A DNA stretch of 64,000 bases from Branchiostoma floridae (taxonomy: Eukaryota > Chordata > Leptocardii > Amphioxiformes > Branchiostomatidae), in NCBI RefSeq assembly GCF_000003815.2, contig NC_049986.1, forward strand, positions 20,804,611 to 20,868,610, given 5' to 3'. Within the stretch, counting starts at the first letter, position 1. Each line of letters begins with the position of its first letter. Of the stretch, positions 1-64,000 are shown in pieces. A program made the translations under genes and the position numbers. Below the pieces are notes generated by a model that searched no databases, was not told the DNA's origin, and saw only the letters and a program-made list of their open reading frames with translations.

Positions 1-467
1 TGCGAAATGACATTAAACGGTTACATGGCTGAAAAGCGTAGGAAATGGTGTGTTTTTGGTGCAAATTGTGTTTTGGTCCGCGCGTTGCTTCAGCGATATC
101 CCTACGCCTGAATGTAAAGAGGCCGGTGACCTAGATTTACCTCTGAAGCGCTGTGTCAAGCAAAGTTGCAATGCCGCGCGCCGTGGATGATTAAAAAAAC
201 TGTAGTACTAGAATTTTCTTTATAATTGGCTGGATTAGTCTTTAGATTTTCCTCTTTCTGGCAGTATCAGTCGTGCTTGCCGGAAAAATCTTCTTCATCT
301 GTTTTATCCAATGCGAAAATGCCCGATTTTGTGCATCATTTTTGACATGAAAATAATGTTTTTTCCCTATAATTTTTCAAAATTAGAGAAGTTGAAGGAT
401 CGAAACTCAGTTGGTCTTGTAGCTGAAGGTATATCCTCTCACCCCATATACAGTTATTTTTCTTCAG
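1..467. other. No gene recognised; AT-rich non-coding
   Basis: I see no open frame of note and no repeat here. The last bases before position 468 form a pyrimidine-rich tract ending in TTCTTCAG, which is a good 3' splice site, so this stretch may be the end of an intron whose upstream exons lie outside the window. Confidence 0.4.
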
Positions 468-599
468 GATAATTCCCTGGAAGAGATGTTCGCTAGACTT
501 GAGGGTGTGCCGCCTCCATTTGAACCCCCAAATAAACTGGTGTGTGCCCCCTTATTCCGGACTAGAGCCAAGAAGGCTGGACTCCAGGCTATTTCGTAA
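468..599 (+). CDS. Possible terminal coding exon of an unidentified gene
   Basis: A strong acceptor (TTATTTTTCTTCAG) is followed by an open frame of 43 residues that ends at TAA (597-599). Its residues look protein-like rather than random: a helix-like start (DNSLEEMFARLEG), a proline-rich VPPPFEPP, then a basic RTRAKKAGL tail. The phase of the upstream exon is unknown because it is outside the window, so the frame is chosen only because it is open and has plausible composition. There is a slight resemblance to a GIPPP segment in ribosomal protein L13a, but too little to name it. It could also be chance. Confidence 0.3.
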   Translation, partial: DNSLEEMFARLEGVPPPFEPPNKLVCAPLFRTRAKKAGLQAIS

Positions 600-947
600 G
601 GAAAAGATATGAATTTCAGAGGACACTTGTAAGCACTACTATCCCAAGGGTGTCCTCACTTTATTTTGCGATCGCACGACGTACAAGTGTACATGCACGT
701 ATGCACCCTACCCTAAGCGACTATAAAGGCTTACAAAAAAACTATCAAACGGGACAGCCGTAATTGTGATACCGGCCGGGTAAATACGGGATCTCTATTT
801 GTCTCCGCCATTTCGGCTCAATGACGCGGAAGTAAGCTGCGGTTTGTGAGTCCCTGTGAGGGTTTGAGGGCGGGGCGCGATTAGCACATAATTACGGCCC
901 CCATTCCACTGGACGGCGATCGCGCTGCGCTCTCACTGCGACCTAAA
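600..947. other. Non-coding, nothing recognised
   Basis: No open frame, RNA gene or repeat that I can support. CpG content rises toward 900, immediately before the element at 961. Confidence 0.4.
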
Positions 948-960
948 TAGGATATGTGTA

Positions 961-1118
961 GGATCTACCAGGCTCCGTGGATCAGTAGAATCATTATCCT
1001 CACCACGAAGTGGTGAGGAAACGTACTCTTCTGGCCGGCTAACTCCCCTAGCGTACTATAGACTCTGTTTGTCCAATTTCTACAATTAGACCACCGATCC
1101 ACGAAGCCTGGTAGAGGC
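961..1118. mobile_element. MITE with long target-site duplication
   Basis: The ends are inverted repeats around TCTACCAGGCT and CGTGGATC on the left and GATCCACG and AGCCTGGTAGA on the right. The element is about 158 bp and has no coding capacity. The same 13 bases, TAGGATATGTGTA, stand on both sides (948-960 and 1119-1131), which reads as a target-site duplication; long duplications of 9-11 bp are typical of Mutator-like elements. Single ends of the same family (GTAGCCTCTACCAGGCTCC) occur near 9049, and a pair of related ends surrounds 22046-22150. Confidence 0.6.
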
Positions 1119-1181
1119 TAGGATATGTGTAAACCTTTGATTTCATACTGATACTGGGTATATCATACAGCATGTACAAGT

Positions 1182-1425
1182 GTGACTGCGAGGACGACGA
1201 AACACACAAAGTGTAACAAAAAAACCGTTTCTTTTCTATGCAATTCGTTGAGCGATCTGTCAAATGTTAGGTCGCAAAGAGAGCACGACGAGAGCGCCGT
1301 CCTAGTGGAAAGGGGGTATTACGGAGCAAAGGCCGCAGCACTGCACAGAACAAACTGCCTCTGATAGCTGTACACATAGGGGAACATCAATTGAAGGTCG
1401 CTTATACATATTTTTTGTTGTTGTA
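1182..1425. other. Non-coding; short ORF judged spurious
   Basis: A 60-codon frame opens here but has no recognisable domain, no splice context and no good start. I regard the stretch as non-coding. Confidence 0.3.
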
Positions 1426-1765
1426 TTTTCCTACAAATACAGCTGGTACAACAGATTTTACCCCTCAAAAACAATAAAAATCCAAACATCTGCTTGAAAC
1501 AATTCTGTACAAGAACAGTTCAGTTGTTGTGTATATCAACTATATAACATGACTAAGATTGGTCTTTTTCCTACAAATACAGCTGGTATAACAGATTTCA
1601 TCCCTCAAAAACAATCAAGATCGTAACATCTGATCTGCTTAAACATTATGGTAACAGTTAGTTCCCTACAAGAACAGTTCATATGGTGTATATGTTATGT
1701 TACATGACTAAGATTAGTCTTGCTGAACAAAGACAGCTGGTACAGCAGATTTAACCCCTTCAAAT
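1426..1765. repeat. Tandem repeat, ~140-160 bp unit, 2.2 copies
   Basis: The block beginning TTCCTACAAATACAGCTGG recurs at about 1426 and 1566, and a third partial copy (AGACAGCTGGTACAGCAG) begins near 1728. Each unit carries the same landmarks in order: CCCCTCAAAAACAAT, ACAAGAACAGTTCA and CATGACTAAGATT. Copies differ by substitutions and small indels, so the array is not recent. Confidence 0.75.
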
Positions 1766-3518
1766 TACCCACGCATAGCACGAATCTTCGTATCACTAAT
1801 ATCTGTTGTGAATCAACTTTGAAGTGAACTTTTATTCATTTGCAGAATAAGAAATTTGAATTATCACAAGTGTGCTGTTGCTAGGTGACGTATATGACGT
1901 TAGGCATCATTGCGTTCAGATGATTCAAATTATCACGACATTTTATTCTTCGTGTAAAGTTGAGATTTCTTTTTTGTTTCAAAAATAGTAATTAAGCTTC
2001 CGTCTATACAGGGCCTTAATGATCACAACCAAACATCCCCTCTGTCCCTAGCCAGCTTATAGATATAGTACGGTGTTTCCTTTGACGTCAGTCATTACCG
2101 TATGTATTTCTAAATCACATCGTGTGGCCTTGTGTAGTTAGAGCAGTTGACTCAAACTCTCGGATAGGAGGAAAAGAGGAGAGCCACGTTTCGAGTACGT
2201 CAGAAAGAACCCACCACACATAGCGATACCAAAGAATAGGCTTCAATCCGGTGTAAGGAAGTCAAAACTATTGATCAGTTCAGTCTCGCGCTGGTTGTAC
2301 TAAAAGTACAAAACGATTTAAATGTTTGTTTGTTTTGCGATATGAAGGCATACAAACGTGACACGTCATGTTCTAACCCACATGTCACAGCTTTGTTGTA
2401 AAAACTTGTTTAAAATGTTTTTTTCAGCCCGCAACTTAAATACGTATTACATGTACAAAAGTTATAAAGTTACACGTATTAACAGTTCAAATTCGTACAA
2501 AACATAAAGCATTCCGTTATCATAGAATAATTATAATAATAATGTGTGTTCAAATTATCAGTGTCTCCGGTGTAACCGGAGGGACAAGGCCGCAAAACTA
2601 ACCCACCTCCGGAGTTAACATGTACAATCTACACTGGACAAATTACGTCACAGTGTCCGGTAAATACCAGAAAAGCGCTCTGTGATTTATAATCCGCTAT
2701 CTCAGCTGTCACCGCTTCTACAGACAATGATTTTTGTTCTGTAACATCTGCGTGGAGGATGAAACGGTGCCGACTTCTTTGTAATTTTCAGAACTCAAAA
2801 AACGACAGCGCGTACTTTTAACAATTCCCCCTGCTCTTGTTTGTTATTTGTAGCCCCAAGTTCTCACGTCGTTGAATTGACTACCAGATGTACATCGTTA
2901 AAAATAACTGAATAGAATTTTTTGTAGCCTAAAATGCCCGTAGTGCCAGGCTATCTCTTTGAAGTACTGGCTTGACACGTCAGAGGGCTACAGAATGTTC
3001 GTTTGTTTTATGACGTAACTAACTCTTAATAACTACTACATAAATGTTGAACTAGAAGACAACTTCTTGTTGATTGAAAAGTTACGAGATGCTATTTACC
3101 GTATGTTGAACCAAATATGTATGTTAATAAACTTTGACTAGTACTTGACTTAGCAAAGTGTTAAAGGACGAAACCACCCCTCACACCAACAGAATGTTGT
3201 GGTGCTTCAAGCGCCAAGGCCCCACAAGTTTTTTTTTTTCACCTGCAGTATACGTATGTCAGTAGATATTTGAAAGAAAGAAATAAACCTTTGTGGAAAT
3301 TCCTGTATATGAGTTCAACCCCACACCCCACACCCCAACACACACAGAGAAACAATATGAAAGTTTAATACTAGTAGGTAGAGTAAACAGTACCCAATGG
3401 TGCTTTAGAGACAACTTTTCGGGGTTAGTATTCCGTATGTTAGCCGTATGTTGACGGCAGGATCTAGGAACTGTAATAAATCTTTGTGCGTATTTCTCCC
3501 ACGCGACTGTTGGTAGGC
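1766..3518. other. Long non-coding stretch
   Basis: AT-rich DNA with stop codons in every frame. I see no RNA gene and no clear repeat apart from homopolymer runs. Between 2560 and 2600 there is a short inverted motif (CCGGTGTAACCGG). Confidence 0.4.
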
Positions 3519-3810
3519 GGTGGATACAGTACAATATGTCAACACCCCGGTACAGTGTAGGGTCCCTAGCCGTCTCTCTGCGACCTTTTCCCCTGTCTTT
3601 TTGTGGCTCATGATACACTTTTGCTGCCCATTTCTTTTTGTACTAGGTCGCTTGACCAGTGGCCCGTAGTACAAAAAGAAATGGCCAGCAAAAGTGTATT
3701 ATGAGCAAAAAAAAAAAGATGGTAAAGACCCCAGCAAGCCTGCTATGGAGGCTAGGTACGGTGGATACTGAACAATATGTGAACACGACTATACAGTGGG
3801 GTGTACAAAG
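3519..3810. mobile_element. Foldback repeat flanked by direct repeats
   Basis: A near-perfect hairpin is formed by CACTTTTGCTGCCCATTTCT (about 3617) and its reverse complement (about 3681), separated by about 30 bases. Outside it, GGTGGATACAGTACAATATG (about 3521) and the related GGTGGATACTGAACAATATG (about 3761) form direct repeats. The right side ends in a motif (AGCCTGCTATGGAGG) that also brackets the N gap near 45.6 kb, so this is a dispersed family. No transposase is encoded. Confidence 0.55.
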
Positions 3811-3937
3811 CCCCTTCCTGGCGAGTAACAGCCGTTACAAGACCACACCAACCTGCCGCTATTCAGAACCAAGCACCGCGTCGCGCCTACATCGATCCAC
3901 GGATTTCTGCGCCAAGCTGTTGTGTGGATCAACCAGC

Positions 3938-4483
3938 TCAAATCAGATACAGGGAAGAAAGGAAACCACTAACGGCACAGCCGTCAGATTTCATCTCACC
4001 ATTAGGGGACGGACAATGAGAAAACATTTTCAAGATTTGCGCAGCGGATCGTAAAAAGAGGGAATGTATGACAAATCTTGGAGTTATTGTGTCCGGGATG
4101 AAATCTTGCACGCGAAGCACGGCCTGTAAAAACACGAGCAAACCGCCGCCCACAATTGGATCTAAATTATTAAGTTGTTGTTCTGATGCGGTGTTGATTT
4201 TCTTAAACCGCGCGTTGTCACACAACCACTTCAACACTTGTTCGTGCGCTCTCACAATGACACGGACGCAAAACGGCCCCACTCTGATTTCTTCTCTTGC
4301 AATGTTCTCCCACAAAAGCCCGGCAGAAATCTGGAGACCGCCTAAATCGGCTTGAGCCAGATTCAATAGGCGGATAATGGGCCCCACAAAGCCGGGAGTG
4401 TGTGTTTTGCCTGGTGCGTTCCCAGGCTTGTACAGACCAGTGCTAACAACTCGACTCAAAATGCAGTATATCAAAACCACCAA
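3938..4483 (-). CDS. Unidentified 181-codon ORF
   Basis: This is the longest open frame in the first 10 kb. I do not recognise the product. It is predominantly hydrophobic with helical-looking stretches, for example IIRLLNLAQADLGGLQ, HEQVLKWLCDNARF and GGGLLVFLQAVLRVQDF, and has no signal peptide or known motif. The first 25 residues read like translated non-coding DNA, so any real coding part would start further in, perhaps as an internal exon. It could be a remnant of a host gene or of a mobile element, or a chance frame. Confidence 0.2.
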   Translation of the reverse strand: MVVLIYCILSRVVSTGLYKPGNAPGKTHTPGFVGPIIRLLNLAQADLGGLQISAGLLWENIAREEIRVGPFCVRVIVRAHEQVLKWLCDNARFKKINTASEQQLNNLDPIVGGGLLVFLQAVLRVQDFIPDTITPRFVIHSLFLRSAAQILKMFSHCPSPNGEMKSDGCAVSGFLSSLYLI

Positions 4484-5554
4484 TAAAGCAGAATGGCTGG
4501 GCTATATAAAGCCTTTTCAGCGCCACGCCGACAATAGTGATGATGTAACTGTAATATATCCTAACGTTTGCTGCATTGTAAAACATGTTAGACACTACAC
4601 AGGTCTTGTCGTCGCAGTATATCGCCAAAATACAGCATTAGAAAACTTTACATAAAGCAAAATTGTATGCACAGCGGCGTTTTCCGGACTATCAGTGTGT
4701 ATACAATGACCTTACAAAGTCATTGACGTTGTTCTAAGTTTCTCGAGTCATGTTTAAGACTACTTAAAGACATTAAAGCATTCTTGTCTGGTTTTCTGTA
4801 GGTTTAAACGTGCTTCACTGCATTCTCCAAGCAGAGGTAGGCAGAAGAAAAATCGAGACCACTTGCTACTAGTCACCGACGGAAACCTCTCCTTGGAGCA
4901 TCAGTTCATAGTGAAAATCTGTATCTGTATCTATATCTGTATCTATATAGCCGTTATAACCACCCTTCGGCGTAACAGACCAGCTAATCTGATTTGATAT
5001 AAAGTAAAACTATTTAAGCATGTGCTTGGGACATGGGTTACAGTTAGACTCGTACCCGACTTTCCTGAGAATAAATACAATGGCTGGTCAAATAAAGACA
5101 TCAAAGTAGCATGCGTATTTCCGTTTCCGATGGTGTGATAGAGAAAAACAACTTAACGTGCAGCAAGGGAATCAATATTTTACAAACTAAGCTAAGTCAC
5201 AGACCCAGCCATCCAGTCACGAGCACAAATCTAGTCCTTTCTGTGCGCGCGTGAGCCGCATAATGGGGGCACAACTTACAAACCAGTGCCACACTTTCCA
5301 CCACGTCCACTCGCTTTAGACTTAAATGTTTACCCTGCGTATTATCCCGTTTCAGTCGGGTTATTTTTTCCCGATTTGACGCCCGTTTCTTCGCGCTTAG
5401 CGGTGCAAAGGTTGCGGTGGAGCCGAGATAAGGACCGAGGAGCACCTGCTGGTGCGGCGGAGCTTCCCACCGGTCCCGCCCGCAGCCAATTGCAGCTCCT
5501 CCCGAGTGTTTACCTTCGTGTTTACCCGGCGGGTCCTCGCCACAGTGATTGCGG
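4484..5554. other. Non-coding with a short microsatellite
   Basis: No gene recognised. A TATCTG/TATCTA microsatellite lies at about 4918-4950. Around 5290-5580 a GC-rich frame of 98 codons opens but has no domain and no splice sites that would make it an exon. Confidence 0.35.
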
Positions 5555-5885
5555 GCAGGGTCCGGGTAAACACGTCGCTTAATCGGGGAGAATAAATGTA
5601 AATTTGGAAATCTATCTACACTCAGTTTGGCTCACTGACAAAAAAACTAGTGGCTGTCGCGCGAAAGAAAAATTGTATACACATGTAAATTTGGAAATCT
5701 ATCTGTAGTCAGTTTGGCTAACTGAAAAAAAATAACTAGTGGCTAAGGCGTGAAAGAGAAATGACACGCATATGATCCGGGCAAACACGTCGCTTAATCG
5801 GCTAGAATAAATGTAAATTTGGAAATCAATCTCTAGTTCGTTTGGCTCACAAGAAAATACTAGCGGCTTTTGTGTGAAATAGATA
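5555..5885. repeat. Tandem repeat, three unequal copies
   Basis: The core AAATGTAAATTTGGAAATC followed by TCTATCT and a CAGTTTGGCT motif occurs at about 5594, 5684 and 5811. Two of the copies also share an upstream part, AACACGTCGCTTAATCGG (about 5567 and 5784). Units are thus about 90 and 128 bp, as if a longer unit had lost part of its length in the middle copy. Confidence 0.7.
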
Positions 5886-6404
5886 TACAGGTCCATTGTA
5901 TCTACCAAATTCCCTTATCTGTTTTTGGAGTACAAAGAACAGTGGAGCGTTGTTTAACATCTTGTTCTGTATTTGATCTATATATCCAGTATAACCGCTC
6001 TTCGGCATAACACACCAGCTTTTAAGAGTAAGGACTGCAATCCTTTACTGTAGCGTGCATGTCGGGCGAGCGACTGCTGGGATTCAAACTCAGGACCCTC
6101 AGGTTCAGAACCAGGGTTACTATCAACCGGAACAAATACCCAATACAGTAGTTGCGGGTTTCCGTCCGGGGGATTTTGGTGTGAGCTGCCTTAAGAGGCA
6201 GGTGAGGCACGGACTGTTAGGTTGGTGAAAAAGGTAAAAGTAACGGCAGTTTCACAGCCTTTTTAAGGCCGTATGAGTAGTGTGCTGTTTTCACTGTGTC
6301 TACAACACGGTATTGGGAGGCAGGGTCAAACTTTATTGTCCCGACGTCTTTCACCTCCCCAACTGAAGTCATGTACCTATTTTTTATACTAGGGTTCAGA
6401 AAGG

Positions 6405-6500
6405 AAAGTCGTACACAGAGTGCCTTTCCCAAGAGCACAAGATCGGTAGCATGTTCGGATTTGAACCCAGTACCCTTGGCTTCTGGGCCAAACACTTTAC
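6405..6500 (-). repeat. tRNA-like SINE fragment (copy 1)
   Basis: On the minus strand the sequence carries GGGTTCAAATCC, a good match to a polymerase III B box, preceded by a GGCCCAGAAGCC segment that could be a weak A box. The downstream ACGATCTTGTGCTCTTG-like tail is shared with copies at 6760-6842 and 7045-7115, so this is a dispersed family and not a tRNA gene. No cloverleaf can be drawn. Confidence 0.45.
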
Positions 6501-6520
6501 TGTTAATGCCACATGACCCT

Positions 6521-6691
6521 AATCTCCAGGCAGATTTACCAGTGGCATAAGATAGCTAGTAACAAAGCTGGCCAAAGGGAGTCATCAGCCACTAGCGATA
6601 GCCGGTAGCCAAACACAATCCTCGTAGGCCGGCTTCACTCCTCTGGCAGCGTTTGATACCATCTTATGACCGTAGGTTCTGCTTGGAGATT
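6521..6691. mobile_element. MITE family B, copy 1
   Basis: About 170 bp with inverted ends: ATCTCCAGGCAGATTTACC and TGGCATAAGATAG at the left, CCATCTTATGACCGTAGG and TCTGCTTGGAGAT at the right. The whole body is shared, in opposite orientation, with 26039-26211, including the internal AAAGGGAGTCATCAGCCACT and GCCGGCTTCACTCCTCTGG. It has no coding capacity. The end motif TCTCCAAGCAGA is shared with families A and C. Confidence 0.75.
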
Positions 6692-6759
6692 ATCACGACC
6701 CCACCTCTAGGCATCTAGCTAGTGAGACAACAAACTCGCGAGGGTGGGGAAAGTCGGGT

Positions 6760-6842
6760 AAAATGCCTTTCACAAGAGCACAAGATCGTTACACGGTAGG
6801 ATTTGAACCCAGTCCATTGGCTTCTGGGCCACAAACACTTTG
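6760..6842 (-). repeat. tRNA-like SINE fragment (copy 2)
   Basis: Same family as 6405-6500: a minus-strand B-box-like GGGTTCAAATCC next to GTGGCCCAGAAGCC, and the same flanking GAGCACAAGATCG on the plus strand. Confidence 0.45.
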
Positions 6843-6843
6843 C

Positions 6844-7041
6844 ACTCTCCAAGCAGAGGTTAGGCTCCGGCTGTTTTTTTAACGTTTTTTTTATGCGTTT
6901 GCATCGGGCTTTCTATTTTGTACCGTTTTCTTGATGCGACAGAGGAGGTTAGGCCGCGAGACATCAAGAAAACAATAGAAATCCCGATGAAAACGCCTAA
7001 AAAACGTCAAGAAACCGGAGCCTACCCTCTGCTTGGAGAGT
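6844..7041. mobile_element. Foldback MITE family A, copy 1
   Basis: A hairpin-forming element of about 198 bp. The left arm starts CTCTCCAAGCAGAGGTTAGG and continues CTCCGGCTG; the right arm ends GGAGCCTACCCTCTGCTTGG then AGAG. Complementarity continues through the middle (ACGTTTTTTTTATGCGTTT against AAACGCCTAAAAAACGT; CTTGATG against CATCAAG). The second copy at 24851-25034 is collinear. It carries no gene. Confidence 0.8.
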
Positions 7042-7044
7042 ACG

Positions 7045-7115
7045 GGATGCTTGGCCCAGAAGCTAAAGGTTCAGGGTTCAAATCCTACCATGCTACCGAT
7101 CTTGTGCTTTCTTCA
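7045..7115 (+). repeat. tRNA-like SINE fragment (copy 3)
   Basis: Plus-strand copy of the family seen at 6405 and 6760: GCTTGGCCCAGAAGC, then GGGTTCAAATCCTACCATG (B-box-like), then ACCGATCTTGTGC. Confidence 0.45.
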
Positions 7116-8729
7116 CCGACGCGAGTCTGTTGTCTCTAGATCTTCCTAAAGGTTGGTCGTGTGGAGTAAACTGCAGGGTGTTTGGTACAGAAGCCTCTGC
7201 TTGGAGACTATCACGACCCCACCTCTAGGCAGCTAGGCAGTGAGACAACAGACTCGCGTGTCCGGCACGCGCGGGAGCCTGCCCTGTGTAAACTTGACGC
7301 TCGGCTGTGTCCACACAACGCGACAAACATCGCACCGGGAACTTTGGCCCCCCCCGCGCCAACAACAAACACACGCAAACCGCACACACCTGTTGAAAGA
7401 CAGGTGACGGACAGGTAAAAAGACAGGTGAGATGAGACCTCCGTCAAACACCACAAACTTTACCTGTCCGCTCTAGAACACACACTCCAAAGTCCTTTGT
7501 ACCCCGCGCGTGGATCGAGATTTTTCACCGCCTCGAGTAAACAAGACAAACAATAGCGGCGGTAGTGCTAGGAGTGTACACGTCACCATTATACACTCAT
7601 TACATACTGGTGTTTATTGGCACAGTCGCTCTGCGCGACAAAAGATTACATGCCGGGGCGGGTGATTGATATACACCGGGTCTCATAAAGACGGGAATTT
7701 CTCTTCATTTGGACTCGAGTCGTTTCTTTATTCACGAAGATTGGAGAAGTGACGGCACTCCTGATTTCTTAACCAGCTGCTTTCCTGATTTATTAGTTTT
7801 TTTAAAGGGGCGCCGACATATTTTGCAGCACGGTTTTCAGTTTCGTACGGCACAGCAAAACGGTGTATTGTATGTATCATTGCATGTCCCAATAAAAAAT
7901 AAAACAGAACATGAGATATAAATACCGAAAGTTCTTCTGCTGTACATTAGAAAGCTACTAGGGGACCACCTACCCACCTATTAAATATCATTAGGACCCA
8001 ACTAAGGCTTTTGGAGTTCTGATGTTCAAAGACACACAGACACACACACTCACACATACACAGAAAGACAAACACATCGAAGACATAACATTATTGGCCA
8101 ATGCAATAATCTTTTCCGTAGTAAGACAAGAGACTTTTGTAATACACTTGACGAATGTCCTAAGAATGAAATGCTCTTGTGGCAAATCGGTCGCGCAACA
8201 AAAATGTCCTAAACTAGAATGTAAAGATACTTTAAAAGGAGTGAAAGTCTTCTTTTTCTCGTCTATACGTTTTTGTATTAAGTGATCTCGCATTGTTATA
8301 CAGGCGCAGCTGAGCGGACAGTGCGCATGCGTGTAATGACGTCACGGTTTAAAACACCTGTAACAGCTGGCCCGGTGTCCAGGGGAGGTTCAGTAGACAT
8401 TAGGGGGAAGGGGTAACACGTGTCGTTAGAGGACAATGGTAATATCTGGGTAGAGGCAACAGCGTCGATAAAATGTAACATCAGGTAGTTTCTGTACAGA
8501 CCGTATCTCTTTGTTGCGCACTGACAAAGAATTCCGTAGCTGAGTCCCTTTGTCATATTACCACACATGACGATTGTGTCCCGAATATACATATACCAAA
8601 TACCTGTGTATTATTATGGATGCTTTCTCTTTGGTATTGTATACAACATTTGGTATTGTATTGTGTTCCATATATTCTCTATATTACAGGCTATATACTA
8701 GTATTCATTGTATTGTACACAAAACGACA
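7116..8729. other. Non-coding, possible regulatory DNA upstream of gfi1
   Basis: No gene recognised. There is a CpG-richer stretch at 7250-7480 and a short CA-rich run at 8030-8060. The open frames here lack domains, credible starts or splice sites. Confidence 0.35.
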
Positions 8730-10200
8730 CCCGTACCTGGTGAGCTAGCGCCTCACCTGTGCTACCAATATTGCAGGTATTTTCCTTCTGCGTCGTACCC
8801 CAAAGACAGTCAATATTTATTCGTACTATATACCTGAGCCGACGGTGTTACGTTCCGTTATCTTTTCCACATCACTGTTAGCCCTTTTGCACCTGTAGCC
8901 ACTTATATGTTCTCTGGAGAATCGTACCTATATGTACCATATTTGATACAATTTATTGCACTATACAGCATGTATATATCTTTCACCATTCACATAAACC
9001 AAAAGGGTGAAGCCGGGTTCAAGTCCGTATGAGGTCCGTATGGAATTCGTAGCCTCTACCAGGCTCCACAGGTCACTGGAAAATGTAGAAATTGGAGAAG
9101 TATAGCCAGATGACATGCCAGAGGAGTTGGGTGGCCAAGGAGTATGGTTTGTGACCAGCTGACTCCGCTGGCATGTTACCTGTCTATATTTGTCCGATTT
9201 ATATTATTTTCCCAGTTACCCGTGCTAAGACTTCCATATGCGGATCTCATACGGACTAAAATCTTTACGCACGTGTGAATCCACCTTTACACCCCTTTGT
9301 CTTTATCTTACGATATCTCACCTGTACCTGACGAGCGAGTTACGTACCTGTGCTATATTGCTGGTATTTTCCCACTGTGTCATATCTTGGAGACAAGCAA
9401 TATTTATTTGTACTGTACACAAAGGAACCGTGCCACGTTCCGTTATCTTTATCATATCAACGTATCCAATATCACATCAGGCCTGCCGCACATATCACCT
9501 ACGGTCTATCCCCTACCTGTGCTTTGATATACCACATTCGTTGCCTCATATTGTGTGATACCGCATGCATATTTTCATCATAAACACAAACTGACGATGC
9601 CACGTTCTTTTATCTTTACCACATCTCCGTATCCCATATACCACCAACCATATCGCACCTGTAGTTGTAGATCTAACCTTCCTTTCCTTTGGTGATCTAC
9701 TTGATTTGTTACCCCATATTGTGTGATACCGCATGTATATCTCACTACAAACACAAACGGACGATGTCGCTTTCCTTTATCTATATCATATCAGCCATAT
9801 TCTATGACACATTAGCTATATCGCACCTGTAGACACAGATCTGGCCCCGTACATGTACTTTGAAGACTTGTATCTACCATGTATGTTTTTTCACTATAAA
9901 CACAAACGGACGACACCACGTTCTTTATCTTTATCACATCTCCGTATCCCATTCTCTTTATCACAACACCGTATCCCATACACCATCAGCCATATCGCAC
10001 CTGTAGCCACAGATCTAACCCCCGTACCTGTACATGTGCTTTGACGAACTGTATCTACCATTTTTGTTATCATATTGTGTGATACTGCACGCACATATGT
10101 CAACATAAATACAAACGGACGACGCCACGTTTCTTTATCTTTATCACATCTCCATATCTCATACACCACCAGCCCTGTCCCACCTGTAGCTACAGATCCA
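8730..10200. repeat. Degenerate ~175-bp satellite upstream of gfi1
   Basis: A set of landmarks recurs in the same order: CCACGTTCTTTATCTTTATC, CACATCTCCGTATCCCATA, TATCGCACCTGTAG, CAGATCTAACCCCGTACCTG, TTGTGTGATACCGCATG and ATAAACACAAACGGACGA. Clear units begin near 9597, 9766, 9915 and 10120, and more diverged ones near 8850 and 9435. Spacing varies around 150-190 bp. The array ends some 240 bp before the gfi1 start codon, so it occupies the promoter-proximal DNA. Confidence 0.7.
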
Positions 10201-10446
10201 ACCCCGTACCTGTCCCGACGCCCCGCCCCGCTATCCCGCCCATCCCCATCATTAGCATAATCAGCACGGCACACTCTATAATCAGGAGCCCGCTGCCGGA
10301 CCCGCTAGTTAACTCACACCCGCCTCAGATTGAGGGCAAACTCACGCCAGGAGAGACCAGGACAGATTGGAGTGATATCTCAGTTTCTCTGTGCTGTAGT
10401 TTAACCCAGCAGTTGTTATTTTTTTCTACCCTATCACTACTTCAAG

Positions 10447-10543
10447 ATGCCGCGATCCTTTCTTGTGAAGAAGAAGAAGCTACACCAGGTGAACCGCAGG
10501 CCTGGGCAGGACAGGGTGGAAAACTTTTCCGTCCCGCTATGTG
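10447..10543 (+). CDS. gfi1: gfi1 coding exon 1 (SNAG)
   Basis: Codes for residues 1-32 and ends one base into a codon. The start reads [11 protein letters not shown], the diagnostic SNAG sequence. The donor is G|GTACGT at 10544. The 97-nt length and the 2-nt completion by the next exon give an uninterrupted frame. Confidence 0.9.
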
Positions 10544-13500
10544 GTACGTCAACGTGTTTTACTCTCTGTCTCGCCCTCTCTTAATACCTTATCGTCTTTT
10601 TTTCATATCCAAACAGTACATCGTATAGCTTTTACATATTTCCATTTTTTGCTAGCATTGTAGTTTACTAAAGATCTGTACGTTTGTGTTGCATGAGAGA
10701 AGTCAGAGTGTATCTATGAGAAATGTTTTGACGATACAGGCATATCTTGTTTCCGTGGTTTACAACTCCTCATCGTTGCGGCCAATTCTGCCCTTATGCT
10801 GTTGACTCTGGAGGGTCCGTGTTATATACTTTCCCATTGAAACCGCGCTATTTTTCCGGGTGATATTTCCTCCTACTCGACACAGAAAAAATACCGCTTC
10901 CACTCTGCTAGGGCAGTATCCCCGTCCTCCTGACCTGGGGATATATGTGTAGTATCGATCTCGGACCGCTCTAGCTTTTAGCCGGCAAATTGCGGGTATT
11001 CCCAGGGCACTTGTTGGGCGCTGTGCCACGGGACCGCGGGACTGACGGCCGGTCAGTCCCTCACTTCTGCCGCGCACGGAGGTCTTCTAGACAGCTTCTT
11101 TACGGCTAGGTGTTCTTAAAGGCGCAAGAGTCAATGGCAGGATTTTTAGCGTAAATCGCTGCTCTCTAGTCCCATAAAAGGTTCAATCTGATGTAGATGT
11201 GCATGTCGTCAGATGTTTTTAGATTTCTATGCTACTGTGCGATTAAGACATCGTAGACGAACACCTTACAACTGTCTTTATTTCTTAAGACGAGGAAAGT
11301 CCTGCAAGCTTTGTGTGATTCGGTCGTTAAGAAATAAATCTCCACAGCACAGGCTTTTAGGCACTAGGTGCACCAGTTTGCTGACCGGCGATTTTTTAAA
11401 GAGGTAATCTTTTATATCCTAATTTTTTGTCATATTGTCGATGTTGATGTTTGATAGTTTTTGATTCTGAATCAGTTCCAAAAAGCTGTTATCATGTACA
11501 GAGATGGTCTAATTGTTTGTCAGAACAAAGCTCGCACAGAAGCCGGTCCGAACACCCCCGCAATGGTTCTGTCTACAAGCCGTATTTGTCTTCATTTCAC
11601 AGCTGAAGCACCGCCACTCGTGGAGCCGGGCGTCCCATCAGAGAACAACCCCGAGCAGCCGCTCAAGCCGGCAGCGGAGGATCCCGTCACCTGCCCTCGG
11701 GCCGACACGCGCGACCACCCGCCCAGGGCGCAGCCGTGGTCCGGCGACACCGCTGCCTTCGTGCCGCAACTCTCACCGACTCGTCCTACAGGTGAGATAG
11801 GTGTCAATATTTTATAAAATAGCATAGCGGTAAGGACTACTGACTAGTCCTGATTCTTAGGTGTCAGAACGCTATGGTTACCTATCCAAACATGCTGGGG
11901 TAATGTATATTCATTTCAATGAATGCAGGGCGCGTAGCGACTGAGCTATGACATGTGTAAACAAGAAGCCCCCAGCGCCCACACAAAATACAGTAGCAGC
12001 AAATTTGCACTTGCAAATATAACAGTTCCATTGAAAATTGAAATCTGAAGCTAATCTGGCGAATATTACAGCCAGCCCTGGCCGCTCGTAGGGGCTTTGA
12101 TTTACGGGTATTGATTTTTTTGTAGTCACGTATTTTTTTTTTTCTTTCTCCTCTCTCTGCTCCAGCTGTGATGGAGACGGTCCCCGGCAGCACGCTGAGC
12201 TGCGTACGGGACATGAGCGCGGCCTGGCCGTACGGCTTTCCCAGGCTCTTCGGTGATGGAGACCTGGTCCGTCCGACGCCGTCCCCGTTCTTAGACCGGT
12301 CCATCTTCCGGCCCGACTTTCCCCTCTCCTCCCACCACCACCGACACAGCGCCACCCTCAACCTCGGCGACGTTAACAGACAGAGTGCCTTCAAGAGGTA
12401 CGATCTGCTGAAGCTAGAGACGACCCTGGCCTCCCCACCCCCGGGAGGCTACCCTTCCCCCACCTCCCACTCCGAGTACGTGGACGGGCGGCTGGACCAG
12501 CCGGCGGGCGGGCGGGAGGACGCCGAGGCCCCACCGGAGAAGCAGAAGCGCCCGACGGTGCTGACGGGGTCGTTCTCGTGCGTGAAGTGTAAGAAGGTGT
12601 TCAGCACGCCGCACGGACTGGAGGTGCACGTCAGGAGATCGCACTCAGGCAAGAGGCCGTTCGCTTGTGAGGTAAGAACATTTTCAATTTTTTCCTACTC
12701 TCAAAAATTACGCAGATTACAATGTTTTCACTCAGTGAAATGGTGTTGAAAAACCGTAGATACGTATACGTACATGTACATTTAACTTACTGTAACGCTT
12801 GCCAGGTAAGAAGCTTTTTCACTTTTTTCCTACTCAATCAAAGACTAAAAAATCGTAGACGCAAAACACAGTGAATGATGATGGTGATAAAAAAAATCGT
12901 AGACTTACTGTAACGCTTGCGAGGCAGGAAGCTTTTCACCTTTTTCCTACTCTGAAAAATCGAAGACGCAGAACACAGTGAATGGTGATCGTAGACATGT
13001 AACTTATTGTAACGCTTGTGAGGTAAAGAACCTGTCACTGGTGTTCTGCCTTAATCACAATCATGTAACTTACCGTAACGTTGCTTTATGATAAATATAA
13101 TACCTTTATAACGTTAGCTATTTCCGAAAACATTTGGATATATGCATATGCGGCCCGGTCGACTATTAAGCCCCAAACCGCGTAAAATTGTGTCACACAG
13201 GCTAGATTTTAAATCTAGGTCCCTTTGAATGCGAGGTAAGCAACGTTCCACTGTTCCACCTTAGATATCGTCATGTAACCCATAAGTAATTCCTATATAG
13301 CTACTTCTGAGAACCGTTTGGATATGCGGGTCGCCTAACTATACCCAAGATGGGGCCATTTAGATTGCGTCACACAGCTGGTTTTTAAATCTTGGTCCCT
13401 TTAAATCTGGAGGGACAGAAGAAAGGAAGAAATCTTAAAGCAAAACGTTCCTCTGACTGCTGAAATTGAAACAAAGCTAAAGATATAGTAATTCAAAAGA

Positions 13501-16500
13501 GATGGATTAAGCGAGGTACGGTCTTTTACATGTTACATGAAGTATATTTGCGACTAATGACAAATCACACTGTCGGGTTATCACTTCCCATCAGCACGGT
13601 GTATTTTGCAATGTGAGCAATGATTTCCTAAATTTAGAATGTCCATATTGTTTGAGGGCAAACATGTTGTGCAGAGTGGTCGGATCGTCTAGCGCGATAA
13701 CTCTCTAAATCTAAAATCAAGCCTCCGATAGTGCCCAAACTCCGGACACGAGACAGCTGTAAACAGTTATTGTCCGATGTTAAGAGTCCTTATACCCCTG
13801 TCACATTATCCACGATCTTCGGGCGTATCGATGGAAGATTAATATTGGCCATATTTAAATTTTAAGATTGACAGAGGGTAACGCGTATTTTTCACCTGAA
13901 AACTGTCCCCGCCACATATAAGGCATACTTTGTACCTTGTACGATTGTTGTGTAATAAAGTTATTTTTGTGAGCGAGGCTCGGGCGATTGCCACAGACTC
14001 GTCGTCTGATCGATTTTCGCCAAATGTGACAACACAGCACTCCGTGGCTTAATAGCCGAGTCCTCTGTAAATAAACTCTAGGCCCATTCGACCACAGCGA
14101 AGCCTTCTCTCGAGACTAGCACTAGCGTACGACATTCTGACGCACGTTGCGGCTCAGGTGAGCAAACACCTGCCATACCGGTACCTGTGCGTCTGCCGCG
14201 TGACGTTATCGCCGGACGCTGCCGCCGACCTGTCCCCGGCCGCACGGCTCCGCAGCTGACGACTTTCCCGCGAACCCTGATACCTGAGCGGCGGCGTGGC
14301 TCGGTCGTCCGTAAACAACTGACTGGTGTAGGGAATAGTTTCAGACCGCTCAAGGTTGTACAGCAGCTGAACAGCACCATTATTGTTTCGTTGTTTAAAC
14401 CCTTTGTCCAAAAAAACAACAACAACCAGAACAGCAAAAAGTATAGTTCCATATAAAAAAGTATAGTATTACCATCGTCCGTAAACAACTAGTGTAGGAA
14501 ATTGTTTCAGACTGCTTAAGGTTGTTTCATTGTTGTACCTTCTACCCTTAAACAGTTGAAGCCTTTATCTAAAGAACATAAAACAAGTAAAAGTATATTT
14601 CTAGTACCAGGAGGTTAACTGGTCATTATAATTGGATGTTGCCTGTCAAGAACTGGTGTAGGGAATAGTTTTAGACCACTCAAGGTTGTATAGCAGCTGA
14701 GCGGTACCGTCATTGTTTCATTGTTGTAGCCTTGTACCTTTAAATTTTAAAGCCTTTGTCTGAAGAAAGCAAGTAAAAGTATATTTCTAGTATCAGGATG
14801 TTAACTGCAATGGTAATTATTACATCATCAATTTTGAGATTTTAAGAAGGTTGCCAGTTTTAGTGATGAGACCGACCATAGAGCAGAATTTGACGAGACA
14901 CACAGAAAGCATTGTTGGTCTTTTGGCAGTTGTGAAAACTTTCAGATGTAGGTTTTTACCGTTTTACCCTACATGTGACTACCTTAATTTAAGAATTTTG
15001 AAGCTTATTTCAAATTTGAACGCTTACGCCATTGAATATCACAATATCAATAACAGATTAGAACTAGTCAGAATTTGGACTAAAAGCCATATAATATCCA
15101 TAGCAGTTTATATCAGTATCTACAGTACATCATTTTAACGCCATATGAAGTGCCCAGTCTGTCATGATAATGATCCTGTTCGCCACAAAGAAAAGAACCA
15201 CCCGCGTGTCCATGAGATAGATTTGTCATAACATTACAGCGGTCGGTTTGTGTCGTCGGTTGCTCCCTCGGGACCCATTATCAAACTGTATATCTTGTTG
15301 ACACAAAAAGCTACCCATGTCATCGCAATACGTAAAAAACACCTGAAATTGCAGTAGGCAAGCATATTTTTCACCTTAAGCATAGTTCTGTTTTCGATGG
15401 CGTTGTTGCGATTTCTAATTTCTACCATACGTTACAAGGACCTGGTACAACAACGTTTTCCCTTTGTATATCTTGTTGACACAAGAAGCTGCCCATGTCA
15501 TCACGATACGTAAAAATCATCTAACATTTTCAAATTTGCAGTAGGCAAGCATTTTCACCTTTAGCATAATTCTATTTTCGATGGCGTTGTTGTGATTCTA
15601 ATTTCTACCATACGTTACAAGGACCTGGTACAACAACGTTTTCCCTTTGTATATCTTGTTGACACTAAAAGCTGCCCATGTCATCACGATACGTAAAAAA
15701 ACACCGAAAATTTTCAAATTTACGGTATGCAAGCATTTTTACCTTCTATTTTTGATGGCGTTGTTGTGAACGTGTGATTCTAATTTCTACTCCACGTTAC
15801 AAGTACCTGGTACAACAGCGTTCTTCTTTTGTTGTACTCCGCGTATCTTCCTTGATCTATGATTTGCCGTCTGAATAGTTTCTCGCTCATTTTTTGTCCA
15901 ATCCATTCTCATTATTTATTCAACAGTTGGCCTCTTCAGCTATTCATTAACAGGTTCACATGGCATGTTTCATTTCATTGAGAGCAGGGGAGGAATTTGG
16001 GACATTATGTTCTGCAGATGAAGCTGATAGGGACCATGTCAACATAACGATAAAAAGAAAATATAACCCAAAAAATAACCACTACCAAAGGGTACAGACA
16101 TATTATAGAGAGTTGCATTAGCTAATATATTAGAATATATACATGTAATGCTATATTATCAAAAGTATATATCACTATACAAATTTGTATCAACATACAT
16201 GTAGAGGCAATGACAGATACATGAAAGCTTGAAATGCCGAGGTAACAAAGAAGCTGAATGACTCTATTGGTCCCTCGTGCCCTCACTTAAGAATTCTCCC
16301 AACATTTTCTGTCTTTGTTTATAACTCTCTTGGAGTGCAACAAGACGTTCTGACAGCTTGTTAGTTTTACAATTTCTTAAAACTTTTCTTGTAGATATAC
16401 TTCCGTGTGTTCATAGTTATTTAACGCTTATTCCTTTAATAGTGCGTCAAGATGTTCCGGCACGCCGTCAGTTAGACCTTTCCCTAATGCCGTTCTTGTA

Positions 16501-19500
16501 TATGTCTTGTACATTTATCCGTTTGTTGACGGTTTCAAGGCTATGGAGGGTAGGATGGAGGGAGGGAGAGAGTCATGTTCATCCATGCAACCAGCACGAC
16601 CGGATGAGGATGATTATGTATACTTGTACACTTGTATACCGTTTGTCCACAGTACATTAATGTTTCTTCCTCCAGGTGTGCGACAAGACGTCTTACACAG
16701 CTAGTTAGACCTTCTTAATGCTGTTCTCATATACTTGTACAGCTACCGGTTTGTTCACCGTTTCTTTAACGTTTCTTCCTGCAGGTGTGCGACAAGACGT
16801 TCGGGCACGCGGTGAGTCTGGACCAGCACCGGTCCGTCCACACCACGGAGCGGACCTTCCAGTGTAAGCAGTGCGGGAAGTGCTTCAAACGGTCCTCCAC
16901 CTTGTCAACCCACCTGCTTATCCACTCAGACACCCGCCCATACCCTTGCCAGTACTGCGGCAAGAGGTTCCACCAGAAATCTGATATGAAGAAACACACC
17001 TTCATACATACAGGTGAGTTGTTGTCATCTATCACTCATTCATTCATACACTCAATCACTCACTCACTCCAACACCCGCCCCACCCCTGCCAGTACTGCG
17101 GCAAGAGGTTCCACCAGAAATCTGACATGAAGAAACACACCTTCATACATACAGGTGAGCTTCTGTTATCATTCATTCATTCATTCACTCACTCACTCAT
17201 TCATTCACTCCGACACCCACCCCTACCCCTGCCAGTACTGCGGCAAGAGGTTCCACCAGAAATCTGATATGAAGAAACACACCTTCATACATACAGGTGA
17301 GCTGCCTGGTGTTATCTAACACTCATTCATTCACTCACTAATTCATTCGTTCGTTCATTCATTCATTGATTCACTCACTCACTCACTCACTCACTCACTC
17401 ACTCACTCACTCACTCACTCACTCACTCACTCACTCACTCACTCACTCACTCACTCACTCACCCGATTATTGATAACTAAAATTCATTCTATCACATTTG
17501 TTCTCTTCTTCATGCATTTTCTGTCTTTCTTTGCACACATATGCCCTCCTTCCTTAATATTTTGAGCCAAAATGCCTTTAGATGAAGCCGTTGAAAGGTG
17601 ATATCAGGACAAACTCTACAACAGTCTATCAGTTACCAAGTGGGTGCTAAGCGTTCCCGTCCCTTTGTCTGCGCGCGGACCGCCTGTGTGCGATAGCTTG
17701 TTTGTTGATACTTGTCACTCAGCACGTGTGCGTACGGTACACCCCACACACACGCTGCAGGTGATGAGTGAGAAACGATAAAACCTTTGTTGTACCAGGG
17801 TAAACAAATGAACTAAACGTACAAACCGAAGTGACCAAAATAACAGTATCAAGCAAATTTGCGGAGGGGAAAACAATTGAATAAAACAGTGATATCCGTC
17901 CCAACAGGACCTGCTTTTTTTTCTTACTCACTCTCCTTCCATGCTGTTGTACGTAGTTCAGATAAACCCTGTAAATTATAGTTAATTGCTCAATCTTATG
18001 AGTTAAAAGTACTTGGGGTGACATTGAATATGTTCTTTCAAGTTCTTACTGAAACCTGTTTAAAGGCAAACGCTTTGTAACCTGAACCTAGATTAACATG
18101 TTTCCATGTTGTAACCAAATGTTTCCGCGGCTCCCTATAAATGTTCGCACCTGCTGACAGCATACCTGTCATACCTGTGCCGTGTACTCTCGTCACGGAG
18201 AAACAGGACCTCAGATCGTCACACCTGATAACCAAGGGTCCTTCCCGAGTCGTCCTTGTGCCTTAAAGGTGCACCTGTCGTGTATGTCTCAGGCGTACGA
18301 GATCCTCAGACTTAAACTTAAAGATCTAAATTCATATTTTAAAACTCGGTTGCCAAGGCCAGGTCAGTTAAACCTTGCATAACGGATTTCTAAAGACGCA
18401 AATAGTTTAGTTGACATGATCCTGATTTACTTTTCTTTCATCTTCCTACCATCAAGATGGAGGTATAGTTTTGCGAAGGAGCTTTCATCAAGAAAGTCCC
18501 TTAATTGGTCCTGCTGCTTTGCACGCTGCTTGTTCGGTGCTATAGCTCCAGCAGGATTCGAGTGATTGCGATGATGTTTGGTACGTGGGTTGACCCTACT
18601 GTCAGGTTCGATTTAGGGCATCCTGATGGCCGACTTAGGTGCTGCAGCAGGACCTCCTGTTTTAGTGTCTTTGGCCACAGACATGCTGTGGTCTTGATTT
18701 TTTGGTGTCAGGTAAAGTTGGACATAATGAATACGTGTTGCAGGTGTGGCCTTCTTACCAGTTTGTTTGATCATTTCTTTGTTTCTAAGCACGTTTCTCA
18801 TTTTCCAAACTTGTTCATGCTAACGGTGCGAGTCCAAGGACATAGCCAATACTCAACTGTCACCAGAAACTCACTGAGAGATAGTTCTTGTTTCCCCTCC
18901 CCATTGTAGCATGCGGTTTTTGGCATGCTTCATGTCAAGTACAAACATAAACACCAGGTGATCAGGTCTCTAAACAGCACGGTCTGTAGGCACAAAGTCA
19001 GTCCCAGCCTTCAAGAAAAATACTGGTATACCTTCTTCGGGGAGGAAGACTAGCCCGTACCAGACTCACTACGCTGGCTACTATATGGATAATTTTTTGC
19101 CAGGGGAGATTTGCTACCAGAAGAGTTGGCCGGCCGCGCAGGGGAAACATTTACCTCTTAGCATGGAGGGACTCCTTTGGCCAATTTCCCGATTTTTTTG
19201 GGCTAAATTCTACGATCCCCGTATTCTTGTAGGAAGGCCTGGTGGAAACTAAAGGAAAACATTCAGACCTATAGAACCCCGGTCTTCACCCTTGCTGTAA
19301 TAACGTCATGTACTTCGTATCCTCCAAATGATTGATCAGTCTTTTCTTAAACTTCTTAACATTTTTTTAGCATCAACTGCAAGCTGTGGTAAAGAATTCA
19401 AGTCTTTCACAGTGATGTCACAAAACTACTGACCTCTAATTCGGTTCTTCTTTACGATGTAGGGATCTAGTTCATTTTTCGTGATTTATGTCCGATTCTG

Positions 19501-22500
19501 GAATATTTAGCACTTAATACAATGACATGGTGTCCTTAGAAATACAATACAACGAGAGAGTATCAAATACTCGCAAAAAGGTGGACAACACTGAGAGTGA
19601 GCCGCATCCTTACATCTGCTCGGAGCTAAGATTGTCCCGCTCGCTCGCGAGTCAGCCTCAGCAGTGATTGAAGAAGCCCCGCGGCGAAAATTGCTTCAAA
19701 TTGCCGACAATTTGGGCTGGTTGAGATGTCCCAGTTCGACAAGATAGTCACACATTTCAGACGTCACGTCGCTAGAAAATAGAATAACAAATTCGTAGCC
19801 TTGATGGAATGTGGAAACACAGTCATAGGTGTCAGCCAAAAGCAAGGAAAAATGTGTAAGGGCATGTCTTTCTTGTAGTTCTGATACTGTTTCTTAGTTT
19901 TCTCAATGGCCAGATTTATAGGATATTTGAAGATATGTGGAGGAATGTGTCGGAGTTGCGTGCGAGAGTTTCATCAAGGTCTGACCGGTGTGTACCGTTC
20001 TGATGAATCAGCTTCAATTACATGGGCAGAGCGAGCGATGGGGGCACTCTTTTGCACAAGCAGCCACATGACGCTGTTGCTTAGGGAACCTCTCTCTCAG
20101 TCTCTCTCTCTCTCTCTTTTCTCTCTCACTTAGTCTATCTCACTTTTCTCTCTCTCTTTCTCTCTCTTGTTCTGATGTGTAACCTCCGGTCGGACTTGAC
20201 CACCCTTAATAACATCTTCTTGGAGAAAGGTCTTTGGTGCTGACTAAATAAATCCCGGATGAACTTTGCTGTCCCTCCCGGCCACACTGGAGTGTATCCT
20301 AGCCTCCACCAGGCTTTCCTACGATGTTCGGGGATCGTAGAATTCAGCAAAACCAAACCCGGGAGATTAGTCAGTCCACGTTTAGGTTATTGTTTCCCTC
20401 CTCTGGTAGCAAAACTCTAATAGCAATTTTTCTCCCTATAATAGCCAGCGTAGTCAGTGTGGCAGAGACTATGTGTAACCACCCGTGATAACACTTCTCC
20501 CCAATCAGAATTACTCTCAGCACCAAATTACCGGCAAGTACCGGGGCGGGTAATAACACGTCATGGGGCAATACTGACTTAATCACCGCCTTAAATCACG
20601 GGAAACCGGCCCTTTTATAGGGAGTTAACGGGAGGTCCTATTCTACTGCCCGTATCATCACACACAAGCTTGTGACTGAGTTATGTCTCTAATCATAGTT
20701 GATAATACATGTACAGTATCATCGATGGAGTGAATTGATAAATGAATGGATGGATGGATAGATGGACGAGTGGACGGATGAATGGATGAACGAACGAACG
20801 AATAAATCCCGGCTGCTGTAGACAGTCAAACTTATATGAGTATTGTAAGTGTTACAGTCAGTTCTTGATATGTGACGTTGTGCTTGTCAGAATTTGACAT
20901 TACATTATTGAAGCCGTCCACGGTTTGTCTTCGTGTTACCACTGGCACAGGTGGGAAACTGCCTACCCCTGAGGATTTAGATCCCTATCCTTCATGTAAA
21001 ATTATTGAGTTAATGAACTCGTGCGTTTTGTGTTACAGTTTACTTGATTCTGAAGACTTAAAAGTTTTAGATTGTACCCCTCAGGGAAGCAATTCCGTGG
21101 AAGCTTGTTTCATAGCGAATAAATGAACGAATGAATGAACAAGATACTGTTTATTCTCACGTCACCACCAATGACTGGATCCCCCTGAGCTCAAAGTGAC
21201 TACAGATTCCTGTCCTTGTGCACCATGTTAGAGTTTAACTCCATCTGTCTCTATCAGCCCGCCTGTCTCCCCTCCCAGCACAGATGTTACAGAACTACCG
21301 GAAATAATTGCCCCGCAATTAAGGGGTGGGCTCAAAACGGCCTAAAATCTATTCTCCTTACGGAGAGAAGCGATTGAATGTGATCTTTACAATCATAAAC
21401 AGTACAGAGGTTGTAATTACGGAACGGTAGGAACTCGAGTTTGTATCATCAATTTTCAATCTTCAACAAAAAAATCCGTTTTTCGTCAACGAGCAGAAAA
21501 ATCTGTTTTATGTGACCCTTTGAAACAGCCCTAGCTCTGATTCAGATCTGACGGCGAACGTCAGCTGGGGGCTTTGTTAACCGCTATTGTAACTGCAGAT
21601 ATGAACAGCTTGATGCACCATGTGTTACCTGGTCTACCTGTCGTCAGCACGTGATACAAACTAATCTTCAAGCAGATGTAGGGAGGATTCATGTTTGGTG
21701 AACAGTGGGCCGGACAAAGTAAAAGAAGTTACGATCTTTTTCTCTACTACAGCTGTATCTGTAGTATACAAGAGGAGACTACACAAGCGTTCAGGGATAG
21801 TTACGTGCCCCCGTGTCCGCAACACTTAAACCCTGCCCTCTCCTCAGATCTGCCGACCCCAAATCTCTGCTTATGTACCTATTTATATTCAAATGGCCCC
21901 GTCCATCCTGGCGGAGCTGCAAAATCAAAATCGGCGAAATTGTCGGCAATCTCCGGTTCCAACCGGCGGGTCTCCGGGGCACAATTACGCGGGAAATGAG
22001 GATGGGATACACCGAGCATGGCGGGGGAACGGTAGCCTTTAGGTCGCAGACTGTACTTCTCGGCCAACCAACTCCTCTGGTGTGTTTTCTTTTTTTTTGG
22101 CTAATTTCTACTATTTTTCCAGCGACTCGGAGAGCCTGGTATAGGCTAGGGGAACTGGGCGGGTGGGTCTAGAAAAAAAGAAACTAAGAATGCTGAGGAA
22201 AAAGAATATAACTGAGCAAGGACGTTATCGTTACTAGGGCAGATGGGAGAGACGAACGCAGGGTGACCCGCTCCATTGAACACCTTCATTGCCCTCAATT
22301 TCTTGATTGTGACCGGTGTGACAGCGATCTCGCCCCCCCGGCGATCTCGCCCCCCCGGGGGGGCGAGATCACTAGCGTTTTCGCCCCCCTTAAGCGTTTT
22401 CGCCCCCCCCCCCCCAAGAGCAGCTGGTTACTACATATTACAGGTGCGCTACCTGGTACTATACTGCACCTGGGGAGTAACGTATATGGTGTGTTACCTG

Positions 22501-25500
22501 GTACCTATATGGCACCTTATTACCGTACCGTAAGATGTCCTACCTCGAAAGTCGATACTATATTGTTCGGTGCAAACATGACATTGAAATGAAAAAGACA
22601 ATTTTTGCAGTTGAGGTGGCATAAAAACAGTGCTACTGCGATCGTATAAATCAACACCGTCTATGGTACGGAATACGTCAGCTATATGTTTTCAATTTGT
22701 CACAGTGTTTTCTTTCTTGTGCTGGAAACATTTCCAAAGCACTAACAAAAACACACGTGAATAATAGTTTCTCATTATAAACACTATCTACGCGCAAGTT
22801 GATATAGCTGTTGCTAAATGCTACACAAACACTGGTAAAGTACCAGTCTTAAGAAACACGGGTAAATGCATCAGTTCCTAAATACTAGAAAAAACAGTCA
22901 TGTTGGAGGTGAAGATATCCCTTGGCCAGGTGCATATACCAAAATGTGCGTTATTCTAATTAATACCTAATATTTGCATAATTAATAAAGACATTACATA
23001 GTTCTTTTGTGGTCACTTCATGGTAGAGACTTCATATTGGAGATATATAGGTTGCTTGAGGACAGGTGAATACAATGAATTACATCTTATGTCAAGACTC
23101 AGGTATATGCAATAATGGGAATACAAGGGACCAAACCCTCCTTGTCTGAAACAAGTTCAACTATCTTATTACCATGTAATTACGTTAATATTGATACTAT
23201 GAATGGAGTTATGTATCAAACTCGTGTACTTATATCATTCTGAAACTACATTTTGTGATTTATACCAATCAACTTCTAAAATGTCATGTAAACCGTTTTT
23301 TTGGGGGGGGGGGGCGAAATCGCTAAAGGGGGGCGAGCTAGGGGGGCGAGATCACTAGCCGGGGAGGGCGAGATCGCTAGTGATTTCGCCCCGGGGGGGG
23401 CGAGATCGCTAGTGATTTCGCCCCCGGGGGGGGCGAGATCACGGGGGGGCGAGATCGCTGTCACACCGGTACAAAACTAATAGATGTAACTTTAGTTAAC
23501 CTTTATCCGCGGAGTAACCAATATCAGTTTTGATTAAAAACAATGTATTGTAGGGATAATAACGCCACAGACAGTGGTTTCAAATTGCAATATTTTCAAA
23601 GTATTGCAATTGATCTAAGTCGTGTTCATATCGTTATATACCCTGATTTTGAATACAACGGTTATAGGTTAACCCGCGCGGATAAAGGTGAAGTAACGTT
23701 ACAAAATGAACATCGTGAAAAGACGCACAAAAAGATTACATGCCGCGCATCTGCTTGGAACCTACCCCTGTAACTCCCTCCTTGACCCTTGGTTGCGGGT
23801 TTGATAGACGTTTCTGTGCATCGTTAACAGATAAACAGCTCATCTCTCTTTATCACGGGCCGAACGGCTCCCCCGGGCGGGCCAACCGGCCCATCCCGCC
23901 GACCAGCAATCAATAACCATCCGCTCTCCGCAAAATCACCCTTCCGAGAGCCAAAAATCACTAAAATCCGAATCTTTCAATCGGCCGCAATAACGGCGGG
24001 GATCTATCACAGCGGCCACAATTTAATTACGCCCATATCCGCGACATCCCCCATCAAAAGCCGGCGATAAAAGCGCGGCTTCGGGCGCGGGTTTATGTAC
24101 CGAGGCGTGTTGCTATCAGGAACGGACATTGACGGGCCCATTCCCGGCAATTAGCGGGATTGGTGGGGCAGGAGCGGCTGGGAACTTCGGCTCCGAGTAG
24201 ATGTATGGATTCAGCTTGTGTTTGTAGTCTCCATACCAGGTTCTCTTGGCCTTTTTCGGAGCAGGAACGGCTAGGCTGGGGACTTCTAATATCCAGGCAG
24301 ATTTACCAGTGGGATTGGTGGGGCAGGATCGAGCGGCTGGGAACTTTGGCTCCGAGCAGATGTATGGATTTGGCTTGTGTTTGAACGTTTTTGTTAGCCT
24401 GGGTGCCATCCGGGGACGTGTAGTAGTTCGCTTCCATGTTCGCTTCTGCACCCCGTCTGGAGAACTGCGCATTCAAACCTTAGTAATGAAGCGATTGTAT
24501 ACAGTGTATAATAAACGTCGGAGCGAACTATTATCCGGATGGTATTCAGGATACGTTTTTGTGGCATTTTGTGTGCCTTCTTGGTCTTCTAGTCCAAGTC
24601 CAAGGAGCTCGAGGTTCCCATTTAAACCTCCTTGTCTAGTCCTAGCCTCTTGTACGAGAGGAATATGCCTTGCAGGCATACAAAACGTGGCAAAGGGACA
24701 GGTAGCAACAATACAACGCCATATACGTCTACTTGGAGATTACTGAGTGGTGGACTCTGATAAAGTGATTCCATTTGGGACCGGAGTTTGACACAGTAAC
24801 GAACGATACTCACGCTAAGAACCTATCATTTGTCAGAACACTTCAAGGTACTCTCGAAGCAGAGGTTAGGCTCCGGCTGTTTTTTTGACGTTTTTATGCG
24901 TTTTTGTCGGGCTTTCTAATTTGTACCCTTTTCTTGATGCCACGAGACATCAAGAGAACGGTACAAAGTAGAAAGCCCGATACAAACCTATTAAAATGTG
25001 AAAAAAAAACGGAGCCTAACCTCTGCTTAGAGAGTAACTTCAGGGGTCATTAGCGGACTACAAAATGTCTTGCTTTTCTTAGACTAAACAAAGAGATGAG
25101 CAAAGAAAAGTTTTGGACATTTTACCCCTAAGGCTTTACGACAAAGGCGCTTAAACGGGAACAGATTCTTGACAATTTCCATATTATTTTCTGGTCTGGC
25201 GGTGGTTATTTAGAAGGCTCAAACATCCCGATAGTTATCACTGAGTGGAACCTTCCATATTTACGGGAACCTGTTAACAGAAGCGAGCACTCTGGCGGAT
25301 CACTCCCAAGCTGTCAGGAGGAACGTTTTTCCGGGAAGAAAGCCAGAATCAATGCGCGAGTGGGTGACACCATTATTTGTACACGTTGCAACCTACGTTC
25401 ACCAGACGAGTATCAATCCTGGTTACTCCTCTTAAGTTAAAAACCAAGTGTGTGTCACTTGTCTATGACCCTACATATACTTCACACACATTGACACTAC

Positions 25501-26000
25501 AAAACTATATTGACTATTGAAAGAACGTGTGTTCTTTGGTACCTGACTTCGGTTTGGGAGGTAAAAGGCGGTGGAAGGAGAAGGATGGGTTCAGCCTTCC
25601 AATACTGTGCCCTAGATACAGAGGCCCGGGGTAACAACCCCCTGCCCCGACCGCCTAAAAATTATGGAACTACCTTTATTTGCCTTTATCTGTAGTATGT
25701 TGTATTGTTGATCTAAGCTTGAATCTAAGTCTGAATGTTTTCCTGTGTTCCCTCCCAGGAGAGAAGCCCCACAAGTGTCTGGTGTGCGGCAAGGCGTTCA
25801 GCCAGTCGTCCAACCTGATCACCCACACCCGCAAGCACACCGGCTTCAAGCCCTTCGCCTGCGACACGTGTGGCCGCGCCTTCCAGCGCAAGGTGGATCT
25901 GCGCAGGCACAGGGAGACCCAGCACAACGTGCCGCCACCAGCTCCTGCGCATGCGCACCGCGTCAGCCCCACGGCGGAGATCCCCGTACATGCGCAGTAA
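10447..26000 (+). CDS. gfi1: Gfi1/Senseless-type zinc-finger repressor, complete gene
   Basis: Five coding exons (10447-10543, 11603-11791, 12166-12671, 16785-17013, 25759-26000) join through GT/AG introns in frame to a 420-residue protein. It starts with a SNAG domain, [13 protein letters not shown], the N-terminal motif that in Gfi1 and Snail proteins recruits LSD1/CoREST co-repressors. A proline-rich, poorly conserved middle (about 33-230) follows, then six C2H2 fingers at about 232-255, 261-283, 289-311, 317-339, 345-367 and 373-396, and a short tail. Six clustered C-terminal fingers plus SNAG is the GFI1/GFI1B architecture, and length matches human GFI1 (~420). Expected role: nuclear DNA-binding repressor in blood and sensory-cell fate (family knowledge). 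The start has A at -3. Introns are 1059, 374, 4113 and 8745 bp; the last two are full of repeats that copy exon edges. Confidence 0.93.
11603..11791 (+). CDS. gfi1: gfi1 coding exon 2
   Basis: The acceptor TTCATTTCACAG precedes 189 nt coding for an acidic, proline-rich linker (start [10 protein letters not shown]). The donor is CAG|GTGAGA. Both borders are phase 1, so exon 2 could be skipped without a frameshift. Low-complexity linkers of this kind separate SNAG and fingers in the family. Confidence 0.85.
12166..12671 (+). CDS. gfi1: gfi1 coding exon 3 (linker and finger 1)
   Basis: A long pyrimidine tract ending CTCCAG precedes 506 nt. It codes for the second half of the linker, including a histidine run and proline-rich PPPGGYPSP, then finger 1 ([10 protein letters not shown] ... 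HVRRSH) and the first residues of finger 2 (FACE). The donor is GAG|GTAAGA, phase 0. Downstream, its last ~12 bases plus the donor recur several times in the intron. Confidence 0.9.
12672..13440. repeat. Intronic copies of the exon 3 donor edge
   Basis: The real border reads GCTTGTGAG|GTAAGAA followed by TTTTTTCCTACTC. Decayed copies follow: GCTTGCCAGGTAAGAAG with CACTTTTTTCCTACTC (12797-12835), GCTTGCGAGGCAGGAAG with CCTTTTTCCTACTC (12913-12953), GCTTGTGAGGTAAAGAACC (13012-13045) and GCGAGGTAAGCAAC (about 13231). Copies are about 100-116 bp apart and share GTAGACG, CACAGTGAATG and ACTTACTGTAACGCTTG in between. A second two-copy repeat of about 190 bp, marked by GTGTCACACAG, covers 13090-13420. 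Confidence 0.75.
13441..14299. other. gfi1 intron 3, unique part
   Basis: No gene or repeat recognised. The overlapping short frames at 14080-14490 have no domains. Around 14100-14290 the sequence is CpG-rich and could be regulatory, but I see no specific site to support this. Confidence 0.3.
14300..14810. repeat. Tandem repeat, ~165-bp unit, three copies
   Basis: Units share ACTGGTGTAGGGAATAGTTT, AGACCGCTCAAGGTTGTA, CAGCAGCTGA and AAAGTATATTTCTAGTA. They begin near 14320, 14487 and 14652; the middle copy has lost several bases. Confidence 0.75.
15285..15840. repeat. Tandem repeat, ~180-bp unit, three copies
   Basis: TATCTTGTTGACACAA opens units near 15290, 15469 and 15651. Each continues with GCCCATGTCATCACGATACG, GCAGTAGGCAAGCAT, GATGGCGTTGTTG and CGTTACAAGGACCTGGTAC. 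Divergence is low, a few percent between the second and third copies. Confidence 0.85.
16335..16784 (+). repeat. Intronic copies of the exon 4 acceptor edge
   Basis: The true exon starts TTTCTTCCTGCAG|GTGTGCGACAAGACG. Three upstream copies of this border are visible: GTGCAACAAGACGTTCTGAC (16335), GTGCGTCAAGATGTTCCGG followed by CACGCCGTCAG (16442) and TTTCTTCCTCCAGGTGTGCG followed by ACAAGACG (16663-16690). Spacings are 107, 236 and 109 bp, consistent with a unit of about 108-118 and one copy disrupted by a G-rich insert at 16550-16570. Shared spacers include GTTAGACCTT, ACTTGTACA and CCGTTTGT. The copy at 16676 still has a full acceptor but reaches a stop after nine codons. Confidence 0.8.
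16785..17013 (+). CDS. gfi1: gfi1 coding exon 4 (fingers 2-4)
   Basis: The 229-nt exon starts [15 protein letters not shown] and completes finger 2, then encodes fingers 3 ([10 protein letters not shown] ... HLLIH) and 4 ([10 protein letters not shown] ... HTFIH) and ends one base into the glycine codon of the next linker (TG|EKP). The donor is CAG|GTGAGT. All zinc ligands are present. Both ends of this exon are copied into the adjacent introns. Confidence 0.92.
17014..17296 (+). repeat. Two tandem copies of the 3' part of exon 4
   Basis: The last 83 bp of exon 4 (from CACCCGCCC at 16931, finger 4) together with its donor and a CATT/CACT-rich tail recur at 17073-17154 and 17214-17296. The period is 141 then 142 bp. 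The first copy keeps the full finger ([10 protein letters not shown] ... HTFIHTG) in the frame of exon 4 with no stop, and ends in its own CAG|GTGAGC donor. The second copy is shifted by one base and the frame closes at 17267. No acceptor gives either copy a correct independent exon frame. Confidence 0.9.
17297..17463. repeat. CATT/CACT microsatellite
   Basis: Tetranucleotide run, mixed ATTC first and then pure ACTC for about 100 bases (17360-17461). It continues the tail motif present inside the finger-4 duplication units, so it probably seeded or grew from them. Confidence 0.9.
17464..22311. other. gfi1 intron 4, first half
   Basis: No gene recognised. Low-complexity tracts are a CT run (20100-20165), GGAT/GAAC-type microsatellites (20745-20805 and 21113-21145). 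A CpG-rich, unusually clean block at 19600-19745 and another at 21860-22020 have no coding frame and could be intronic enhancers; this is only a suggestion from composition. A pair of AGCCT..AGGCT MITE ends brackets 22046-22150. Confidence 0.35.
22312..23470. mobile_element. Inverted-repeat element with G/C-run ends
   Basis: The left end reads ACCGGTGTGACAGCGATCTC followed by G and C-runs, and the right end is its reverse complement, GAGATCGCTGTCACACCGGT. Just inside, both ends carry repeats of GCGATCTCG plus 6-8 C (22324-22415) or the complementary G-runs (23297-23455), with GATCACTAGC spacers. The 880-bp AT-rich core has no coding frame, so this is a non-autonomous element. I cannot identify a target duplication. 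The G-runs could form quadruplexes. Confidence 0.75.
23830..24115. promoter_or_regulatory. Candidate conserved regulatory block in gfi1 intron 4
   Basis: A GC-rich, repeat-free block with no open frame, unlike its AT-rich and repetitive surroundings. It contains AATCAATAACC and TTTAATTACGCCC, which resemble homeodomain/TALE and Antp-class sites, and a TAAAAGCGCGG stretch. I suggest an enhancer from composition and position only. Confidence 0.3.
24851..25034. mobile_element. Foldback MITE family A, copy 2
   Basis: Starts CTCTCGAAGCAGAGGTTAGG and ends CCTAACCTCTGCTTAGAGAG, flanked by TA on both sides (a possible TA target duplication). The arms are complementary through CTCCGGCTG, GTCGGGCTTTCTA and CTTGATG. 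It is collinear with 6844-7041. Confidence 0.8.
25759..26000 (+). CDS. gfi1: gfi1 coding exon 5 (fingers 5-6 and stop)
   Basis: The acceptor GTTCCCTCCCAG precedes the completion of the TGEKP linker, finger 5 ([10 protein letters not shown] ... THTRKH) and finger 6 ([10 protein letters not shown] ... HRETQH). A 24-residue tail rich in Pro, Ala and His ends at the stop. The linker between fingers 5 and 6 is TGFKP. Confidence 0.93.
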
Positions 26001-26038
26001 GGGTTTAGTCTAGAAACCATCGTTAGGTACACCCAGAT

Positions 26039-26211
26039 AATCTCCAAGCAGATCCTACGGTAGCATAAGATAGTATCAAAAGCTGCCAGAGGAGTGAAGC
26101 CGGCCTAGGAGTGTGTTTGGCTCCCAGTGGCTGATGACTCCCTTTGGCTAGCTGTACTCCTTGGCAAGCTTTGCTACTATCTTATGCCACTGGTAGGTCT
26201 GCATGGGGATC
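26039..26211. mobile_element. MITE family B, copy 2, in gfi1 3' UTR
   Basis: Opposite-orientation copy of 6521-6691, starting AATCTCCAAGCAGATCCTAC and ending GGTAGGTCTGCATGGGGAT. It lies only 39 bp after the stop codon, so it should be transcribed in the gfi1 3' UTR if the polyadenylation site is downstream. Confidence 0.75.
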
Positions 26212-26739
26212 AGATAGATTGTGATGAGCTCAAAACTGCTACTTTTGGGACGTAAATTAAAGTTTAACTGAAAAGTGTTTCTATTACGTTGACTTGAGTA
26301 TGCCAGTACAACTATGCTAATTGTAATGAACTAATTTATTATTGCTCATAAGTCATTTGTCTACATTTAATATGAATGTGTGATGAGTTTGATCAAAGTG
26401 GTATCACTTTTGAACTTATGTAGTAAATCAGCTTTTGATATAACGATGTCAGATTTTCAGCAAGAATGGATATTTGTTTGTTTTGTTTGTGTATTTGTGC
26501 AATCTTCAAAAGAAAACTAAAAGTGTTACAGTTGTATTAGCATTAGCATTTACATATAAGCCACAGTGTTCTATTTGCAAAGTATATGTTAGTAGCCCGG
26601 TACAAGGGAATACATGTGTTTGCGTTTCTTTTCTTTCCGGAGTATATCATCTGTTTTGTGTAACTGCGCCTGTAAATACGTAAAGTTTTGCTGAAACTCG
26701 GTGAACTATATGCAATCAGTATTGCAGATATATAGGTTG

Positions 26740-26855
26740 TTATAGAGAAGTTTATGTTATTATAGAGAACTCTAAGTTGTTATTAGAGAACTCTAAGTTA
26801 TTATCGGAGAACTTTAGATTGTTACTGGAGAACTCTGAGTTGTCATCATTGAAAT
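26740..26855. repeat. Short tandem repeat, ~27-bp unit
   Basis: Five degenerate units of the type TTGTTATAGAGAACTCTAAG lie in the presumed gfi1 3' UTR. Confidence 0.75.
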
Positions 26856-27146
26856 ATAAGTTGGACACTGCTAGTTAATTGTTTGAGAAATTTAGGTTCC
26901 TTTTTAAGAAATCTGACTTGACTACGAACTATGCCCTCAGCAAAGAAATCGACGATACAAACATGATATAAGCTGTTTAAACAAGGCAATGAAGTGCAAT
27001 ACGTAGTACCAGTAGGTTTTATGTAGATGATTAGATTTAAGGTCTTTAAGACAATGGTGTTTGTGATCATTATATAGAGTTAGAGCATTTTGTGTATTTA
27101 ATACATATCTGCAATTTCATTACATCATCATGCAATTTTACGACAC

Positions 27147-27152
27147 AATAAA
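27147..27152 (+). terminator. Candidate gfi1 polyadenylation signal
   Basis: AATAAA, about 1.15 kb after the gfi1 stop and in AT-rich context. It is the first perfect hexamer I find on this strand after the stop; the true site is not known. Confidence 0.4.
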
Positions 27153-27339
27153 AATTGGAAATTACGATGCAATATTTCATTCATTATGCACGAATTTGAT
27201 TAGATATTGACTATAGAGAAAGTTGATATTTTCGGGGAGGGGGTTAAGATTTTTTGAGTAGAGTTGACTAGAGTTCTTCGGTTGGTTTGGAGTGTTACAT
27301 CAATCGGAACCGCTCCTCATTATTTGATCCTCATTTGCT

Positions 27340-27850
27340 CTGAAACGCACTCACCCCTTCCCTGACCCGAACCTCCACCTTACATCTACTTGGAGATGAC
27401 CTCACTCCCTTCCTTCCCCGAAGCTGCCCCTTTTATCCCCTTGGAGATAACTTGCTTGGTAACAAGACACAAAGTGAAACATTAAGAACTGTTACAGAAA
27501 AGCGAGATGGTCGGAGAAAAGACTAGCAGTAAGACTAAGGAATGAGGTGACCCTGACCTTATCCGTTTCCTGGCTCAAACCCCTACCTTACATCTGCTTG
27601 GATATGACCTCACCCCTTCCATCCAGCATGGTATCCAGCCGTATTACAGTTCCCGAAAATTTTGTAGAGGACAGAAAAGAAACGGGAGCTATGATATGGT
27701 TATAATACGGCTCGATACCAGGCTATTCCCCAAGGCCACGAACCACCACTTTTCATCTGTTGAGGGTGACCTCACCGTTTCCTAGCCATGAACCTGCAAT
27801 TTACATCTTCTTGGAGATCAACTCAGCCCATCCCCGACCGTCCACTTCCT
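27340..27850. repeat. Degenerate array of TTGGAGAT motifs
   Basis: The phrase CCTTACATCTACTTGGAGAT followed by GACCTCACTCCC or relatives recurs near 27379, 27583, 27755 and 27800, with other DNA between. A 97-bp inverted-repeat element sits inside it at 27629-27724 (TGGTATCCAGCCGTATTA against TAATACGGCTCGATACCA). Confidence 0.55.
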
Positions 27851-27856
27851 ACATGT

Positions 27857-27974
27857 TCTCCAAGCAGAGGTCGGGTCACGGAGATAGAATTGACCTAGCT
27901 AGCTTCCCTCAAGCGAAATCTAGCCAGTAAAAATCCCAACCACTTCTATCTCCGCGACCCAACCTCTGCTTGGA
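27857..27974. mobile_element. Foldback MITE family C
   Basis: About 118 bp. The left arm is TCTCCAAGCAGAGGTCGGGT followed by CACGGAGATAGAA; the right arm is TTCTATCTCCGCGACCCAAC followed by CTCTGCTTGGA. The terminal 14 bases match family A but the interior is unrelated, so families A and C share ends only. Confidence 0.75.
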
Positions 27975-28194
27975 ATACCTCCCAGTCCCACAGTCCAGTC
28001 GTACCTACCGGTGCCAGATCGATACGGTATGACACCACATGAATCCACCCAAAGTGCACGGCTTTTAAGTCCTGCGTGTCGCCTGCCAGCGGACGATTGA
28101 AACGAAAATATCGTTAAGCGCGTCTCCTGAGAAATTAGACGTTCCCATTCATTAGGAGGTGGGAGTGCGAGGGTCAGGAGGGGGCGGGGCCGGG

Positions 28195-29400
28195 ACGTGT
28201 CAGATTTACCGGCGGATCGAAATCTCGGCCCGCGGCTCGGAGGGACGGGTCCGGAGGGAACAGGTGGAAGAGACAATTGGCCTAGTTTATTATGGTTGGG
28301 ACATGGAAGTCATCTCAATCCTTGGTGTACCTGTAAATAAAATACAAAAAAAACGGACAAGTTCGACAACGGATAACCTCCTTGGCAATACAGTACAATA
28401 ACAGGATAGTGCAGATTTGCCCCGGACAATTGTAGTTTAACAATAGGGTTTGAGGGTGCACAATTGACAATGTATGTAACACTGGAAGATCCAGATATAG
28501 ATGCAATTGTCTCCGTGTATGATTTTTGCCGTTTGGGACATCCAGGCCGAAGACAAAATCCAGATCCAAAACTTAAAACTGGATCTATCATGCAAGCGGA
28601 TCGAAATCTCGGCCCGCGGCTCAGAGGAGTGGGTCCGGGGGGACAGGTGCGTGCGTCTGGGATAGACAATTGTCCTAGTTAATTATGGCTGGGTTCATCT
28701 TCAATGTACGACGTGGAAGAGATACATGCAGTAGTCTATGGAGTAGATGAAAGAAAGGAAGACCAACAACTGGGTAGTGCAGATAGTTTGACCCGGACAA
28801 CTATGATTCAACAATAGGGTTTGAGGGCATACGATTGACGTTTAAGTAACACTGGGAGATCCAGAGACAATTACCATTAGCTAGCTTATAACATTTGCCG
28901 TTTGGGACATCCACGCCCAAAATAAAACCCAGACCCATAAAACTGGATCTCTCAAGCAAGCGGATCGAAATCTCGGCCGGCGGCTCGGAGGAGTGGGTCC
29001 GGGGGGAGAGGTGCGTGCGTCTGAAGAGAGACAATTGCCCTAGTTAATAATGGCTGGGACATGGGTCTCATCTTCACTGTACGTGTAGAAGAGATAGATG
29101 CAGCAGAAAAACTCTGAGAGGTGACACCAGGAGCATGACAGAGCAAAGCTCGTACCTTTAGATGTACTAGTTCCGAACAAATGCAATACAATAACGGGAT
29201 AGTACAGATGGCACTGACTGTAGCGGTAAACGTTCAGTTCAGTTCGGTTCATCCTCTGAGAGCGCACGATTGACCGTCGAACACAGGGAGATCCAGAGAC
29301 AATTGCCCTAGTTTATAATGAATGCTTGCCGCTTGGCCCAAGACAAAATCCAGACCCAAAACTTAAAACTGGATCTCTCGAAAGGTAAAACACAAAGGTG
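28195..29400. repeat. Tandem repeat, ~380-bp unit, about three copies
   Basis: GCGGATCGAAATCTCGGCC occurs at 28212, 28596 and 28970. Each is preceded by CAAAACTTAAAACTGGATCT or a relative and followed by GAGACAATTG.CCTAGTT.AT and TATGGCTGGGACATGG. The part with TTTGAGGG..CACAATTGAC and GGGAGATCCAGA is also shared, and a last partial unit reaches 29386. Large units like this are unusual next to the short minisatellites elsewhere in the window. Confidence 0.85.
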
Positions 29401-30977
29401 CCCTATGTCACAATGATAGCGACATCGGGCCCGTTTCCTTGTAATAAAACCCTTGATGAACTGATCGCAATAAAAACAGTACGACAACTATTGTACGATG
29501 ACAGGGCGTGCGAGAGAGAGAGCACATGCGTTTGTGTAACACCGATTGAGGAGAGGCAATTGGCCTAATTTATGACGGTAGCGACAGCTACTTTCACTAT
29601 TGCAAGACGTCAACAACTATGCAATCCGAGTCAACGTTAACCCTTGCAACAAAGCTTGTATCGCATAACGCTTGTTTTATAAAGTATTTATAGTACAAGC
29701 GGCTAAAGGTGATGATCCACACACACAGAGGAGGACAGATACTATTACAAGTAACGTGATGTAGTTTCTTAATTTGTGGCTCTACTCAAACACGGGTGAG
29801 CAGGTCTAGGTGAACGTTAGCTTTAGCAATAGGGAGCAGAGACAGAGTACAGAAAGTTACTCCAAGAACGACAGTCTGTCCGATGGCGAACTTGGCACTC
29901 GCCCTACCCTAGGCGACATCGCGTTACACTATAGCAGATGAAAGTAGCGCCCATTCTTTAATCACTGGACAGTCCGCCACTTAATCAAGCAGACAGGACA
30001 GAAAAAGGTGAGACGAAAAGTGGAGCAAAGCCGAGAAATAATGAAGAAAACCTTTCCCCTGTTCATCAATTAAGCGGCGAAGTGGATGGGACGAGGAAAG
30101 GCAATTTCGGGGGCATGTACGGGTGTCGCTGGGAGGGACCACCTCCAATCACTACAGACCATTTACGCGGAAAAATCACTGGCCGGCACGGAACATCGCA
30201 TGCAGCGCTCCAATTTTCTCATCGCCAAGTCTTGTGGGGGACGTCTTTAGCCAGACCTACATCCTTCCCTTTACTAAGACGCCCCGTGGCGACACCATAA
30301 GGATGTATTGTGTGGTGATGTCTCCCCATTGTTCCGTGCCGAACCCGGCACGCGTGCGGCTCGTACCTGATTTAATGGCACCCCGGATTAATGATGCTTA
30401 ATTGACGAGATTTATCCGGGCAGAGTTAAGTGGGGGTGAATTGATGGCAATCGATGGGGAGGTGTTTTAGAGAAGCGAAAATCAAATTTATAGATTTCAT
30501 TTTCCTCATAATTCTTGCGCCGCGCGGACAGGAGAAGAGCGAGATCGAAGTTTGCAATACCGTAATGAAGAGCTCTGATATGAAATATAGATATCAGTAA
30601 ACTCGGATTCATTAGCCAGAAAGGATTTATTCAGAGCGGCAGGGTTGACCACATTAGGGTGTATCGGATTTCGCTCCTGTTTATCGGAAGATTTTTGACA
30701 GTTTTTCAATAAAAATATCCCGAGATTACTTTGTGTGATTTCCGACTAGCTCCGGACCGTCCAACGGTTCAGGAGGTCACCCAACATCGATGGCTTCCAG
30801 GGTCCGAGTTCGTAAAGTGATTCGTAGAAAAGGTTTTGGACACGCGAAATGGAAGCACATGATTTACTAGATGGTCACTCACGCTGGATGTTACGGTAAC
30901 GCAGAGTGCAGAAATGTACATGGCAATCAGAGATGGCAGACTTCACCCCCTTTACGTAGGTTAGAAATAGGTGCATA
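29401..30977. other. Intergenic, with a candidate regulatory block
   Basis: No gene recognised. The block 29990-30480 is clean of repeats, GC-balanced and contains several homeodomain-like cores (GGATTAATGATGCTTAATTG). Its open frames have no domains. I note it as a possible conserved element between gfi1 and CRYZ. Confidence 0.3.
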
Positions 30978-31205
30978 TTAGCACATACACATACACACGC
31001 TCACACACACATACACATGCAACCACAAACACACAGACACACACAGACATGCGGGCACAGACACACAAGCACAGACAACACACACACACACACACACACA
31101 GAAACGCAAGCACATACACATACACACACACAAGCACAGACAAACACACACACAAGCACACACACACACACACACAAGCACACACACACACACACACAAG
31201 CACAG
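30978..31205. repeat. CA microsatellite with interruptions
   Basis: Continuous CA-rich run with scattered GCACA and AGACA interruptions. The five overlapping frames in it are artefacts of the repeat. Confidence 0.95.
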
Positions 31206-33029
31206 ATGGAGAAAGAATGGGAGGAAACAATGAGAGAGAGAAAGAGAGTTACATCACTAAGTAAACAACACACATTATAACATTTTGGGAAATCTGGTTC
31301 ATTGATAGTCAAACACACAAAAGCGCAATGGTATCTTCTTGTTCTACGTCATATGATGAGAATTTGAATCTGGTAGTCCCTTGGGAAGACACAATTTACA
31401 GTATATCTAAAAATGTAACTGCTATGCAACAATTTTCGACTTAAAAATTATCACTAAGCAACTTCGATCTTAACACCATGTCGAGGCACTGTGCAGGTTA
31501 TAGTTTGGAAACTTTATAACGTCTGTCATTTTGTCATAGACAAGGTTGCTGAGCAAAGCAAAATTTGCTCTATTTATATCCTAACAATTACTTTTACGAT
31601 ATGATGAGTTCCCTACATTAATTTTTTTTCATCAACATTTTATGGGTGCAAATCATAAAAAAATCTGTATGACTTTAAGCTAATTTATAGAATTATTTTA
31701 TATGAGATACAACACTTTGCCCATGTTTCATTTTCATATTACCATTTCACCATTAATGTCTCTTTTTTTCACCATTTAATGAATGCACACTATGACAACC
31801 AGTGAGACTTAGAACCAAAGTACAGAATTAGTTTAAATGGTGAACACAACTTTGCCAACTGCAAACTTGGTTCCCATTATGCCCTCTTTCATATTTTTAC
31901 CATTTCACCATTAAATGAAATTCAATGCACATCATGTTAAATTTTCAAACTGCAGTATGGCATTAGTTTAACATCCATTGGCATAATACCGGTCGGTTTA
32001 CTGCAATTTCTCAAGCAATGCTAATTTGGCAAATGATCAACGCATCATTTTCTCCAGTTACATGTTGCTGTTACAGCTTACCTTTGCCACTTCTTCTGTG
32101 TAAATTATTTTGTCTCTCTGGTCCTGCTAAAAACATAATATCGTAATTAGAACACACCGCGGAATTGCACGGAGAACGGGCGCGTGGTTGGAAGGGGGTG
32201 CACTATACCGGTCGAACGAAACACGGCACAATTAACTGCCGCTATGTACCTTTATACATCCTCTGTTGTTCCTTTCTTTCCTGTTAGTAGTTGCACAAAA
32301 CAAAAATCTGCATGAGCATACAAAAAGTCATGAGAAAATGGGCGTATACTGACAAGAATTTTCATTTAATTTTGGTCCGTCACAACCGCTATGACGTAAA
32401 ACTTTACTGCTGGCCGTAGCATTAAAAATGGCGGGAAAATGGCGGCGTACGTTCAATTTGACCCATTCAGCCGTAGATCCGGGCGATAATGCAACGGTTC
32501 CTCACACTTTTACACGAGTTGTAGGTCACCAAAAGAAATTCAAGATTGCTGTTGAATCATGCTTGTCTTGTGCCGTGAGCACATGTGATTATTATCTACA
32601 AATCTGGCGATGAACGTGACAGTGTGTTTGTCCCACGACGAGCTCGCCTGCCCCGAAAATGACCTGAAAACTTTTGGCCTTGTTGTCTTCGAATGCATTG
32701 TTATCGATGCTTTGTAAATTATGTATTGGACACCTAGATGTCTGAAGTGTGCATACCTCAGAAATAACTATTGTTGCATGTGTAGATCTCTTTAAGTTCC
32801 ACTATTTTTAATCGACCGGTATAAGGCTTATGACCGGTATTATGCCAATGCATGTTATATGGTGAGCACAACTTTCCCATGAACTTTTCATACCCCAAAT
32901 AGCAATTACTCAAGCAAATGGATATGGTTTTGGAAATGATCAGACGCTGCAGATAACAACTGTTATCTTAAGTCAGTGACTGTTTCCATGCACATTATGA
33001 TAATCTTTAAACTGAAGTACAGCATTACT
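31206..33029. repeat. CRYZ 3' flank with copies of the last exon end
   Basis: The stop-codon region of CRYZ reads on this strand TTATACGGTGAGCACAACTT followed by TGCCCATGG. Related blocks follow at about 32847-32885 (TATATGGTGAGCACAACTTT), 31840-31885 (AATGGTGAACACAACTTTGC) and 31700-31725 (ACAACACTTTGCCCATG), together with a shared CAAGCAA..GGCAAATGATCA segment at about 32008 and 32918. A pair of inverted motifs, TATACCGGTCGAA (32199) and TCGACCGGTATA (32813), suggests a MITE inserted in one copy. No gene is seen. Confidence 0.5.
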
Positions 33030-33191
33030 TTATACGGTGAGCACAACTTTGCCCATGGCAGACTTAGTCTCTATGATGTCCTTATGGGCCTCAGGAGCCT
33101 GTTCCAGGCTATACTCCCTCCCCACAACAGGGTTCAGGGTGCCCTGGGTGAAGCCTGCGTACAGGGCTGCCACTGTCTCACCGAGTTCCGT
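33030..33191 (-). CDS. CRYZ: CRYZ coding exon 8 (C-terminus)
   Basis: The acceptor GTGCCTTCCAG precedes 53 codons and a TAA. The residues [19 protein letters not shown] and [18 protein letters not shown] match the conserved C-terminal part of zeta-crystallins (helix, LNPVVG, then the AHxDII segment). The phase is 0, compatible with both versions of exon 7. Confidence 0.9.
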   Translation of the reverse strand, partial: TELGETVAALYAGFTQGTLNPVVGREYSLEQAPEAHKDIIETKSAMGKVVLTV

Positions 33192-36100
33192 CTGGAAGGC
33201 ACAAAAACAACAACATGCAAATGTAGGGTCAAGCTTTCTCTATACTGGGATGGATTGCACACACAAAACATGCAAAGGCAGACAGCAACTTTTGTCTCAC
33301 GATAGGCAACTACACAACATGATTTTATATTTGAGTGACATTTGCATACAATCCTTATGAGTTAATTAGTGACTCTGACATTCTAAACTATTTTATAGTT
33401 ATATATTGTTCTGCCACTAGTGCCAGTTCATTCTAATGACACTGAAGAAGAGTGATGGATGCCACTCGAAACGTCCGGAGGTAATTCTCTGTTTATTATC
33501 CAGTTGTAGAGATTAATTGTATTTGGATATCAGTTACGTATGCAAAAACGGAGTTCAACTTCAAGCTTTCTTTTGGAAGGTTTGACAATTACATCAGGGA
33601 AAGAAGGGGAGTATAGCATAGAACTTTCTCTCTTCGTCACCAGATTTATCCAGATGAAAGATGATGATGATGACAGCATAGATATAAATAATAAAAGCAG
33701 GATTGCCAATATGGACACTAAATCCATGAAATGCAAATTCAAATTAAAAGAAAAGCAAGCTACGGAAGGCAGCAAACGAAATCTTTGAATTTTCTTTTTC
33801 TAGTTTCTTTAGTTGTATCATTAATTTCTTGTAGGCCAGTCCATTTCAGAGTAAATGAGAAAAAAAGATAGAATTTGAATCTGATCTGAGATGTCACATG
33901 GACAAACTTGCTGCAAATGTTACTGGGAAGCATGAAGTTTTAAATACTGCTGATCTTCAATTTGGTACTCTTCTGGCCAAAACGTTTTTTTTTTAATCTG
34001 AAGAACATTTGTAGGCATTCAACTTTCTTTTCTATGACGTAAAATCGGTTCAAAGATGCATACATCTGGCAGCACTGGCTTTTATTTCATGATGAGAGTC
34101 CTTGTTTGCAACTTTCAACATGGGCTAAAGACACACAGAAACTCCCTCTCCCAGCATTAGAAAACCTTACAAATATTTCAAATATTAAGCCAGTGCTCCC
34201 CCATAAAAAACAAGCCAGCACTGCTAGAAGTCTATGATTAAGTAGCTGCACAAAGAGGAAAAAGTTGCCTTTAAAGCTAAGGGCAGTCAACATGCCGTAT
34301 GTGCAATTTGTCTGCACATTTTTTGGGAGGCCATGTCCTCGGCATATTACTGAAAACTTTCAGGCTGTACAGGGCAGGCGCGTCCACCATACTGGCACGT
34401 ACAGGGGACGAATCCGCAGCCCGACGGCACGCAAACTTTTGCCTGCACGTAACGTTCTATGGCATGTCTGTGTGCTCCAAAATCCGTCGGATTCCCTACG
34501 AGTTCGTACGGAGGCGGTACTTACCACTTATGGATCCAAAAAGATTGCCCACGTTTTGACACATAGACAGCATGTATTTGCACATACGGGGGGTTGTGCT
34601 CTTAGCTTAAGATACTAGTAAGCAAAGCATAATATACCGCATCCATATGGTACAGCATTACGCCTATGATGGAGGTTTCTTTGGTCATGGCTGCACGAGC
34701 GTTGATCTGGGTCGGTCCCCTATTGCCTACAACCTGGGTACAACGGCAGACAGACATGTACACACACTGTCTCTCATCAGCATAGCAGGCAGGGCACAGT
34801 GTCATGGGTGTGTCACGCCACAAAGGAAGTACATCAGCTGTTTTCAGAACTTTTCCTCCAAAAAGTCCAGAAGGTTCTTGTAAACTTGAATTTGAAAAGA
34901 CATAGGGCATTTTGAAAATTTACCCTCAGCCTCAGTAAAGGTAAAGATAACCAAGGAGGTTTCTCTTTAATGTCATTGATTTATATTTACCTTATAAGGA
35001 ACATACTGCCCCATGCTTTATGGCAATATTGTTCCTGTTACAATGTTTATAGCTGTGGAAGCAATTGAATTCATCACAATTATTTTCTATATCTATCAGT
35101 TTTTAGGGCTTTGATTTAGACATTAGAAACAACTGAATTTCTTTTGTGGCAGATGAAACATACACGACATCTGAGATGACCCCCATCTGCCCTTGACCTT
35201 GACTCACCTCCGTGTCCCTCCCGACACCAATTACCCAGCATTCCTTGGTCATGAACAGGCGGGGGTCAATTTCTATCCGGCCACGAGAGCCGACAACCTA
35301 CAGAACAGGGTGAGGCTTAGCTCCCTGCTTCATATGAATAACTTAGACACACTTATAACTGAGTTACTTAGTACTTCAGTTATCTAAGTTTGTTCTCTAA
35401 TGTCTACATGCAAAGAGTATGTGACTGTAAAAAAAACTACTGACTGTAGAAAAAAGGAGAACGTTTTGTGTTAATCTACCATTAAAAAAAATTCACAAGA
35501 GGGTATACGTAATGACTATCACTTACAATACAGTTCTTACATCACACTAAAGTGTGTACTGACACTATAATCTACTAAAGCAGTACTGGCTCTTGTTTCA
35601 CTGGACTGTGGTACATTGCTGCATTCTAATTTGAAAGATTTGTTTTTCAACTATAAGATTCGTTGAGTGCTCTGTTAAATCACTCCGTAGGATGATGCCA
35701 ACCTACCACAGCTCTAGTGAGACCATATCCTGTTAGGACTGTAAGGATTTTACTGCAGGAAATCATTTCTTAACAAGACAAATTCACAAAATGAAGTACA
35801 ATTTCTCTCCATATTATACACATATTATTTCATTAAGCAATTTGATGAGCTGAAACTCACCCCCACCCGCCCGTGCCTGGCCAGCAACTCCAAATCTTTC
35901 TCCAGGTTCACGTTTGCCAGCATCTCAATAATTAAGTCCACCCCTACTCCTGCTGTGGCTGCCTGTAGAACAAACAAAAAAATTAATAAACAAGTAAACA
36001 AACTAACAAACACCTCAATAATCATGTCCACTCCTTCTCTGGTTGCTCTGGTTGCCTTTACAAGGAACAAACAAACAGGTAAATGCACAAACATCCCAAT

Positions 36101-38003
36101 AATCATTTCCACTCACAAGTCCTGCTGTGGCTGCCTGTATAACAAACAAACAAACAGGTAAACAAGAAAGTACACTAACAAACATATCAATGATCAGGTC
36201 CACCCCTACCCCTGCTGTGGCTGCCTGTAGAACAAACAAACAAACAAAGTATTGGCTGCCTGGCGATAGAACTCAAATGTGTTTGTCTTAATTTCCACTA
36301 CTCAAGGATAAGTGACAGGAATCACCCATTATGTGAACATGTTTGTTTATACATGTAAGGAGGAACACATTGTCAAGCATTAGAATTTTGTATGTGGATA
36401 AAAGACAGCTGCAGTACAGTGGAATAGAGACATTTGGATCGGAGGAGCGATGACTATCTCTCATCATCATCATCATCATCATCATCTGGGCGTGCTAGTT
36501 GTGTTGGTTCAAAAGTTCACACTTTCACAAGATTTAATGTTAGACATGTTACTGACGTGTTAAAAAAAACCTGTACAAAGACTAAATTTTCTTCCATGCA
36601 CATGAACTTCTATCTTACCATAACCTTGTCATTGGAACCTCTTTCATCAGTGTACCTCTCCTCTTTGTAACTTAAGACATTTTATCAAGCTGTAAGATGT
36701 CTTTACATGACTGTGAGACATCTTACCATGATCTTGTCCATGTACCCCTCCTCCCTATGGTTGAAGACATGCGCCGCTCCGTTCTTCTTCACAAGCTCCA
36801 TCCCCTCACTGCTGCCTGCCGTTCCCATGACAACCATCCCATGAGCCTTTGCCAGCTGAACAGCAGCCAAGCCGACCTGCAATGTAGCAAATATCAACTT
36901 TAAAATGTGGAACTTCCTGGAGGAAATTTGTGCACTGACTCTTAAAAATTGTAAGAAAAGGAGCCAATTGCTCAAAGATCTCACACAAATGTGGTCAGTG
37001 ATAGCAATGTGAAGTGTCATAAGAAATTATGACTTTCAACAGAATTGTGTTCAGAATTGTGTTGCGACATTAAGGCCTTCATGTACACATGTGCGGAAAA
37101 TTGTGACATTTTTCTTATATGCCATCTATTTCAATCAGTCTTCTTGGTGGGGAGGCTGATAGAAAAAGATGGCATATAAGAAAAAGGTTATGATTTTCCC
37201 CACAAACCTCTGCTTGAAGAGTGTACACATAGTGGCTCATACACAACAAGACTCACCCCTCCACTTGCCCCATGGACCAGCACAGTCTCACCAGGCTTGC
37301 CATGGGTCCTGTGACAGACAGAGTATTGTTATCTATCAACCACCATTCACTATCAATGTAAAATAAAGAATTGATCTCACTGCTTTTCTTGACATATTTT
37401 GGATATCGTTTTCTTGTGCACTCTAACACTGTGAATGAAAAGAATTCATACTGTATGTTTACAAAAACCTTGGTAAATAGACCACAGGCCAGAATTTAAT
37501 TTTTAAACCCACTGACCATCATTATGATCCCTATATTTACATGCAGGAGTGCTTTCAGCACATTTTAGATATTCATATGGAAGATTGGGACATTTTCTGA
37601 TAAACCTCTAGGTTTTCTGATGTTATGGTTAGCTGTCAATTGAACTTGGAAGTCAGAAGATATCTATCATCCAACTTATCATACCTCCTTTAGCAAATAC
37701 AAGCTTAGATCTCAAAACTCCGAACTTATGAGTTATCAAGGAGGTGATCAAATGAACCAGCATGCCACTGGGCATTAGGCAGATCTTCTCACCTGTGAAA
37801 CAGCGCCCGGTACGCGGTCATGTACGGCACCCCGATGGCGGCGCCCTGCTGGAACGACAGCCGATCCGCCAGCCTGAAGGTCGTGTCCTCTTCCGCCACG
37901 GTGAACTCAGCATAGGCTCCTGTCACGCTGCCTCTGGTGAACACACGGTCTCCTTTCTGAAAGCAAAATCACAGTTTATTGCTATAATTAATCAAATAAT
38001 GGA

Positions 38004-38043
<40 letters not shown>

Positions 38044-39130
38044 GACTATCATTGACTCACTGATTTATAACTGTAGTACTGATCTATTCCAGTAGGGGAC
38101 TCTGCTACACTAAGTCATGCTACCCCTGGTGAAAACATGGTCTCCTGTCTGAAAGCAAAGTTGCACATTAGTACTATTACTATCATTTGGTTTCTAACTG
38201 GTAACTATCTACCTGTAGTACTGATCTATTCCAGTAGGGTGCCCTGTTGCATTGATGTTCAAGTCATGCTACCCCTGGTGAACATAAAGTCTCCTTTTTA
38301 CGGGTGGGTACCAGTACAAAACCGTTTTTTCTTTTTCTGAAAAAAAATCAGCGGGCCGGCATTTGGTGGGGGTGTAATACTGATCTATACCGATAGGTGG
38401 TGCTGGTGCACTGACCTGAAACTTGGTAGCCTCCTTGCCAACCTCCTCCACCACCCCAGCAACATCACAGCCGGGGGTCCAGGGCAGGGGTGGCTTGATG
38501 TTGTGTGTGCCACTCCGGATGTAGGTTTCCACTGGGTTCACTCCGACGGCAGAGACTTTGATCAAAACCTGCAAAAGGTTTTATATATGGTGTTGAACAT
38601 GGTGAAAGCAAAAGAGAAAATAATGCAAAAGAGAAATTCTTTCCAATAATGTACAGGGCTGCTGTCAGCTATAGTCCACCTGTATACGTGTGTGTGTGTA
38701 TGTGATAATTTGTGTGTGCGTGCGTGTTTGTGTATATTATGTTTTTCTCTTGTCTGTCTGTCAACTTTGACATGATGCTGTTCATCCATCATGTCATTCT
38801 CTTTTAAGTTTACATGTAGATAAAAAACAACAGAGATTATAAACCATGTGCAATGCCTTGTGCAATGCCTTAAGTTTGTGCTGTCAGCTTTATAATGGAA
38901 CAATAAGACTTACTTTTTTGCCCTGAGCCTTTGGGCAGGCCTTCTCCACTTTCAGTACCTCTGTCCTGCAAAACTCTCTCATTCATAAACAAACTAATAA
39001 ACAAACTCACCTGTTTGCCTTCAGCCTGTGGAACGGCGACCTCTTCGACCTTGAGAACCTCCGGCCCGCCGAACTCCCTCACAACGACGGCCCGCATGGC
39101 TCGAGCTGCAGCCCGCACAGAAGCAGACAT
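33030..39130 (-). CDS. CRYZ: Quinone oxidoreductase / zeta-crystallin, complete gene
   Basis: Minus-strand gene; exons (high to low) 39011-39130, 38416-38568, 37793-37956, 37257-37308, 36727-36876, 35861-35962, then 35208-35297 or 34638-34733, then 33030-33191. They join in frame to 330 or 332 residues (human CRYZ ~329). The N-terminus [20 protein letters not shown] and the segments [13 protein letters not shown] and [16 protein letters not shown] are typical of the zinc-free quinone reductase branch of medium-chain dehydrogenases. The nucleotide-binding motif HGASGGVG spans the exon 4/5 border (about 158-165). Expected activity: NADPH-dependent one-electron reduction of quinones in the cytosol (family knowledge). 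Zinc-ligand cysteines of alcohol dehydrogenases are absent, as expected. Several introns contain copies of neighbouring exon edges, and exon 7 exists twice. Confidence 0.92.
33437..33480 (+). repeat. Dispersed motif with hammerhead-like core
   Basis: Reads CACTGAAGAAGAGTGATGGA then TGCCACTCGAAACGTCCGG. It can fold as CTGAAGA, a GAGTG/CACTC stem, then GAAAC. This layout resembles hammerhead ribozyme cores found in Penelope-like retroelements, with A instead of U in the CUGAUGA box. Likely a retroelement tail; activity is not implied. Confidence 0.3.
33482..34637. other. CRYZ intron between exons 7b and 8
   Basis: The short frames at 33540-33788 and 34265-34618 lack domains and splice sites. 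I see no gene here. An ATGATGATG run lies at 33660-33670. Confidence 0.35.
34638..34733 (-). CDS. CRYZ: CRYZ exon 7b, alternative copy
   Basis: 96 nt, phase 0 at both ends, acceptor TTGTACCCAG, donor GCG|GTATAT (weak). It codes [20 protein letters not shown] then [12 protein letters not shown]. It is closer to the vertebrate consensus (AMxKESSIIGV) than exon 7a, and supplies about the right number of residues before exon 8. It lies 475 bp downstream of 7a. Confidence 0.7.
35208..35297 (-). CDS. CRYZ: CRYZ exon 7a, alternative copy
   Basis: 90 nt, phase 0 at both ends, acceptor CCCTGTTCTGTAG, donor GAG|GTGAGT (strong). It codes [20 protein letters not shown] then [10 protein letters not shown]. 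The first half matches the family (VVGSRGxIEI), while the end lacks the usual IIGVxL and is two residues shorter than 7b. Using both copies in one mRNA would stay in frame but duplicate a beta-strand of the fold. Confidence 0.75.
35861..35962 (-). CDS. CRYZ: CRYZ coding exon 6
   Basis: 102 nt, phase 0, coding [20 protein letters not shown] then [14 protein letters not shown]. The acceptor is TTCTACAG and the donor [26 protein letters not shown] matches the conserved V(D)[15 protein letters not shown] of zeta-crystallin. Confidence 0.92.
35998..36250 (-). repeat. Three copies of the exon 6 acceptor edge
   Basis: Upstream of exon 6, copies of its acceptor and first 45-50 coding bases lie with their first base near 36055, 36134 and 36224, about 80-93 bp apart and separated by AAACAAAC runs. 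They translate as [29 protein letters not shown] (frame lost) and [15 protein letters not shown]. The first and third are followed directly by GTTAGT, a possible donor, which would define 48-nt and 45-nt in-frame micro-exons. Confidence 0.8.
36450..36486. repeat. ATC microsatellite
   Basis: Perfect (ATC)n of about 12 units inside a CRYZ intron. Confidence 0.95.
36617..36662 (-). repeat. Copy of the exon 5 donor edge
   Basis: On the minus strand GACAAGGTTATG|GTAAGA mirrors the real GACAAGATCATG|GTAAGA of exon 5, about 110 bp away, and is preceded by a related GAGGAGAGGTACAC (real: GAGGAGGGGTACAT). It has no acceptor of its own. Confidence 0.7.
36727..36876 (-). CDS. CRYZ: CRYZ coding exon 5
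   Basis: 150 nt, phase 0. It begins [20 protein letters not shown], the glycine-rich turn and helix of the NADPH-binding Rossmann fold, and continues [20 protein letters not shown]. Acceptor ACATTGCAG, donor ATG|GTAAGA. Confidence 0.92.
37257..37308 (-). CDS. CRYZ: CRYZ coding exon 4
   Basis: A 52-nt exon coding [17 protein letters not shown]; acceptor CTGTCACAG, donor GGG|GTGAGT. It completes the arginine codon split with exon 3 and restores phase 0. Confidence 0.9.
37793..37956 (-). CDS. CRYZ: CRYZ coding exon 3
   Basis: 164 nt coding [20 protein letters not shown] then [20 protein letters not shown] and [25 protein letters not shown] and the substrate-loop segment AAIGVPYxTAYRAL are family hallmarks. 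Acceptor GCTTTCAG, donor CAG|GTGAGA. Confidence 0.93.
37990..38045. repeat. TAC microsatellite
   Basis: (TAC)n of about 12 units in the CRYZ intron just upstream of exon 3. Confidence 0.95.
38084..38310 (-). repeat. Two copies of the exon 3 acceptor edge
   Basis: Real exon 3 begins GCTTTCAG|AAAGGAGACCGTG ([12 protein letters not shown]). A copy near 38113-38166 reads GCTTTCAG|ACAGGAGACCATG, coding [12 protein letters not shown] and then a stop. A second at 38263-38310 keeps the coding part but has lost the acceptor. GATCTATTCCAGTAGGG precedes both, showing that the repeat unit is about 145 bp. Confidence 0.8.
38416..38568 (-). CDS. CRYZ: CRYZ coding exon 2
   Basis: 153 nt, phase 0, coding [20 protein letters not shown] then [20 protein letters not shown] and [11 protein letters not shown]. 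Acceptor CTTTTGCAG, donor CAG|GTCAGT. These are the conserved [10 protein letters not shown] and PxTPGxDxAGxV blocks. Confidence 0.93.
38914..38970 (-). repeat. Copy of the exon 1 donor edge
   Basis: On the minus strand this reads [16 protein letters not shown] followed by a GTAAGT donor, a diverged copy of [23 protein letters not shown] of exon 1, 97 bp into intron 1. Confidence 0.8.
39011..39130 (-). CDS. CRYZ: CRYZ coding exon 1
   Basis: 40 codons, [20 protein letters not shown] then [20 protein letters not shown], donor CAG|GTGAGT. The initiator could also be the internal MRAVVV methionine; the longer form adds a short basic, alanine-rich leader. A CAG at 39146-39148 on this strand could be the acceptor of a 5' UTR exon. 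Confidence 0.88.
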
Positions 39131-39516
39131 CAGCTGGTTAAAGACCTGGGTTCGAGAGGGGCTTTGATTGGTGACATGATTCGGGTTTATTAAAATCTAT
39201 GTTTATCAAAGTGATTTTCAAAGACGTCACAAGTATGGCTTTTTGAGAGAGAAATCTGGTTGAGGACATGATTTGTATGTAGCTTCAGGATGGTCATTTG
39301 CAAATTAAGGTCTGTTATTTGTGAAGGCTGACCAGTGGTTTAAAATAATTGGATGCAATTATTAAATGAATTTTGACTCTTCACAGCTTGTCATTATACG
39401 TCTATGTGGACTGTCCAGTCTGGTACGACATACTGGCTGGAGTGTTTTTCTCTGCCAATTCTAAACTACAGATCTAAAAAAATAAAAATAGACCAGTGAT
39501 CTCACATGTTGTGTAC

Positions 39517-39683
39517 CTGTCCTGCTGTAAGTCCACGTCTTCACACCTGGCCCCGCCCCCTTCACACGAGTCCAGGCCACTAACGTCGCTTTCTTCACCC
39601 CAAACTACACACAGTACCGTCAGTATGGCGCTACACAGTCCTACAACACACCCGGCACGCATACAGATCACAAAAGTCGGCAA
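39517..39683 (-). CDS. Signal-peptide-like ORF / possible upstream exon
   Basis: The frame codes MPTFVICMRAGCVVGLCSAI then LTVLCVVWGEESDVSG, a hydrophobic segment like a signal peptide, followed by an acidic cysteine-containing stretch and a good donor (CAG|GTACAC at the low end). I do not recognise it. It may be the first exon of an unidentified secreted protein, or simply the 5' UTR exon of CRYZ: joined to the CRYZ first exon its frame would end in a stop before the CRYZ start. Confidence 0.25.
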
Positions 39684-39979
39684 AAATCACGAAATAAGTG
39701 AGAGTAATAAACTTTCGCCCGCTCTCCTGATAGCGAGCTGACCCAACAATGAACTTTGGCCTTTTGACACCTTTGCTGACATTAGCGCCTTCTAGCGAGG
39801 TTCTATTGCAACGCATAAAGTTCATTATAATGTTGGCAAAGCCGGAGTTCCAGGGTGTAAAAGTTTGATTTTCTTGCAAAATCATAATGTACATTCAAGA
39901 AATGTTCCTGCAAATTGAACATTATGCAAAACAATTTTGTCATGAATGAGATATGGACGATTTCTTCCTCACCCGTATA

Positions 39980-40153
39980 CAGTAGAAGCCAGTTAATTGC
40001 ACGTCGGATAAACACACACTTCTGTTTATTGCACGGAATCCCAAAATCCCAAACCAGTGCGGTCCAGCAAGATAAATTCGCATTATTGCACCACCCGGAT
40101 AATTGCACGAAATACGCTGGCAAATGGGGTGTGCAATTAAGCGGCTTCTACTG
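39980..40153. mobile_element. pogo/Tigger-type MITE
   Basis: The ends CAGTAGAAGCCAGTTAATTG and CAATTAAGCGGCTTCTACTG are inverted repeats of about 24 bp, flanked by TA on each side. CAGT ends plus TA duplication are typical of Tc1/mariner pogo elements. It is 174 bp long with no coding capacity. Sub-terminal TAATTGCACG / TATTGCACGG motifs are repeated within. Confidence 0.85.
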
Positions 40154-41178
40154 TACTTAGTGCTTGCGCTAGCATTGAATTTTGTGTTTACATTTCCAGA
40201 GGATGTCATCCATAAAGTCAAATAAAATGTAAATATGGGCAAAAGTATAAAAAATAATAATGATAGATTGTATAATAAAGTACAATTATAGCATACCATC
40301 GTTCTTATTTTTCTTGGAGTATAATCAAACTATACCATTGAATTACTTAAAGGTGTAAAAAAATAGTTGACATACTCTTAAAATTTTTTATTTTACTCAA
40401 TGGCATAGTTGGGTAACAAACAACTTGCAAAACATCTATTTGACCAACTTCGCCTACATGTATATTTACAAAGAATGCAGATAAAGGCATGGTGAAGGGA
40501 CGCATGAGATAAGACGCATCAAAATTGATAGAATGAATTGATTAAATTGGTCAAAATCAGCAAAGAGCAGACAAATGTACACAAAGTGTACACAAAGGAA
40601 AGCTGACAAAATAGAATGTCCAACAAAAACGCTTGCAAAGACTTCGAAAACAAGATGGAGCCTAACTCCTCCTTGGAGAGTACATCAATATAAACATCAT
40701 GTGCTTTTATTTCTAACATATAAATATATACAAAAAAATTCGTAATGTTAACATGGCAAAAATGTTTAAAAGCTGTATCAAGGGTAAAGTTTTTTATCAC
40801 ACATTTAAGCTTTTTCCCTTTTGAAAATGTAACTTATATAGAAGAATGACCTGTGGTCACAATCGTTACACATACAGGCTTTCCAACAAACTACAGTACT
40901 CAAGTTCTACCATGTCTTTCCTTTTGCCGGCGATGGGCTGTACTTGAAAAGTCAAAGAAAGCGGGGAAGACATGCTACAAAGGGACCTCGACCTCTGGGG
41001 GTTAGTCTTTAAAAGGAATTCCCCTGAGGGGAGAAGACTTACTTCTCAATGTGTTACTAGACAAAGGAAGATCTGAGTCAGTAGTCAACATACAATATGT
41101 AGGGTCTACTACTGGTCCTTGTCTATGAATGTTTCTACATGTAAACTTTGCAAACATTCCTCAATACGCTTGCATTGG
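40154..41178. other. Intergenic, nothing recognised
   Basis: AT-rich; no credible gene. A solo end of MITE family A (GAGCCTAACTCCTCCTTGG) lies at about 40657-40680. Confidence 0.4.
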
Positions 41179-41184
41179 TTTATT
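41179..41184 (-). terminator. Polyadenylation signal of the first zinc-finger gene
   Basis: TTTATT on the plus strand, i.e. AATAAA on the minus strand, about 52 bp after the stop codon of the gene at 41236-44973. Confidence 0.6.
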
Positions 41185-41235
41185 GTTTAGCAGTGTTAAG
41201 TAGTCACTCAGTTCACATTAGAAAGATTTTCTTAA

Positions 41236-44200
41236 CTATTCGTCAGCATGTTTATGTCTCATGTGCCGTAACAGTGTAGACTTATAAGCTGTCGTGACGT
41301 CACATTTCTCGCACTTGTAGGGTTTATCATCGGAGTGTTTGGCCGCGTGTAAGGATAGTTGGCTTTTGTCATCGGCGGAATAGTCACACTGGTCACATTT
41401 GAATCGTCTTTCAACTGGAATTTTTTCTGGTACTCTTCCATGTTTGCGTTTCATGTGTCGAGATAGCGCAGAAAAATGAGCTGTGCTGAGGTCACATTCC
41501 TCGCAGTTGTAGGGTTTCTCATCGGTGTGTATAAACGCGTGCTGATACAAGGCGCGCTCTTGGTCTGCTGAATAGTTGCACTGGTCACACTTGAAGGGTT
41601 TTTCGACCGCAGCTTGTTCCGTTCGCCGGGAGATCCGAGACGTCTCCACTGCATGAGCTTTCGTGTGCCGGGACAGGGCAGACTTGTACGCCGTTGTGTG
41701 ATCACACTTCCCACACTTGTAGGGCTTCTCACCGGTGTGGGTGAACATGTGTTCCCTTAAATGCGCTCTCTTGGCAAACCTGGCGTCACAACGGTCACAT
41801 TTGTGTGGTCGTTCACCTGTATGCGTTCTCATATGGACGCACAGCTCAGTGCTCGTTCTGGCTCTGTGTCCGCATTTTTCACACATGTAGGGTTTCTCTC
41901 CGGTGTGCTTGAGCATGTGTCGTTTCAGAAAGCTCTTCCGTACGGCAGAATAGTCACACTGGTCACATTTGAAAGGCCTCTCGCCTGTGTGTGTCCTCAT
42001 GTGTACAGTTAGTTCTTCATTATACGCCGTCCTGTAGCCACATCTCTCACACATCAAGGGCTTCAAACCGTGCGAGAACATGTGTTTTCTCAACATTTTT
42101 TTTGTCACAGTAGCGAAGTTGCAAAGATCGCATATGAATGGTTTTTCACCTGTGTGACTTTTCACATGTCGTGATAGGCGACTCTCTTGGGTTGTCACGT
42201 ACTGACATAAGTCACACGTGTAGGTTCTCTCTCCAGTGTGTTTGGTGGCCATGTGTATTTCTAGACGCGTTTTCCGTTCGGTAGAATAATCGCAATGGTC
42301 ACATTTGTAAGGTTTCTCACCGGTGTGTGTTCTCTTGTGCCGGTTGAGCGCAGAGTGAAATGTCGTCTTGTATCCGCATTTGTCACAACTGTAGCGTTTC
42401 TCGCCGGTATGTATATACATGTGTTGCTTTAAATTGCTTCTCTCTGCAGCAGAATAGTCGCACTGGTCACATTTGTAGGGTCTTTCACCAGTATGTGTTC
42501 TTCTGTGTTTGGATAGGTGAAACGTATCAGTCGCTTGGTGTCCGCATTCTTCACACTTGTATCGTTCGTCGCCGTGGTGTTTGATTACGTGCCTGCGTAA
42601 AGGGCCCCTACGCGTTGCGGCGTAGTCACACTTGTGGCACTTGTACGGTTTCTCCCCGGTGTGTAGCCTCATGTGGGCCGAGAAGGAATACTTGTCAGTC
42701 GTTTTAAACTCACACTCGTCACACTTGTAGGGTTTCTCTTCCAAATGTATGTTCAAGTGCCTGGAAAAGTTATTCTTCATGGCTGTCTTGTATCCGCATT
42801 CCTTGCAAGTGTAGGGTTTCTCACCTGTGTGTTGGATCATGTGCTTGTCTAAACGCCCTTTCCGTGTAGTAGAATAGTCGCACTGATCACATTTGTAAGG
42901 TTTCTCACCTATGTGTGTTTTTACATGTCGACTAAGGGCAGACTTATACTGCGTCTTGTAGTCGCATTTTTCACATTTGTGACATTTGTCACTGCTGTGT
43001 TTCAACATATGTTCTGACAGTTTATACCTTGTAGCCGCTCTGTAGCCACACTCCTCACAACCGTAGGGCTTAAATGTACCTTTAGATCGTTCGGTCGTTT
43101 GCGCATGTCCAGTTGATGACGTTTCTTTGTCTTTCACATCTTCAGTTTCTTCGCACAGAATTCTATCTTCCCCCTCCAGCTGACTTTCTTCTATCCGGCT
43201 CTCGGACTCTCCATCGTTTCTCTGGTTCTCAGTTTGTGCTGCAGACCACTTTCCAGATACAAAACCACCGCGGGGCTTTTCCATTTGGGGGCTGGAGGTT
43301 TCAGGGGAGAATATTTTCATTTTCTTGCTCTGCTGGCTTTTCTCACTTGTTGTGTTGTCGTCATTGGTGTTTGTCTCGTTTGTAGAGTCGGGGTGTTGCC
43401 TTATGATATGTCGGGTTAGAGCCCGCTTCCAAGTAGTCTTGAAGTCACACTGACCGCACAGGTACCGTTTCACAACTGCGGGCGTAATCATGTGGCTGTG
43501 CACGTGTCTTTTCTTGGTAGCAGTATGGTCGCACTGGTTGCATTTGTGGGGCCTTTCGGCGTCGATCGATCCTTGTCTTCCGCCAGCATGCTGCCTTCTC
43601 ATGTGTCGTTTTAGAGCACCTTTCCAAGCTGACTTGAAGTTGCAATGTCCACATCGGTGCGGCTTTTCACCGGAGTGTGTGATCATGTGGTCCTCTAGAT
43701 GTGCTCTTTGTGTGAAAGCCGAGTCACACTGGGCGCATTTGTAGGGCCTTTCGCCGGTATGCTTCCTCATGTGTCTGGTCAGGGAGTAGGGATCGGAGGC
43801 CCTGTATCCGCACTCACCACACGTGTGGCGTTTTTTACCTCGGTGTTTTCGCATATGCTTGGACAGAGTTGACAAGGTTCTTGCTCTGTATCCGCACGCA
43901 TCACACCTGTAGGGTTTGTAGACCCTTTGTTTATCTAAGTGGTACTGGCATGTAGTAGATGAGCCGCACGTGTCACAGCTAAGTGCCCTTTCCTTTGCAT
44001 GCTTTCTCTTTCGTAATCGTAATGACATTGTCTTTTCATGCTGACTGGAGTTCTCATCATAAGGGCCTTCGCACAGAGATTCATTTTCCAAGGTTACTTG
44101 CTTTTCATGTGCCTGGTCCTCGCCACTGTTTGTCTCGCTCCCAGGATGTCTTTCGGACAATTCTTGAATGTGAACCCCACAGTTGGCCTTAACCTTCTCA

Positions 44201-44973
44201 CAAGGGGGCGTTTCACTGCATGTTTCCTCCCAGGATGTCTTTCTTTCCTTGCTCGGCTCCGTTTCCACATCCGCAGTCTCTTCGTCTGTGATGCTTTTCT
44301 TTTTTCTGAATTGCCTGATACGTACTAGGCCCGTATGTTGCTCTATCTGATGTCGAATCAGGGCAGACTTGTAAGCAGACATAAACTCACACTTCTCGCA
44401 TTTAAAGGGCTTTTCGCCCATGTGTTTGCACAGGTGTTTGTCTAAATGATTTTGATATTTTCCAGAATAGTCACAGTGGGGGCACTTGTAGGGTTTTCCA
44501 TCTGCATTTCTCGGTTTTTCCATTTCAAGGGTGAAGTTTTCAGCACAGGTTTCCTGATAGGGTGTTTCCTTGTCCCTTTGCTCTTCCATAGTTGTTGTCC
44601 TGTCCTCTTTGTCTCCTGTTTCGCTTGTAGAATGATTGAGAACTTTTTCGCCAGCATGTTTCCTTCTCATATGTCGAGCTAGAGCAGATTTATAAGCTGT
44701 TCTGTGGTCGCAATGGCTACACTGGTAAGGTTTCTCACCGGAGTGCGTATAGAGGTGCTCGTCTAAATGACTTTTACATCTGGCAGAATAGTCGCACTGG
44801 TCACACCTGAAGGGTTTGTCACCTGTAGGTTTTAACTTATCCTTCTCAAGTATGAAGTCTTCACTGCAAATTTCCCTGTCTTCATCTAGCAATGTTTCCT
44901 CAGTTGTCGCCTCGTTTCCAGATTGTTCGACAGGCAGGTTTTCCGGGGAATTGCCACAGCTTTCCTCATCCAT
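41236..44973 (-). CDS. Poly-C2H2 zinc-finger protein (about 32 fingers)
   Basis: One uninterrupted coding exon of 1245 residues. I count about 32 C2H2 fingers, at least 30 with all four zinc ligands and two degraded (near residues 330 and 490). They come in blocks: two pairs at the N-terminus separated by acidic spacers (about 125-155, 225-320), a block of six or seven, a Ser/Thr-rich spacer (about 535-625), then a run of about 21. Fingers are mostly of the CDQCDYSA and CGYRA types joined by HTGEKPYKC linkers. No KRAB, BTB, SCAN or ZAD domain is present; the N-terminus is acidic. The start ATG lies two bases after an acceptor (TTTGCACAG), so a non-coding exon precedes it. Probably a nuclear DNA-binding regulator, target unknown. 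Confidence 0.88.
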   Translation of the reverse strand: MDEESCGNSPENLPVEQSGNEATTEETLLDEDREICSEDFILEKDKLKPTGDKPFRCDQCDYSARCKSHLDEHLYTHSGEKPYQCSHCDHRTAYKSALARHMRRKHAGEKVLNHSTSETGDKEDRTTTMEEQRDKETPYQETCAENFTLEMEKPRNADGKPYKCPHCDYSGKYQNHLDKHLCKHMGEKPFKCEKCEFMSAYKSALIRHQIEQHTGLVRIRQFRKKKSITDEETADVETEPSKERKTSWEETCSETPPCEKVKANCGVHIQELSERHPGSETNSGEDQAHEKQVTLENESLCEGPYDENSSQHEKTMSLRLRKRKHAKERALSCDTCGSSTTCQYHLDKQRVYKPYRCDACGYRARTLSTLSKHMRKHRGKKRHTCGECGYRASDPYSLTRHMRKHTGERPYKCAQCDSAFTQRAHLEDHMITHSGEKPHRCGHCNFKSAWKGALKRHMRRQHAGGRQGSIDAERPHKCNQCDHTATKKRHVHSHMITPAVVKRYLCGQCDFKTTWKRALTRHIIRQHPDSTNETNTNDDNTTSEKSQQSKKMKIFSPETSSPQMEKPRGGFVSGKWSAAQTENQRNDGESESRIEESQLEGEDRILCEETEDVKDKETSSTGHAQTTERSKGTFKPYGCEECGYRAATRYKLSEHMLKHSSDKCHKCEKCDYKTQYKSALSRHVKTHIGEKPYKCDQCDYSTTRKGRLDKHMIQHTGEKPYTCKECGYKTAMKNNFSRHLNIHLEEKPYKCDECEFKTTDKYSFSAHMRLHTGEKPYKCHKCDYAATRRGPLRRHVIKHHGDERYKCEECGHQATDTFHLSKHRRTHTGERPYKCDQCDYSAAERSNLKQHMYIHTGEKRYSCDKCGYKTTFHSALNRHKRTHTGEKPYKCDHCDYSTERKTRLEIHMATKHTGERTYTCDLCQYVTTQESRLSRHVKSHTGEKPFICDLCNFATVTKKMLRKHMFSHGLKPLMCERCGYRTAYNEELTVHMRTHTGERPFKCDQCDYSAVRKSFLKRHMLKHTGEKPYMCEKCGHRARTSTELCVHMRTHTGERPHKCDRCDARFAKRAHLREHMFTHTGEKPYKCGKCDHTTAYKSALSRHTKAHAVETSRISRRTEQAAVEKPFKCDQCNYSADQERALYQHAFIHTDEKPYNCEECDLSTAHFSALSRHMKRKHGRVPEKIPVERRFKCDQCDYSADDKSQLSLHAAKHSDDKPYKCEKCDVTTAYKSTLLRHMRHKHADE

Positions 44974-45479
44974 ACCTGTGCAAAGTCAGGAAGCATAACA
45001 ACACAAATAAGAGATTGACACCTTTAATCATGAATGTTTTACTCATAGCTACAGCTTGCTATAAACAATAAGTCAATAAGACTCCACTTGAATAGCGAGA
45101 TACAGTCACTGTGGGCAATATGTCAAAGGTCCCTAATGAGTAATATGTCCAGGAACGTTTGTCTACATCTCAGGAGATGCTTTGATTATGATATTTTACC
45201 AACAGTGTATTTCAAGTAGCTTAAAGTTTAACAGAACCCCTTACCATCAGTACTTAGTAATGGATTTGACAATACAAGTCGTGACAGGGAAAAATGGCTT
45301 AAAAATAAGTTAAATAATTTTGTTACGGACCCAGGTCATTTTCCAGTTCTTTTTGAAAGAGTATAAAGCTTTATTTGGCATTAAACTGAAGAAGAGCCGG
45401 ATAAGGAGTCGTACAAACTGTAGAAGAATCGAGGAATGAGTACCTAACCGAAATCTCTACTAGTAGTATAAAATGTAGC

Positions 45480-45712
45480 CTCCATAGCAGGCTCTCTGGG
45501 GGCATTTTTTGGGCTCATAATACACTTTTGCTGGCCATTTCTATTTGTAACGGACCGCGATAACCTTCGTNNNNNNNNNNNNNNNNNNNNNNNNNNNNNN
45601 NNNNNNNNNNNNNNNNNNNNNNNNNNNNNNNNNNNNNNNNNNNNNNNNNNNNNNNNNNNNNNNNNNNNNNCAAAAAGGCCCCAGAGAGCCTGCTATGGAG
45701 GCTATATAAAAT
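45480..45712. mobile_element. Foldback element interrupted by assembly gap
   Basis: Left CTCCATAGCAGGCTCTCTGG and right CCAGAGAGCCTGCTATGGAG are perfect inverted repeats around 100 N (45571-45670). The inner sequence CATAATACACTTTTGCTGGC is that of the family at 3519-3810. The gap is of placeholder length and probably reflects a hairpin that could not be sequenced or assembled. Confidence 0.7.
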
Positions 45713-46003
45713 GTCTATTCTTAATATTTCAATAAACACAGAGAATTATGTCATCGATCGTGAGAATCATACCCAAAATACTGCAAGTTAAAACAGGAAG
45801 TTCATGTGAATATATCTATCTTTCGTTCCGTTTGTCCATGAGAATTTAGATACTGTACTATTACCAGCGGGAGGCCAAGCAAATGCCCCCCCCTCCCCCA
45901 AATCATCAGTCTAAGCCGATCATCAAAACATTCCCTAAATTTGACGTTTACTGCACAAATGTATCACAAAATACTGACATCTGAACTAAAGGAAATGTCT
46001 TAC

Positions 46004-46075
46004 CTTTCGAATTTTAGTATTCCTGGTGGTAACGGAAGTGAAATAGAGCAGAAATCACGTTATATTTAGAAAAAC
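46004..46075 (-). other. Candidate 5' non-coding exon of the first zinc-finger gene
   Basis: On the minus strand CACTTCCGTTACCACCAGG is followed by TCGAAAG|GTAAGAC, a strong donor at 46003. The only acceptor before the coding exon is the one at its start codon, about 1 kb away. The GGAAGTG core (plus strand) is an ETS-type site common in promoters. The 5' limit is not visible. Confidence 0.4.
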
Positions 46076-46589
46076 GATGCTGCTAAAAACGACCAAAAAT
46101 GGTGGGCAAGCGGTAGCCAGCAGTTTAAGGTCGAAGGTCAAATACCTGATTACCCAACCAGCAGCCTGGGTCACCGCATATCCTTCAGTAACCAATCAAA
46201 CGGAGTGTGGTAGGGCCACTATTTTCACTCCATGTAATGAAGTGGACGTTATATTAGTGATTGATAATAAAGGAACGCATTCCTCTGTATTACACATCAA
46301 TTCAAAACCAAACAATTTCTGTCGTAAAGAAGCAGAACAGTGGAGTCCGCGCAACACTTAATTTCTATTAAAGATCATGAACTCTAAGAGAAGAGGGATA
46401 TTGATTTGACTTTATTAGAGATCCACAACTAGCTTAACAATATGTGTGGCATTAGCTTAACAATATCAGTGGTATTAATCATATAGCTATAACCAAGTTG
46501 CAAAACACAATTTATGTATTCTCAGCACTCCCCATCATTTTTTATATTTCAGCCATACCATAGGTATGGTGAAATATATTGTATTCGTA

Positions 46590-46622
46590 ATGTTTCTTTC
46601 TTTCTTTCTTTCTTTCTTTCTC
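46590..46622. repeat. TTCT microsatellite
   Basis: Perfect (TTCT)n of about eight units. Confidence 0.95.
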
Positions 46623-46639
46623 CTGTCAAATTTTCAATG

Positions 46640-47114
46640 CGATTCATCTCCGCCGTTCCTGGACCAAATGACTTGAAATTTGGCACAAGGGTAGAGTGGG
46701 CCAATACCCAAATGCTTCTTTTTCATTTTTTTCATATCTGCTCCTTAAATGATTTTATTGAGGTTTTATTGCAACTTTTGGACCAAAACTGTATAATTTG
46801 GCCCCCTGTACCATGGTATTACATCCAAATGACCTGAAATTTGGGACAGAGGTGCCCTAGATACTTATTCAAAGGACCCATGCATAACATTTGGTATAAA
46901 TCACTTCAAAATGGCTCCTTAAGGAGGTTTTTGTGGGAGAGTTTTGGATATGTGAGGTCTGGAGTGCCGAGGTCAACGACCTCTAGGTCATTCCGGTGTG
47001 TCAGGGCCACAGGTGTGTCAGGTAGATCCAATTATCTACCTACCTACCTAGTCCATAGACATCCAGGTGGTTGGGGGGACAAGGTAAATCCAATTAATGA
47101 CCAGCCAATGAGCG
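46640..47114. other. Non-coding between the zinc-finger genes
   Basis: No gene recognised. Two related phrases, TGACTTGAAATTTGGCACA (46669) and TGACCTGAAATTTGGGACA (46830), suggest an old duplication. Confidence 0.35.
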
Positions 47115-47930
47115 AGCTCATTTTGCTGGAAGAGTCCATTGTTGGGCAGGGGGTGTTTTTTAAAATTTACTTTTAGACTTTGGTGATAATGCCAATGTTT
47201 TTTTTAGCGGAAGTGTTTTTGCACTGAACCACTTGACATAAGACTACTACTGGGACAGTCCATTTTTGCACATAGGGGGGATTTTTTTAAAATTTAGTTT
47301 TGGACATGGGTGATGATTCCAAATGCCATTTGTTGAATGGAAGTTGACCCCCACCTGAAGACTGCACATGAGGAGTATTCGGCAGCCAATAAGCAAGCCT
47401 GGTGTTATCTGGAAGAGTCCATTCATGCACGGGGGACTTTTTTAAAATTCAGTTTTGGACTGGGTTGCTTATTATACAAAAGGCCATGTACTGTGAGTAT
47501 TTCTGGACTTGTCTATTGTGCATTTTAAACAGGGTGTGCTGGGAGATTCCATTCTTCGACGAAGGGGGTATTTTTTTAAATTCATTTTGTGGACTTTGGT
47601 GATAATGTCGATGTCCTATTTTAGCTGATGTATTTTTGGATCGCTCCACTTTACATAGGGGTATAACAGGAAGAGTCGATTCTTGCACAGAGGTTTTTTT
47701 TTCAAATATGGTTTTGGACGGCTGATGATTCAAAATTCCATTTCTTAGCGGAAGTGTTTTTGGAGTTGTCTATTTTACCTTTCTACATGGGGCGCACTAG
47801 AAGAATCCATTCTTGAAGGGGGATTGTAAGATTCATTTTTGCTCAAAAGTGTGATTAGTAGTTAGAAGTCATTTTAAGCAGAAGTGTTCCATTTTTGCAC
47901 ATGGGTGATTTTGGAACAGTCTATTGTTAC
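47115..47930. repeat. Degenerate minisatellite, ~130-bp unit, about six copies
   Basis: Units carry GGAAGAGTCCATTCTTGCAC or a relative, a G-run, then TTTTTTAAAATTTAGTTTTG, GGTGATGATTCC and GGAAGTGTTTTTGGA. They begin near 47126, 47257, 47409, 47543, 47669 and 47801. Confidence 0.75.
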
Positions 47931-48308
47931 ATGAGGAGGGAGATGGCTGAAATATTCTGTATTTGCTCTCAAGCAAATGTCGGCCTTTCTAGTCTTAGCA
48001 TGCGTTCGTCAAAACTCTATTTCATGTAGCATGCACCGTTCATACTTACTTCGCAAACCATCGGCTTCGCAGTCGACAGGCATATGACTAGCTTCTCAAC
48101 AGTACACAATTGCCGTTTTTTCCAGTCGAAATGTTTACGAAAAATCAGTGTTATTTTCGGAATGACATATGCACATTACAGGCAAAACGTTTTCTTAAGT
48201 AAGTCTATTTTGCCATTTATGAAGTTGCAACAAACCTCCGTTATGAAATAAGCAAACGATGTCTCTTTTCGATAAGATCTCTCTATATTGCCTTTCAGTA
48301 CTGTGGAT

Positions 48309-51058
48309 TTAATTGTCATTGTGTTTAGCCAAATGGTTGGTTAAACTGTCCTTCCGTGCAGTAGAATAGTCGCAGTGGTCACATTTGTAGGGTTTCTCCT
48401 TGGTGTGCACAAGAACGTGTTGGTTCAGATTGTCCTTCCTTGAAGCTGAATAGTCGCAGAGTTCACACTTGTATGGCTTGTCACCACTATGTGTCCTCAT
48501 GTGTTTTATTAGGTAAGCCTTTGCGGTTGTCTTGAATCTGCACTTGTCACAGGCGAAGCGTTTCTTGCTCGAGTGTCTGAGTTTGTGGATGTACAGACAG
48601 CCTCTTCGAGCTGTAGAAAAATCACATTTGTCACATTTGTAGGGTTTTTTACCCGTGTGAATTCTCATATGTTCGTCAAGGTGACGCTTTCTACGTGCCC
48701 TGTGCCCGCATTCGCCACACATGTAGGGCTTTTCACCGGTGTGTTTGAGCATGTGATCGTCTAAACTGCTTTTCCATGAAGCAGAATAGTCACATTGCTT
48801 ACACTTGTATGGCTTCTCTCCGGTATGCGTGAACTTGTGCTGTTTCAGATACACTTCGTATGCTGTCGAGTAGTCACACAAGTCGCAAGCGTAAGGTTTC
48901 TCACCCGTGTGTTTCATTGCGACGTGTACGTTTAAACTCCGTTTCAGTGCTGCAGAATACTCACATTTATCGCACTTGTAAGGCTTTGTGTGGATTGTCA
49001 AATGTTTGGATAGTGCAGACTTCTTAGTTGTCCTGTACCCGCATTGCCCACAAATGTAGGGCTTCTGACCTTCGTGTTCGAGCAAATGAAGGTCTAAACT
49101 TCTTTTCCGTGCAGCTGTAAACTCGCACTGGTCACACTTGTAGGCTTTTTCTCCAGCATGGAATTTCATGTGTTGGGATAGGGACGGTCCGTCAGTTGTC
49201 CTCAATCCGCACTCTCCGCACATGTATGGCTTCTCATTGGCGTGTGCAATCTTGTCGTTTTTAGTTGAACCAGAAACCTTGGGCGGATCACGCTTGCAGG
49301 AGTTTTCACCACTATGCTCTTCTAAATGCTGAAGAAGAGACGATCTCTGAGTCGACTGGTATCCACCATGGTGTTTGGCTTTGTGAAGATATAAACTGCT
49401 TTTCTGAGCAGCTGAATAGTCGCACAGGTCACATTTGTAAGGTTTCTCACCTGTGTGCCTTCTCATGTGTGAACGAAGAGTTGATAGTTGAGCGGCCCTG
49501 TACCCGCACTCCCCACACATGTAGGGTTTTTCGCCGGTGTGCGTTTTGGTGTGCACGTCTAGACTAGACTTACTCGCTGACGAATAGTCGCAATGGTCAC
49601 ACTTGTAGGGTTTTTCACCTGTATGTGTCATCATATGTTGGGATAGTGCGGACAGTACAGACGCCCTGTACCCACACTGTCCACAAACGAATGGGTTTTT
49701 ACCTCTATGTCTTTTCATATGTCGGGATAGGTAATGCTTATTGGCTACCCTGTAACCACACTCTTCGCAAACGTATGGGTCCTTGTACTTGTAGGACTTG
49801 TCACCATGATGTTTAATCTTGTGAAGATACAAACTGTTTTTATTTGCAGCTGAATAGTCGCACAGATCACATTTGTAAGGTTTCTCACCAGTGTGCTTTT
49901 TCATATGATTACGTAGAGTTGACATTTGAGTGGCCCTGTACCCGCACTCCCCACACATGTAGGGTTTCTCGCCAGTGTGCGTTTTGATGTGCTTGTCTAG
50001 ATGAGATTTACTCCTTGCAGAGTAGTTGCACTGGTAGCATCTGTAGGGTCTTTCACTCGTATGCGTTCTCATATGTATGGATAGTGTGGACTTTGCAGCC
50101 GGCCCGTACCCACACTCGCTACACATGTAGTTGGAGACTTTTTTACCACTATGCAGCTTCATGTGTCGGGATAGGTGTTGCTTATTGGCTGTCCTGTAAC
50201 CACACTCCTCGCAAACGTATGGACTATTTTCTTCAAGGTTGCGCATCTGACTCGCACGAACCAGTGTATGTGGGTGTGATGGCGTATCTCTGTCGTTTGG
50301 GGTACTGTCCGCACCACTCGTTTCCGCGAATGCAATGTCCGCATCCTCGACCTTCTGGTTCCCCATTTCTGTTGTGTGGTCCTCTTTGTCGATCGGTCCA
50401 GTTTCTGCAGTGTGGATCGCCACATGTCGAAATAAATCAGACATCTGCGAAGCCATGTAACCACAATCCCCACACTTGTAGGGTTTGTTACTACAGGTGG
50501 TGTACTTCTTGTGATGATCCAAACTTCTTTTGTATTTAGCTGAATAGTCGCACTGGTCGCACTTGTATGGTTTACCTCTAGTGTGTTTTCTCATATGTTG
50601 CATTAGAGAACTTTTCTTAGTCGCCCTGTACCCGCACTTCCCACACATGTAGGTCTTACCACCATTGTGCGTACGCATGTGCCCGTTTGGACTGGTTCTG
50701 CAAGCAGTAGAAAAGTCAGACTGGTTACTGTAGGGTTTTTCACCTGTATGCTTTCTCATATGTCGGGATAGGCCAATCAATGTAGCTGTCCTATATCCAC
50801 AGTCTTCGCAAACGTAGGTTGAGTCTACGGTGTGTTTGTCTCCATGCTCACCTATCTGTCCCGAGAGGGCCCGTACATCTGGATGCGATGGTGCATCCCT
50901 GTCGTTTGGGGTGCCGCTCGCAAGACTCATTTCCGCGAATGTAATTTCCGCATCCTCGACCTCCTCTTTCTTCACATCTAGTGTGTCTTGCTTCGTGTCG
51001 TTTGGACCGTTTTCTAGATGACTGGTAACAACCTCCCACCTAAAAGGGTCTCCCATTT
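48309..51058 (-). CDS. Poly-C2H2 zinc-finger protein (about 26 fingers)
   Basis: One coding exon, 915 residues from ATG at 51056; an acceptor (TTTCATTTTAG) lies two bases before the start, so a 5' exon precedes. An acidic N-terminus (EEVEDAEITFAEMSLASG, PNDRDAPSHP) leads to about 26 intact fingers plus three or four decayed ones (for example the cysteine-less YSNQSDFSTACRTS at about 110). The acidic leader recurs at about residue 235 (KVEDADIAFAETSGADS, PNDRDTPSHP), so two whole gene-like modules are joined. Fingers 6-10 and 11-15 (each YVCEECGYR ... YLHK.KHHG) are a tandem five-finger duplication. No KRAB, BTB or SCAN domain. Likely a nuclear DNA-binding protein; paralogous to the gene at 41236-44973 and in the same orientation. 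Confidence 0.87.
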
Positions 51059-51138
51059 CTAAAATGAAACGAGGAATAGAGAAGCTGTTATTTAGACAAC
51101 CCGACCCACACTACACTATGATATATATAGAATACAAC

Positions 51139-51263
51139 ACGGTGTATTCCGAATCACCCGAGGTACCAGCCAGACCGTGTGTCGGATCGCCCGACGGTCG
51201 ACGGCCGGAGGGTGGTCCAACCCGTGTGAGGGCTGGGACCGAGGGTGATACAGAATACACCGT
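51139..51263. repeat. Imperfect palindrome at the 5' side of the second zinc-finger gene
   Basis: ACGGTGTATTCCGAATCACC and GGTGATACAGAATACACCGT are inverted, and inside them GGTACCAGCC and GGCTGGGACC pair as well. The element is about 125 bp, MITE-like, and sits 80 bp upstream of the coding exon, in the 5' intron or leader. Confidence 0.65.
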
Positions 51264-51597
51264 ATTTTATTTTTGTCATACCCACCTGAGAAAACCCATG
51301 TTTTGATGCGAAATGCGCCAGAAGTTGAACAAAATTGGTGCCCTCGAACAAAAAGTGCTACAACAGCAATGTTCCAACATCCGAATCAGGTATTCCAAAT
51401 GCCAACCGTGCCGCACTCGGCCCACTCGAAATAGTTTGATTTACTAGTACTCGAAAGAAGCCTGTGATACAAACTTCGAGCCTGTGTGATACGGAAAGTT
51501 ATCACACGGTCCGGAACACCGTATCGAACGTTTTCGCGTCACAGGTAAGACATAATTATGGATAAACTAAACTTTAACTAAACAACACTAAAATTGA

Positions 51598-51735
51598 TTA
51601 GGGAGTTGTTCGCACCACTCGTTTCCGTGCATGCAATTTCCGCATCCTCTCCCTCCTCTTTCTTCACAGCCGTTGTGTCGTTCGGTCCGTTTCCTAGACG
51701 ACTGATGGTCACCTCCTTAAAAGTGTCTTCCATTT
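51598..51735 (-). pseudogene. Copy of the start of the second zinc-finger gene
   Basis: An acceptor (TTCTGTATTAG) and AAATGG precede a frame MEDTFKEVTISRLGNGPNDT then TAVKKEEGEDAEIACTETSG, which parallels MGDPFRWEVVTSHLENGPND and EEVEDAEITFAEMS of the gene. It diverges after SGANNS and stops a few codons later without any finger. Either a truncated duplicate or, like other cases here, a copy of an exon 5' edge placed 680 bp upstream. If spliced in, it would end prematurely or act as a short leader peptide. Confidence 0.7.
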
Positions 51736-51996
51736 CTAATACAGAAAACAAGGAACAGAAAACCTGTTATTATTGCCCACATTCCTTTTTTTGCCATCAC
51801 TATGGTGACATAACAATTCGGAACCTGGGATAATTTGGCTCTAAACAATCGGGACAAGTGGCACCAAGCTTAGGATAAGAAATCGCCCCCCCCCCCCACA
51901 AGCCCAGTTGTGCTCCTATCAGATGTCCAGGTGCCGAGTAGTCCGAGTAACAAGATGGCTATTGGCTAAACATCCTGTCAATACTGAGAAGGGAAT

Positions 51997-52167
51997 ACAG
52001 TAAATGCATTTAAGTTCGCGGGGATTTAATTTCGCGGTAGCTGGAAAAATGACTTTTCGCGGTGGATTTAATTTCGCGGTAACACCATAGACTGCAATCT
52101 ACTACCATAATAGAAAAATGTTTGCGGTGGTCACCGCGAAAACCGCGAACATTTCTGCATTTACAGT
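51997..52167. mobile_element. MITE with TTCGCGG sub-repeats
   Basis: About 171 bp. The ends are ACAGTAAATGCATTTAAG and GAACATTTCTGCATTTACAG (inverted, about 13 matching bases at the tip). Inside, TTTAATTTCGCGGTA and GACTTTTCGCGGTGG repeat, and the right part carries the complementary CCGCGAAAACCGCGAA. No coding capacity. Confidence 0.75.
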
Positions 52168-52289
52168 TGTGTCTACCTCAGCCAATCAGAATTTCTCACC
52201 TAAGTTGTCTGCCTGGAATTCTGTAGACTCCTTTGCTTACAAAGTTTTGGCTGGCTTGCGGTTTCTATTCTTTTTTTTTTTACTATTAA

Positions 52290-53132
52290 GGCCATGTTGA
52301 TTTGATTATATGGATGACATCCTCTTGGAACTCCAAAATTGATGCGAGCGAGCGAAACAAAAAAAAGTTTGGCCAAAAAAAAATTTGCCTTCAGTATGAA
52401 ATCTAAGTGGTCAGGAAGGTTGAACATAGGACTAAAAAGACATAGTATGGTATAACAACACTTAGGTGTACATTGTACAGCTGCAAACCATTTTTTTCTT
52501 GGACCGATCCAATAAAAACAGACCTGAAAAAAATCAGTGGAACGGGTTTTGCCAATTAAAAAATAGACATGTTGGCAGGCATTTGGGGTCTTACCAGGCC
52601 AAGAAGACAACAACAGCGAAGTCAAGTAGAGTTTAAAGTCATTTGTACTCAGTTTCTACAGTCAAAGGTACAGAGACAGAATTTATTACATGGAGATGAG
52701 ATTTTAAAATGGGAGTCAGATAATATAATCCACCAAACAGATTCCTTTGTAACATAATTGACCATTGTTTTGAGTATTGCCAATTCTCAAGTTTCCACAT
52801 ACAATCAGGTTCAGGTCCGGATCTGGCAATGATCCTCTGGACCTGAACAGGACCTATTATTTTCTGTACTGGTACCTACCCCTACTGACAATATTTTTTT
52901 TTTAAATTCTGTCCTTTCACATCTTATTCTTTGACTTTAGATTTATTTTAGCATTCTATGGCATTAGTTATATGTTTTTGGATACTTTTTTTTTCAATCT
53001 ACAGCATATATGTTTTCATTTTATAGCTGCTTTGCACAATTTACCATGTGGTTAAAAACCTTTTTTTTTTTGGAAACGGCCGAAAATTGGTGCGAGCGCG
53101 GATGTCATCCATATAATCAAATCAACATGGCC
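52290..53132. mobile_element. PIF/Harbinger-like non-autonomous element
   Basis: Ends GGCCATGTTGATTTGATTAT and ATAATCAAATCAACATGGCC, with inverted similarity of about 33 bp that runs on to GGATGACATCC / GGATGTCATCC. It is flanked by TAA on both sides (52287-52289 and 53133-53135). A 3-bp TWA duplication and GGCC-type ends fit PIF/Harbinger. The 843-bp body has no transposase. It is inserted directly into the end of the Mutator-like frame at 53122-53658. Confidence 0.7.
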
Positions 53133-53658
53133 TAAAGCTGTCTTCCAAAGTCCATATGCTAATGAGGTAAAACCAAGATTTGTACCCGCATCCATCACAC
53201 ACCAGAGTCTGGGATGTAGCGAGCCTTTTCTTACCTTCACCACTGGAAGACGCCCTGACCAGCAGCTCCTTACAGAGTACACCCTCTTGGCTGTCATGCT
53301 CTCTCTGTGCCTTCGCACATGCCTTGACAGCTAGCCCTGCATGCCAGATCCTATATCCCACCACCTGATCCCCGTCTTCTCCTGGACCATCCTCCATGTA
53401 GGGGGCCATCTGACCACAAGTTGCCTTGCTACGAGTAGGACGGAGCAGCATGGGCCTTCTCTCCTCCCGGATGACATCTCTCTTGCAAATGTTGGCATTA
53501 CCCTGCCTGTCTCTCTCCTCAAGCAGTGCGAAATCATCCTCTGTAGGTCGTAAGTAGGTGGGACGTGTACCTTCGTCCTTTTCAAACTTCAATCCCTTGT
53601 TCCATGGCGTGTTTTTGGCCTTGAACTGGCCGCCATGTCGTAGCTTTTTACGTGGCAT
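53122..53658 (-). pseudogene. Truncated Mutator-like transposase N-terminus
   Basis: The frame starts MPRKKLRHGGQFKAKNTPWN and continues through an acidic linker to GYRIWHAGLAVKACAKAQRE, CKELLVRASSSGEGKKRLAT and a zinc-knuckle-like CDGCGYKS. This arrangement (short basic leader, a GYRI block, a C..C pair) resembles the N-terminal part of the animal Mutator-like transposase domain. The frame runs into the inserted element at 53132, and its last three codons come from that element's terminal repeat. The catalytic part is absent from the window, so this is a broken copy. Recognition is from memory of the family and not certain. Confidence 0.5.
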
Positions 53659-53788
53659 GGTGATGGCTCGTCCTGACAGTGTGACCTTCCTCTCTGAATG
53701 ATTGTCACCTGCAGCAATGTGTGATTTCAGGTATATGTGAATGTCTGCCCTTTCACTCTCAGTTTATTGTTAGATCAGTTTATTGTTA

Positions 53789-54151
53789 GGCCACACCGAT
53801 TTAATTTCTTGGTTCACGGATTCGCTCGCTCCTATTTTTTGGGAAAAAAAATAAAAATAAAAATTACCACTCACCAAATTTTCACCATTAATGAAACCAT
53901 TCACCAACTTTCTGGTGTAGCAAATTGGCCTTTGTATTATAAGCTCCTTAAAGTGTGGGTACAGGTGCTGTTACTGTACAAAAATAGTGTTTTTGTACTT
54001 TTTTCAAGCTGAAAACTTTTTTTCTTTATGTTTTGGATTAGCCGTTACCTTTACCCCAACCATTTTACAATTTTTATTTTTATTTTTTATGCTCTCGCTC
54101 CATATTTTTTATGAAAAAATCCGTTAACCAAGAAATTAAATTGGTGTGGCC
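53789..54151. mobile_element. Second PIF/Harbinger-like non-autonomous element
   Basis: Ends GGCCACACCGATTTAATTTC then TTGGTTCACGGATT, and AATCCGTTAACCAAGAAATT then AAATTGGTGTGGCC. The arms extend about 90 bp to CGCTCGCTCC / CTCTCGCTCC. It is flanked by TTA on both sides. It is 363 bp without coding capacity. Together with 52290-53132 it brackets the Mutator-like fragment. Confidence 0.8.
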
Positions 54152-54154
54152 TTA

Positions 54155-55147
54155 TGCATTGTTATATGAAACATAGCCAAGTACTAGTGGGGGGGGGGTG
54201 TCCATGTGTCACCAGGTGTACTTCCCAGCAGGGGAGGGGAGGGGCTGGGAAAGGAGAGCTTAGACTGTTTATTTTACTTCAAACATGCTATTTCTTGGGA
54301 CCTGAGCAAGACAGAAGTGTCGTGACATCATACTAGTGCCTGTCAGGGCCACATTTCAGCAAAAAATGAAAGAAAATGGTGTGTGTATGAAGTAAAATGA
54401 GCTTTGATCTACTTTTAGCATGTTAAAAGTGCCTAAAAACAAAAAAATCATCATTTCAAGAACAAATTTCTGGGCTCTATCACTGCAGAGACAGTTACCG
54501 TGTGTCAGGATGGACAGCTTTTGGCAATTCTAGCCCTGTTTCTACCACAATGCTTGATAACAGCAGGTCAGCTTCTGCTAGTATATTCACTGTTTCCTAG
54601 CCCTCCTGGCCTGCGGAAGATGCCATTACACCTGTCATATAAGTGTGTGTCACGGGGTCGTAAATCATTCAAATTCTTTCATATCTGGGATACTATATCA
54701 CAACTCTTGTCCCCATTGTATGATGGTAGTTTTATTGTTAAATTCTCAATGTTCGCTCTGTGAAGGGGATCCGCCAGCCATCCGCCATGCAAATTGATGG
54801 TGGTCGAATGTAGTTCAGGGCCTAAAACTTTCAGATTTTTTTTCTTGGAAAAATGGGTAGAAATTCTGGCAGTTTTGAGGTCAATGTGACTGGGGAGGGT
54901 TTCTACTTTCTGATTATGGCCAAAAAGCTGAGTTTTTGTGGTTATCAGGGGATATGAAGTTGGGACTATTTCCTTGTTGTGTAAGGGTCTGTTAACGTTC
55001 CCTTGGTGGTTAGGCGTTTGAGGGGGTGGTAGGGTTTGGGGGTATTTTTCTGCAAATTATGCCGTATGATTTCTAATGACAGTGCATGGGATTTTATCAC
55101 AGCTGATATGAGGGTAAGTTTGTAACGTCAGAAAGGTGAGTTATTGG
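54155..55147. other. Non-coding, nothing recognised
   Basis: Short frames only. A G-run at 54189-54200 and AT-rich DNA; no repeat or RNA gene that I can support. Confidence 0.35.
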
Positions 55148-55158
55148 CACTGTCTTTC

Positions 55159-55914
55159 AGTATGCCTAAACACCACAAACGAGCACAAACGAGCGCAAAC
55201 GAACGCAAACGGGTCTATTATGCAGTGTTCATGGGACATTGGCCTTGTTTGACGCTCTAGATACACTGTCTGTACACTGCCTGTGCAATATTTCATAAAA
55301 AACACGGCAAATTATAAATATTTACCCGTTTTTTTTATATAGTTATTCCGCTTGTTTCAAGTTCGAAGGGATTTCTGGCCACCATCTTGGATCATCCGTT
55401 TTAGGGGTCTGGATGGGAAAATTGCACTTTGGCACTATAGTTGGGTGAATGAGATTATCTTCAAAGTTAGGGAGATGAAGAGCGATAGCTCTGATGTCGT
55501 AGCAGTGGTTTTTGACATTTTTTAGCTAGGGTTATGGGTTGCGAGACCGAGAGCGAAGCGCGAGTGTCGAGTGGATTTTTGACATTTTGATTATTCCGCC
55601 GTGGATTTTTGACATTTTTTAGTTGTCAAAAGCGCCTGCGCCAAGCCACGAAGGTACTTTCTAAGTAAATGAGGTACCGACAATTTCCCCATCCAGACCC
55701 CTAACACGGATGATCCAAGATGGCGGCCAGAAATCCATTCGAACTTGAAACAAGCGGAATAACTAAAAATAACTGGTAAAAACTGGTAATACTTTGCCGT
55801 GTCTTTTAATCTATCATTGCACAGACAGTGTATCTAGAGCGTCAAACAAGGCCATTGTCCCATGAACACTGCATAATAGACCCGTTTGCGCTCGTTTGTG
55901 GTTTTGGGCAGACC
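55159..55914. mobile_element. Long foldback element with 11-bp target duplication
   Basis: The element is 756 bp with arms of roughly 230-260 bp (about 55159-55425 and 55680-55914). Pairs of matching landmarks are CCACAAACGAG / CTCGTTTGTGG, GGGTCTATTATGCAGTGTTC / GAACACTGCATAATAGACCC, CTAGATACACTGTCTG / CAGACAGTGTATCTAG, and ATCTTGGATCATCCG / CGGATGATCCAAGAT. The same 11 bases, CACTGTCTTTC, stand immediately outside both ends (55148-55158 and 55915-55925). Long arms plus a 9-11 bp duplication are the signature of Mutator-like elements. No transposase frame is present in the loop. Confidence 0.85.
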
Positions 55915-56260
55915 CACTGTCTTTCTGTGCCTTTATGTACACATTTCAATGTGCCAGGGCTTGGCTGGCGTCTCCCCTGAACAGAGTGTACGATTCTGCC
56001 ATATGATTTCAGTACTGGCAAGGAATCGGACATAGAAAAACACGACCCATTTCAGAACTTTACAAATAACTTTACACACCGATGACCTAATCTCTCACAC
56101 ACGAATGACCAAACGCAGAAACATTACTGAACCCAAACGCAAGGACATAACTGCACCCAAGGGAATTGCGCTATCTGGAAAGAAAAGGAGGTTTCCTTCT
56201 AAACCTTAAGGCTAATCAATTACGCCGCTCTCGAAAAAAAGATTAATGGGAACATCTCAA

Positions 56261-56935
56261 CTTTTCCACTTTACACTTTACAGATACGGCATCTTACTTT
56301 TTAGCACACAGGCCCGGAAAAAAATCGAGGCTGTTTTTCGAAAGCTTACATTTACACTTTACAGACACGGCTCATTAACCACCGGGGTTGACTGACAAAA
56401 GCTTGCGACAATGACCCACCACTCTCAGTCAGAGAGTCCAAATCTTTCACTTTACACTTTACACTTTACAGACACGGCATCAGCTTAGCACACAGGCCCG
56501 GAAAAAAATCGAGGCTGTTTTTCGAAAGCTTACATTTACACTTTACAGACACGGCTCATTAACCACCGGGGTTGACTGACAAAAGCTTGCGACAATGAAC
56601 CACCACTCTCAGTGAAAAACGGGGCTTTTCCCAAATCTTTCACTTTACACTTTACACTTTACAGACACTGCATCATCTTAGCACACAGGCCCGGAAAAAA
56701 ATCGAGGCTGTTTTTCGAAAGCTTACATTTACACTTTACAGACACGGCTCATTAACCACCGGGGTTGACTGACAAAAGCTTGCGACAATGACCCACCACT
56801 CTCAGTCAGAGAGTCCAAATCTTTCACTTTACACTTTACACTTTACAGACACGGCATCAGCTTAGCAAACCCCACTGGCCCTGAGAAAAAAAGGCTGTTT
56901 TCCCAATTTTACACTTCACTTTACAGACACGGCAA
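56261..56935. repeat. Satellite, ~185-195-bp unit, 3.5 copies
   Basis: GCACACAGGCCCGGAAAAAA begins units near 56303, 56487 and 56681, and a partial one lies at about 56865. Each has TCGAGGCTGTTTTTCGAAAG, GACACGGCTCATTAACCACC, GACAAAAGCTTGCGACAATG and a sub-repeat of CACTTTACACTTTACA that varies in number. Copies are almost identical, so expansion is recent. Confidence 0.92.
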
Positions 56936-59900
56936 CGTAACGTTCGAAAAATGGCTTGATTTTTTTAACCTCCTTGATTTGACCGAGATATACGCAGCTC
57001 TGCACACACACACACACACAAATTATACTAGACACTGGCTTCCTCCTTAGTAATCGTGGTAATGTGGAAATATACTTTTAGGCCGTGGTACCGATGGATA
57101 CGTAAAAATGCCAATATACTTGATATCTAGCGCACAACAAACCTTTGTTTACAAAATTTAAAAAGCACCTACATTTCGTCCAATCAAAATAACTAATAAT
57201 TACTATAGTATTTTACTCTAAAAATAAAGCTGAGAACGTGTACATGCTTTTGTGAGACTCTTCTTTTGTGTGACCTGCGCCTGGCACAGTATGTTGAACA
57301 AACTTAAATGTTTTCATTATTCTATCCCCTATGTTCTGAGCGAGACGGAGTTACACTCAGCATGGCTGGCCTTTCAAAAAACTTTGCACTTTTAACAGAT
57401 GTCGACAGATGGCGCAGTGGCCAATTGACTCGTTGTTCCTGTTGTTTATCAGATAACATCAACGGTTCAGTTCACTGTTCATCCTTTGTGTCACTATTGC
57501 TTCGCATGACAGAACAAAGCAAATCACCGTTTCCATATTAACGTTATATGTACCTGTACACCTATGTTATTACCGTTCGGGTATTCATTTATTTTATTTT
57601 ATTTATTGGTTTGGCTGTTCAGAACACACAGACAGGGGTGCCCAACAGAGGGGCTAGCCCTGCTGACAAAAACAGACACAATACATATTTCTAAGTTCAT
57701 AAAGGATGGGAATGAAAACGAAAAAGAAAATTTCTATATGCATGGTGTAGGATGACATACATGTTATCTATAATATAATGGAATATATAACATCACTTGT
57801 CAACAACAATACAAACATGTATTTGCAATGAGAGGTCAGGGTCTGTATATACACGTGTATCATGTCAGACCATGCGTAAGGGTCGCCTAGAGTTCCCACA
57901 GTTTTCTTCGGAAGGGAGCAGTGGAGGTGGCTCTCCAGGTATTCCAGAGTGCTGTTTTTATTCATTTATGTATTTATTTTATTTATTGATCTTTGGTATT
58001 CATTCAATTTGTGAGCCTGGCAGGAAACACGTTGGTGCAAGCGGCTAAATCTGTTATCCTCTCCTTTTGTTGATCATTTGTTATTATTTCCAGCAAGGAC
58101 GTCCTTGTTTCCAGGCAACGTTTATGTAAATTGCAAGGGAGTGCCAAATTTGCCGGAAATGAAAAGTGTTGGCCACATTATCAGAATTATTTTTTCACAA
58201 TGTCAACTGTAGACTATACTCTCATGCCTGGCCGGGAGACATCAAGATTTCGTTACAAAGTAGAAAGCCCGAACGCCTGAAAAAGTAATCCACCGCGGCA
58301 CTCTGCAGTACCAAACAAAAACATCCAACTGCGCACATCGCATTAGCATACCGCTACCGCAGCTCTGGGGTGACGTAACCATTGGCACATGCGCCTTTGT
58401 TTGTTTACTTTGAAACACCTGTGTAGCCTGTTGCCTAGAATAAAAACAAGGCTTTAAACCATTGAAAGCCTTTCTTGGTGGGATTTTATGCATGTGAAAT
58501 CTGGGCATTTTGGGAGTGGCTGCCTTAGGAAAGACCCTACACTTGTAGAATTAGTTGTAAAAAATGACCTTTCTCGATCGAGGGGGTTTCCGCACCCCCC
58601 TAAAATAGTGGTATCGTCGCTAGAATGCTGTTTTCAGCCAAATGGGCCAATCCAAGGGCTCTAATTAGGGGTGTGTACCAAAAGATTAGCGGTATAGAAA
58701 TTCTTGCAAATGAATTTGCTGAGACTGGACATAGTAGGCTATCATTTGAAGGTAAGTTTGTATGGCTTGAACTTTTTATTCTTGAGATAATTGCATATTT
58801 GTTTCCTCAACTTTCCCATTGGAACGCATGGGAAACGCATGTATTACTGGGAGAAATTCTAATGGCATCGTCTCCCCCTCTGCTGCCAGCTCTGCTGGCT
58901 TTCTTCACTTGTCATGTGATTAACGATAGCACAACAACGTAACAGACAAAACATTCTAATTATCACAGAATTTGACAGAAATGTTTAGAATTAACACAAT
59001 GATCTTGAATAAAGCAAAATATTTTATTTCACCCTTTTGATGGATTCTGAGCGTTTTTCGTAATTTATGTTTTACCTTTGTGTTTGAATGCGGTGTGCTC
59101 ACAGCTCGTCTTTGAAACTCTCTTTCATACGTCATGCGGCTGCTGAGGACATAAATTATTTTTGACTTCAAGTTTCTGATTTGCCTAGTGACTTTTGTAA
59201 CGCCGGCTTTCTCTCCTGTGTACTGGGTTGCCACGACACCCATGGCGTAGGAATAGGTATGTAATGGTTACTACTATTTTGGGTAAAGTTATGCTTGGGG
59301 TATTTTCACGAAATTATTAAAAGGGCCGTGGGAGGGGGGCAGCCATGTGGGCAGCAAATTCTTAATTCAAAGGATCCACATTCTACTTTTCGTCCTCACT
59401 TATCCCGGAAGCCATCTAACGTTACATTTCAAATATCATGAAGGTCCATCTACTCGTTCCCAAGTTATTCCTCCTTTCCACAAATGGGTATAGTTTTGCT
59501 CAGTGATCCAGGCTTTTGTAAACTTCGCAAGGGTGACGCCCAGTAAACCTTTCCTTTGTTCTTGTGTGCGTCACATCCCCTTGCCCCGACACGTGTGTTG
59601 TTGCACCAAACTTCTATTCGTAACGGTAACCAATCAATCGTTCCAATTTAATTTTCCACCCAGTTCTTCCAATCAATTCTACATATTGGTTCGCGCACCG
59701 GCTCGTTAGTCAATCGTAGCCATGGCTGTGTGGTTTCTGCTTTGCCTGTGAAGTTTTGCCTATTTTTGTGCTGTTTGTAGCCCCCACATGTTCTGGTAAT
59801 TTTTTCCCGGCCGTCCCAATTATTGCTTAGCTAGTTTGTTGGCCTTTTGAGGGTTTCGTGTGTTTAGTGCTCCACAGGCAGTCTCCTCTACTCATTTTTT

Positions 59901-60368
59901 AATGTCCTGCTGTTTGGCCGCCAAATTTTGCTTCTTTTGTACGGGACAGAGTTGCATTTTCATATTTTTCTTTATGCTTCTAATCTAAATTTCTACTATT
60001 TGGGTGGCGTGGATCCAGTCCTCAGAAGATTCTCAGAACACTGCAGCCCCTTTCCCAGGCCTGCCCTCTGTCTGTTATCTGAAACTGGCATTGCCTCCCA
60101 CTGCCCCATATTTACCTTTACTGAGGGTAACATTTCGAACCTGTTTCGAAACTGTTTTAATCACTCATAACATTAATTTTGTGAGATTGCAAAATATCTT
60201 TTTCTTTCCAGATGTGACACCAAAAAAAGGCTATGGTCAGCAGGTTTTATTACTGTTCGTTGTGAAATAGGAGACATTTCTTTTCCTAGACCTAACCACA
60301 CACAACCTTGAAGGTGTCCAGGTATCCATGTATTTGCTTAATGTACACTATGTTTCTGTCACTCCCCA
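56936..60368. other. Non-coding, with remnants of repeats
   Basis: No gene recognised. A CA run lies at 57005-57021. Part of a MITE family A body (GAGACATCAAG followed by ACAAAGTAGAAAGCCCGA) lies at 58229-58273. TTTATT-rich segments at 57580-57612 and 57955-57985 each neighbour a similar phrase, which may be two retroelement tails. The open frames have no domains. Confidence 0.35.
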
Positions 60369-60479
60369 GCCTGAATCAACGGAAGAACTAAACCCACACA
60401 GAACTGTGTGAGGGAGCTGAAAAGTCTTGGCCTTCCCCCAGACAAAGGACATAACGTCCTTGCCCAGACCTACAGCTGG
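60369..60479 (+). other. Candidate 5' exon of the cysteine-cluster gene
   Basis: Bounded by the acceptor CTCCCCAG and the donor CTG|GTAAGG. Spliced to 60989 it reads in frame ... NCVRELKSLGLPPDKGHNVL then AQTYSC-MSDKKK, but there is a TGA at its beginning in that frame and no ATG, so it is either leader sequence or a coding exon with a different true 5' border. Confidence 0.4.
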
Positions 60480-60988
60480 TAAGGATTGTCTTGTCATTTT
60501 CTTGTCAAGTCTTTGATAGTGGTAAAATGTTTCCTATATCTTTGCATCGTTTGGGATTGGGTCGGAGTTTGTCCTAGGACAGTTCCCGATTTCAATCTGT
60601 ACTACATAGAAGAATCACCAATTGTCCTAGGGCAGCTCCCGATCGCAGTCTGTTTCCTCTATCTTGGCATCATTTGAGTTTGGTCCAGGTCCTACGACAA
60701 GTTTCCCATATCTTAGTAACATTTTGGATTGGGTCGGAGTTTGTCCTGGGACAGATCCCGATCAATTTCTACTAGTAGAATCGAAGATTGTCCTAGGCTA
60801 GATCCGATCGCAGCCTGTCCTTGGACCAACTCCGATCGTGATCTGTCCTTGGACAATCGGCAATTCTACTTGAACGTGATCTCAACTGTGACATAAATAT
60901 ATATCATTTTCTAAACATATGTACTATGACCCCTTCTAACAGTGCATAGACTAGATTTATGACAGTGTTTCTTCTTTGTTCAGTGCAG

Positions 60989-61645
60989 TATGTCTGACAA
61001 AAAGAAGCCACGGCTGTCCATAGCGGAAAGAGCGGAAGGTCTACGCAAGAGAGCCGATGAGCAGAAGAATGTCACCAATCTCGTCACTACCCTTCAACAG
61101 GTCAATCCAGATAACACCAGCCCCAAAAATGCAATCTCCATACTCGTTGCCAAGTTCGGATACCCTGCATTTGAGCAAGCCCTGGAGCTGGAAAGGAGTG
61201 TACCAATGACAATGCCAGATTCCATGCGTGAATCCCTGTTGTTGAAGTTCGCTACAGATTGTGGATTGCAGAACTTTCAGGACATTCACTGTGTAGTAAA
61301 AAGTTTCCCAGAACTCATCAAGGTCAACTCTGATCCAGCCAATGTCAGAGTATTGGTTCCTCCCACAGACATATGCTTAAGAGGATGCACTGACCTTTCT
61401 GGGAACCCAGGCAAACTGACCATTCACGACCCTGCAAAAGACGTGACTTATCACAGTCTAGCTGGCACTTCTACAAAGAAGAAAGTAACATTGAGATGTC
61501 GAAAGTGCAATACCAATTATGGTTTTGCTATGTATGGGGATTCCGTGACTGGATATCGTTTTTACACAGAGGAGCGGTTTGCTGTGGAGGCATCCAACTG
61601 TACTTACATTGATAGACGTCTTTACAACTTTCAGTTGTCATTAAG
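60989..61645 (+). CDS. Cysteine-cluster protein resembling KDZ-transposon-associated CxC5, 5' part
   Basis: Acceptor TTGTTCAGTGCAG, then ATG one base later at 60990, then 218 residues to a donor AAG|GTTAGT. The N-terminus is basic and helical (MSDKKKPRLSIAERAEGLRK). A helical middle follows, then LVPPTDICLRGCTDLSGNPG, CRKCNTNYGFAMYGDSVTGY and RFAVEASNCTYIDRRLYNFQ. Two CxxC/CxxxC pairs spaced around a beta-rich segment, with a tyrosine-rich end, resemble the CxC5 cysteine cluster found beside KDZ transposases. Further exons are not found before the window ends; a MITE lies just inside the intron. It may therefore be part of a KDZ element or a domesticated derivative. Assignment is from pattern memory. 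Confidence 0.5.
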
Positions 61646-61665
61646 GTTAGTCTGTTGTACACTGT

Positions 61666-61990
61666 CAGGGCTCGAAATACCACCTGCATATGCAGGTTAG
61701 TGCAGGTAACATTGGAGCTGGTCAAATATTTCTGGTGTCTACCTGCACTGGCCCATGTACTGGGTTTTATACATAAATGTAATATAATGTAGGTTTACAT
61801 GGATTGTTATTAGCTGCATTGACTGTTAAATACCTATAGAGTGTCGAAAAAAAATAGCAATGGTTCAACAATTTTAGTATGATCCATACTTCCTAAGTTC
61901 AGAGTGGTGCAGGTAAAATTTGTTTGGTGAAGGTAATTTTCAATGTTACCTGCACCAGTGCAGGTATGCAGAAAAAAGTATTTCGAGCTC
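61666..61990. mobile_element. MITE, hAT-like ends
   Basis: CAGGGCTCGAAATAC at the left and GTATTTCGAGCTC at the right are inverted repeats; sub-terminal copies of ACCTGCA / TGCAGGTA occur at both sides. CAGGG tips are common in hAT elements, but I cannot define an 8-bp target duplication. It lies 20 bp inside the intron that follows the cysteine-cluster exon. Confidence 0.6.
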
Positions 61991-62063
61991 TTATTATGGA
62001 TGGTCAAAGCTATTGTCAACACCCTGCATGGTGTCAGGCAGTGATCTAACCTGAGAAAAATTA

Positions 62064-62694
62064 GACCCCGTTCACACTAAAAAAAAATCATTCGGATAAA
62101 ACTTTTACCCGAATAAAGTTTTTTCTATCCAATCCGAAATTGCGTTCACACTGCTCTTAGGGAATCCAATTAATGCGCCCTTGAGGTCTTATCCGAATAA
62201 AAAACTTTATTCCTAGTCAATGGATTTTTAGACTTCATGCTCCACAATACCTATATATTATGGAGGTATCTTTATAAATGTCCTTGTTCTTATTGACTTT
62301 CCCTTGCATCTCCTCCTATCCCCAGATGGAAATGAGCAGCTTTGTCTGTTCCGGGGTCCACTTGACAAATGATGAAAATTTACTTTTCTTTTTACTGAAC
62401 AAACTCATCTTTGATTGTATTACATTTTTATTTAGTTGCATCCTATTCACTTAATGTGAATGTTATCCACTTGTGCGTTCACACTGCCCGAATCGGACAA
62501 ATTGGACTCCCCGCGGTGCAGTTCTATCCACTTGCCCCAGGTCCATCCAACTCCTCGAGGTGGTTCGTGAAGGTTTTGTTCTGTCGAAATCCAAGTGATT
62601 TGAGAGCGCTCACACTGCAAAAACTTATTTGGATCGAGTCGTTTTATTCCGATAACATGTTTTATCCGAATCGTGAAAAAGTGTGAACGGGGTT
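62064..62694. mobile_element. MITE with CCCCGTTCACAC ends
   Basis: Left GACCCCGTTCACACT, right AGTGTGAACGGGGTT, flanked by TTA on both sides (62061-62063 and 62695-62697). GTTCACACTG and TCCGAATAAA / TTATCCGAAT motifs recur within. No coding capacity; the TTA duplication again suggests PIF/Harbinger. Confidence 0.7.
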
Positions 62695-62697
62695 TTA

Positions 62698-63442
62698 ATC
62701 TCTCAAGAGAGCTGTCCCTCCCCACTTCTGTGGTTACATTTACTAGTATTAATGCTAAATGGGGGCATGAAGTGACAAACATCTGAAATATGCCGTGGTC
62801 AGCTCACGATGTAATGTGTCATATTCACCTGCATACATAACTGTAGCTGTGGCGGGTGCTGTATGTCTTCTTATGCACCTTAAGAGCAAGATTTCTTCAC
62901 GTTTTTGCTTGCTGTGACATTTATGTTTAGCCTTGAAAGTCATAAATTATGAATGATTTATACTACAATTTAAACTACAATTTTACAAATTTACAAAATA
63001 GAAGGAAGGATTATTTTTATTGAAAACGAAAATGCCCACTCTTTTAAAAATCACTGATTGTGTCGTGAGAGGGTTAGCATTTGGTTGGGAATCAGTATGA
63101 TTCGGCAGTCTGTGGCTAAAGGTCAGGATGGTTGGGAATAGGTCAGATGGCAATCAGGATACGGGAGCAAGTCATTTACTGGTGGCGAGATGGTTGGGAA
63201 ATGTTTGGGACATGTTCGGCGCTAAATGATAAGCATGACCTAAACTGTCCTGACAGCTCCCAAACTACTGTTGCCCTGAGTCGGCTGGTGTCTGGGAGCT
63301 AAATTCGGCTATGTGTAACCTAGGCATAACATATGTGCATTTGTTTTACATTTTACATCTATTTTTTGTTTCCACTAACAGCCAGGCCTCTGTTTGGGAA
63401 TGTGACTATTCAAGTGCCAAGCCCTTTTTACCTGCTGACGGC
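62698..63442. other. Non-coding, nothing recognised
   Basis: No gene or repeat that I can support. GGTTGGGAA recurs three times between 63080 and 63200. Confidence 0.35.
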
Positions 63443-63447
63443 TTTAA

Positions 63448-63913
63448 GGGGGGCCTAAACCTTTTTTTTTAAAGCATTCTGCGATATTTTAGATACACCA
63501 AAAAGTCCAGTTGTTACCTGTTTTACGATAGTCCACCATATATAAGCGTTTCCACAATATTTGAACTTCGTGCGGCTGCCGTTCGGTTGTCGAGCCCGGG
63601 GAAGTACTGCGACCTTTGACCTCTTTGACGTATTCCGACCTCCATACTGCTAATTGCGCCACTACGTTATACCACATCTTTGTCAGACTCTAGATGAAGA
63701 GTTTACAAGTTATGGTCCACATTGGCAAGTCCTGGATTGAGAAAGCCGGATTGGAAAACTCTTTGTATACGATAAGTTCCCGCACAGTCAAGATGTGTGC
63801 GAGCTGGGGCAGATTGGCGGTCGGATTATGTCACAGGGGTCAAATAAGTAAAAACTTGCCTTTTTGGTGTATTCAAATATTGCAGAATGCAATAAAAAAA
63901 GGTTTAGGCCCCC
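63448..63913. mobile_element. MITE with GGGGGCCTAAACC ends
   Basis: Left GGGGGGCCTAAACCTTTTTT and right AAAAAAAGGTTTAGGCCCCC are inverted, and similarity continues inward (GCATTCTGC..ATATTT / AAATATTGCAGAATGC, then ACACCAAAAAG / CTTTTTGGTGT), about 60 bp in all. TTTAA stands on both sides (63443-63447 and 63914-63918). The 466-bp body carries no transposase. Confidence 0.8.
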
Positions 63914-64000
63914 TTTAAAGTCTCTTTTAAGTACAAATACCTTTGTCACTCTTGTCATTTTGTAATTGCAACATTATTCTGATAAATGAAAACTTTGTCA

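Follow-up and report, generated by a model that had tools for sequence, protein, structure and literature searches.

Why do the introns of a lancelet gene contain copies of the edges of the exons beside them? The question is raised by a 64,000-nucleotide stretch of Branchiostoma floridae DNA, here called the window (G000:C8:20804611-20868610, in a genome of 513 Mb and 431 contigs). A preliminary description of this stretch claimed ten reiterations of exon edges in three genes and proposed that a common process seeds duplication at exon ends. Two issues have to be separated: (i) whether the reiterations exceed chance; and (ii) whether exon edges are copied more often than other sequence in and around the same introns.

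Repeats of this kind have been described in amphioxus. According to the excerpts available of two papers, boundary-spanning tandem repeats were termed mirages at Adh3 and occur likewise in the globin genes BflGb6 and BflGb9 (PMC3087553), with PGBD5 and TnC as further cases (PMC3902484); at BflGb6 the mirage copy number differs between haplotypes, apparently with splicing undisturbed (PMC3087553). The mention of mirages at amphioxus Adh in the preliminary description was correct. Its claim that the window extends them to several unrelated genes stands insofar as boundary-spanning duplications were found, but the same excerpts already place the kind in globins, TnC and PGBD5. Like the repeats at Adh3, BflGb6, BflGb9, TnC and PGBD5, those described here are tandem or single imperfect copies of a boundary, on the donor or the acceptor side, and often include splice dinucleotides. 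In the limited literature searched we found no genome-wide survey of amphioxus mirages or exon-edge repeats. What is new here is the loci (gfi1, CRYZ, and MCM, myosin, CCT and tRNA synthetase regions), an estimate of frequency, and a flat profile with no edge enrichment.

Exon edges reiterated in the window

Reading frames and splice sites served to position exons 3-5 of gfi1 (forward strand) and exons 1-8 of CRYZ (reverse strand). Each conceptual protein is open as far as the stop, and the CRYZ protein built with exon 7b matches human CRYZ (1yb5), with residues 6-331 aligned (E 3e-115). For 18 splice edges in nine introns, up to 90 exon bases were aligned locally to as much as 2500 bases of the adjacent intron; the null was the identical query against introns from other loci, and edge queries carried no complexity filter. 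Five of the 18 edges gave p < 1e-3, where 0.02 were expected: the donor and acceptor of gfi1 exon 4, the donor of CRYZ exon 1, and the acceptors of CRYZ exons 3 and 6. With direct alignments included, nine of the ten reiterations claimed in the preliminary description exceed chance, and the tenth, involving the donor of CRYZ exon 5, gives a weak signal.

In gfi1, the original coding copy of exon 4 (16785..17013, +) allows unbroken translation from exon 3 to exon 5. Its end and donor are repeated in an array at 16920..17465 (+), with two extra copies that show 93 and 95% identity to the original (score 82 against a null of 11.8) and that place further donors at +141 and +283; the array, also called by TRF at 16923-17352, runs into a CACT microsatellite. 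A degenerate array at 16327..16817 (+) crosses the acceptor of the same exon, which starts at 16785 (p 2e-6, exon-edge alignment). The array across the exon 3 donor (12662..13038, +; exon end at 12671) has a unit of about 10 exon bases plus the intron start. Its copy is found by direct alignment (p 1.7e-8) and missed by the exon-only query (p 0.23), because the unit holds so little exon sequence.

In CRYZ, all features lie on the reverse strand. A copy of the exon 1 end and donor was located by alignment at 38889..38975 (74% identity; p 5.5e-7 with the exon-edge query and 1.4e-5 by direct alignment). An array across the exon 3 acceptor, defined by alignment and repeat coverage, occupies 37922..38414 (p 9.5e-9, exon-edge alignment), and an array across the exon 6 acceptor, with three extra copies, occupies 35921..36246 (p 2.5e-10). 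The last coding bases, the stop and the 3′ flank of exon 8 have a copy about 1.2 kb downstream at 31785..31885 (p 1.7e-11, direct alignment). The weak case is a possible copy of the exon 5 donor at 36612..36639, which comprises 28 bases (p 0.0085 with the exon-edge query, 0.0066 by direct alignment). Exon 7, of which the whole is duplicated, is considered separately below.

The remaining case belongs to a second zinc-finger gene and lies at about 50.9-51.7 kb, beyond the interval 12672..39130 under which the preliminary description had placed it. The start of its first coding exon (original at about 50906-51059) has an upstream copy at 51598..51736 (-), with a direct-alignment score of 65 against a null of 10.7 +/- 1.3. 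By eye, the upstream copy keeps the ATG and the reading frame, the alignment gaps being 3 and 12 bases. This copy may represent an alternative first exon or what is left of a tandem paralogue.

Frequency of mirages in control genes

Control introns were obtained from a genome profile search for five domain families (CCT/TCP1, MCM, aldehyde dehydrogenase, tRNA synthetase and myosin head), which were selected on domain length and conservation rather than on repeats. The searches listed 60 + 30 + 14 + 19 + 142 profile hits; 40 regions were taken, the 145 hits in the chosen regions were used, and 134 kinesin hits were left out. Splice sites were inferred between successive profile hits. One of 66 hit pairs remained unfitted, giving 65 introns in 28 regions with 130 splice sites (28 CCT, 18 MCM, 14 myosin, 4 tRNA synthetase and 1 aldehyde dehydrogenase introns; regions L007 and L008 may be one gene). 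One MCM hit (L016, 2770-2902), a suspected copy, was excluded from the intron chain and from the hit counts. The sample is small, non-random and biased to short introns (median 469). An overlapping MCM hit had already been noticed when the search moved on to the later families, and the eight myosin regions are a dispersed subset chosen by hand from those listed.

Mirages are common in this portion of the genome, with 9 of 130 splice sites (~7%) lying inside local repeats. Exon-edge copies at p < 1e-3 were found at 8 of the 130 edges, in six introns, where 0.13 were expected. Myosin region L042 has 21 copies of a unit of about 50 bases crossing the acceptor of its first inferred intron (0-based 1674-3408, +), and MCM region L016 has both donor copies and acceptor copies. 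Scattered reports of mirages are thereby turned into a measured rate.

Among the kinesin matches, three profile hits at G000:C2:31967610-31968130 all begin at profile position 75 and lie about 150 bases apart, which makes this locus a mirage candidate.

Edges compared with intron interiors

The preliminary description had called for a comparison with shuffled exon positions, and a control of this kind was run on the 65 control introns. Repeat tracks were shifted along or around each intron and the covered splice sites were recounted. In the control, the 9 of 130 covered sites compare with 8.4 +/- 2.1 under this null (P 0.47), so that no edge excess was seen in a sample where, by our estimate of power, an enrichment of ~1.5-fold could go undetected. 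When score threshold and distance were varied in twelve combinations, control P values stayed at 0.25-0.74, again with no edge enrichment. The profile of coverage stays flat, with values of 0.08 on the splice site, 0.06-0.12 at 10-300 intronic bases and 0.20 (4/20) at 400, and drops to 0.04-0.05 inside exons at 40-85 bases. Coverage is 4/144 at the centres of exon hits, 15/288 at hit ends and 0.086 at non-hit bases.

Direct counts of copies give a similar picture. Within control introns, 29 of 365 interior 90-base segments have copies when low-complexity sequence is removed, and 83 of 607 when all are counted, against 8 of 130 edges; with subjects limited to 1300 bases the figures are 25/289 and 6/122. 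In these counts interior segments are not independent, since several can come from one array. Since constraint on the exon should favour the detection of edge copies, a control profile this flat speaks against a surplus of duplication at edges.

In the window, by contrast, there is a tendency towards edges. Of its 18 edges, 5 are covered, where 2.4 +/- 1.3 would be expected (P 0.056, with a range of 0.04-0.30 as the twelve settings are varied). Copies are also carried by 5 of the 18; among interior segments the corresponding counts are 27 of 226 with the complexity filter and 47 of 349 unfiltered. Repeat coverage stands at 0.28-0.33 on the splice site itself, falls to 0.17 at 55-100 bases, and lies at 0.28-0.40 past 125 bases. 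The two sets of five edges differ: coverage catches the gfi1 exon 3 donor and not the CRYZ exon 1 donor. The word-based coverage search misses the CRYZ exon 1 copy, treats CRYZ 7a to 8 as one intron, and was run with the zinc-finger gene outside its scope. With window and control pooled, 14 edges are covered against 10.8 +/- 2.5 expected (P 0.14).

The window excess is the best support for a process that seeds duplication at exon ends, for example through break-prone or transcription-linked events at splice sites, and the fact that 32 of 35 listed copies (up to 12 per edge) reach the junction exactly also speaks for it. The window excess weighs little, however, because the window was picked for conspicuous repeats. 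Against seeding stand the 130 splice sites of other genes, which are without enrichment and where interiors are duplicated equally often; since exon constraint eases the detection of edge copies, the true edge rate would if anything be lower. We consider seeding at exon ends improbable. The seeding proposed in the preliminary description is thus unsupported, in that the introns outside the window show edges copied no more than interiors. For this sample, that is the outcome which the preliminary description had itself named as counting against its reading, and within this sample a mechanism specific to exon ends is unneeded.

Divergence of originals and copies

In gfi1, in CRYZ and in the control regions alike, the repeat units extend across a donor or an acceptor, and the copies are imperfect and lie in the adjacent intron. 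This arrangement bears on a model of intron gain through duplication of an exonic AGGT stretch, which is cited in the excerpt of PMC3087553. That model would account for introns containing sequence from the adjoining exons, and has in common with the present cases a duplication beside splice signals. Here, however, spanning alignments show the exon edge copied along with the intron sequence that flanks it, so the intron predates the duplication. We therefore reject intron gain by internal tandem duplication and give it almost no credence for these loci.

Across the 35 listed copies, exon-part identity ranges from 0.71 to 1.00. Errors of assembly, or haplotypes stacked in tandem, might be suspected from the 93 and 95% identity of the gfi1 exon 4 copies, and an aberrantly assembled globin mirage is on record (PMC3087553, in excerpt). 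Yet seven of nine listed window copies diverge from the original by 12-29% across the exon part, and comparable repeats at PGBD5 were confirmed by resequencing (PMC3902484, in excerpt). Artefact is accordingly a very improbable explanation.

Over 13 arrays, the identity of original and copy averages ~0.88 in the exon part, ~0.81 in the nearest 20 flank bases and ~0.72 in 43 flank bases (unweighted per-array means), a contrast that is biased in that the exon part was used to find the copies and units may stop within the flank. The gradient fits one constrained and one drifting copy of the exon, compared with two drifting flanks, and so lends weak support to the claim that selection holds the original exon while the copies decay; the values are compatible with that claim. 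In the copies, splice dinucleotides are retained at a rate of 0.81 per array, where flank dinucleotides would predict 0.54 (13 arrays, without significance test). Such retention might stem from biased alignment near the junction, from copying that is recent or from a degree of maintenance.

A proposed explanation: local duplication blind to exon borders

We suggest that the pattern is explained by local duplication that is blind to exon borders, combined with selection on the outermost splice site and on the original exon. Tandem duplications ranging in size from tens of bases to a few hundred would occur throughout amphioxus genes, perhaps through slippage, unequal exchange or break repair. 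Those spanning a splice site would be tolerated because the outermost site, that is, the first donor or the last acceptor from the exon body, would still define the exon, so that the extra copies would land in the intron. Selection would then hold the original exon part while the copies drift neutrally, and duplications within exons would mostly be removed. The outcome would resemble reiteration of exon edges without any process that recognises exon ends. We place the probability of this explanation at about 0.75; the figure is held down because the two methods, when combined, pick out 6 of 18 edges in the window (and 10 of 130 in the control) and because the contrast of exon and flank is biased.

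Exons 7a and 7b of CRYZ and the spare donor of gfi1

The duplication of CRYZ exon 7 departs from the picture of an original with a decaying copy. Exon 7a (35208..35297, -; 90 nt, 30 codons) and exon 7b (34638..34733, -; 96 nt, 32 codons, aligned without gaps to human CRYZ 1yb5) each have an AG acceptor and a GT donor, both are in phase 0, and the full translation is open with either; by eye, the 7b donor GCG|GTATAT is weak. Across 25 residues their protein sequences are 56% identical (E 7.6e-5 in a tblastn search of the 64-kb window; DNA p 0.014), and 17 of 25 residues of 7a and 16 of 25 of 7b are identical to human CRYZ. Over the 25 codons they differ at 9 first, 7 second and 15 third positions (pS 0.76, pN 0.29; no formal significance test). 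Both versions thus look to be under coding constraint, and the preliminary description was wrong to count exon 7 among the decaying copies.

Judged from these features, 7a and 7b both look like used coding exons, probably as alternatives. Tandem exon duplication is known to yield mutually exclusive exons, as in Fgfr IIIb/IIIc (PMC5703972, in excerpt), and the CRYZ pair resembles these in being tandem, in the same phase and apparently constrained. Alternative use is putative in CRYZ, however, and since the lengths of the two exons are divisible by three, the reading frame leaves exclusion unenforced.

A related case is the second donor of gfi1 exon 4. Splicing at +141 would preserve an open reading frame and supply an additional C2H2 finger, whereas the third donor, at +283, is out of frame and brings in a stop. 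It might be supposed that copies in general are retained as alternative splice sites or exons, the second gfi1 donor adding a zinc finger and CRYZ 7a/7b being alternative exons. The open +141 frame, the mostly silent differences of 7a and 7b, and the retention of splice dinucleotides (0.81 against 0.54) are in keeping with this. Five further donor-copy shifts provide a wider view: three of the five (gfi1 +283, L041 and L011) are out of frame and that of L016 is in frame but has four stops, although that of L042 is in frame and open. General retention for use is an unlikely reading on this evidence.

Local duplication blind to exon borders could nonetheless provide a lasting reserve of extra splice sites and exon ends, part of which would be maintained and used, for example in a Gfi1 isoform with an extra finger or in CRYZ with 7a or 7b; we regard this as a rather doubtful possibility. 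If the rate of ~7% holds genome-wide, redundancy of splice sites would be routine in lancelet genes and would offer a testable source of new splice forms.

Other features of the window

Two further structures were seen by eye. The gfi1 intron that follows exon 4 holds, at about 22310-23475, a pair of G/C-rich termini in inverted orientation, GCGATCTCGCCCC... / ...GGGGCGAGATCGC, which stand about 1.1 kb apart and are possibly the ends of a non-autonomous terminal-inverted-repeat element. At 45571-45670, 100 N lie between inverted sequences (TAGCCTCCATAGCAGGCTCTCTGGGG and its complement), in what looks like a palindromic element whose centre is a gap or a withheld stretch.
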